IMG/VR virus record: IMGVR_UViG_3300021137_000060
Location: 1 to 30,858 of that record
Strand: one strand, 5' to 3'
DNA from: a virus
DNA length: 30,858 bases
Within the stretch, counting starts at the first letter, position 1; each line of letters begins with the position of its first letter. Positions 1-30,858 of this stretch are shown in pieces. Below the pieces are notes generated by a model that worked only from the letters and a program-made list of their open reading frames with translations, ran no database searches and had not been told where the DNA came from. Both the position numbers and the translations under genes were made by a program.

Positions 1-4
1 GGAT

Positions 5-24
5 TTCAACTTATATTTTTGGAG
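5..24 (+). promoter_or_regulatory. Conserved TTCAACTTATA leader element with RBS (copy 1)
   Basis: TTCAACTTATA at 5-15 is followed by GGAG at 21-24 and an ATG at 31. The same element with nearly the same spacing precedes the genes at 1624, 2445 and 17595. The upstream half of this copy is cut off by the window edge. Confidence 0.6.
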
Positions 25-30
25 TTAGAG

Positions 31-213
31 ATGAGCTTTAAACCGAAAGTTTATCAAAATCACGAAGAATTAATCAGCGATATTAGAACTGGTTATTCTA
101 AAGAATATGACGAGCATGGCAATGAAATATTCGGTTCATGCGCTTGCTGTAACAAAGTCTATGGTACTACGCGATTAGTTGATAATCGCTGTCGTGCAAA
201 CATCTACAAATAA
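31..213 (+). CDS. Small Cys-containing hypothetical protein
   Basis: A 60-residue protein of unknown function. The ATG at 31 is preferred over an in-frame TTG at 19 because GGAG lies at 21-24. It has a C-x-C-C cluster in the middle (SCACCNK) and one later Cys, which could bind a metal but match no family I recognise. Its first residues (MSFKPKVY) resemble those of the protein at 2445 (MGFEPKIY), and both genes share the same TTCAACTTATA leader, so leader and start may have been copied together. It is the first of a run of small rightward genes, and the next gene starts 12 bases after its stop. The promoter lies outside the window. Confidence 0.6.
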   Translation: MSFKPKVYQNHEELISDIRTGYSKEYDEHGNEIFGSCACCNKVYGTTRLVDNRCRANIYK

Positions 214-225
214 TTGGAGGATATA

Positions 226-429
226 ATGATAATTTTATTCATTAATGCAAAATACTCAAATGCTGGTAGAGCAATACCTTGTGGATTGTTTGATAGTAAA
301 GAGTTACAAGATGAATCTTTAATTGAATTTATTAAGATTTATCCCGATGCACCAGTTGACTTATTTGAAAGTTTTGAGATAAAAGAAACTAACAAGATGA
401 TGGAGCTAAAGCTAGGAATAGCCCATTAA
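226..429 (+). CDS. Small hypothetical protein
   Basis: A 67-residue protein that I do not recognise. The ATG at 226 is chosen over an in-frame TTG at 214 because a strong GGAGG lies at 216-220. The N-terminus is hydrophobic (MIILFINA), and the rest is mixed and acidic, with no Cys cluster or clear motif. It follows the gene at 31 by 12 bases and is probably cotranscribed with it. Confidence 0.55.
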   Translation: MIILFINAKYSNAGRAIPCGLFDSKELQDESLIEFIKIYPDAPVDLFESFEIKETNKMMELKLGIAH

Positions 430-440
430 ATTAAAAACAG

Positions 441-538
441 TTGCACCAGCAATAATGTTGGCGTACAATTTAAAACAGTCTCAAGTATTGAAAGAACTTG
501 TGACAATATTAAGCCTGTTAATGGCAAGGTAGATTAAA
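441..538 (+). promoter_or_regulatory. Sigma70-like promoter with 5'-terminal hairpin leader (copy 2, no TTCAAC)
   Basis: The -35 is TTGCAC (441-446), the spacer is 17 bases and the -10 is TACAAT (464-469), which predicts a start near 476. A hairpin begins at 478: GTCTCAAGT (478-486) pairs with ACTTGTGAC (496-504) with one T/T mismatch. The 20-mer GGCAAGGTAGATTAAAATGG at 523-542 spans the RBS and start codon and recurs exactly at 12139-12158 before the DUF932 gene. Confidence 0.65.
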
Positions 539-1456
539 ATGGAAAAGAAAAATGTTAAGAAAATGACTGTGGCAGAAATGCTTGCAGAATTTAACCAAAT
601 CACTGGAAACACAGTTTCTAAATTTGGCAATCGTGCAGAAGCTGAAGAAAGATTAAAAGAAGCTCGACTTAATGCTTACAATAAACAATTTGAAAAAGAC
701 AAGGTGGAAGAAATGCCTCATACTCATCATGAAGCGCATGAACATGAAACTCATGCAGAAAAACAACATGAAAATCACCATCATGATTCTGAATCTCACG
801 CAGAGCATGGAAACAGCGAACATGATGGTGAAAACAAAAAAGCGCTGGAAGAAATGACTGATGAAGAAGTCTTGGCTGCTGCTGCTGAAATTGCTGAAAA
901 GGCTGAATTAACGCTAGAGGACGCTAACATTGAAGCTGCTGCTGCTGAAATTAAAGCTGGCAAAAAACGCGGTCGCCCAGCAAAAGAAAAAGCTCCAGTT
1001 GTTGAGTTGACTGATGAAGAGTTGGCTGCTAAAAAAGCCGAATCAGCTAGCAAAATCGCTGCTGGTGTGGCTAGCACGTGGAATGATGATAAGGTGCGTG
1101 CTGCAAGAAGCAAACGTTCTGGATGTATTGTTTCATTTACTAAAGATGGTAAACATCACATCCACGAGTTTGAAAGTTTTGCCAAAGCGGAAAAAGAACT
1201 GTCTTTAGTTATGAAAGATGGAATAAAAGTACGCGCAAAAATGAAATCAGAAGGTGTGGCTAAAAAGACTATTGACGGCATTGAATACACTTTTAACGCT
1301 GTTGAAATTGTCAAAGTAGTCAAAGAAAAGAAAGAGAAAAAACCAAAAAAAGAACATGAATTGCCGGACATAAAAGGTAATGTAGCTGTTGGTGTTGACG
1401 CTGAAGAATCAAACATTGAAACTGATGAAGTTTCTGGTGAAGACTTAGCTGCTTAA
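539..1456 (+). CDS. His-rich, AT-hook-containing phage protein
   Basis: A 305-residue, highly charged protein. Residues 9-45 (VAEMLAEFNQITG...F.NRAEAEERL) resemble an N-terminal domain found in various phage proteins. Residues 61-95 contain 13 histidines and many acidic residues, a likely metal-binding or disordered stretch. Residues 110-140 are Ala/Glu-rich with two near-copies of AAAAEI. Residues 142-149 (KKRGRPAK) form an AT-hook-like minor-groove DNA-binding motif. Residues 180-225 (TWNDDKVRAARSKRSGC...) recall a small C-terminal domain that often follows AT-hooks in phage proteins. The tail is Lys/Glu-rich. I infer a DNA-binding or nucleoid-associated role. It has its own promoter and a twin-hairpin region downstream. 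Confidence 0.7.
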   Translation: MEKKNVKKMTVAEMLAEFNQITGNTVSKFGNRAEAEERLKEARLNAYNKQFEKDKVEEMPHTHHEAHEHETHAEKQHENHHHDSESHAEHGNSEHDGENKKALEEMTDEEVLAAAAEIAEKAELTLEDANIEAAAAEIKAGKKRGRPAKEKAPVVELTDEELAAKKAESASKIAAGVASTWNDDKVRAARSKRSGCIVSFTKDGKHHIHEFESFAKAEKELSLVMKDGIKVRAKMKSEGVAKKTIDGIEYTFNAVEIVKVVKEKKEKKPKKEHELPDIKGNVAVGVDAEESNIETDEVSGEDLAA

Positions 1457-1465
1457 TTCCGGTTT

Positions 1466-1492
1466 ATCCCCAACTACTCTGTAGATGGGGAT
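1466..1492 (+). terminator. Hairpin after the AT-hook gene (no T-tract)
   Basis: ATCCCCA (1466-1472) pairs with TGGGGAT (1486-1492), with an inner CTAC/GTAG stem around a TCT loop. It starts 10 bases after the stop codon. No T-run follows, so it may block 3' exonucleases or act as an operator rather than as a classical terminator. Confidence 0.45.
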
Positions 1493-1543
1493 ACTTTGAA
1501 TAATGCAAATTTTCAACAATAATATTTGCATTATTCAAAGTAT
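1491..1543. repeat. Perfect 20-bp inverted repeat overlapping a -35 box
   Basis: Arms at 1491-1510 and 1524-1543 are perfectly complementary around a 13-base loop. The right arm contains the TTGCAT -35 (1526-1531) of the next promoter, so pairing or protein binding here would affect that promoter. Confidence 0.75.
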
Positions 1544-1618
1544 TGCGATACAATGCTTACCTAGACAAAGGAATTGTCTGGTAAAACTATTAAGGATTTC
1601 AACTTATATTTTGGAGAA
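1526..1618 (+). promoter_or_regulatory. Sigma70-like promoter, 5' hairpin and TTCAACTTATA leader (copy 3)
   Basis: TTGCAT (1526-1531), a 17-base spacer and TACAAT (1549-1554) predict a start near 1560. A hairpin spans 1559-1582: AGACAA/TTGTCT plus ACC/GGT with one bulged T, around the loop AGGAA. TTCAACTTATA is at 1598-1608, followed by a GGAG RBS and the ATG at 1624. Confidence 0.75.
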
Positions 1619-1623
1619 ACAAA

Positions 1624-2334
1624 ATGAACGAAAAAATTATTGCTCGTGTCAACAAATTAATTGCTTTGGCTCAAAATGCCGGAGCTACTGATGGTGAACG
1701 CGATAATGCCATGAGAATGGCTCATGCTACTCTAGCGAAATACAATTTGAAAATGGGTGATCTTCAGGACTTTACAGAAACCCCAGAAGAAAGAACTGAA
1801 TTAAACTTTGTGAATTATAATCACAAGTTCAACAGAACAATTTGCAATGCCATTGCAAAGCTTTACTTCTGCACTTGCTATTTCAAAAATACAGTTCCAT
1901 TAGAAACTTCCAATGCTAAGAAAAAATGCACTTATTTCTTTGTTGGCAAAGAAAGCAATGTATTGACTGCTAAATTAATGGCAGAATATCTGATGAAAAG
2001 TATAGAGTCAGAACGTGTTAAAACAGCGCAAGGCGTGATATTTAATATCGGTGCTGCTAATGCCATTTACTGGAGAGTTCACGACATTATCGAAAACAAT
2101 GTTGAAAATAAAGAATTCAGTGAATCAACAGCTCTAGCCATTGTTAATCTGCACAAAAGTGAAGCAGATGCTAATGATGAATTTATTAGAAACAAAGGGT
2201 TGAAACTTGAAGTTAGCAAAAACAGAAAAACTAAGATTAATGACTGGGAGTCGTTCAATAAAGGTCGTGAGTTTGGTAACAAAATTAACTTGAGTGGACA
2301 GATAGCAGGTAAGAAACAAGCTGCTATAGAATAG
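1624..2334 (+). CDS. DUF2786 domain protein
   Basis: A 236-residue protein. Its N-terminus (about residues 3-45: KIIARVNKLIALAQNAGATDGERDNAMRMA... ending AKYNL) matches the DUF2786 pattern found in many phages and bacteria. The rest (F/Y-rich centre, then a helical segment with TALAIVNLHKSE) resembles the C-terminal region that usually accompanies it. Its function is unknown in the family as I know it. GGAG lies 8 bases before the ATG. It has its own promoter and leader and ends in a 13-bp hairpin. Confidence 0.8.
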   Translation: MNEKIIARVNKLIALAQNAGATDGERDNAMRMAHATLAKYNLKMGDLQDFTETPEERTELNFVNYNHKFNRTICNAIAKLYFCTCYFKNTVPLETSNAKKKCTYFFVGKESNVLTAKLMAEYLMKSIESERVKTAQGVIFNIGAANAIYWRVHDIIENNVENKEFSESTALAIVNLHKSEADANDEFIRNKGLKLEVSKNRKTKINDWESFNKGREFGNKINLSGQIAGKKQAAIE

Positions 2335-2340
2335 GTGTGA

Positions 2341-2373
2341 ATACAGCGTTAAATATTGTGTTTAACGCTGTAT
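2341..2373 (+). terminator. 13-bp hairpin after the DUF2786 gene
   Basis: ATACAGCGTTAAA (2341-2353) pairs perfectly with TTTAACGCTGTAT (2361-2373) around a 7-base loop. It starts 6 bases after the DUF2786 stop. There is no T-tract, and it overlaps the -35 region of the next promoter. Confidence 0.55.
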
Positions 2374-2437
2374 ACTGTAAAATAATTATCTCTAGGATAC
2401 TAAGTGCACTAGAGATAAATTCAACTTATATTCGGAG
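2356..2437 (+). promoter_or_regulatory. Promoter, 5' hairpin and TTCAACTTATA leader (copy 4)
   Basis: A TTGTGT-like -35 (2356-2361), a 16-base spacer and TAAAAT (2378-2383). A 10-bp hairpin follows: TTATCTCTAG (2386-2395) pairs with CTAGAGATAA (2409-2418). TTCAACTTATA at 2420-2430 and CGGAG lead to the ATG at 2445. Confidence 0.65.
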
Positions 2438-2444
2438 TTATAAA

Positions 2445-2780
2445 ATGGGATTTGAACCTAAGATTTACACAGAGTTTAATGACATGTGGTTTGACAAGCA
2501 TGATGGTGACAAGAATAACGGTAGCAATGTTTTTGTTGATGGTTTGCCGGTTTTCGGTTTTTTCATGTGCATACCTTTTAGAGCTTTTTATTTGAAAAAC
2601 GGTTCATGGCGATGCGGACAACCAATAGTCACTATTAGTGAAGAAGCTGTTGAAGCTTATAATGCCTGTAAAGAGTGTGAAGAAAGGACTAGAGCGAAAG
2701 CTTTTGATGAAAGAAAAGTTGTACCAATCAACATCAAAAGTCTTGAATCGTGGTCTGATGAAGATTTGCTAGGTAGATAA
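2445..2780 (+). CDS. Hypothetical protein
   Basis: A 111-residue protein without a family I recognise. The open frame extends back to 2337, but that part covers the hairpins and promoter; the ATG at 2445 follows a good CGGAG. A Phe/aromatic-rich middle (VFGFFMCIPFRAFYLKNGSWRCG) precedes a helical acidic tail containing a C-x2-C pair. The start (MGFEPKIY) resembles that of the first gene in the window. Confidence 0.65.
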   Translation: MGFEPKIYTEFNDMWFDKHDGDKNNGSNVFVDGLPVFGFFMCIPFRAFYLKNGSWRCGQPIVTISEEAVEAYNACKECEERTRAKAFDERKVVPINIKSLESWSDEDLLGR

Positions 2781-2827
2781 AACTATTGCCATGGACGGCT
2801 TTTTTAATTTAATGAAATAGGTGATAT

Positions 2828-3220
2828 ATGAAATCGTTATCAATAGTGATGGGTGCAGTTGACAAAAGATGTAGACACTGGAATAAAATTGTCAGAAAAA
2901 ACGATGATATTCCAATGCCGGATAAAGTGACATCTAGCAAGAATATTCCTACTGAATATTTGCAAGATGGATGCGAAGAATTGTTTGAAGGCGATTTTTG
3001 GCTTGAAGGTGAAGAAAAGCACCACCGGAATCCAAGAGGTTGGTGCTATAAAATACACTGGATGGATAGTGAAGGTAAATTGAAATCTGTTAAGCCTGGT
3101 GGAGAAGTTAAAGCTAGACTTAAAGAAGCTGGATTGCATTTTGAATTCTTACCTGGTAGTGGTGAAGTAGCTGCAATGGTAAGAATTATACATGCTTATA
3201 GACAGGGTATCGAATTGTAA
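2828..3220 (+). CDS. Hypothetical protein
   Basis: A 130-residue protein of unknown function. The RBS AGGTGA precedes the ATG. The protein is rich in Trp, His and charged residues (EGEEKHHRNPRGWCYKIHW) and ends with a predicted helix (EVAAMVRIIHAYRQG). It is the last gene of the left rightward block and is followed by a clear terminator. Probably cotranscribed with the gene at 2445, which ends 47 bases upstream. Confidence 0.65.
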   Translation: MKSLSIVMGAVDKRCRHWNKIVRKNDDIPMPDKVTSSKNIPTEYLQDGCEELFEGDFWLEGEEKHHRNPRGWCYKIHWMDSEGKLKSVKPGGEVKARLKEAGLHFEFLPGSGEVAAMVRIIHAYRQGIEL

Positions 3221-3248
3221 CTACGATTCGATTTAAGCTACAAAAAGA

Positions 3249-3285
3249 AAAACCCGCTAGTAATACCTTACTAGCGGGTTTTTTA
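3249..3285. terminator. Bidirectional Rho-independent terminator
   Basis: AACCCGCTAGTAA (3251-3263) pairs with TTACTAGCGGGTT (3268-3280) around a 4-base loop. T-rich sequence follows on the right and A-rich sequence precedes on the left, so it can end rightward transcription from 2445-3220 and leftward transcription from 10222-3379. Confidence 0.9.
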
Positions 3286-3378
3286 TTGTCTGTATGCCGC
3301 TTAAAATCGTTTTTTTAGCTATTAATTAGCCTTAACAATACTTATTAAATCCCCACATAGTCCAAAAACATTGCATCG

Positions 3379-3426
3379 CTAAAGCGCCAACAAATCAGAA
3401 TGTTTGCAAGCGCAATTTTTACTCAT
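3379..3426 (-). CDS. Possible 15-aa peptide
   Basis: A tiny frame (MSKNCACKHSDLLAL) starting with an ATGA overlap on the 40-aa gene upstream. The translational overlap is the only support; it may be chance. Confidence 0.2.
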   Translation of the reverse strand: MSKNCACKHSDLLAL

Positions 3427-3545
3427 TTTCCACACTCCATTCCACAATGCCAAATTTCAACTTTCTTCAATCGTTCATCAATAGATGTAACGGCAATAAC
3501 AATCCAAACAACCATTAACAAAATAGCCCAAAGTCTCATAATCAT
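3423..3545 (-). CDS. Small single-pass membrane protein
   Basis: A 40-residue protein. Its ATG overlaps the stop of the upstream gene by ATGA, and GGGGA lies just before it; a second in-frame ATG at 3539 has better RBS spacing. One hydrophobic helix (LWAILLMVVWIVIAV) is followed by a short charged tail with two Cys (HCGMECGK). The helix and coupling support a real gene. It could be a small inner-membrane effector; the family is unknown. Confidence 0.5.
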   Translation of the reverse strand: MIMRLWAILLMVVWIVIAVTSIDERLKKVEIWHCGMECGK

Positions 3546-3724
3546 TCCCCAGTTAAACAATGTTTTACAATTCTGTCTGTAATAATATCCTCAATTATTT
3601 CAGCTGCGCTGACTTTTAATTCAGCCGTAATAAAGCCACTTTCAAAGTCAATTTTACCATTAACAATACCAAGTTCAATTACAGATTGTAAATCAACCAA
3701 TGGTGTAACATATACTTTAATCAT
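3542..3724 (-). CDS. Small hypothetical protein
   Basis: A 60-residue acidic protein (MIKVYVTPLVDLQSVIELG... ending IVKHCLTGE), unrecognised. Its start overlaps the stop of the Lar-like gene at 3724 and its end overlaps the 40-aa membrane gene, so the three appear translationally coupled in a leftward operon. Confidence 0.55.
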   Translation of the reverse strand: MIKVYVTPLVDLQSVIELGIVNGKIDFESGFITAELKVSAAEIIEDIITDRIVKHCLTGE

Positions 3725-4167
3725 TAATTTTTACTCCAAACGATTTTTCTTTCAGTGCCACAACGATGGCAAACTTTAATGCCTCTTGAGTAATACACTC
3801 TGAATGGCCCACATTTTCCACAAGTTCTTTTATTCCATTTATCAATAGCACAACGCTTATTCTCTTCACTACTTAGTTCACCAATAACTTTTGCTTCAGA
3901 ACAACAAACAGCAACAGAACATCCAGTGCAATTAACAAACCATAAATTTTCTGCACCATTTACCAAAACAGCCTTGCTATTGCAAAATGGGCATGGTTTT
4001 AATTCTTCTGATTCGTGCTGTATCTGTTTTGTTTTTTCACTATAAAGATTGCAAGCATAATTTTCAGATACAACATTGGCGTTCCTTTTATTTCTGTCAA
4101 ATGCTTTATTAAATATTGAATTCATATTTTTAATTTCACCAACATTGTTTACCAAGCAATCACCCAT
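3724..4167 (-). CDS. Lar-like restriction-alleviation zinc-ribbon protein, N-terminus probably interrupted
   Basis: A 147-residue protein. Residues 57-114 match the Lar pattern: LKPCPFC, then W-x-V-x-C-x2-C, then AIDKWNKR. Lar-family proteins modulate type I restriction-modification in favour of phage DNA, so a similar role is inferred. A second zinc ribbon follows (Cys 116, 119, 133, 136). Residues 1-45 (GDCLVNN...ENYACNLY) look like the rear half of another Cys-rich domain whose front half (CKNCHF) is just upstream in another frame, after a homopolymer. The start at 4167 with upstream GGTGG is usable as it stands. Confidence 0.6.
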   Translation of the reverse strand: MGDCLVNNVGEIKNMNSIFNKAFDRNKRNANVVSENYACNLYSEKTKQIQHESEELKPCPFCNSKAVLVNGAENLWFVNCTGCSVAVCCSEAKVIGELSSEENKRCAIDKWNKRTCGKCGPFRVYYSRGIKVCHRCGTERKIVWSKN

Positions 4168-4350
4168 TTTAATTCCACCAATAGAATCTCCAGTTACTTC
4201 AAAAAGTGACAGTTTTTACATTGATTTCTAACTTCCATCAATTCAGGTCGTGACCGTATATACTCTTCAAATTTATGGACTACCTATATAAACTCCAGTT
4301 TCATTTGTAATTCTATATTTATTTAGAGCTTTTGGTTGGTTACAATCCAT
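4168..4350 (-). pseudogene. Frame-broken small gene upstream of the Lar-like gene
   Basis: An ATG at 4350 with GGTGG upstream opens a 25-residue frame (MDCNQPKALNKYRITNETG...) stopping at 4273. The next frame continues sensibly from there (HKFEEYIRSRPELMEVRNQ then CKNCHFLK) to a stop at 4194. Removing one base of the GG pair at 4277-4278 would join the first two parts. Adding one base to the A5 run at 4201-4205 (T5 on the coding strand) would join the second part to the Lar-like gene. This could be decay, assembly errors in homopolymers, or frameshifting. The 25-aa frame alone could also be a real small gene. Confidence 0.4.
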
Positions 4351-4519
4351 AATGCCACCATTTAGGTAATTCATCTTCAACAGCTATCCATTTATATTGT
4401 TTTTCAAGTCTTTCAATCTCATCCATAGAGTCATTAATAATCTCTTTGAAAATAGCATAGTCGCCATGTTCAGGTAAAGATTTAACCATAGACCTAACTT
4501 GTTGTTTTATATCATTCAT
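4340..4519 (-). CDS. Truncated DUF551-like small protein
   Basis: A 59-residue protein starting with an ATGA overlap on the upstream gene's stop. A helical N-terminal half precedes KWIAVEDELPKWW, which resembles the opening W-I-x-V-x-D-x-LP motif of DUF551 domains. The protein ends 7 residues after ELP, so the DUF551 body is missing. It overlaps the ATG at 4350 by 11 bases. Confidence 0.5.
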   Translation of the reverse strand: MNDIKQQVRSMVKSLPEHGDYAIFKEIINDSMDEIERLEKQYKWIAVEDELPKWWHYGL

Positions 4520-4953
4520 AATAAAACTTCACCCCTGTTTAGTTTGTCAGCTAGTATTTGTGCGTTTTTCTCACTGTTAAAATATATAGCTAATGGATGG
4601 TTAGCTTTACCAACACATGCTACATCCCATTCACCATCTATAATTACAAGATGGTAACAAAAATCAACATTGGCATAGTCAGGTTCAACTTCATCTCTGT
4701 AAGCCAATAATCTGTTAAAAACACGCATGGCATCACGGGCTTTTTCTGCGGCTTCTTTGGTTTTTCTTTCTACTCCAAATGATCTTGTAAAGCAAGATGA
4801 TGAATCGTGATACGTTTCACCTGTTGGTCTGATATAAAAATTACCACCTTCAGGCTCCCATGTTGCAACAACAGGATTCTTTAATTTTTCTATATCAGTC
4901 GCTATTTCAGCAGCAAATTCAGCAATCTTGTTTTCTAATTCTTCAATAGTCAT
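4516..4953 (-). CDS. Hypothetical protein (start uncertain, possible extension to 5175 or 5182)
   Basis: Taken from the ATG at 4953 (AAGGTGTGA upstream), this is a 145-residue acidic protein (MTIEELENKIAEFAAEI...) that I do not recognise. The frame is open upstream to an ATG at 5175, adding 74 residues with six Cys. A still better start with AAGGAG at optimal spacing is the ATG at 5182, but its frame stops after 8 codons at a run of six A (5159-5164). With one A fewer it would join the long frame. Either the upstream part is coding and frame-broken, or the gene starts at 4953. Confidence 0.55.
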   Translation of the reverse strand: MTIEELENKIAEFAAEIATDIEKLKNPVVATWEPEGGNFYIRPTGETYHDSSSCFTRSFGVERKTKEAAEKARDAMRVFNRLLAYRDEVEPDYANVDFCYHLVIIDGEWDVACVGKANHPLAIYFNSEKNAQILADKLNRGEVLL

Positions 4954-5184
4954 TTCACACCTTTTAGTTTTTCTTAAATTTCTGCAATGTGGCGTATGCT
5001 TAATACATTCACATTGGACATTTTTAATATTTTGACAGTTTTCTGTTATTTTAAAAGTAAGTGCAATATCAATTGTTGATGTTATTGTACTTACAGTATT
5101 GACAACTGTGTTCCATCTTTCATTAATTAGCGCAATGGCAAATTGCTGTGCTATATTATTTTTTGAAGTTTTCATAAATCATTT

Positions 5185-5457
5185 TTAACTCCTTATTAAT
5201 TTGAACCGTCTACCTTTGGGCGATTGACCATTTACAGTGCCATTTACTTTAAAGCCAAAATTTTTGCATCCGCTGAATTTAAACAAAATATAATACAGAT
5301 TGCTAACAATCATGTTTTCAAAATCAACCGATTTTTTCTTTCTGACTATAATTCTATCTTTGTGTTTTTCAACAATTTTAGCTTTCTTATTCCATCTCAT
5401 TTGTCTAAATGACAATGGTTTTCTTTTTCGGTTTATTTTGCCAACTGAAACTTTCAT
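5185..5457 (-). CDS. Basic hypothetical protein
   Basis: A 90-residue, strongly basic protein (NRKRKP, RKKKS, KGRRFK), suggesting nucleic-acid or ribosome contact, but there is no family I recognise. It begins one base after the stop of the HTH gene at 5459, so it belongs to the same leftward operon. Confidence 0.55.
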   Translation of the reverse strand: MKVSVGKINRKRKPLSFRQMRWNKKAKIVEKHKDRIIVRKKKSVDFENMIVSNLYYILFKFSGCKNFGFKVNGTVNGQSPKGRRFKLIRS

Positions 5458-5458
5458 A

Positions 5459-5860
5459 TTATTTTCTCAAGTAAAATTTTTGTCTCTCAGCATTTATCTT
5501 ATCAATTTTTACTTCTTTATTGATTAAAAGATTTTCCATTTCAACTTCATCAAACATTTTTAATCTGCCAACTTTTCTTGCAGGATTTAATCCAAATTTG
5601 TGAATTAACTGACAAATGTATGTTTCAGAAAGAGAAAATTTGTCGCTGGCTTGTTTAATTGATAACATTCCCTCGACATTTTTTTCATACATTGACATTA
5701 CTTTTTTGATGGTTTCTTCATCATATTCAAAAATGGTGTAATTTTTCTTAACGATAGACCGTGCAGGTTGAATATCTAGCTTTCTGATGCGTTGATAAAC
5801 GATATGATACTTAATTCCGTATTTGGCAGAAAAATCTCTTATATTAATAATAGCCATCAA
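5459..5860 (-). CDS. Putative DNA-binding protein with two HTH-like segments
   Basis: A 133-residue protein. Two segments have helix-turn-helix character: about residues 5-35 (IRDFSAKYGIKYHIVYQRI) and about 66-100 (LSIKQASDKFSLSETYICQ). Both resemble MerR/excisionase-type winged helices, each followed by a reading like PAR. It overlaps the end of the primase gene by 4 bases. I infer a transcription or replication regulator. Confidence 0.6.
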   Translation of the reverse strand: MMAIINIRDFSAKYGIKYHIVYQRIRKLDIQPARSIVKKNYTIFEYDEETIKKVMSMYEKNVEGMLSIKQASDKFSLSETYICQLIHKFGLNPARKVGRLKMFDEVEMENLLINKEVKIDKINAERQKFYLRK

Positions 5861-8067
5861 AAAATCTCCATATATAGGTATTCTGGCAACTGGCTATTTT
5901 CAAATAAATTAGCTGCTTCATTCTTAGCATAAAGCATAACATTCTTACCATTTATTTTCCATCGACCATCTTTAATGCCGTATTTTCTCATTACTTTATA
6001 TCCACAGCGTGACATTGCTGCTGCTAATCTAGGTCGTATGCTTTCGATTTTAACGTCACCAAGTCTAAGGCACTCCGCTATAATTTCATCAGCTCTAACA
6101 TAATCTTTACCATCAAATTTCTCAAGAGCATCCAACAACCAACTATCAGTTTGCATTGAAGAAGCGACCACCATAGCGTGAGCCTCTGTCTTGCGTTGCC
6201 CTGTACTCGCGTTGAACTTGCTTATGTCTCTTTCATTAAGAAAGGCTGCAACATGATTCATGCCACCATCATAAAACCATTCCCAAAGTTCTGTGAAATA
6301 CTTTTTCTTTTCTTCTTCATCAGCCAATCCCATTTCTTGAATAGAAGCTGAATCAATAACATCATACCTTCTATCATCTGATGGAATATATATACCACTA
6401 GCAAGGTGGTTTGTTGTAACGATTACACCACAATACATTTTTATGTCATACTTTTGACCATACTTAGGATTAATCATAAGGTCATCAGGATTACCGGCAA
6501 TTAACACTTTTGTCTTTTCATTAAATGCCCATTTAGTCATCTCATGCAAATTGGCTGCTTCTGATATTCTTACTAGCGTTGAAGCTGAGTATTCATTAAA
6601 TGAGCTTTCTAAACTAGCAGGTTCGATATTGCTTATATTCCAGCCACCGATAGCTGGAACGCAAAATTCAACGGCAGTGTCTTTACCAACACCTTGTGAA
6701 CCTGCTATCAGTATTGCGAATCTCGGCTTTTCCCATGGCTTTTGAACTCTATGTGCCATGTAGTCTAAGAATTGATTAGCATCACCAATCTTGTTAAATA
6801 CTTTGTTGACATGGTTTACAAATGGTTTGGCTAAAGAACTGTCACCCAAATGTATTGTAGATTTTCGATATGAGTTGTAAACAGCACCACCGGATGATTC
6901 AAATATTTCACCGTTGGAACAGTCGTGGTCTTTTACATAATCTTCATCTAAAGCAGGGTTTTTAGTCATGCTAGTAGCCAGCATATTTTGCTTTAACCAC
7001 TCGCTTGCTGAAATAATTTTTCCATCAGAATTAACTGGTGAAACTGCTGCATCCACAGCCGTACCTATCCATTGTGTAAATGTTGGTCTATAGATAAACA
7101 CATTTCCTGGTGCATAATAGACGAATCTATCAATTGGAACTTCACCTTGTAATGGAGCCCAACCATTGTCAGTAGCAAGTTTAACAATAGTTCCAATGCT
7201 TAGTTCAGACTTATCCTGCTTTTTACTAATATCATAAAAAGCTTCGTTCATTATGTCATTATGATTTCGACCTTTTTTACCATCCCATTTATCAGACCAA
7301 TCACAATAGACTTGAAACGCATCATCAGACTGCTTAAATTCACGACCAAGAATTATACCAACATTACGCCATAAATCTCTATCATCTGATGGTATAAATT
7401 CAAGCATCCTAGCGACTTGCTCAATAGTCCATCGCTTGCCTTTCTTTCTGTTTTCTCCACCAGCTGGTCTGCCACGCCCATCTTTTCTAACTGATAAATG
7501 AGCTGGTAAAAATGCTAAACCATTTATACCTAGTTCGATTATTCTTTCCCAGTTATTCCAGCTATAAACTCCACCACTACGATGTAAACTTGGTGGTGCT
7601 ACTATATAACCTTTATCATTCCGACAATCAACGCCTTTACCAAGTGTGTTACTGCTAGTTTTTAATGATGAACTGTATTTGAATACAAAGTGTATTCCAC
7701 CACCACCAGTTGACGCTGATAATGTATCTGGTTCACCACTTTCATCACAAAGTTGTTGCCAAGTTTCAGCACCTAACTTTCCATTACCAATATCAATATC
7801 AAGAATAGTAATGCCAGAAAGTTCACCAGTAACTAAGCCTATATTTGCAAGACCGGCAAATTCACCATCTTTAGAAAACCACTTTTCAATTTGTGATAAA
7901 TCTCTGCTTGCTGCTTTTAATCCTCGACCAATTCTAGGATGTTTACCAGCATCAGAACAAGTATCATTTCCACAAGTGCAAATACCATTGTTCATAGTAT
8001 GCAAAGGGAAAACATACCAACCTAAATTCACATAATCTTTTGCCCAATCAACTATCTCTTTAATCAT
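5857..8067 (-). CDS. Bifunctional primase-polymerase / SF3-like helicase
   Basis: A 736-residue replication protein from the ATG at 8067; a GTG four codons upstream is possible. The N-terminal AEP (prim-pol) domain shows the catalytic DID (about 90-92, in LDIDIGNG) and GGGIHF (about 122-127). A Cys cluster near residues 30-37 (CTCGNDTC) may bind zinc. A PriCT-2-like segment follows at about 213-285. The C-terminal ATPase has Walker A GSQGVGKDT (about 456-464) and a later VIVTTNHL sensor-like motif, as in DUF5906/SF3-type primase-helicases. It would open the origin and prime the phage polymerase. A 30-base gap and a long hairpin separate it from the gene at 8181. Confidence 0.9.
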   Translation of the reverse strand: MIKEIVDWAKDYVNLGWYVFPLHTMNNGICTCGNDTCSDAGKHPRIGRGLKAASRDLSQIEKWFSKDGEFAGLANIGLVTGELSGITILDIDIGNGKLGAETWQQLCDESGEPDTLSASTGGGGIHFVFKYSSSLKTSSNTLGKGVDCRNDKGYIVAPPSLHRSGGVYSWNNWERIIELGINGLAFLPAHLSVRKDGRGRPAGGENRKKGKRWTIEQVARMLEFIPSDDRDLWRNVGIILGREFKQSDDAFQVYCDWSDKWDGKKGRNHNDIMNEAFYDISKKQDKSELSIGTIVKLATDNGWAPLQGEVPIDRFVYYAPGNVFIYRPTFTQWIGTAVDAAVSPVNSDGKIISASEWLKQNMLATSMTKNPALDEDYVKDHDCSNGEIFESSGGAVYNSYRKSTIHLGDSSLAKPFVNHVNKVFNKIGDANQFLDYMAHRVQKPWEKPRFAILIAGSQGVGKDTAVEFCVPAIGGWNISNIEPASLESSFNEYSASTLVRISEAANLHEMTKWAFNEKTKVLIAGNPDDLMINPKYGQKYDIKMYCGVIVTTNHLASGIYIPSDDRRYDVIDSASIQEMGLADEEEKKKYFTELWEWFYDGGMNHVAAFLNERDISKFNASTGQRKTEAHAMVVASSMQTDSWLLDALEKFDGKDYVRADEIIAECLRLGDVKIESIRPRLAAAMSRCGYKVMRKYGIKDGRWKINGKNVMLYAKNEAANLFENSQLPEYLYMEIF

Positions 8068-8097
8068 AAATAAACTCACAAATAAAACAGCTATAAA

Positions 8098-8169
8098 TTA
8101 GCTACACGGAACAAAAATTTAAAAGCAATATGTTGTTATTACAAAAACATTTTTGTGTCGTGTAGCTAA
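8098..8169. repeat. Long imperfect inverted repeat before the primase gene
   Basis: TTAGCTACACG (8098-8108) pairs with CGTGTAGCTAA (8159-8169). After a G-T pair and one mismatch, ACAAAAA (8111-8117) pairs with TTTTTGT (8150-8156), leaving a 32-base loop. It lies in the leader of the primase-helicase transcript and could be an operator, an RNA control element or a processing site. Confidence 0.6.
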
Positions 8170-8180
8170 AATTAAACGGG

Positions 8181-8405
8181 TTAAAGATTGTTTTCTAAAT
8201 TGTTTGCAAGCTCTTTTTTACATTCCTCTAGCTCATCACCAACAGCATCCCAAATGTCAAGACTAGATTCGATATTTAAATCAATGCTTACATAGGGTGG
8301 AACGATTATTTCATCAGTTCCTGGTCGCCCAACCAAAATTGGCGTGTCATTATCATTATTAATAATGAATTCATTATTTGACTTTCTAATTATTCTTACT
8401 GGCAT
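8181..8405 (-). CDS. Small acidic hypothetical protein
   Basis: A 74-residue protein (MPVRIIRKSNNEFIINNDND...VGRPGTDEIIVPPYVSIDL) that I do not recognise. AGGAG lies before the ATG. The first half may be a small beta fold; the C-terminus is an acidic helix. It sits just after the terminator at 8421-8452, so its expression and that of the primase may depend on read-through or on a promoter I could not identify. Confidence 0.55.
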   Translation of the reverse strand: MPVRIIRKSNNEFIINNDNDTPILVGRPGTDEIIVPPYVSIDLNIESSLDIWDAVGDELEECKKELANNLENNL

Positions 8406-8420
8406 ATGAAACTCCTTAGA

Positions 8421-8452
8421 TAAATAAAAAGGCTATCTTTTGGATAGCCTTT
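8421..8452 (-). terminator. Rho-independent terminator
   Basis: On the minus strand AAAGGCTATC pairs with GATAGCCTTT around CAAAA, followed by TTTATTT. It lies directly after the gene ending at 8468, splitting the leftward replication operon. Confidence 0.85.
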
Positions 8453-8467
8453 GGTTAGTTCAATTAA

Positions 8468-9343
8468 TTAAAATTTGACTTCACCAGTTGCTGGGTCTAT
8501 GTTTTCGCCAAAATTACTGTCAACAGGTGGTTCAGATTTAATAGCGCCATCAGTAACCGATTTGCTGAATATTTTGGCTTTAGCATAAGTTTGAGCTTCT
8601 TGAGAATTCAATGGTCGTTGAACTTTAAAATCCCAACCCCACCAAGAGCCTTTTGTGTTTTTCTCAAAAGTAGCCGATGCAACATAAATATGACTAAATG
8701 ATGGTGGATTGTAGGTTGAGCCGTCTTTTTTAGCAATTTCAATACCTGTAATAAGCGACATCAAGCGTTTTGATTTCTTTATTTGTGTGCTGCTTAATGA
8801 CATGATTGCTGGCTGCCAAGAACCATTTTTAGCTTTGTACAGCACGAAATGATTTCTCGTATCAACTAACTCATCATACAATGCTTGTCCAGTTGGCGCA
8901 AAGATAGGTTGACCAACAGGAACATCCATCAAATAACGACCATTGTGATTTGTCATTCCTTCAACGCGACCAGTTTCAACATCAATTGGTGAAAAATCAC
9001 CTTTATAACCACCACGATTAGCGCCCCAACGAATAAATGTACGCTGAAAAGACGCTGGTATAAACTCAACATAATCAAAAATTTCATTAGTTATGTTATT
9101 GATGAATCTACCTGCTTTTGCACCTTCCATTGGTGCTTCACCAACCAACTGTGGTGATTGAGCTTGCAGCATTGTTATAAATGGAATTGCAAATGATGAT
9201 TTATCCGCGCCTTCTGTACCAGCGCCAGCATCATCTTCCCAGTTCATTTCTTCAGCAGCAATAGGCAAGTTTTTAACTTCTTCAACAGCATCAGCAACGC
9301 TATTTTCCAATCCAGCAGTTCCGGTTTTAGTTTCTTTAGGCAT
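8468..9343 (-). CDS. Conserved phage protein, possibly ssDNA-binding/replication-associated
   Basis: A 291-residue protein; the ATG at 9343 has GGAG upstream, and the in-frame GTG at 9355 overlaps that RBS. Features are an acidic disordered N-terminus, a core starting FAIPFITMLQAQSPQLVGEA, aromatic strands (RTFIRWGANRGGYKG, GSWWGWDFKV) and an acidic tail (SNFGENIDPATGEVKF). The core resembles a phage family usually encoded in replication or recombination operons and sometimes called ssDNA-binding. I treat that as tentative. It is the last gene before the terminator. Confidence 0.6.
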   Translation of the reverse strand: MPKETKTGTAGLENSVADAVEEVKNLPIAAEEMNWEDDAGAGTEGADKSSFAIPFITMLQAQSPQLVGEAPMEGAKAGRFINNITNEIFDYVEFIPASFQRTFIRWGANRGGYKGDFSPIDVETGRVEGMTNHNGRYLMDVPVGQPIFAPTGQALYDELVDTRNHFVLYKAKNGSWQPAIMSLSSTQIKKSKRLMSLITGIEIAKKDGSTYNPPSFSHIYVASATFEKNTKGSWWGWDFKVQRPLNSQEAQTYAKAKIFSKSVTDGAIKSEPPVDSNFGENIDPATGEVKF

Positions 9344-9377
9344 TTTAATCTCCACATTTAAAAGTTAAAAAATTCAA

Positions 9378-9881
9378 TTATTTTATTGTGGCAATATTTA
9401 CCACTTTTGCACCGAAAAGTTCCAAATCTAAATCTGGATTGCCTTTCTTGATTTGTTCTTTCAAAAAAGACTTCATCGTTTGAACATGCACTCCTTCTTG
9501 GAAGCCAATGTTATTAAGACCAGAAGCATTTAACTTGTTTACAAGTTCAAGCGCGTCCTCTCTTTCACCTTTGCCAAATTCAACGGATACAGTGGTTTTA
9601 ATCAATCCACCAAAACCTTTTTCATTTAACCAAGCATAGCACAATGGCTTTTTGTCGTTTGGTATTTGGGAATAAACATCTTGTTTCAATGACATTTTTT
9701 TGCCATTTTCTAAAGTCAAATCCTTAACGCCTAATTCCTGCATAACAGCAGGAATTGTCTCTTCAGATAACAAGCGTTGTTTTTCAACAGCTTCTTCAAG
9801 AGCAGCTTTTGCAATCTTAACATTTAAGACCGCAGCATCTAGGCATCTAGCCAATTCAGAAACATCATCAAGCGTAATCAT
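9378..9881 (-). CDS. Conserved phage hypothetical protein (replication operon)
   Basis: A 167-residue protein. An N-terminal coiled coil (about 10-45) leads into TIPAVMQELGVKDLTLENG. A central beta segment contains WLNEKGFGGLIKTTVSVEFGKG, and the end reads VHVQTMKSFLKEQIKKG then LFGAKVVNIATIK. This arrangement recurs in phage proteins next to recombination or single-strand-binding genes, but no function can be named. The ATG overlaps the upstream stop by 4 bases, so the three genes from 10222 to 8468 form one operon. Confidence 0.6.
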   Translation of the reverse strand: MITLDDVSELARCLDAAVLNVKIAKAALEEAVEKQRLLSEETIPAVMQELGVKDLTLENGKKMSLKQDVYSQIPNDKKPLCYAWLNEKGFGGLIKTTVSVEFGKGEREDALELVNKLNASGLNNIGFQEGVHVQTMKSFLKEQIKKGNPDLDLELFGAKVVNIATIK

Positions 9882-10222
9882 ATAACCACCTTACTGTTTA
9901 AATAGCGACCAAGATTTTTATCCCATTTCAGGACATTAAAATGACCATACCTTTTGCCTAGAATCGCTAGGACTGTTGACGTTATAAACATATCGCCCAT
10001 AGGCAATATGTAATCCACTTCTGGATTAAAACTTTTCAGTTTTTCATAGCATTGTTCACTAAGTTCTTTACTCATATGAAAAGCTGAACGTGGTGGGAAC
10101 ATCTCAATGATTTCTCCAAATTCAGTTGCAGTTCCTATGTTCACTGTTGGAACAAAGGCAACAGAACCATCACCAGACTTTTTCCTAGAGTGCGGTATTT
10201 GTGTCACATATACCTTTTTCAT
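9878..10222 (-). CDS. Conserved phage hypothetical protein
   Basis: A 114-residue protein, first gene of the leftward replication operon. It reads MKKVYVTQIPHSRKK and later EFGEIIEMFPPRSAFHMS and DYILPMGDMFITSTVLAILGK. I know this type from phage replication regions but not its function. GGAG precedes the ATG, and the gene carries a short version of the TTCAACTTA leader. Confidence 0.65.
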   Translation of the reverse strand: MKKVYVTQIPHSRKKSGDGSVAFVPTVNIGTATEFGEIIEMFPPRSAFHMSKELSEQCYEKLKSFNPEVDYILPMGDMFITSTVLAILGKRYGHFNVLKWDKNLGRYLNSKVVI

Positions 10223-10291
10223 TGTTTCTCCTTTAAGTTGAATTAATCAGCAAAAGCCAATCAGCAGCACGACGCTACAGAAATAATTATA
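10223..10291 (-). promoter_or_regulatory. Leftward promoter, 5' hairpin and TTCAACTTA leader (copy 5)
   Basis: On the minus strand the -10 TATAAT is at 10291-10286; no good -35 was found. A hairpin begins 8 bases later: GTAGC (10278-10274) pairs with GCTGC (10268-10264), with one G-T pair around a 5-base loop. TTCAACTTAAA is at 10242-10232 and GGAG follows. This drives the replication operon away from the repeat region. Confidence 0.65.
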
Positions 10292-10640
10292 CTCGCATAA
10301 ATTAAAAAAATAAAGTTAATTTTACACGTTATTTAAAAATAAATTATCTATATATAACACGGATTAATCAAGCTTAAAAATAGCACTTAAACACTTATTT
10401 TTTAATTTGTAATACATTTGTATTACGTCCGTGTCCGTGTTCGTCCGTGTTATATATAACCAAGAATCAAGTTAAATAAAATAATGTAAAATAATACAGG
10501 TTATTTAATATAGTTATATAAGCGTTATATAAGTAACACGGTTCAACACGGACTCGACAAATTCCGTGCTATTTTATCAACAAAAAACAAGTACAAAATA
10601 ATAAAAATAATCTTTACTTTTAAAATAAAAAACAGGAAAA
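10292..10640. other. Candidate replication origin or operator array: CACGG boxes and inverted repeat
   Basis: No gene is visible in the 460 bases between the divergent genes. Seven CACGG/CCGTG boxes occur: forward at 10357-10363, 10536-10541 and 10546-10552; reverse at 10428-10434, 10434-10440, 10444-10450 and 10563-10568. A perfect 15-bp inverted repeat joins TATATATAACACGGA (10349-10363) to its complement at 10444-10458. GTTATATAAG is repeated in tandem at 10513-10522 and 10524-10533 (11-bp period, about one helix turn). The rest is almost pure A/T. Iterated boxes beside an easily melted tract, between divergent replication operons, suggest an origin; a repressor or activator array is the alternative. 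Confidence 0.6.
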
Positions 10641-10677
10641 TATAAACCGCTATTAAATTATTCAACTCAAAAAGGAA
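10641..10677 (+). promoter_or_regulatory. Rightward promoter with partial TTCAACT leader (copy 6)
   Basis: A TATAAA -10 candidate is at 10641-10646. TTCAACT at 10661-10667 is followed by an AAGGA RBS and the ATG at 10685. No clear -35 or hairpin was found. Confidence 0.4.
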
Positions 10678-10684
10678 AAATAAA

Positions 10685-10921
10685 ATGCCAGATTTTATAG
10701 GTCGTTTCTACGTCACAAATGGGCGTATTTCTGACAAAAACAGTTGTGGTAAAATTTCAGATTTTAATGATGCTATTTTTGCAGGTAGCTATAATGAGTG
10801 CATTGATTTCTGTAAAAGTCACGACCACTGTTATGATGAAAAAAACCAATTCTGTTTGCACGTTGCCAGTAAAGCCAGCAACAGGATTGCTTATCAACAC
10901 AACTGCCAAATGGTAAGGTAG
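10685..10921 (+). CDS. Small Cys-rich hypothetical protein
   Basis: A 78-residue protein with six Cys and several His (DFCKSHDHCYDEKNQFC). It could be disulfide-bonded or metal-binding, but no family is recognised. AAGGA lies before the ATG. It is the first gene of the rightward block, 6 bases ahead of the FAD oxidoreductase gene. Confidence 0.6.
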   Translation: MPDFIGRFYVTNGRISDKNSCGKISDFNDAIFAGSYNECIDFCKSHDHCYDEKNQFCLHVASKASNRIAYQHNCQMVR

Positions 10922-10927
10922 AAAGAA

Positions 10928-11881
10928 ATGTCAGTAATAATTGGTTGTGGATTAGCCGGTTTGATTGCTGCTAATACAGTTTTTCAAGACGCAATGATTT
11001 TTGAAGCTCAAAAAGAAAATGAGTTAAAAAAGCACAAAGGTATTTTAAGATTCAGAAGTTCAAAAATAGGTGATGCACTTGGGATACCATTTAAAAAAGT
11101 CACTGTACACAAAAACATTTATAGTGAAGGAAAACTTTATGACACTTGCAGCATAAGATTGGCAAATCTTTACAGTCAAAAAGTTTTAGGCGGTAAAATT
11201 AGCGACAGGTCTATTTGGGATTTAAAAACAGTTGAAAGATGGATTGCACCGTGTGACTTACAGGAAAGATTAATTGAAAGATGTTACAGCAGGATTTATT
11301 TCAACTCTCCTGTTGACAACTTCAAACAATTTGAAAATAACACTATCATTAGCACAATGCCATTGCATGTAAACTGCAAACTAGCTAATATAAATCTGGA
11401 TTTTAAATTTAAAATGTTTAAAATAATGGTGTTAGAATTTGAAATACCAGATTGCAATGTTTATCAAACAATTTATTTTCCAGATGAATTTTTGGAATTT
11501 CCAAACTATGAAGAAAAAAGCCAAATATACAGAGCTTCAATAACTGGTAATAAAATGATTATTGAAGCAAAAGCTTTAACAGCTCCTTCTTGGACGCAAA
11601 TTGAAATTGTTTTGAAAGCTTTTGGTTTGGACGTTGAAGAAATACTTAACTTGCAAATTATTGAAAAAGGCTTTGAAGAGTCAACGCAAGGTAAAATTGA
11701 AAATATTAATGACAATGTAAGACGTGCTTTAATCGGAAAGCTTACTGATGATTGTAATGTTTTCAGCTTAGGAAGAATGTCTATTTGGAAAAATATTTTG
11801 TTGGATGATGTTATGCAAGATATTTACCAGATTAAAAAGATGATTGAAAGTGATTATTATTCTATGAGGTTATTAAGATGA
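10928..11881 (+). CDS. FAD-dependent oxidoreductase-like protein
   Basis: A 317-residue protein. It begins SVIIGCGLAGLIAAN, a GxGxxG dinucleotide-binding Rossmann start, followed by an acidic residue at the end of strand 2 (MIFEAQ), as expected for FAD binding. NTIISTMP near the middle resembles the second nucleotide-contacting strand of amine-oxidase or UDP-galactopyranose-mutase-type flavoproteins. SLGRMSIWKNILLDDVMQDI near the end resembles the C-terminal FAD motif. The substrate is unknown. Its place beside ThyX and the replication genes makes nucleotide or DNA-base chemistry possible, but this is inference. Confidence 0.7.
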   Translation: MSVIIGCGLAGLIAANTVFQDAMIFEAQKENELKKHKGILRFRSSKIGDALGIPFKKVTVHKNIYSEGKLYDTCSIRLANLYSQKVLGGKISDRSIWDLKTVERWIAPCDLQERLIERCYSRIYFNSPVDNFKQFENNTIISTMPLHVNCKLANINLDFKFKMFKIMVLEFEIPDCNVYQTIYFPDEFLEFPNYEEKSQIYRASITGNKMIIEAKALTAPSWTQIEIVLKAFGLDVEEILNLQIIEKGFEESTQGKIENINDNVRRALIGKLTDDCNVFSLGRMSIWKNILLDDVMQDIYQIKKMIESDYYSMRLLR

Positions 11882-12054
11882 GAAAAGATTGGCGTGATGA
11901 ATATTACATTATGATAAATAATGTGTTGCAAGAAACAACAAATGATTGGGAAAATGAATTTTGTAAATCTGTTGAAGTTAGGCTTAAAAAAGGCTATTCT
12001 TTAACTGAAAGGCAAATTAAAAAGCTTGAAGAACTCAATGAGAAATACAGTTAA
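11878..12054 (+). CDS. Small hypothetical protein
   Basis: A 58-residue charged protein whose ATG overlaps the stop of the FAD gene (ATGA). It ends GYSLTERQIKKLEELNEKYS, a helical pattern common at the ends of small phage replication-region proteins. The coupling and composition support a real gene; function unknown. Confidence 0.6.
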   Translation: MRKDWRDEYYIMINNVLQETTNDWENEFCKSVEVRLKKGYSLTERQIKKLEELNEKYS

Positions 12055-12062
12055 AAATATAC

Positions 12063-12146
12063 TTGTTTTTCTGCATTTTTCTGTTATTATTATTCCGTAG
12101 TCTTTACTACATATTCAACTTATATTTTTAGCCCACTGGGCAAGGT
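12063..12146 (+). promoter_or_regulatory. Promoter, 5' hairpin and TTCAACTTATA leader (copy 7)
   Basis: TTGTTT (12063-12068), a 16-base spacer and extended -10 TGT-TATTAT (12085-12090). A hairpin starts 7 bases later: GTAGT (12097-12101), loop CTTT, ACTAC (12106-12110). TTCAACTTATA is at 12114-12124. A second hairpin, GCCC-ACT-GGGC (12131-12141), abuts the RBS AAGG and may control access to it. Confidence 0.75.
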
Positions 12147-12154
12147 AGATTAAA

Positions 12155-13144
12155 ATGGCACATGAAATAGATTTAAGCACTGGCAAAGCAGCAATGGCAT
12201 TTGTTGGAAGTCGCAAAGAAATTTGGCATGGTTTAGGTCAAGAATTGACAGATGATGCTGATTTAGATGTTTGGCGTGTAGAAGCTGGTATGGATTGGGA
12301 AGCGTTAAGTAGTCCTGTTGCTTATATGACTAATAATCCTGGTCGCCATTATTACACTGGAAAACGTGTTTTGTTTAGAGCTGATAATGATTATCCTCTA
12401 GGCATTGTATCCGAAAGATACAACATAGTTCAACCTAAAGAAGTTCTTGAATTCTTTAGAGATTTAACAGAATCGGCTGGTTTTAAAATGGATACTGCCG
12501 GTGTACTTTTCGGTGGTAAAAAACTTTGGGCTTTGGCTAAAGTAGGCGAATCCGTTAAAATTGGTGGAGTTGATGAAATTAAGCCATATCTATTAGTTGG
12601 AACAAGCCTTGATGGTAGCATGTCAACAGTTGCCCATTTTACATCGACCAGAGTTGTTTGTAATAACACTCTGCGTATGGCTATTGGTGGAAAAGGGCAA
12701 AACGCTAAAATTAGAACTCCACACAGTCAATTCTTTAATGTTGACTCTGTAAAAAGTAAACTTGGTTTAGCATCAGACGTTTGGGAAAATTTTGTTAATG
12801 AATGTGAATCATTAACAAAGATTAAGTTGAGTCGTGATGAAGCCATAACTATCGCTGCTAAACATTTGAACATTCCTAATGATGAGGACTTGTTGCCTAA
12901 AGAGCTAGTTTTAACTAGCAAACCATTAAATAATATCATTGAGTTGTTTAGTGGAAAAGGAATTGGCTCTGATTTAAAAACTGCTGATGGAACTGGTTGG
13001 GGCTTAGTTAATGCCTTTACACAATGGGCAGATTACGATGTAATCAATTTACGAACAGACAAAAGCCGTGCTATTGATAGAGCGCAATTTGGCGACAGAG
13101 CGACTTTAAAAACAGATGTCGCTAATGCAATATTAGAGCTGTAA
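12155..13144 (+). CDS. DUF932 family phage/plasmid-like protein
   Basis: A 329-residue protein. It matches the DUF932 (TIGR03299-type) pattern: an N-terminal WHGLG, YNIVQPKEVLEFFRDL near residue 90, GGKKLWALAKVG, then DEIKPYLLVGTSLDGSMST and TRVVCNNTLRMA, and a C-terminal GWGLVNAFTQWADYD. Such proteins are common on phages and plasmids and have no settled function. It has a promoter and leader of its own and shares an exact 20-base RBS/start block with the AT-hook gene at 539. Confidence 0.9.
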   Translation: MAHEIDLSTGKAAMAFVGSRKEIWHGLGQELTDDADLDVWRVEAGMDWEALSSPVAYMTNNPGRHYYTGKRVLFRADNDYPLGIVSERYNIVQPKEVLEFFRDLTESAGFKMDTAGVLFGGKKLWALAKVGESVKIGGVDEIKPYLLVGTSLDGSMSTVAHFTSTRVVCNNTLRMAIGGKGQNAKIRTPHSQFFNVDSVKSKLGLASDVWENFVNECESLTKIKLSRDEAITIAAKHLNIPNDEDLLPKELVLTSKPLNNIIELFSGKGIGSDLKTADGTGWGLVNAFTQWADYDVINLRTDKSRAIDRAQFGDRATLKTDVANAILEL

Positions 13145-13150
13145 AGCTCG

Positions 13151-13209
13151 CTATTAAACGATAATTTTTTAATAGTAGGGCAGCTTAGATTTTAAGTAAT
13201 CTAAGCTGC
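13151..13209 (+). promoter_or_regulatory. Twin hairpin with overlapping -10, leader of the 13245 operon
   Basis: CTATTAAA (13151-13158) pairs with TTTAATAG (13168-13175), and TTTAAT within the right arm is a 5/6 match to a -10 box. Seven bases later a perfect 12-bp hairpin starts: GCAGCTTAGATT (13180-13191) with its complement at 13198-13209. No -35 is seen. It either ends the DUF932 transcript or forms the 5' end of the next one. Confidence 0.5.
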
Positions 13210-13244
13210 AATCTAATTTTAGCTACCTTATTTAAGGATTTTAT

Positions 13245-13397
13245 ATGCTAATAGAAATAAAATTTAAGATTAAACAGAATTATGCATGCTCTGAATGTGG
13301 AGCAATACGATTAGGTGGTCAAATCACTAAAACATTTATCAGTGTTGAATCATTTAATGATTTGATTGAGTCAAACAAAATTGTCACTAAGGAATAA
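13245..13397 (+). CDS. Small zinc-knuckle-like protein
   Basis: A 50-residue protein with AAGGA before the ATG. One C-x2-C pair (ACSECGAI) sits near the N-terminus. The stop falls just before the thyX start, and the last codons carry the thyX RBS (AAGGA), suggesting coupling. Function unknown. Confidence 0.55.
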   Translation: MLIEIKFKIKQNYACSECGAIRLGGQITKTFISVESFNDLIESNKIVTKE

Positions 13398-13398
13398 A

Positions 13399-14157
13399 AT
13401 GAAAGCTAAATTGGTAAGGTACACAACAGATGCACTTGAACTTTTGTTGGAGACTAAAAATACTCGTTTGACTTCTGATGATGATGTCGCTTTATGGAAT
13501 GATGAAAAGAAAATGGAACATCTTGAATACATGCGAAACACCATAAAGTCTAGCTGGGAATTTGTTGATTACGTTTTCAAGGTTGAAGTTGTAACAAGAG
13601 TTTTTACCCACCAGCTAGTTAGAACTAGAACTGGCAGTTATGCTCAACAGACAATGAGAGCTTGTGATGTTAGAGAACAAGAAATTATCACACCACAATC
13701 AATTCTTGATAATCCAGACATGCAAACTATTTGGTCTAAAGCGATTGAATCTGTAAAATCTGCTTATGGTGAACTTGTCGATATTGGTTGTCCAATGCAC
13801 GATGCGCGCGCTTTATTACCGCAAAACATAACAACTTCAATATATGCTAAGTTCAACCTTAGAACTTTAGCCGATATGGGTAAATTAAGACTCTGCACTA
13901 GAACGCAATCTGAATACCAAGATGTATTCAGAGAAATGCGTGAAGAAGTTATTTTAGTTCATCCGTGGACTGAGGAATTTATACAGGTTCAATGTGTTAG
14001 TGATGGCACTTGCGCTTTTCCAAGCTACGGGAAAAAAGAGTGTCCAGTGTATTTCCCAGAGCTAGATAGAACAGAAGCAAAGAAAATTGCTAAAGAAAAA
14101 TTCTGGTCTATTAGATATGAAGCAAAACCAGTAGCAAAAAATGGAAAAACAATGTAA
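13399..14157 (+). CDS. thyX: Flavin-dependent thymidylate synthase (ThyX)
   Basis: A 252-residue enzyme that would convert dUMP to dTMP using methylenetetrahydrofolate, FAD and NADPH. The ThyX signature region is at about residues 70-87 (THQLVRTRTGSYAQQTMR), with the usual first Arg/His replaced by Thr-His. The second conserved block, about 138-185 (ARALLPQNITTSIYAKFNLRTL then LCTRTQSEYQ), is intact. The ATG at 13399 has AAGGA upstream; the open frame extends back to 13366 but overlaps the preceding gene. It pairs functionally with Dcd at 16964 to raise dTTP supply. Confidence 0.95.
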   Translation: MKAKLVRYTTDALELLLETKNTRLTSDDDVALWNDEKKMEHLEYMRNTIKSSWEFVDYVFKVEVVTRVFTHQLVRTRTGSYAQQTMRACDVREQEIITPQSILDNPDMQTIWSKAIESVKSAYGELVDIGCPMHDARALLPQNITTSIYAKFNLRTLADMGKLRLCTRTQSEYQDVFREMREEVILVHPWTEEFIQVQCVSDGTCAFPSYGKKECPVYFPELDRTEAKKIAKEKFWSIRYEAKPVAKNGKTM

Positions 14158-14333
14158 TGATAAAACAAATTATTATTAAAATTGAAAACTGTTATCAATG
14201 TAAATATGCACAGTATGAACCAGCCTTGCAACATAGCATAACTTGTGAATTGTCAAAGAAAAAATTTAATACTAAAACTGAAAACAATCCACCTGATTGG
14301 TGCGTTCTTGATGATTTTAAGGAATTAAAATGA
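14157..14333 (+). CDS. Small four-Cys phage protein
   Basis: A 58-residue protein with NCYQCKYA, a later Cys (ITCEL) and PPDWCVL near the end. This C-x2-C ... C ... PDWC layout is a recurrent small zinc-binding phage family of unknown role. The ATG shares one base with the thyX stop, and its own stop overlaps the next ATG (ATGA). Confidence 0.65.
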   Translation: MIKQIIIKIENCYQCKYAQYEPALQHSITCELSKKKFNTKTENNPPDWCVLDDFKELK

Positions 14334-14761
14334 GAGTCCAAATTTTCGACCTAGACAACTGTATCAGCAATGATATGTCAAAAACTGGTGATGAACGATA
14401 TGAAAAATATCACCAGCAATGCCACAAAGATAGACCAGCAAATACTCATTATATCAATGAGATTTACGACACCATCATCTTTACAGCACGACCTGAAAAG
14501 TATCGACCTGAAACTGAAAGATGGCTTGATAAAGTTGCTGGAATTAGAGAAGTAAAAGCTTTGTTGATGCGACCTTATGGAAACATTTTAAAATCACCAG
14601 ATTTAAAAGAGTTTTACTTAGACCAACTATTTGACCAATTCGATATTCTTCAAAGAGACATCGTTTGCGCTTACGATGACCGTTGGGATGTTATCGAAAT
14701 GTACAATCGTAATGGTGTTGTTTCTGAAATTTTAAAAATTCACAATTTAACTTATAAGTGA
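14330..14761 (+). CDS. HAD-superfamily phosphatase
   Basis: A 143-residue protein with all HAD motifs: motif I FDLDN (Asp7, Asp9), motif II FTARPE (Thr52), a Lys near residue 88 and motif IV AYDDRWDVIEMY (Asp116, Asp117). The short, cap-poor form resembles the phosphatase half of T4-type polynucleotide kinase and other phage HAD enzymes. The likely substrate is a nucleotide or a nucleic-acid 3'-phosphate; the sequence does not say which. ATGA overlap with the gene before. Confidence 0.85.
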   Translation: MRVQIFDLDNCISNDMSKTGDERYEKYHQQCHKDRPANTHYINEIYDTIIFTARPEKYRPETERWLDKVAGIREVKALLMRPYGNILKSPDLKEFYLDQLFDQFDILQRDIVCAYDDRWDVIEMYNRNGVVSEILKIHNLTYK

Positions 14762-14768
14762 GAATTTT

Positions 14769-15113
14769 ATGGAACATTATGAAAGCGTACCTTTAGTAAA
14801 AATCAAACCATGTCCACCTGAAGGTAAAAATGCTGGTGACATTTTGTTAGAAATGGTTGAAACGTACAAAAATAGGTCAGAAACATATGGTGGAAATTTT
14901 ACGCAAGTTCGTGATTTAACTAGGGTTTTATTTCCTGATGGTGTTTTGCCAGAAATTGTTGATAAAGCGCACTGGTATATATTTGAAATTATACTTGGAA
15001 AGATTTCTAGATTTGCAAATTCTGGTCTTGAACATATAGACTCTGTTCACGACATAGCAGTTTATTGTGCAATCATTGAAGAAATATTGTCCAATAAGGA
15101 GAAGTTTAAATGA
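14769..15113 (+). CDS. DUF6378-like phage protein
   Basis: A 114-residue protein with AGDILLEMVETYKNRSETYG, then RVLFPDG, then IILGKISRFAN and HIDSVHDIAVYCAIIEEIL. This pattern matches the DUF6378-type phage family that lies among nucleotide-metabolism genes. The His/Asp spacing recalls all-alpha NTP pyrophosphohydrolases, which is inference. Its stop overlaps the next ATG. Confidence 0.75.
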   Translation: MEHYESVPLVKIKPCPPEGKNAGDILLEMVETYKNRSETYGGNFTQVRDLTRVLFPDGVLPEIVDKAHWYIFEIILGKISRFANSGLEHIDSVHDIAVYCAIIEEILSNKEKFK

Positions 15114-15922
15114 TTATTGCAATCTGCGTCCCAAGTAATAATATTGAACATGCTGATAAATATTTGTTCTCAGAAAGAAGCTTATCCAACATAGAACCAT
15201 TATTTTTAAAAGGCAAAGTTTGCTTTTCAATAGTTGCACAGGGTGATGATTGGAAAAAATATTCATCCATAATTGAAACAAGACTTAAATCATTTAATAT
15301 TGATTATAGAATCTTGTTTCAAAATGAAACTAATCCATGTCAGATATTTAAGTTAAGACATCAATCATTTTACAATTTCAGAACTGCAAAATATTTTATA
15401 TCTGTTGATGACAATATTCAATTTTCTGAAGGAACTAAAAAATTCCCAGAAAATTCAGGTTATCGTTATGGTCAATGCATTGATTATTTAGAAAATAATC
15501 CTAATTGTGGAATTGTTAATTGTGTTGGAAGTCTTGGTGGCAATCTTGATAAGTATGAAATAAAAAGATACGACATCGGCAAAGAAATTGCTACCGCAAA
15601 AGGATTGGTCATTAGAAATGTTTGTGGTGGACGCTTATTCCCTAGTGAAACACTTGATTTCTATGGGTGCAGAGAAGAATTAATTATGGCTTTGAATTTT
15701 AACAGATTAGGTTATTATACAGCTAAACAGTTTAATAACCCGACCAAACATAAAGAGCTTCACAGTTGGAAAAGTGTGCTTGGTCAAGAAGTTAGCGAAA
15801 AAGACAATAATAATCTTCATAATGTTGATTTAACAAATGAATATGCTTTAAAATGGATAAGACAAAATTTTGATGAAAAATATGTCTTTAGCAAAACCAG
15901 AATAATCAATAAATATATATAG
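15110..15922 (+). CDS. Putative GT-A-fold glycosyltransferase
   Basis: A 270-residue protein with ATGA overlap on the gene before. Its N-terminal half has the alternating strand/helix layout of a GT-A nucleotide-sugar domain, and the predicted metal site is ISVDDNIQF (Asp100-Asp101), a DxD-like motif. Later blocks are GIVNCVGSLGG and ATAKGLVIRNVCGGRLFP, then DFYGCREELIMALNFNRLGY, resembling the acceptor-side acid and ED-type helix of family-2-like enzymes. No signal peptide or membrane helix is seen, so it should act in the cytoplasm. Lying between nucleotide and polymerase genes, it may glycosylate modified DNA bases; a lipopolysaccharide-modifying role is the alternative. Confidence 0.6.
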   Translation: MIIAICVPSNNIEHADKYLFSERSLSNIEPLFLKGKVCFSIVAQGDDWKKYSSIIETRLKSFNIDYRILFQNETNPCQIFKLRHQSFYNFRTAKYFISVDDNIQFSEGTKKFPENSGYRYGQCIDYLENNPNCGIVNCVGSLGGNLDKYEIKRYDIGKEIATAKGLVIRNVCGGRLFPSETLDFYGCREELIMALNFNRLGYYTAKQFNNPTKHKELHSWKSVLGQEVSEKDNNNLHNVDLTNEYALKWIRQNFDEKYVFSKTRIINKYI

Positions 15923-15929
15923 GATAAAA

Positions 15930-16472
15930 ATGAGAGTTGCAATCATAGATACAGAAACAACTGGCTTACTATTGCCATCAACAGCACCATTAGAAAAACA
16001 GCCGAAAATAATTGAGCTTGGAATTGTAATTGTCGATAGTGATAGTCAAAAAATAATCAGTCAATATAATTGGTTGATTAATCCTGGTGATTTACCACTT
16101 AGTAAAGAAATCACCAAAATAACAGGAATCAAAACCAGTGACCTTGAAGACCAACCAACTTTTAAAACATTGTTGCCAGCAATTAAAGCTGCAATTAGCC
16201 AGTGCGATGTTTTAATTGCTCATAATGCTGGTTTTGATGTTGGAATGTTAAAAAATGATTTAAAGCGTTGTGATTGCGTTGATTTTCCATGGCCATCAAA
16301 AACTATCTGTTCAGTTCAAGAGTATACAAGTCGCTTTGGACATAAACCAAATTTGAAAAAACTTTATGAATCTGTTTTTGGCGTTCCACTTGAACAGACA
16401 CATCGAGCTATTGATGATGCTATGGCTTTGTATGAAATCTTGAAAAAAGATGGATTTTTTACTTTACTATGA
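15930..16472 (+). CDS. dnaQ: DnaQ-like 3'-5' exonuclease (DEDDh)
   Basis: A 180-residue proofreading-type exonuclease. Exo I is IIDTETTG (Asp7, Glu9), Exo II is HNAGFD (Asp103) and Exo III is THRAIDDA (His158, Asp163), the full DEDDh set. It most likely supplies proofreading for the C-family polymerase at 17595, which carries no exonuclease of its own. GGAT lies upstream of the ATG, and the stop overlaps the 20-aa membrane peptide gene. Confidence 0.93.
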   Translation: MRVAIIDTETTGLLLPSTAPLEKQPKIIELGIVIVDSDSQKIISQYNWLINPGDLPLSKEITKITGIKTSDLEDQPTFKTLLPAIKAAISQCDVLIAHNAGFDVGMLKNDLKRCDCVDFPWPSKTICSVQEYTSRFGHKPNLKKLYESVFGVPLEQTHRAIDDAMALYEILKKDGFFTLL

Positions 16473-16531
16473 TTTTACTAGCTTTAATAGTGGTAATCAT
16501 ATTTATCATTTACAATTTAGGTGAATTATGA
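16469..16531 (+). CDS. 20-aa hydrophobic membrane peptide
   Basis: A 20-residue peptide, almost entirely hydrophobic (ILLALIVVIIFIIY), starting with ATGA on the dnaQ stop and ending with ATGA on the next start. Overlaps at both ends and a pure transmembrane composition argue that this very small gene is translated. Confidence 0.5.
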   Translation: MILLALIVVIIFIIYNLGEL

Positions 16532-16953
16532 AAGAAACAATAAAAGACTCTCCAACTGGTAAAAAATTTGCTGAAGGAAAGCACAAACGTGGTGTTGGTG
16601 GAAAGTTCGTTCCAAATCCAAGTAAAACAAAAGCTGACAGTTTCAAAAAAGAAAACACAGAAGAAAAACCACCAGAAAGAGCCACATTTAATAAATCTGA
16701 TGAAAAAGGTCACAATACTGATTTAGGCGGTGAAAATGTTGAATCTGGCGGTGATTTAGTTGATATTTTCTGCAAAGCAAATGGCTTTAAAAAAATAACG
16801 TCAAAAGGTGAAAATGACATTTTAAAGCGTGGTTCTTATAATGTCAGCTACAATTCAAAAACAAGAAGGTGGACACTTACTAAAAGCGGTGAAACTTTAA
16901 AAAGTGGCTTTGGTCTAACTAAACTAGGCAATTATTTAAAAGCAAATCCATAA
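16528..16953 (+). CDS. Hypothetical protein with disordered basic N-terminus
   Basis: A 141-residue protein. Residues 1-75 are Lys/Pro/Gly/Glu-rich and probably disordered. Residues 76-141 form a compact domain (DLVDIFCKANGFKKI then YNVSYNSKTRRWTLTKSGETL). It is unrecognised and may be a DNA- or protein-binding accessory factor. AGGTGA lies before the ATG. Confidence 0.6.
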   Translation: MKETIKDSPTGKKFAEGKHKRGVGGKFVPNPSKTKADSFKKENTEEKPPERATFNKSDEKGHNTDLGGENVESGGDLVDIFCKANGFKKITSKGENDILKRGSYNVSYNSKTRRWTLTKSGETLKSGFGLTKLGNYLKANP

Positions 16954-16963
16954 GGAGAAAACA

Positions 16964-17506
16964 ATGTTATTATCACATAATAGATTAGTTGAGCTTGTTG
17001 AAGCTGGCGTTATTAATGCAGAAAAAGAAAATATAAATGGTTCTAGCATAGATATAACACTGCACAAAACTGTTATGGTCGAATGGTTAGACCAAGAAAA
17101 TCAATTCATTGATTTAAGCAAAAAGCAAAATATCCGCATGTTAAAGCAAAATATCGGTGAAAATGGATTCATGTTAAATCCAGACCAATTCATTCTTGCT
17201 TGTTCAAATGAAATTTTTAATTTGCCAAATAATATCAGCGCAGAGTATAAGCTTAAAAGTTCGATGGCTAGAAATGGCTTAGAACATCTTAACGCTGGTT
17301 GGTGCGATGCCGGTTGGACAGGAAGTCGATTAACACTTGAATTAAAAAATATGACTCAAGAACATACTTTAATTCTCAAAGAAGGAATGAAAATTGGTCA
17401 AGTTTTATTTTTTGAACATGAACATGTACCGGATGATTTTAGTTATGCAATAAAAGGACGGTACAATGAACAACGCGAAGTAACAGCAAGTAAAGGCATT
17501 AAATAA
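16964..17506 (+). CDS. dcd: dCTP deaminase
   Basis: A 180-residue enzyme that would convert dCTP to dUTP and ammonia. Family motifs are NGSSIDITLH (26-34), KSSMARNGLEHLNAGW (98-113), WTGSRLTLELKN with the catalytic Glu at about 126, and GRYNEQREVTASKG near the end, matching the nucleotide-binding tail of Dcd. A strong AGGAG precedes the ATG. No dUTPase is visible in the window, so it may come from elsewhere in the genome or the host, or this may be a bifunctional form. Downstream, dUMP would feed ThyX. Confidence 0.93.
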   Translation: MLLSHNRLVELVEAGVINAEKENINGSSIDITLHKTVMVEWLDQENQFIDLSKKQNIRMLKQNIGENGFMLNPDQFILACSNEIFNLPNNISAEYKLKSSMARNGLEHLNAGWCDAGWTGSRLTLELKNMTQEHTLILKEGMKIGQVLFFEHEHVPDDFSYAIKGRYNEQREVTASKGIK

Positions 17507-17531
17507 GCTGTTATTAGCGGTTAAAAACAAG

Positions 17532-17590
17532 TAAAATATAACAACAGGTAATTAATTACCTGTTGTATTCAACTTATAATTAATAAAGGA
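17532..17590 (+). promoter_or_regulatory. Promoter, palindromic 5' hairpin and TTCAACTTATA leader (copy 8)
   Basis: A TAAAAT -10 is at 17532-17537 with a poor -35. A perfect 26-base palindrome follows (17541-17566; half-site ACAACAGGTAATT). TTCAACTTATA is at 17568-17578 and the RBS AAAGGA leads to the ATG at 17595. This controls the DNA polymerase operon. Confidence 0.65.
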
Positions 17591-17594
17591 TTTT

Positions 17595-20363
17595 ATGATA
17601 CAATTAAAAGTTAGAACTGAATATTCATTTGGTCAGACATTTGCAAAAATTCAAACAGTTGTTGATAGGTTGAAAGAGATTAATTGTTCTGCTGCTGCCA
17701 TTGTAGATTCCAATACATGGGGTCACGTTAAATTTTACAAGGCTTGCAATAGTGCTGGAATTAAACCTATATTTGGCGTTGAATGTTGCGTGTCTGATGA
17801 CAATTTTTTAACTCCAAAAATGTGGTTTTTAGCTCGCAATAAAAGCGGTTTAACAGAGCTTTATAAATTAATTAGCCTTAGCTATAGACAATCTATTTCG
17901 AGCCGTACAGGCAAAATAAACAGGCTTTACAGAGCAGATATAGAACATATTAGCGAAAATATTTTAGTTTTTGCCGGTGATATTGTTGATGGTGAATGGC
18001 TTGCTCGTATCAATGCAATATTAGATGCTTCTCCAGCAAGCTTTGTTATAAATAAGAAAAAAGAGCAGATAGCCAATGTTTATGGATTAAGAATTATTGA
18101 TACTTCTGATAATTCTTATTGTTTTGAAAAAGACAAAGAAACATTTGAATTAATAAGTAAATATGGAAGCAAAACAACAAAGCAATATATTTTAGATGAA
18201 CTAAAATATCAAGATGTCGCTAGTCAAATTGTTGATAGCTGTGAAGTTTTTGAACTTTCTAAAGCACCGACTATTTATGCTGATGGAGACCTTGAAAAGT
18301 TATGTAGAGAAGGCATCATTTACAGAAAGATGCAGGATAAATGGACAGATGAATATGAAACAAGATTAAACTATGAACTTGGTTTAATCAAAGAAAAGAA
18401 GTATGAAAGTTATTTCATAATAGTTTCTGACATGGTTGTTTATGCAAAAAGCTTAATGTTGGTTGGACCATCCAGAGGCTCTAGTGCAGGCTCTCTTGTG
18501 TGCTATTTAACACGCATTACTGAGATTGACCCGATACCACCAAAATTATTCTTTGAAAGATTTATCGACATAACACGTTTTGACTTACCTGATATTGATA
18601 TTGACTTTCCTGATGACAAAAGACATTTGGTTTTTGAGTATATGTCAAACAAATATGGTTTTGACAATACAGCTCATATAGGAACAATATCAAGATACAA
18701 GCCAAAATCAGCGTTGATAACGGTTTGTAAAGCACTAAACATTCCACCACAAGCCACCATAGGCGTTAAAGTTGCTATGGTAGAACGGTCATCAGCAGAT
18801 GCCAGAGCGTCAAACTGCTTAGAGGACACCTTAAAAACAACTGAACCTGGTAAAAATTTTTCAAGAATGTATCCAGAAGCTTTAAGAGCGATGGATATAG
18901 AAGGTCATGCAAGTCATACTGGCGTACATGCTGCTGGTTTGTTAATATGCAATAATGATATTAATAATTATTGTGTAGTTGACGATAACGGAATTGCCCA
19001 TGTTGAAAAATACGATGCAGAATATTTAAATTTATTGAAAATTGACGTTCTTGGTCTTAGAACTTTGTCAATTCTTAATGATGCTGCACCGGATGTTGAT
19101 TTTTACAACTTGACTTTTGATGACCATAAAGTATATGAAATTTTCAATAAACAGCGGTTGTGCAATATATTCCAGTTTGAAGGAGTTGCCATGCGTTCTG
19201 TTTCTGAATTTATGAGAGAGTCTTATGCAAGCTTGACTGATATTGATTCTATTACTGCACTTGCCAGACCTGGACCATTTGGTGGTGGTGTAACATGGAA
19301 ATGGATGGATAGACGTTTTGGTTTGCCATATAAAGAATTACATCCATTAGTTCATAAGCATATGGAAGAATCTTATGGATTGCCAATATACCAAGAGCAT
19401 ACCATAGCCATTGTTAGACACGTTGGCAAATTCGACTGGCCAGATGTAAACGCAGTTAGAAAGGGCATGAGTAAATCACTTGGTGAAGAATTTTTCCACC
19501 AATTCAAATCTAGGTTTATTCAAGGAGCTAGTGAACAAGGAATTGATGAAAAAGAAGCTGCCGATATTTGGCTTTTAATCAGTTCTATGGGTTCTTGGCA
19601 GATGAATAAATCTCATACTTATTCATACGCTACCATAAGCTATTGGTGCGCTTGGGTAAAAGCACATAGACCATTAGAGTTCGCAGCAGCAAATTTAAGA
19701 AATGCAAAAGATCAAGATTCTGCCGTTGCTTTGTTGCGTGAAATGTACAAGGAAGAAATTTACCATGTACCATTTGATTTAGAACTTTCTGAAGTAAATT
19801 GGTCTGTTAAAAATGGAAAGTTAATTGGTGGATTTACAAACTTAAAAGGAATTGGAGAAAGTAAAGCTAATAAGTTGGTTGAAGCTAGAAATATGGGTAA
19901 ATTGACTCAAAAGCAAATAGAAACCATAAACAAAGCAGAAAACCCGTTTAATGATATATTTCCATTTAAAACATTATATGGACATTTATATGAAAATCCT
20001 TCTGAAAATGGAATATCTGCTGAAAAAGTTTTTACCATAAAAGAAATTGGTAGAGACTATCCAAATGGCACTGAGATAGTATTTTTAGGTGAACTTGTAC
20101 ATAAAAATCCTAGAAACGCTAATGAAGAAAATGAAATAAAAAAGCGTGATGGAAAGGTTGAAAATGGACAATTAGAATTTTTAGATTTGAGATTGCGTGA
20201 TGATACAGATATGATTAACGCTAGGATTGGAAGAAAAGATTATTTAAGAATTGGAATAGATTTTGTCGAAAATATACCAGTAGGAAGCCATCTTTTAATA
20301 AGGGCTAAATTCTGGCATGGTATTAGATTCGCTTTTATTGCAAAATGGAAACTATTAAAATGA
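17595..20363 (+). CDS. dnaE: C-family DNA polymerase (Pol III alpha)
   Basis: A 922-residue replicative polymerase, shorter than cellular DnaE (about 1160). The N-terminal PHP-type domain is present (YSFGQTFAKI, then AIVDSNTWGHVKFYKACNSAGIKPIFGVE), but the usual HxH and DH ligands read VRTEY and DSN, so its metal site looks lost. Polymerase motifs are GPSRGSSAGS (291-300), PDIDIDF (332-338) with Asp333 and Asp335, GHASHTGVHAAG, and KIDVLGLRT with Asp484. An HhH-like segment (GGFTNLKGIGESKANKLVEARN) and an OB-like end follow. The C-terminal tau-binding region of DnaE seems absent. Proofreading would come from DnaQ at 15930. Confidence 0.95.
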   Translation: MIQLKVRTEYSFGQTFAKIQTVVDRLKEINCSAAAIVDSNTWGHVKFYKACNSAGIKPIFGVECCVSDDNFLTPKMWFLARNKSGLTELYKLISLSYRQSISSRTGKINRLYRADIEHISENILVFAGDIVDGEWLARINAILDASPASFVINKKKEQIANVYGLRIIDTSDNSYCFEKDKETFELISKYGSKTTKQYILDELKYQDVASQIVDSCEVFELSKAPTIYADGDLEKLCREGIIYRKMQDKWTDEYETRLNYELGLIKEKKYESYFIIVSDMVVYAKSLMLVGPSRGSSAGSLVCYLTRITEIDPIPPKLFFERFIDITRFDLPDIDIDFPDDKRHLVFEYMSNKYGFDNTAHIGTISRYKPKSALITVCKALNIPPQATIGVKVAMVERSSADARASNCLEDTLKTTEPGKNFSRMYPEALRAMDIEGHASHTGVHAAGLLICNNDINNYCVVDDNGIAHVEKYDAEYLNLLKIDVLGLRTLSILNDAAPDVDFYNLTFDDHKVYEIFNKQRLCNIFQFEGVAMRSVSEFMRESYASLTDIDSITALARPGPFGGGVTWKWMDRRFGLPYKELHPLVHKHMEESYGLPIYQEHTIAIVRHVGKFDWPDVNAVRKGMSKSLGEEFFHQFKSRFIQGASEQGIDEKEAADIWLLISSMGSWQMNKSHTYSYATISYWCAWVKAHRPLEFAAANLRNAKDQDSAVALLREMYKEEIYHVPFDLELSEVNWSVKNGKLIGGFTNLKGIGESKANKLVEARNMGKLTQKQIETINKAENPFNDIFPFKTLYGHLYENPSENGISAEKVFTIKEIGRDYPNGTEIVFLGELVHKNPRNANEENEIKKRDGKVENGQLEFLDLRLRDDTDMINARIGRKDYLRIGIDFVENIPVGSHLLIRAKFWHGIRFAFIAKWKLLK

Positions 20364-20650
20364 AACAAAGTAACCTTAATATTGGCAGAAGAAAAAAAGA
20401 TGGTAAAATATTACAATACACTTGTCATTGTGATGCTTATAATTTTCCACATAGATTAGGCGGTGTAAAATGTACTTTGGAGGATTTTGTTGGTAGAGAA
20501 TTTATGATGAATCTTGGAACTGCTGAACCTTGTTTAAGTTGTAATTCTATGGTAAACCACACTTGTCAAGTTGCAGAATACAAAGAAAGTCCAAAATACT
20601 GTGCAATTATTCAACAGCTTGAGCATGATGGAGATGTTAAATTAGTATGA
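20360..20650 (+). CDS. Cys-rich zinc-binding hypothetical protein
   Basis: A 96-residue protein; the ATG at 20360 overlaps the polymerase stop (ATGA), while an ATG at 20345 inside the polymerase gene is in the same frame. Cys/His positions (YTCHCDAYNFPH then EPCLSCNSMVNHTC) suggest one or two zinc sites. It lies between polymerase and nuclease, so a replication accessory role is possible. Its stop overlaps the next ATG. Confidence 0.6.
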   Translation: MKQSNLNIGRRKKDGKILQYTCHCDAYNFPHRLGGVKCTLEDFVGREFMMNLGTAEPCLSCNSMVNHTCQVAEYKESPKYCAIIQQLEHDGDVKLV

Positions 20651-21099
20651 ATGAAAAAATAGCTTATCAAAAATTTAGAGAAAAAGCAATTAAGCCGCTA
20701 GACAGATGCGACAGAATTGAAAATGTTGTTGGCGTTGGAAATCCAGATGTTAATTTTTGTATCGAAGGAATTGAAGGTTGGATTGAAATAAAATGCCCAA
20801 AAGAGCCTAAAAAACCATTAACACCATTATTCGGTAGCAATCACAAATTAAGCCAAGCACAAATGAATTGGTTTTTGCGTCAACGTAATTCTGGCGGTGT
20901 TGGTTGGGTATTAATTGTTACTGATAAAAATAGATGGATTTTAATTGATGGCTGTAAATACGGTGATGAAATAAATTTTTTATCTGTTAATTCGCTAGTT
21001 AGCAAAGCAGCTTTTAAAGCTGTTCACCCTGACTCGACAGATTTTTTATTTATGAGAAATACTTTAATGTCTAAAAAAGGTGAAATAGATGGAATTTAA
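20647..21099 (+). CDS. PD-(D/E)XK nuclease (VRR-NUC-like)
   Basis: A 150-residue protein with a PD-(D/E)XK core: GNPDVNF (Asp34), then GWIEIKCP (Glu47, Lys49), then a helix with LSQAQMNWF. The arrangement matches small phage VRR-NUC-type nucleases encoded beside SNF2 helicases, thought to cut branched DNA. It overlaps the helicase gene by 11 bases, so the two probably act together. Confidence 0.85.
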   Translation: MNEKIAYQKFREKAIKPLDRCDRIENVVGVGNPDVNFCIEGIEGWIEIKCPKEPKKPLTPLFGSNHKLSQAQMNWFLRQRNSGGVGWVLIVTDKNRWILIDGCKYGDEINFLSVNSLVSKAAFKAVHPDSTDFLFMRNTLMSKKGEIDGI

Positions 21100-22873
21100 A
21101 AATAAACCATACAAGCATCAACTAGAATACCATAACAGATATGCCAGAAGAGAAGCATTTGCTTTGTTAGCTGATATGGGAACTGGTAAAACATTTATGG
21201 TTATCAATAATATTGCTGAGTTATACTCTAGTGGTGATTGTGATAGCGTTCTTGTATTTGCACCTAATGGTGTGCATTTAAACTGGACATTGATTGAGCT
21301 TAAAAAGCACATGCCTGATTTTGTAGAATACAATGCAGTTGCTTGGCAATCAAATCATACAGCTTCATACAAGAAAAAATTAGATTCCATTTTTGTTCCA
21401 CAAAACGGAAAGTTAAGAATTTTCACAATGAATTGGGAAGCGTTACAAAATAAAAATGGCTTTGATGCTGCTATGAAGTTTTGCAAGACTTCTGGAAAAT
21501 TATTTATTGCTGCTGATGAAAGTCACTTTATTAAATCACCATCAAGCAAGCGCACGAAAGCTTTAATGGATTTAAAACCATATTCAAAGTATCGTAGAAT
21601 TATGACAGGTACACCAACTGATGGCTGCCCATTTGACTTTTACAGTCAATTTGCATTTCTTGATGAAAGTATTTTACAGGCAAACAGTTTTTATTCTTTT
21701 AAAGCTGAATATGCCGAAATGCTATCATCAGAGCATAGATTAATGCAGAAATTCGCTAAAGAAAAAACGCCATGGAATTACGGTGAAATTCAAACAATAA
21801 AGCAAAATGTTTTGATTGCACATGAAATTCTTAAAAGAAGCAGTGATGATCAAATCTATTCACATTCTTACAATTTGATTAATTTAGTTGAATCTGGTGA
21901 ATACGCAAAGATTCAAGACGTTATTGAAAAAATAAGAAATTGTTTTAATCCAAATGTCGTTCATGAATCAAAAACAACAGTTCTAAAATCTTTCAATGTC
22001 ATAAGCACTGTTATAGCAAATCATAATGCAAGAGTTGCAAAAGCATCAACAAGTAGAAGGATGCCACAAATTGTTGATAGAACTGATGATGGTAAAAAGA
22101 AGTATAAAAACATTGATAAATTGATTAAACTAATGCAGCCACATAGCTACAGAGTTTTAAAAAGTGAGTGTTTAGACTTGCCAGATAAAATACATAAAAA
22201 TGTATTTTTTCAATTGACAAGTGAACAAAGAAAAGTTTATAACAAAATTGAAGATGAGCTTAGAATAGAGTTTGAAGGTCAAGAAACAGTTATAAATAAA
22301 TTGACTGCTATTACTAAATTGTCTCAAGTAACATCTGGTTACTTTATAAGTCCTTTAAATCCTTTACCGATTAAGATTGCTGGAGATAGCCCTAAGTCTA
22401 AGGCATTGCTAGAGTGCATAGAATCTATCATTAACGAAGGCAACAAAGTAATAATTTGGGCAAGATTTACCCAAGAGATTAAAGACATTATTGAAATACT
22501 TAAAAATGAAAAAATAAGCCATGTTAAGTATTATGGTGAAATTTCTAAGGCAGAAAGACTTGAAGCTATAGAATCTTTTGAAAATGGTGATGCAAAAGTC
22601 TTTGTTGGCAATGCTAAAGCTGGTGGAACGGGTATAACTTTGGTTAGTGCTTCTTATGTTATTTATTATAGCAATGACTATAGCTTAACAGCTAGAAGTC
22701 AAAGTGAGGATAGAGCGCATAGAATAGGACAGAACAAAAATGTAACCTATATTAATCTTGTTGGATTAGACACTATTGATGAAGCTGTTGTTAAGTGTTT
22801 GATTAGCAAGAAAGAAATAGAGGATATGATTGTTAATGATGGTCTTAAATTTCTTTCTGAAAGATTAGATTAA
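21089..22873 (+). CDS. SNF2-family helicase/ATPase
   Basis: A 594-residue SF2 protein. Motif I is DMGTGKT (29-35), motif II DESH (144-147), motif III MTGTPT (173-178). The second lobe has VIIWARF, GTGITLVSAS and RAHRIGQ (542-548). Between the lobes, about 225-330, there is a helical stretch before RRMPQIV that seems longer than usual; it might be a lineage-specific insertion. It would move on dsDNA or remodel forks together with the nuclease upstream. Its TAA shares bases with the stop of the opposite tailspike gene, with no terminator in between. Confidence 0.92.
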   Translation: MEFKNKPYKHQLEYHNRYARREAFALLADMGTGKTFMVINNIAELYSSGDCDSVLVFAPNGVHLNWTLIELKKHMPDFVEYNAVAWQSNHTASYKKKLDSIFVPQNGKLRIFTMNWEALQNKNGFDAAMKFCKTSGKLFIAADESHFIKSPSSKRTKALMDLKPYSKYRRIMTGTPTDGCPFDFYSQFAFLDESILQANSFYSFKAEYAEMLSSEHRLMQKFAKEKTPWNYGEIQTIKQNVLIAHEILKRSSDDQIYSHSYNLINLVESGEYAKIQDVIEKIRNCFNPNVVHESKTTVLKSFNVISTVIANHNARVAKASTSRRMPQIVDRTDDGKKKYKNIDKLIKLMQPHSYRVLKSECLDLPDKIHKNVFFQLTSEQRKVYNKIEDELRIEFEGQETVINKLTAITKLSQVTSGYFISPLNPLPIKIAGDSPKSKALLECIESIINEGNKVIIWARFTQEIKDIIEILKNEKISHVKYYGEISKAERLEAIESFENGDAKVFVGNAKAGGTGITLVSASYVIYYSNDYSLTARSQSEDRAHRIGQNKNVTYINLVGLDTIDEAVVKCLISKKEIEDMIVNDGLKFLSERLD

Positions 22874-25800
22874 GCATTAGCAATCATAGAGTATTTTATA
22901 GAGCCAGCAGCAGCAGCTCCAGCAACAATCATTTTTAATGCTAATATTGAACCGGCTGCTTGTTGTGGTATTGAATAAGAACCTGTTAATGGTATTGTTG
23001 CTTGAGCTGTACTTCCAGATAATGAACCGTATGTCCAACCAGTAGATGTAAATGTTAAAACATTGCCTAATAAAGTTGCGTTGTTTATTATCTGGAATGA
23101 TATTGTATTTGAACCTGTTGGCAAAGAAAACAGCTCAACAGACAACATCACTATAGTAGCAGCCATAGGCATTAAGTAAGCCGTGGCATTAATACCAGTT
23201 TGTGTGCCATTGCAGCCAACATAATAAGTTCCAGTGGCTGGCGCACCTACAGTACAACCGAACATTGGTAAAGTTATTCCATATCCATTTACTGTTGGAT
23301 TATCATTATAAAGAATTTTTAAAGAATCTTTAATGATTACTCCGCTAGCTCCATTTCCAATCTTATAAGCATTTAAACCATAATTTGGATTTCCTGTATC
23401 TTTAAATGGATATGAACATTCCCATAATCCATTTTGTACTAAGCTCGGTATTTTAACATCAACATTTGTACATTTATTACCAATATAAAAAGGTTCAACA
23501 AGCGTCATAGCTTGCATACAATTAACTCGTATTGTTACCTGTTGAACATCGTTATTGTCTGGAATATTAACGTGGTAATGGTTGGTATAATTAGCTGAGC
23601 CATATCCATTGTCATTATCTAATATTTGAATGTTATTAGATTTTTGATTGTAATATCCAACTAAATTATTAGTTGTTGATGATATTGTTGATAAATAAGA
23701 ATGGCTTAATGTATAAGCTCCAGTATTTCCTCTACCAGTTGTATATCCTGTTATTGTTACTGTTGGTGATGTTAGATTGCCTGAGCCTGTTAATGAACCT
23801 GATAATTGATAAGTAGCACCAGCAGCGCCTAAAACTCCAGATAGTAATGTGGTTACATAAACTTCTGATGGACTTGATGAAGATGAATACGATACTGGCG
23901 CGCCTATATAAACAGCACCTTGACCATTTAATGATGAGACAGTTAAAACATTAGTTGAATTGTTTATTGAAAATGAACCACTATTTAGTGTAAATCCACC
24001 ATAATAGTTTGAATCATTACCACCAATAGCTTCACCAAGCTTTACAACGTCAGTTGTATTCTGCAAAGCATTGACAGTTAATACATTTCCAGTGATACTC
24101 CAATTAGTTGCAGTAAATCTTTCAACAACAGTTTTAATCAAGCAGTCATTGGTATTATTAACAACAGAGCCAATTCCAGATAAATTTGTTCCAAATGTTC
24201 CGGTAACAGTTAAACCAGTTAATGATGTTGGATATGGAGTTTTATATTCTTGACTTAAATTCCATTTATTAGTTCCAGCAGAGCTTACAATATAAGTATT
24301 TTTTATTGAACCTGAAAAAGATATTTTTGTTCCAATTAAAAATTGACCAGATGTGACAGTTCCAACAGTTAAAACATTGCCAGAAATACTGCATCCAGTA
24401 GCGACATTAGAAGGCATAGTACCAACAACAGAACCAGTAAGAGTTCCATAAGACTTACCATTTAAAGTAAATGTTGTTGCACTTGTTTTTGCTGTTATAA
24501 ATGTTGTGGAATCAAGACCAGCTAATCCACTTAATTGCATACCTACACAAAATGGGCTTCCAGTTCCTATTGGTATAGCAGTTCCAGTTCCTATTCCAGC
24601 TCCAGTCGCTGTAAAAGTAGCGCCAACAGCATTAACAACAGCACCAGGAAAGCAAGGTAATACAGAGCCATTTCCAGTGCCAACTCCAGTTGCAGTAAAT
24701 ATAGTTCCAATATTATTATTAGGCGCACCAATAGACATGAAGTTAGTCGAGCCTAAAGTTACAATCTGATAATTGTTTCCTGCTGATATACTTGTTGGTG
24801 CTATTGCGCTGCTTAATGTCGCTATTTGATAAACTTGACCATTTGTTAAGCTTCCAGCAGCAACAGGAGTTGGCAAAGTTAAAGTATTGCCACTAACAGT
24901 ACAGCCAGAATAAGAAGCTGACATCGACTGAGATTGAGTTACAGAATAAGTGCCTTGACCGCCTATTTTAGCGATTGTTGATTGATTATTTACTTGTGTT
25001 AATTGAGCTGTGATATTTGTTGTTAAAACTCCGTCACCATATATATACATTGTTGTGTCAATGTTATAATTGCCAGAAGCATCAAGATAACCTAAAGAAC
25101 CATTAAAAATGCCATCAACAGTTAAAGTCGTGCCATTAATTGAACAATTGGTCGCTGTAAAACTTGTAAATTGTGTTATTGGCTGTCTATATTGAAGAAC
25201 GCTGCTTATTTTTACAGCACCAGCTCCAGATATATAAGCAGAAGCATAATTAGAATTAATATGTCCACCAATAAAATCGTAACCACCACCACGACTAGAA
25301 GCACCACGCCACCCGTAAATTCCAATGTCAGAGCCAACTGCATTACATCTAAGAAATTTTGTTCCTTCACAAACAGTCGTGCAAACATCAAGAACACCAA
25401 AAAATGAATTATTAGAACTTAAATCACAATCTGTAGCCCACAAACCATAGCAGTTGCTCGCATTTAAAACAGCGTCTTGCTTTGTTGTGGAATTATTACC
25501 TATTGCATTGTTTACGTTTATTAATTTTGGTTGATTTGAACCTGAAACATCAAGACTTGTATTCCAAGCGTAATAACTAGCATTTTGAACATCATGATAA
25601 GGCATTAAATTAACATCTTGCAATGTTAAAGTTCTGCTAGCACCAGGGCTATTCCACATGCCAAGTGTTTCAGTTACAGCAGGGGTATTTTGATTTAAGC
25701 TATTTATAAAGTTAAAGCTAAAACCAACGCCAGCTCCATCAATGCCAGGTGACAACCAAAGATTAATAGCTGTGACAGTACACATTGCATCGACTTGAGT

Positions 25801-27672
25801 TGAATATTGGCTTGTTGGTGTTATTACTGGGGTATCAGTTAAAGATTGATTTGAAGATTTATTATTATATATTTGAGTAAAATAAAGGTTAAATGCTCCA
25901 GTAGAATTATATCCAACAATAATTGAAGTATTTTTATCTCTACCTAATAAAACTAAATGTTGAGCTAGATTGTAAATTCCTGGTGTTTTACCAATAAATT
26001 GGTGCTGTCTTAAAACTGCTGTTACTGGAGCATATAATACATAAATTCTTGATTCAAACCAAAGCAATGCAAATTCAAAAGTAAGCGCATAATTTAACGC
26101 TCTTTGAATTGTCATATCGTCAGTATCACCTGTTTGATAATAGTCATCAACTGTAACTACTTCAAACAATTTATCCATCAAATAACGTAATTGGCTAGCA
26201 CCTTTTTGAATAAAACTCATTGCGCTTGCGCGTTGATAATTTGTATTCAATCCATCTAAATTAGCATCATAAACAACAGCACTAGAGCTGTTACCAAGTA
26301 TTGTGTTGGCAACTGAACCTAAATCAACCATAATGTCAACAGTTTTAGCAGAGCCACTTCCACTACCAATTCCTGTTGCTGTAAATGATAATCCTGGTGT
26401 GTTAGAAGTCGCACCAATAGTTCTAAAATCTGTACTTCCAATAGAAACAATTACATAAGAGCAGCCAACAACAAAACTACCAGCATTATAAGTATTTGAA
26501 TTGTTTTGGAACGTATTTGAACTAGCTATATTATTGCTTGAAGTAAATGCTAGTAATGCTGTGCCTGTGCCTGTGCCTGCACCAGTAGCTTGGAAAATTG
26601 TACCAATATTATTAGAAACAGAACCAATAGCTGTAAAATCTGTACTTCCAGAACCAGTGCTATTAACCAAATAAAATTTGCCAACAACCAAAGCAGTTGC
26701 AGCAATTGGAGTTTCATATGATGATGAAGCATTAGTGGCTAAGTGTAATCCACCACCACTATTATTTATTAATGTATTACCAGTTAAAGATAGATAAGAA
26801 CTATTGCCAGCATTGTTTTGAGTTTTTATACCAGGCGCGCCATTAGCAGTTCCAACAACAATATTACTGCTCAACGAACCACCATCAGCATCGTCAATTC
26901 CAATGCCAGCGACACCACCTAACTGACAAGCAAATGCGACTATATTGGTACTTATTACAGATTGATTAGATGGTAAATCATCTGTTATTCCTTCAGCACC
27001 AGTATAATAAGTAATGTTTCCAGTTCTAATATTATCAGGAGCAGAATTAGAAGGACATCCCACACCACCAACATTGTGACAAAAGTTATTTATTACTCTG
27101 TTATTTATACAGGTGGTTGCTTGACCATCTAAATAAATTCCATGAGCATTTGCAATTCCAGAACTTCCGTAAACTTCGCTTTTTTCTACAATATTGCCAC
27201 TTCCTTTTATGCCAATACCAGAACCACCAATATTGTTACAGTTTATCCTAATTCCAGATAATTGCCAACCAGAAGCTCCACCAGGAATTAAAAAAGCGTC
27301 AAATGGTGATGAGCCAATTTTTTTGATTAAAGCACCAGGCGACATTATCACAAATTGGCCAATTAATGATAATGTTACTGTTGATGATATTAAAAAAGTG
27401 CCTGAAAAAATACCAAATGGTATTCCACTATTAAAAGCGTTTATTAATCCAGCGGTATCGTCATTTACACCATTTCCATAAACATTTGGAAAACTTCTAA
27501 CGTCAACAAGTTGTGGATTTGATGTTTGTTGTACGATGGCTTGACTTACATAGGATGCTATGTTTTGTGGATTTACATAGGATGCTATTGTGCTAAGAAA
27601 TTGATACCATTGCGGTGAAATTAAATTCTCAGCATTGTCAATTGGTATACTTTGATTAGGTAATAAAGCCAT
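22870..27672 (-). CDS. Tailspike/tail fibre protein with pectate-lyase-like N-terminal part
   Basis: A 1600-residue virion protein. After a short N-terminal region (MALLPNQSIPIDNAENLISPQWYQFLS), residues 55-95 (VRSFPNVYGNGVNDDTAGLINAF) match the opening of pectate-lyase-3-type beta-helices, and strand repeats continue (NNIGGSGIGIKGSG, GIYLDGQATTC). Two long low-complexity regions contain modules of the type GSTDFTAIGS...NNIGTIFQATGAGTGTG. A second set of modules reads SGNVLTV or NGTTLTV. The end (AGSILALKMIVAGAAAAG) is small-residue-rich. It probably binds or cleaves a surface glycan. The N-terminus presumably attaches to the virion. Confidence 0.8.
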   Translation of the reverse strand: MALLPNQSIPIDNAENLISPQWYQFLSTIASYVNPQNIASYVSQAIVQQTSNPQLVDVRSFPNVYGNGVNDDTAGLINAFNSGIPFGIFSGTFLISSTVTLSLIGQFVIMSPGALIKKIGSSPFDAFLIPGGASGWQLSGIRINCNNIGGSGIGIKGSGNIVEKSEVYGSSGIANAHGIYLDGQATTCINNRVINNFCHNVGGVGCPSNSAPDNIRTGNITYYTGAEGITDDLPSNQSVISTNIVAFACQLGGVAGIGIDDADGGSLSSNIVVGTANGAPGIKTQNNAGNSSYLSLTGNTLINNSGGGLHLATNASSSYETPIAATALVVGKFYLVNSTGSGSTDFTAIGSVSNNIGTIFQATGAGTGTGTALLAFTSSNNIASSNTFQNNSNTYNAGSFVVGCSYVIVSIGSTDFRTIGATSNTPGLSFTATGIGSGSGSAKTVDIMVDLGSVANTILGNSSSAVVYDANLDGLNTNYQRASAMSFIQKGASQLRYLMDKLFEVVTVDDYYQTGDTDDMTIQRALNYALTFEFALLWFESRIYVLYAPVTAVLRQHQFIGKTPGIYNLAQHLVLLGRDKNTSIIVGYNSTGAFNLYFTQIYNNKSSNQSLTDTPVITPTSQYSTQVDAMCTVTAINLWLSPGIDGAGVGFSFNFINSLNQNTPAVTETLGMWNSPGASRTLTLQDVNLMPYHDVQNASYYAWNTSLDVSGSNQPKLINVNNAIGNNSTTKQDAVLNASNCYGLWATDCDLSSNNSFFGVLDVCTTVCEGTKFLRCNAVGSDIGIYGWRGASSRGGGYDFIGGHINSNYASAYISGAGAVKISSVLQYRQPITQFTSFTATNCSINGTTLTVDGIFNGSLGYLDASGNYNIDTTMYIYGDGVLTTNITAQLTQVNNQSTIAKIGGQGTYSVTQSQSMSASYSGCTVSGNTLTLPTPVAAGSLTNGQVYQIATLSSAIAPTSISAGNNYQIVTLGSTNFMSIGAPNNNIGTIFTATGVGTGNGSVLPCFPGAVVNAVGATFTATGAGIGTGTAIPIGTGSPFCVGMQLSGLAGLDSTTFITAKTSATTFTLNGKSYGTLTGSVVGTMPSNVATGCSISGNVLTVGTVTSGQFLIGTKISFSGSIKNTYIVSSAGTNKWNLSQEYKTPYPTSLTGLTVTGTFGTNLSGIGSVVNNTNDCLIKTVVERFTATNWSITGNVLTVNALQNTTDVVKLGEAIGGNDSNYYGGFTLNSGSFSINNSTNVLTVSSLNGQGAVYIGAPVSYSSSSSPSEVYVTTLLSGVLGAAGATYQLSGSLTGSGNLTSPTVTITGYTTGRGNTGAYTLSHSYLSTISSTTNNLVGYYNQKSNNIQILDNDNGYGSANYTNHYHVNIPDNNDVQQVTIRVNCMQAMTLVEPFYIGNKCTNVDVKIPSLVQNGLWECSYPFKDTGNPNYGLNAYKIGNGASGVIIKDSLKILYNDNPTVNGYGITLPMFGCTVGAPATGTYYVGCNGTQTGINATAYLMPMAATIVMLSVELFSLPTGSNTISFQIINNATLLGNVLTFTSTGWTYGSLSGSTAQATIPLTGSYSIPQQAAGSILALKMIVAGAAAAGSIKYSMIANA
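24560..24795 (-). repeat. Tail-module repeats C and D (GTIFTATG type)
   Basis: In the tailspike frame, GSTNFMSIGAPNNNIGTIFT leads into ATGVGTGNGS, followed by a shorter copy, GATFTATGAGIGTGTA. They are related to the copies at 26338-26705. Confidence 0.65.
26338..26705 (-). repeat. Tail-module repeats A and B (GTIFQATG type)
   Basis: Two tandem-like modules in the tailspike frame: GSTDFTAIGSVSNNIGTIFQ followed by ATGAGTGTGTAL, and GSTDFRTIGATSNTPGLSFT followed by ATGIGSGSGS. Both are introduced by VVGKFYLV or VVGCSYVI. Confidence 0.7.
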
Positions 27673-27685
27673 TTTTCAAGTTTTG

Positions 27686-28255
27686 TTAGAAATTAACTGC
27701 TTGAACTTCTTGAATTGTTGTTGCTTGTTGAACCTGTGCTATTTTTGACAATAGATTTACAAAATCTGGTATGTCCGCTGCTTCCATTGCTGCTGCCAAA
27801 CCTTCTAAATCAGCAAATGTAAATGGTGTTATTGATTGACCAAATTGATTTAACCAAATATTTAAAGACCAATTTTGTGTGGCAAGAGAACCAGCAATAG
27901 CATTTTGCAGATTTTGCTTATCTTGTACAGATTGATTAAATGTCGATGTCGTTCCTGCTTTTGTAGTATAGCTTACCGGAGCAATTATAGCCGTGTTATA
28001 CGCTGCATTTAAAGCAGAAATTTGTTCAATTTGTGCTTGACCAAGTAAAAATTCATTTGTTGGTGATGTTGTCACTAAAGTTGCAGATTCACCATTAGAA
28101 GGAACAGTAAAATCATAGCTGCTACCAAGTGGCAAATTAACAGCAATTTTAGCGTCATTATCAGAAACTAAAAAAGAATCATAAGGGGCATTTATATCAT
28201 GTTCAAAAAAGAAACCTGTTAATCCATTTTGATGAGCTGTTTTTGAATATAACAT
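27686..28255 (-). CDS. Putative tail fibre accessory/assembly protein (DUF4376-like)
   Basis: A 189-residue protein between two fibre genes. The N-terminus reads MLYSKTAHQNGLTGFFFEHD and NAPYDSFLVSDNDA. The C-terminal half (QDKQNLQNAIAGSLATQNW then GQSITPFTFADLEGLAAAM) fits the DUF4376-type domain of fibre assembly proteins. A chaperone for the downstream 1600-aa spike is a reasonable inference. GGAT lies before the ATG. Confidence 0.6.
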   Translation of the reverse strand: MLYSKTAHQNGLTGFFFEHDINAPYDSFLVSDNDAKIAVNLPLGSSYDFTVPSNGESATLVTTSPTNEFLLGQAQIEQISALNAAYNTAIIAPVSYTTKAGTTSTFNQSVQDKQNLQNAIAGSLATQNWSLNIWLNQFGQSITPFTFADLEGLAAAMEAADIPDFVNLLSKIAQVQQATTIQEVQAVNF

Positions 28256-28256
28256 T

Positions 28257-29180
28257 TTAGTATCCTATGACAATAAAGTTGGCAGTAGTATTATATGCTG
28301 AACAAGTCACTGCTACTGTTGATGGATTAGTTATTGTTGCCATAACAGCATTATGATTACTACCATTGTCCCATAAATGTGCAGATAGCACGGCAGTTGT
28401 AAATGAAGCTGGCAGCGTTAAATTTGCAGGAGCAGTGAATAATTGTATACCCATCATAGCAATTAATCCATTTGGCTTATCCAAATAAAACCAATCACTT
28501 TGACCAACAGAGCCACCAGTGTAAACATGGCTAGCTCTTGTATTAAGTTGACTTTGTAAGGCATAAGTTGCCAATCTTAAATCATCAACAAAAGAGCCGC
28601 CAAAACAAATCCAGTTCCCACCATCACTGATTAATTCTAAAGACTCGTTTGTAAGCAATGTTAATGATGCGCCAAGCGTTGCACCATTAAAGAAAAAGCA
28701 GTTTGATGGTGTACCTGGTACTGAACCAGTTAGTGCTAAATTTTGACTTACTGATGAATTATTTACAAATTTATATGATTTTCCTGAATTGCCTACTGCT
28801 GTTGGCAGTGTTGTTGTGCATGTTGTTGAACTTGTTATCTCTTGTAAAGTTCCAAAGCTAGAAGAAGCAAGTGATCCACTGCCAGTTATTGCTGGTGCTG
28901 ACCTTAAACTGCCTATTCCTAGTGCTGGTAATAAATTTGTTATAAAATTTGATACATTTCCATCGTCAGAAGCATTAACTCCATTATTGGCTATAATTTG
29001 ACCAAGAACTGCGCTTGCCATTGTTGCTTGGCGCAAGATTTTATTTAACCTTGTACTTGGCACGACACCTGCTACCATACCAGCCGACAACGTGCTATCA
29101 ACCAAATAAGCAGCTTGCGTTTCTACTGTTGAAGAGCCGCCACTAGCAGCAAACTGTAAGTAATCGTTAGTACCAGCCAT
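28257..29180 (-). CDS. Tail fibre protein
   Basis: A 307-residue protein. The N-terminus (NDYLQFAASGGSSTVETQAAY) resembles the virion-attachment part of phage fibres, followed by a helical linker (VVPSTRLNKILRQATMAS). The middle is Ser/Thr/Gly-rich beta sequence. The end has LPASFTTAVLSAH and closes with FIVIGY, a common fibre-tip ending. It ends one base before the next start and shares the structural operon with the genes on either side. Confidence 0.7.
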   Translation of the reverse strand: MAGTNDYLQFAASGGSSTVETQAAYLVDSTLSAGMVAGVVPSTRLNKILRQATMASAVLGQIIANNGVNASDDGNVSNFITNLLPALGIGSLRSAPAITGSGSLASSSFGTLQEITSSTTCTTTLPTAVGNSGKSYKFVNNSSVSQNLALTGSVPGTPSNCFFFNGATLGASLTLLTNESLELISDGGNWICFGGSFVDDLRLATYALQSQLNTRASHVYTGGSVGQSDWFYLDKPNGLIAMMGIQLFTAPANLTLPASFTTAVLSAHLWDNGSNHNAVMATITNPSTVAVTCSAYNTTANFIVIGY

Positions 29181-29192
29181 TTGTTTTTCCTA

Positions 29193-29873
29193 TTAAATAA
29201 AAGTTGCCATAGAGCCGTGGTCAAGACCACCAAAATAAGAATTATCAACATCAAGAGCAAATACAGGGTTACTGTCAGATTGCCAAAAATAATGAACAAT
29301 AATTCCAGATGGTCTTAAATCAAATAATCCATTTAAAAGCATTTGTTGTAAAAATGCTGGTGGAGCTGCTGAACCACCAATAATTCCTTCATACATTGTT
29401 TTGTCTTGATTGTCTTGGATACAAAATGAATAGTTATATACAGAAAATATATTATTCATAAATGTTTCTGCGCTTGCAACAGTTCCATCCCAAGCATTAT
29501 AAGCTATTTTAGCGTTTAATAACAATCTATAAACATCATCATCTAATTGTACAAGACCAGTTAAAGAATCTGTATTTGGATTGTATATAATTCCTTGATT
29601 AAGACCAACACCAGCAGTATCTAAAGAAAAATAAACGCCAGTTAAAGATTCCTGCAAAGCTCTACTTATTCCTACCCATTGCCCGATTACATCTAATTGC
29701 TGTCCTATTGCAGTTTGAACTGAAAAAAGAGATGGAAATGTTTGCAATAGTGCTTGCATGTCACAAAATGGCTGTAATAAAGCACTAAGCCACGCATTAA
29801 ATTTTGGTTTGTCTGCGTGTTGACTTGTTACTAAACTAAGATAATTTTGTAAAATTCCAGCACTTGTCGTCAT
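29193..29873 (-). CDS. DUF2612-like tail/baseplate protein
   Basis: A 226-residue protein with the DUF2612 pattern: ILQNYLSLVTSQHADKPKFNAWL, then AIGQQLDVIGQWVGISR, then DDDVYRLLLNAKIAYNAWDGT and DLRPSGIIVHYFW. In contractile-tailed phages this family sits at the tail end between baseplate and fibre genes, which agrees with its place before the fibre genes. Its ATG overlaps the endolysin stop by 4 bases. Confidence 0.85.
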   Translation of the reverse strand: MTTSAGILQNYLSLVTSQHADKPKFNAWLSALLQPFCDMQALLQTFPSLFSVQTAIGQQLDVIGQWVGISRALQESLTGVYFSLDTAGVGLNQGIIYNPNTDSLTGLVQLDDDVYRLLLNAKIAYNAWDGTVASAETFMNNIFSVYNYSFCIQDNQDKTMYEGIIGGSAAPPAFLQQMLLNGLFDLRPSGIIVHYFWQSDSNPVFALDVDNSYFGGLDHGSMATFI

Positions 29874-30322
29874 GCTATTTCACCACCGTATTTTAAATAA
29901 GCCATTTTTAATGAGCCTATACTGTTCGTGCGCTGTCCATATGGAGAATCTGGCAAAGATGCCCACCTTGAACGACATTTTCCAATAGCATCTGTAAATC
30001 TGCCAAGCTCAATGTCTTCAATAGCTCTACATTCTTTTATCATTTGTATAGCTATTTCATCTTGTGATTCATGGCCAAAATCTTTTAAATTAAGTTGTTT
30101 TTTATAAACATCATAATAGTGAGCTAGAACTTGATAACGACCTGCTGCGCTTGAAAATATTTTATTTTTTTCAATCCATACGTGTGGTCTTGGGTGTGTA
30201 GAGTAATCGCTAAATATAGCACCACCAACGGTTACATTGTAACCATCATCACCAATTCCTTTTGTTCCTTCAGAAACAGCAATGGTATCCAAAAAAGCTT
30301 TTAAATTTCTGCTAATTGTCAT
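29870..30322 (-). CDS. Endolysin, lambda-R-type lytic transglycosylase (GH104)
   Basis: A 150-residue peptidoglycan-degrading enzyme. It aligns well by eye with lambda R: KAFLDTIAVSEGTKG (catalytic Glu18), DGYNVTVGGAIFSDYSTHPR, AAGRYQVLAHYYDVYKKQL, and SRWASLPDSPYGQ. Cleavage between MurNAc and GlcNAc forming 1,6-anhydro ends is the family reaction. No signal sequence is present, so it depends on the holin immediately upstream, whose stop its ATG overlaps. No spanin gene was recognised nearby. Confidence 0.93.
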   Translation of the reverse strand: MTISRNLKAFLDTIAVSEGTKGIGDDGYNVTVGGAIFSDYSTHPRPHVWIEKNKIFSSAAGRYQVLAHYYDVYKKQLNLKDFGHESQDEIAIQMIKECRAIEDIELGRFTDAIGKCRSRWASLPDSPYGQRTNSIGSLKMAYLKYGGEIA

Positions 30323-30516
30323 AAATCCAATTCCTTTTTGCGAATTTTCAATTCTTCATCTTTTAATTGAATATTTTTAATTCCAAAATACCCATTCATT
30401 ATCAATCCGACAAATCCTATTACAAGACCAACCATTTGATAATTATTTTCAATAAAGGTAATTAAAACGCCAAAACCACAAACTGCTGCCCAACCATGTT
30501 GAATATTATTATCCAT
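30319..30516 (-). CDS. Holin
   Basis: A 65-residue membrane protein from the ATG at 30516 (GGAG upstream); the longer open frame back to 30621 overlaps another gene and is not preferred. Two hydrophobic helices (about 8-22 and 27-46) are followed by a charged tail (KDEELKIRKKELDL), the usual small-holin layout. It overlaps the endolysin gene, forming a two-gene lysis cassette. Confidence 0.85.
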   Translation of the reverse strand: MDNNIQHGWAAVCGFGVLITFIENNYQMVGLVIGFVGLIMNGYFGIKNIQLKDEELKIRKKELDL

Positions 30517-30799
30517 TTTTATCTCCAGAATTTTTCCAATCTTTAACTCTATAGTGTCTTGATATTTTTCTATGTCTATTTTCGTAAATATAAGATAGTC
30601 TGCAATGGTATTTAACACCAAAAAATGTTAGAGCTCCAAAATCAACAAAAACCATTAATTTTGACCAAAATTTAGAATCAAATCTTAACCGATAGCACCG
30701 AGCAGATATTGTTTCATCAGGCAATCCAAAAAGAAAAACCGTGTTAATTGTTTCATCAAAAATAACAAATATATTAAAAATATAATCTTTTAATTTCAT
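30509..30799 (-). CDS. Conserved phage lysis-region protein
   Basis: A 96-residue protein with the family motif LPDETISARCYRLR near residues 26-39, and an N-terminal LKDYIFNIFVIFDETINTVFLFG that recalls a phage family typically found beside holin genes. Its central segment (SKLMVFVDFGALTFFG) is hydrophobic. It overlaps the holin start by 8 bases. Function unknown. Confidence 0.7.
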   Translation of the reverse strand: MKLKDYIFNIFVIFDETINTVFLFGLPDETISARCYRLRFDSKFWSKLMVFVDFGALTFFGVKYHCRLSYIYENRHRKISRHYRVKDWKNSGDKNG

Positions 30800-30802
30800 A
30801 AA

Positions 30803-30858
30803 TTACACCAAAGTTATAACAATATTTGATATTGAACACATTGCAGAAGCATTAAAAG
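30803..30858 (-). CDS. 3' end of an upstream gene (partial)
   Basis: The last 17 codons of a leftward frame (FNASAMCSISNIVITLV, then TAA at 30805-30803) run off the window. The composition suits a virion protein, and the stop lies 3 bases before the next start, as elsewhere in this operon. Too short to identify. Confidence 0.4.
   Translation of the reverse strand, partial: FNASAMCSISNIVITLV

Follow-up and report, generated by a model that had tools for sequence, protein, structure and literature searches.

Several genes in the window analysed here (the whole 30,858-nucleotide stretch of DNA from a bacterial virus) are preceded by leaders in which a -10-like promoter box is followed in turn by a hairpin of kept position and unrelated sequence, an 11-nt motif (TTCAACTTATA) and a ribosome binding site (RBS). 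This arrangement, proposed in a preliminary description, recurs beyond chance, both in the window and among its relatives. By analogy with the leader of phage T7 gene 10, the layout probably serves to boost expression, and we favour the reading of a convergent, T7 gene 10-like expression-boosting 5' untranslated region, to which we assign a probability of about 0.52.

An exact search of the whole window identified TTCAACTTATA five times on the plus strand, together with a minus-strand variant (TTCAACTTAAA, 10242-10232) and a partial TTCAACT(CAAA) at 10661; all of these positions had been reported previously and were confirmed on re-reading:

5..15, plus strand: 11-mer TTCAACTTATA in the leader of the ORF at 31, the upstream part of which falls outside the window edge
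1598..1608, plus strand: 11-mer in the 1624 leader, with a Shine-Dalgarno (SD) sequence GGAG at 1613-1616
2420..2430, plus strand: 11-mer in the 2445 leader
10232..10242, minus strand: variant TTCAACTTAAA in the leader of the start at 10222, running into the SD AAAGGAG
10661..10667, plus strand: partial TTCAACT in the 10685 leader, where the hairpin is absent
12114..12124, plus strand: 11-mer in the 12155 leader, 30 nt from the ATG
17568..17578, plus strand: 11-mer in the 17595 leader

The five exact copies compare with 0.06 expected from first-order Markov sequences of the window, and each of the five has a predicted gene start no more than 50 nt downstream of it, although positions that close upstream of a start make up 3.3% of the sequence. 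The outcome that the preliminary description had named as refuting, an 11-mer equally frequent in coding sequence and in leaders, is thus not what the window shows. No excess was found in the window at up to two mismatches (33 occurrences against a shuffle mean of 29.07). From the end of the 11-mer to the ATG the gap is 15, 15, 14 and 16 nt in four copies, so that the four similar spacings described earlier stand, at 14-16 rather than 15-17 nt; the 12155 leader has a gap of 30 nt, and the 10242 variant one of 9 nt. The sequence TTCAACTTA(T/A)A adjoins SD-like GGAG, AAGGA or AAAGGAG in the window, and resembles, without being identical to, the T7 enhancer TTAACTTTA. A role of the 11-mer as a -10 promoter box was ruled out, since it lies too near the SD. 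Nothing of the composite element was found between 441 and 1500, where the ORF at 539 has a leader lacking the 11-mer.

Six window leaders could be tested for structure, the copy at 5 being cut by the window edge. A hairpin was identified between the -10-like box and the motif in five of these (dinucleotide shuffles, p<=0.013), while the 10685 leader (motif at 10661) has none (MFE 0.0):

1549..1554, plus strand: -10-like TACAAT of the 1624 leader, with a -35-like TTTGCA at 1525 (spacer 18)
1557..1584, plus strand: hairpin TTACC(t)AGACAA / TTGTCTGGTAA in the 1624 (DUF2786) leader, shuffle p=0.013
2386..2418, plus strand: hairpin TTATCTCTAG / CTAGAGATAA in the 2445 leader, p=0.003 and 0.007 in two runs
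10264..10278, minus strand: hairpin GTAGC / GCTGC in the leader of the Pam3_gp32-like gene (start 10222), p=0.013, after TATAAT (10291-10286)
12097..12110, plus strand: hairpin GTAGT / ACTAC in the DUF932 gene leader, p=0.013, after TATTAT (12085-12090)
17541..17566, plus strand: perfect hairpin ACAACAGGTAA / TTACCTGTTGT in the DNA polymerase gene leader, p=0.003, after TAAAAT (17532-17537)

These five hairpins begin about 2-7 nt past a -10-like box, slightly closer than the 3-8 bases originally given for the same number of leaders; the box of the 2445 leader is ambiguous (TAAAAT at 2378-2383 or TATACT at 2371-2376). Transcription starts 6-7 nt past a -10 box, and on this assumption the predicted 5' end would be spanned by, or lie at the start of, the hairpin arms, which suggests that the hairpins may be exactly 5'-terminal. 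A generic promoter scan gave no excess over shuffles (4 vs 4.0, 11 vs 11.3 and 1 vs 1.7) and agreed with a single leader of the six that it covered (TTTGCA-18-TACAAT, 1525-1554). Also observed were a second, G-U rich hairpin in the Pam3_gp32-like gene leader (10263-10244, minus strand) and further palindromes flanking the window promoters (1493-1541 and 2345-2369). The 17541-17566 hairpin is terminator-like on the minus strand only; on the sense strand no terminator-like site was found at the window leaders (each stem is followed by 3 T in 8 nt), and a sense-strand terminator was ruled out by this absence of a U-tract. A boxB-type protein site was likewise ruled out, the stems being unrelated, and no Rfam covariance model matched the window at gathering scores.

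Hairpin enrichment was examined across eight records, with gene starts taken from a simple purpose-written caller that favours RBS-like sequence. From an initial set of 48 leaders, one was truncated and 12 with an upstream gene less than 40 nt away were left out; one of these 12 (G002, 17974) was restored manually, and removal of two G011 leaders as near-duplicates gave 34 non-redundant leaders. A significant hairpin between the -10-like box and the motif was found in 18 of the 34, compared with 15 of 95 control starts (p=6e-6). Enrichment was retained among the relatives alone once four terminator-like leaders were removed (p=0.0014), these having been chosen by eye for 3-5 T in 8 nt, a soft mark in that several kept leaders also have 3; with strong promoters only, the counts were 13/22 leaders and 4/29 controls. 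The remaining 16 of the 34, window leader 10685 among them, lack a hairpin at p<0.05, and a phage-wide design present in every such leader is thus not supported. The probability of opening a pair, profiled over a set that included at most three of the G011 leaders, peaks 8-12 nt past the -10 box and falls under the controls from about nt 17 on. The region from motif to start is less often paired in the leaders than in controls (unpaired 0.62 vs 0.50, p=1.5e-5), a result partly built in because the motif is A/U-rich; shuffling the hairpin segment slightly lowers this openness (0.60, p=0.003). Fifteen distinct stems occur among 17 hand-listed hairpins, and in this list, made by eye and biased, Watson-Crick pairs account for 114 of 117 and G-U pairs for 2. 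A MAFFT alignment of six G011 leaders places gaps in the stem.

The leader layout was also identified in relatives with DNA polymerases about 60% identical (GC 34-57%), although their leaders have in common a short core, AACT, together with a hairpin of varying sequence near the promoter and an RBS, rather than the 11-mer. Selection on the exact 11-mer as a unit, as previously put forward, is therefore not supported. Instead the relatives repeat motif versions of their own (TTCAACTTAA, AACTTAGAA, AAACTCAAAACTAAT and AACTTAGAACTGGAG), which are alike inside one genome and unlike between genomes, with varying bases flanking AACT; the core is often doubled, on either side of the SD. Of the copies of the motifs, which were picked for each genome by enrichment before counting, 3/3 fall in leaders in G002, 3/3 in G014, 8/10 in G006, 5/6 in G011 and 3/4 in G017. 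Across 12 clade records, AACT(A/C/T)A occurs upstream of genes 86 times against 33.6 expected; enrichment is weak in G008 and G016 and absent in G010, G015 and G018, G015 having single look-alikes. Among 24 more distant loci the sums, made by hand, were 33 against 25.6, with one locus (L112) standing out at 6 against 1.4, and observed and expected numbers in named phages were 2/1.2 (Pluto), 2/1.5 (Carpasina) and 3/2.6 (ECML-117).

AACT is kept upstream of two orthologous genes in 8/10 and 7/8 records. At the Pam3_gp32 gene of at least two relatives (G006 and G014) it lies between the SD and the ATG, 8 nt from the ATG, an unusual placing which counts against an upstream enhancer. Five of six named-phage homologues of the two marker genes lack an AACT leader, and the sixth, in Acinetobacter phage MD-2021a, has AACT between SD and ATG. 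Searching IMG/VR for the exact 11-mer followed by GGAG and ATG returned 23 stretches, compared with 28 for the reversed 11-mer, so that the element in its exact form is no general feature of phages. One related group with TTTCAACTTATAATAGGAG and only weak folds upstream accounts for seven of these 23 stretches (L019, L022, L027, L028, L031, L039 and L040). A further version, AACTTAGAATGAAAGG, was found in 14 stretches, three of them the G006 contig itself; among the other 11, four lie within 50 nt upstream of a called start and the other seven lie elsewhere; no comparable leader was recognised among the 11.

The composite was not recognised in the preliminary description, which overlooked the T7 gene 10 (phi10) leader, the closest known case, in which a hairpin at +1 (GGGAGACC..GGTTTCCC), TTTAACTTTA, AAGGAG and the ATG follow in the same order as in the window leaders. 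Both have an AACTT core and an open A/U-rich stretch; the T7 flanks of the TTAACTTTA enhancer are missing here, only the core being alike. Unlike T7 gene 10, no T7 RNA polymerase promoter (TAATACGACTCACTATA) was found at up to three mismatches. T7 gene 10 is a late capsid gene, whereas here many leaders per genome precede replication-type and unknown genes. The T7 motif is able to work without a phage protein. Stem-loops of the ompA and papA type, which stabilise mRNA from its 5' terminus, are likewise kept in position and free in sequence, as at the predicted 5' ends here; unlike them, the hairpins here come together with an AACT motif beside the RBS and recur along the phage genome.

Under the T7-like reading, these sequences would be leaders in the 5' untranslated region, with transcription probably driven by host-type (sigma70-like) promoters; a search for the host by polymerase gave one match, 28%, in a Bacilli MAG. 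Transcripts predicted to start at or beside the hairpin would have a base-paired 5' end, which should hinder 5'-end-dependent decay by RppH/RNase E or a host equivalent. The hairpin, by folding on itself, would leave the AACT(T/C)A motif and SD region open, and the motif may act as a translation enhancer aiding 30S subunit loading. As the carriers are replication-type and unknown genes, the likely purpose would therefore be a high yield of presumably early proteins. A 5' hairpin is reported to impede RppH conversion (PMC3997798), the T7 gene 10 stem-loop to increase the output of a reporter in C. necator by 1.5- to 3-fold (PMC6146998), and the T7 enhancer to raise translation even when shifted relative to the SD, with S1 as its proposed partner (PMC8748333).

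The main rival, possible but in our view unlikely, is that AACT is a candidate binding site for an RNA-binding protein, encoded by the phage or by its host, which would switch translation of a group of genes in the manner of T4 RegA, the hairpin only presenting the site or stabilising the mRNA. T4 RegA is described as binding unstructured A+U-rich sites at the translation starts of ~30 mRNAs (PMC3014915), a precedent which resembles the present leaders in that a short motif free of structure lies close to the start codon in many (for RegA, early) mRNAs, and differs in the motif itself and in having no hairpin in front. Such a regulator would fit the often doubled core on either side of the SD and the versions that agree within a genome and differ between genomes, but does not alone explain a hairpin beside the -10 box, and the T7-type motif is described as being used in uninfected E. 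coli (PMC8748333). A broader proposal, which we regard as rather unlikely, is that this phage clade has a post-transcriptional regulon, in which a trans-acting factor would recognise AACT(T/C)A in hairpin-capped leaders and control early-gene translation together; genome-specific versions around one kept core would then arise because motif and factor co-evolve.

Readings at the DNA level, or based on copying, fare less well. It is improbable that the dyads act as repressor operators overlapping the start, with AACT as part of the promoter or operator: perfect dyads do lie at promoter starts and more palindromes flank the promoters (1493-1541 and 2345-2369), but stems as different as those hand-listed would not be allowed by a sequence-specific DNA-binding protein, and AACT, itself asymmetric, lies past the predicted start. 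Spread of promoter-leader cassettes by duplication and recombination, with no special RNA function, would account for the six similar G011 cassettes, several near-identical from -35 to ATG, and for a TATAAT within a GC-rich stem-loop in G012. We consider it distinctly improbable, since recent copying would keep both parts, whereas in the window hairpins and promoters are unrelated and the 11-mer is identical. The stem-loops of PeSL (promoter/stem-loop) cassettes are terminators, unlike those of the window, which have no sense-strand U-tract; the likeness lies in an early host-type promoter plus stem-loop repeated in the genome, as described for T4-type phages (PMC4503421). That the leaders are put- or nut-like antitermination elements opening early transcripts appears very improbable, given one short hairpin of free sequence right before the gene start and no Rfam match in the window. 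Nut-type elements have a boxA-boxB order, unlike the motif after the hairpin here. What speaks for antitermination is the hairpin at the predicted transcript start, HK022 put RNA being described as such a cis element (PMC9378689).

The T7 gene 10 leader is in standard use for boosting recombinant expression, and the mechanism of its enhancer is described as unsettled (PMC8748333). An apparently independent leader of the same layout, present at several genes per genome in genomes of 34-57% GC, offers natural replicates which separate the selected parts, namely the hairpin beside the promoter and the AACT core, from those that drift. Within this little-known clade of phages, the leader may also serve to mark genes that are probably early.

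The preliminary description had located five exact copies of an 11-mer and two variants in the window, and on re-reading all of these positions proved correct. The five exact copies compare with 0.06 expected, and each of the 5 has a gene start no more than 50 nt downstream. Allowing up to two mismatches left no surplus in the window (33 vs 29.07), so that the signal resides in the exact word. The window, a virus record of 30.9 kb which is perhaps a fragment, encodes an alpha-type DNA polymerase III, a prim-pol, an SNF2-type helicase, DUF932, DUF2786 and Pam3_gp32-like proteins, and thymidylate synthase. Megablast of its 5-20 kb part against the phage collection returned no match, and the closest named phages by polymerase among the matches listed (40 of 1318 records), namely Luteibacter Pluto, Xanthomonas Carpasina, Escherichia ECML-117 and Pseudomonas E79, are 39-41% identical. 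Leaders, here predicted 5' untranslated stretches named by their ORF start, stand before the DUF2786, Pam3_gp32-like, DUF932 and polymerase genes, and before three short ORFs (31, 2445 and 10685). The exact 11-mer is absent before the minus-strand structural genes of the window:

27.7-29.9 kb, minus strand, tail or structural genes

Given this distribution, we infer early timing for the leader-bearing genes. On the minus strand, 3724-4167 also shows weak similarity to a Lar-like restriction alleviation protein (phrog_599, E 1.3e-8), and may be a counter-defence gene.

Searching with the window's polymerase identified 13 loci, one of them an overlapping contig (99.97% identical), and a wider search using a polymerase alignment identified at least 80 loci, some previously known. 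Upstream words were examined over the entire contigs of 11 relatives, or 12 records counting the window. An AACT-type word was among the most enriched in 7 of the 12 (the window and the polymerase-related records G002, G006, G011, G012, G014 and G017). Enrichment was weak in G008 and G016, and there was none in G010, G015 or G018. The versions of the word (TTCAACTTATA, TTCAACTTAA, AACTTAGAATG(AAAGG), AAACTCAAAACTAAT, AAAACTCAA, AACTTAGAACTGGAG and AACTGAAGAACTGGAG) are uniform inside each genome and differ from genome to genome; leader placement is poorer for the short words of G012 (2/5) and G016 (2/4). Within IMG/VR, AACTTAGAACTGGAGAA occurs in 13 stretches, 10 in leader position, the latter including G014 and G017 themselves. 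The polymerase tree places the window with G011 and G012 (support 99/99). A second supported group (96/98) contains G002, G006, G014, G016 and G017 as well as G015 and G018. Since motif genomes occur in both groups, the core either is older than both or had more than one origin, and some members of the second group have lost or altered it. Seven other viral contigs (L019, L022, L027, L028, L031, L039 and L040), apparently one lineage, have common TTTCAACTTATAATAGGAG-N-ATG leaders with a small upstream ATGG..CCAT dyad.

The core also recurs at orthologous genes: 8 of 10 records with a Pam3_gp32 homologue, and 7 of 8 with a DUF932 homologue, have AACT in the 45 nt preceding the start (the G016 DUF932 case being weak, with AACT 7 nt from the ATG), against a background of 12-27% of random 45-nt windows. 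As these proteins are only 38-56% identical to those of the window, recent copying does not explain the pattern. In the Pam3_gp32 leaders of G006 and G014 the motif lies 3' of an SD-like AAAGGA, 8 nt from the ATG. The strongest rival reading, that the core is the site of a regulon like that of the T4 translational regulator RegA, would account equally for a core which is short, often doubled, and found on either side of the SD, but by itself leaves the hairpin unexplained.

To examine the hairpin, the best -10-like box of each leader was picked blind to structure, and the fold of the stretch from box to motif was set against those of its shuffled versions. By the -10-only score, 17 of 33 leaders reached p<0.05 vs 12 of 96 control gene starts (p=4e-6). 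With a -35/-10 score, significant hairpins were found in 18/34 leaders vs 15/95 controls (p=6e-6), in 14/30 leaders after removal of four terminator-like cases (p=9e-5), and in 9/24 vs 14/90 for the relatives alone (p=0.0014). At promoter scores of at least 10 the counts were 13/22 vs 4/29 (p=3.7e-5), and a fixed 32-nt fold test gave 34% of 35 leaders vs 11% of 99 controls (p=4.5e-4). The likelihood that a base opens a pair is maximal 8-12 nt past the -10 and falls under controls from about nt 17. In the window alone the counts with the -35/-10 score were 5/6 leaders vs 1/5 controls (p=0.063, controls being few). The hairpin is common rather than obligatory, as 16/34 leaders show none significant by the shuffle test with that score. 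Examples, some individually non-significant (G002 31070, p=0.17; G017 45963, p=0.15), are as follows.

Box, spacer and hairpin arms in four leaders (arms 6-7 nt past the box)
G002, CATAAT-tcgttca-CGGTC..GACCG
G016, GATAAT-agtctta-CGGTC..GACCG
G017, GATAAT-actgtta-CGGTC..GACCG
Window, TATTAT-tattcc-GTAGT..ACTAC

G011 (L016) carries six alike cassettes of promoter, hairpin and AACT triplet at 21218-40325 (minus strand), their stems showing wobble and paired changes. At the G012 (L017) start 28389 and near 22000, TATAAT lies within a stem-loop, AAGCCCCGGTATAATATCGGGGCTT, with the AACT motif immediately 3', which looks like a terminator-promoter composite; several G012 leaders are flanked by near-identical palindromes, TCTATAAATTTATAGA. 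Upstream of the DUF932 homologue of phage DSL-LC04 (L216), a GC hairpin (GCGGGA..TCCCGC) stands behind TATAAT, where the transcript is predicted to start, and there is no AACT; the 5' hairpin may be more widespread than AACT.

Other repeats near the window leaders were also identified:

1493-1510 / 1524-1541, perfect inverted repeat with 18 bp arms, predicted promoter of the 1624 leader
2345-2353 / 2361-2369, perfect inverted repeat with 9 bp arms, predicted promoter of the 2445 leader
10357, 10536, 10546 and 10429, 10435, 10445, ACACGG / CCGTGT words

The inverted repeats lie just 5' of the predicted promoters or overlap them, and may serve as operators or may terminate the genes before them. 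The repeated words, along with TATATATAACACGG stretches, occupy 10223-10684, between divergent genes 10222(-) and 10685(+), a possible operator or origin. A second repeated leader segment, GGCAAGGTAGATTAAAATGG (523-542 and 12139-12158), takes in both RBS and start codon for the ORFs at 539 and 12155, and AGGTAG is over-represented in front of genes.

The closest known case is the T7 gene 10 leader, whose sequence reads in the same order of parts as the leaders here: hairpin, TTTAACTTTA, AAGGAG and ATG. The likeness to T7's TTAACTTTA enhancer was verified against the T7 sequence and the literature. Among the open-access papers listed, no title or abstract opening describes a hairpin plus AACT leader in phages. 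According to published work, a 5' end base-paired by a hairpin can shield mRNA from RppH and 5'-tethered decay (PMC3997798); the T7 enhancer is an unpaired AACTT-type element adjoining a strong SD, for which pairing with 16S 458-466 is unsupported and S1 has been proposed as the alternative (PMC8748333); and the T7g10 stem-loop raises reporter output 1.5- to 3-fold in Cupriavidus necator (PMC6146998). Motif-to-start openness is 0.62 in leaders vs 0.50 in controls, dropping slightly to 0.60 when the hairpin segment is shuffled (p=0.003). As the T7 promoter is absent from the window, the likeness would be one of function and not necessarily of homology. Taken together, the 5' end protection, the T7 enhancer and its part order, the reporter result and the leader openness suggest that these leaders would act as 5'UTRs that boost expression, convergent with that of T7.

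Follow-up and report, generated by a model that had tools for sequence, protein, structure and literature searches.

Where does a phage that encodes its own primase-helicase and DNA polymerase begin to copy its genome, and which of its proteins recognizes that site? The 30,858-nucleotide stretch of DNA analysed here (hereafter the window), a 30.9-kb fragment of a phage record, raises this question at one place, where two replication operons diverge. The original prediction placed a candidate origin there, a cluster of CACGG/CCGTG iterons at 10292-10640, and implied a binding protein that had not been recognized. In our analysis the origin reading is the best supported one, with its binder, extent and direct-iteron layout corrected: positions 10427-10556 would constitute a bipartite inverted-iteron replication origin that is bound, melted and primed by the phage's PrimPol and sends out diverging forks (probability roughly 0.8).

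The replication genes of the window share about 40% identity with those of the PB1/Wifcevirus/BcepF1 group, and DNA polymerase III alpha, ThyX and phrog_4828 are common to the window and Lindbergviridae-like phages; the affiliation of the window rests on these shared genes. The leftward operon has the order gp32-gp33-gp34-g8181-PrimPol (with Pam3 gp32-, gp33- and gp34-like products), and the rightward operon continues after its first gene with a phrog_4828 flavoenzyme-like gene, ThyX, an exonuclease, DNA polymerase III alpha and a helicase. Between the two operons lies a gap of 462 bp (10223-10684), which, as predicted, is the site of divergence and the sole divergent gene junction in the window. 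Three genes, annotated with Pfam and PHROG, are of particular relevance:

5857-8079, minus strand: primase-helicase of 740 residues with PrimPol, PriCT-2, DUF5906 SF3 helicase and winged-helix parts (referred to as PrimPol), the proposed origin binder
9878-10222, minus strand: Pam3 gp32-like gene, the first of the leftward replication operon
10685-10921, plus strand: first gene of the rightward operon, product without assigned function

The region had no blastn match in cultured phages and no match in Rfam and tRNA searches. A contig that overlaps the window is identical to it over 13.2 kb and therefore provides no independent evidence.

The sequence features on which the original prediction was based are present in the gap. 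The seven boxes lie at 10358 (+), 10429 (-), 10435 (-), 10445 (-), 10537 (+), 10547 (+) and 10564 (-). CACGG/CCGTG occurs 18 times in the whole window against 11.6 expected, the 11 copies outside the cluster being scattered in a chance-like manner, and none of 500 composition-matched shuffles of the gap contained seven copies of any 5-mer with at least three G/C; chance is excluded as the cause of the clustering. The perfect 15-bp inverted repeat (10349-10363 with 10444-10458) and the 11-bp tandem repeat (TTATATAAGCG TTATATAAGTA at 10514-10535) were likewise found, as was the A/T richness of the gap, which has 25% GC; of the three 80-bp stretches with the lowest GC in the window, two lie there.

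The arrangement of these features differs from the one proposed. The important inverted repeat of the gap turned out to be a longer pair (10430-10458 with 10528-10556; 29 bp, 79% complementary, 69 nt between the arms) rather than the perfect 15-bp one, which is an extra outer arm in the opposite direction; one relative (L107) also has three alternating arms. Allowing up to one mismatch, AACACGG-N3-AACACGG occurs exactly twice in 30.9 kb (none expected), at 10435-10451 on the minus strand and at 10535-10551 on the plus strand, the two pairs thus being oppositely oriented, head-to-head. The boxes are repeated, as originally described, but they form two tandem pairs that mirror each other across an A/T core rather than simple direct iterons, and the putative functional unit of about 130 bases is narrower than the interval first reported, within which it lies. 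The parts of the element and its surroundings are as follows:

10349-10363, plus strand: outer arm TATATATAACACGGA, the perfect complement of 10444-10458, with an inward-facing extra box at 10358-10362
10409-10426, no strand: 18-bp palindrome GTAATACA-TT-TGTATTAC (GTAATACATTTGTATTAC) bordering the left cluster on its left side, a local hairpin on folding
10427-10452, minus strand: left box cluster with three CACGG boxes (10429-10433, 10435-10439, 10445-10449), at a position homologous in relatives
10435-10451, minus strand: AACACGGACGAACACGG, within the left box cluster
10430-10556, no strand: whole bipartite inverted element with arms 10430-10458 and 10528-10556, from the inverted-repeat scan and the relatives' profile
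10453-10534, no strand: A/T-rich core of 82 bp, about 17% GC, the proposed melting site between the inverted clusters
10514-10535, plus strand: the 11-bp tandem repeat, which holds AAGCGTTATA, a match to the AGCGT(GT)ATA motif that relatives conserve at the right edge of the core
10535-10553, plus strand: right box cluster AACACGGTTCAACACGGAC, whose two boxes are spaced 10 bp apart and run opposite to those of the left cluster
10564-10568, minus strand: seventh box, CCGTG, beyond the right cluster

An absence of the boxes in syntenic relatives had been named as an observation that would speak against an origin, and it is literally true of the gp32/flavoenzyme gap: none of eight loci with the same gene order has a box cluster at this junction, which is shorter in them and commonly has back-to-back sigma70-like promoters. 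The boxes are absent from these syntenic gaps because the element changes place, and relatives that lack them there often bear the element elsewhere, usually 3' of PrimPol. For six relatives, the entire contigs were scanned for large, long-looped inverted repeats. In four of these relatives the best such repeat of the contig, or one of the two best, consisted of intergenic arms around an A/T-rich stretch. That of G002 lies directly 3' of PrimPol (20 of 20 positions paired, 73-nt loop, CACGGA in the arm), that of G004 separates PrimPol from a divergent gene (25 of 26 paired, 69 nt), and that of G009 is 3' of the helicase gene, with two ACACGGCC in each arm and 74 nt between. G003 has two copies, 16958-17111 and 24440-24554, which are 7.5 kb apart and have the arm core CACAAGGCAGG / ACAAGGCAGG in common.

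Since a single PrimPol protein as query found no relatives, PrimPol alignments were used instead, and 49 PrimPol-relative loci were recovered. The 740 kb around them contain 24 large inverted repeats scoring at least 20, compared with one in shuffles; when an A/T-rich core of 60-95 nt is required, the numbers are 15 and zero, respectively (the set includes the window and phage BPP-1). In arms picked without regard to sequence, outward-pointing CACGG is present in 8 of 18 lineages against 0.43 expected (P 4e-9), and inward-pointing CACGG in none; the arms are tandem repeats with a period of 8-11 bp, about one helical turn, in 9 of 18 (0.6 expected). In uncultivated phages that encode the same type of primase-helicase, the elements consist of tandem boxes repeating every 9-10 bp, in inverted orientation on either side of an A/T-rich core, and their inner-box spacing of 76-100 bp is mostly near 8 or 9 helical turns, a range that includes the 92 bp of the window. 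When the relatives are aligned, a left core motif like AAAAGATTTAATTAAATA is seen, together with a right motif AGCGT(GT)ATA before the right boxes, where the window has AAGCGTTATATAAGTAACACGG. Judged from these alignments, the element of the window and those of its relatives are homologous. An 8-mer repeat-cluster scan of relatives missed most of these elements because it sought many copies; the inverted-repeat scan caught them.

According to the synteny table of relatives, the element is usually located 0.1-1.5 kb 3' of PrimPol, whereas in the window it is 2.35 kb away on the 5' side and not adjacent to the gene. The L123 element resembles that of the window in lying upstream of gp32. In several relatives whose flanks are long (e.g., L134, L151, and contig G008) no element was detectable, and the element may not be universal among relatives. 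The closest PrimPol relative, L106 (74% identity), has its element 3' of the gene, amid repeated CGCACTATT / AGTGCAGTAT-like boxes that together form a bigger array (2740-3060) than in other relatives. A related phage contig, L047, has at 1430-1780 a dense CGCGCGGA repeat cluster of unrelated sequence.

A blind search led to the same site. A profile of 118 positions was built from the elements of 20 relatives with the window excluded, and was based on sequence only since RNAalifold gave no consensus pairs. Its top two matches in the window were 10442-10553 (+, E 1.7e-7) and 10433-10551 (-, E 1.8e-7), the third having an E-value of 0.027. Because the E-values of the profile tool are rough, nhmmer was run as a control, and scored 18.2 bits in the window, compared with at most 7.9 in 300 composition-matched gap shuffles and 4.0 in the reversed window. 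At E<0.01 the profile had no match in 758 kb of other Lindbergviridae-like phages, and PrimPol-bearing contigs had strong matches at single places, except for the two in G003. Beyond the training set, elements were found in L100 and L108 and, more weakly, in L125 and L127; the L100 match is only partly independent, as its contig is the one behind a close relative of training row L119. By this profile match, the window element is a member of a recurring family of inverted-box elements in PrimPol phages. The blind recovery of the site, together with homologous elements near PrimPol genes in many relatives, makes the origin reading much stronger.

Which protein could recognize the boxes? Pfam and PHROG searches of ten window proteins, the window being a fragment, revealed no RepA-, RepE- or O-like initiator. 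PrimPol itself is the candidate. Its helicase part matches the C-terminal region of NrS-1 polymerase in sequence (E 9e-14) and in fold, and more weakly the SaPI5 primase-helicase and PriRep1. Its last 100 residues are predicted with good confidence to form a helix-strand-helix-helix-wing arrangement. Foldseek and VIA matches of this C-terminal domain include, weakly, the winged helices MecI, BlaI and pSSVx Stf76 (best Foldseek E 0.07); as the Foldseek matches are weak, the winged-helix call rests on the predicted topology, and the matches from both tools, which are middling, indicate no more than a winged-helix-like arrangement. The additional binder of the original prediction is not needed, since a winged helix is predicted at the C-terminus of the primase-helicase, which belongs to a class whose Rep proteins bind flanking iterons. 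At this locus the observations extend to the boxes and their geometry, to the homology they share with an element that recurs, usually close to this primase gene, and to the domains predicted for the protein.

Other candidates around PrimPol were considered. HTH5459 (5459-5860, minus strand, 133 residues), which overlaps the 3' end of PrimPol and has weak HTH matches, was rejected as the binder; it has no similarity to the PrimPol C-terminus. A hairpin at 8098-8169, just upstream of the PrimPol start codon, has 21-nt arms with 19 positions paired and a 30-nt loop, and its left arm contains the CACGGA-bearing TACACGGAAC. It could be an operator for PrimPol autoregulation; as an origin it was discarded, the family profile giving no match there. 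Small proteins with 23-30% identity to the C-terminal winged helix of PrimPol are encoded near PrimPol in L100 (11092-11388; contig G005 51092-51388), contig G009 (29820-30053), and contig G010 (5942-6160), and are possibly copy-number regulators like Cnr of P4.

Known origins offer several points of comparison. Those of phage-inducible chromosomal islands (PICIs, among them the SaPIs) always consist of two iteron sets flanking an A/T-rich region; one such origin replicates a plasmid with its Rep, and this layout was said to be known from no other bacterial replicon (PMC6092414). The usual place of PICI and SaPI origins is directly 3' of rep (PMC6092414, PMC7581432), and the C-terminal domain of the SaPI Rep binds iterons beside its own gene, apparently as two hexamers (PMC7581432). 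As in the window, two sets of short iterons flank an A/T-rich putative melting site, and the initiator, a self-loading Rep helicase with a DNA-binding C-terminus, can be likened to the window PrimPol with its predicted winged helix. However, PICIs are satellites, whereas the window belongs to a Lindbergviridae-like phage with its own DNA polymerase III alpha; the window has few boxes (2-3 per side), which are inverted and have a 9-10 bp period; and the position immediately 3' of the rep gene, taken by the element in most relatives, is not the one it has in the window, 5' of the primase.

A second comparison is with pRN1, whose 100-bp stem-loop (21-nt stem, 58-nt loop) is required in cis for replication, a similar one being predicted in BIP-1/BPP-1 (PMC4234260). 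Like the window, pRN1 and BPP-1 combine a PrimPol-SF3-winged-helix protein (the winged helix of the window being predicted) with an inverted repeat of about 100 bp and a long loop near the gene (PMC4234260). The window has such an inverted repeat with a long A/T-rich loop, although the gene is farther away (2.35 kb). The BPP-1 primase has the same domains as the window PrimPol, and in BPP-1 the arms at 26607-26628 and 26689-26710, 60 nt apart, each contain two GCCTCGTTT boxes; the divergent gap in which they lie is 0.5 kb away from the primase. Whereas the earlier reading for pRN1/BPP-1 was a stem-loop without iterons, the arms here are better read as inverted tandem boxes.

The closest solved helicase domain to that of the window PrimPol is from NrS-1 polymerase. 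In NrS-1 an 8-nt recognition sequence is found at mid-genome, one copy per strand, a suggested origin (PMC7102993); these are two single sites of different sequence, and box pairs around a core are not described. Iteron theta plasmid origins resemble the window in having repeated initiator sites adjoining an A/T-rich melting tract. In those origins the iterons are direct and on one side, and the Rep initiator has no primase and helicase of its own. Satellite phage P4 has two separated cis sites, ori and crr, and its alpha protein, unlike the window PrimPol, has a bacterial-type primase domain. The alpha protein is a primase-helicase whose winged helix binds origin repeats (PMC4234260). By analogy with these systems, the window element most likely works like the PICI and pRN1/BPP-1 origins; given its distance from PrimPol and the inferred nature of its function, we class it as a variant rather than a member of either.

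Several other explanations of the boxes were weighed. They might bind a phage regulator of the two divergent replication-operon promoters, as the gap is the sole divergent junction in the window, the same gap in relatives has back-to-back sigma70-like promoters, and HTH5459 with its weak HTH matches is encoded beside PrimPol. Yet L028, L059, and L087 have divergent promoters without boxes, the element in most relatives is 3' of PrimPol and apart from the divergent junction, promoter-like matches in the region are fewer than chance, and relatives of HTH5459 were not found in the ten element-bearing contigs searched (a search without a positive control). A transcriptional operator would also leave unexplained the conserved A/T-rich core between mirrored box pairs, and we regard it as quite unlikely. 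A related proposal, that initiator binding at an origin also represses the flanking promoters, the boxes at 10358 and 10564 being regulatory, is compatible with the preferred reading, so that their probabilities overlap. Such autoregulation is favored by the extra boxes beyond the core, by an outer box that falls within the spacer of a possible leftward promoter, and by the CACGGA-bearing hairpin upstream of PrimPol, while the positions of outer boxes are not conserved among relatives; we consider it a tentative possibility.

Alternatively, the folded arms themselves, as a hairpin, cruciform or RNA, might be what is recognized, an idea first put forward for pRN1. As single strands, the elements fold far better than shuffles (z -5.1 for the window, -5.5 to -9.3 for relatives and BPP-1). 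Against this, the window and several relatives have mismatches between the boxes with the boxes intact, the arms are commonly tandem repeats of one-turn period in a fixed outward orientation, and RNAalifold found no consensus pair, for which arm misalignment may be the cause. Further, binding of Cch2, a SaPI5-Rep-like helicase, was lost on deletion of direct repeats and kept on deletion of inverted repeats (PMC7581432). Recognition of a fold therefore appears unlikely. Packaging and recombination sites can have inverted repeats and A/T-rich DNA, but no terminase or integrase is adjacent, and the element tracks the PrimPol type and was undetected in related phages beyond that set, so that a role of this kind is very improbable.

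Cumulative GC skew, which had been suggested as a check, has its minimum at 10668, inside the gap. The skew at third codon positions is close to zero, both in the window's two replication arms and in G002-G004 among the relatives, and the minimum is thus an effect of gene orientation and coding that lends the origin no independent support; we discarded GC skew as origin evidence. A Pbunavirus study uses cumulative skew to the same end (PMC12390725), which should be read with equal caution.

For the bipartite origin at 10427-10556, we infer PrimPol binding, melting, priming and bidirectional forks from the systems named above. The PrimPol-SF3 primase-helicase would bind both AACACGG pairs through its C-terminal winged helix, and, because the pairs are inverted, one ring would assemble on each side, head to head. 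The SF3 motor would then melt the A/T-rich core (10453-10534), and the PrimPol domain would lay primers for two diverging forks, to be extended by the phage DNA polymerase III alpha. As the window is a fragment, a second origin could exist beyond it. It is also conceivable, at close to even odds though somewhat below, that a single widespread, mobile origin module is common to PrimPol-SF3 phages, pRN plasmids, and PICIs, in which initiator rings sit head to head on inverted box pairs flanking a core of about 8-9 helical turns. Such a module would shift position, and its boxes would change with the winged helix of the primase.

Origins of lytic phages have seldom been mapped, and the pattern described here would provide a predictive rule, in which candidate origins in many uncultivated phages are marked by tandem boxes that are inverted about an A/T core and mostly lie close to a PrimPol-SF3 gene. 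It would allow the "stem-loop" of pRN1 (known here by its published description) and BPP-1 to be reread as inverted initiator boxes, and would extend to full phages an origin layout thought to be unique to satellite islands. Together, these elements may offer naturally varied pairs of boxes and winged helices with which the co-evolution of initiators and origins could be tested.
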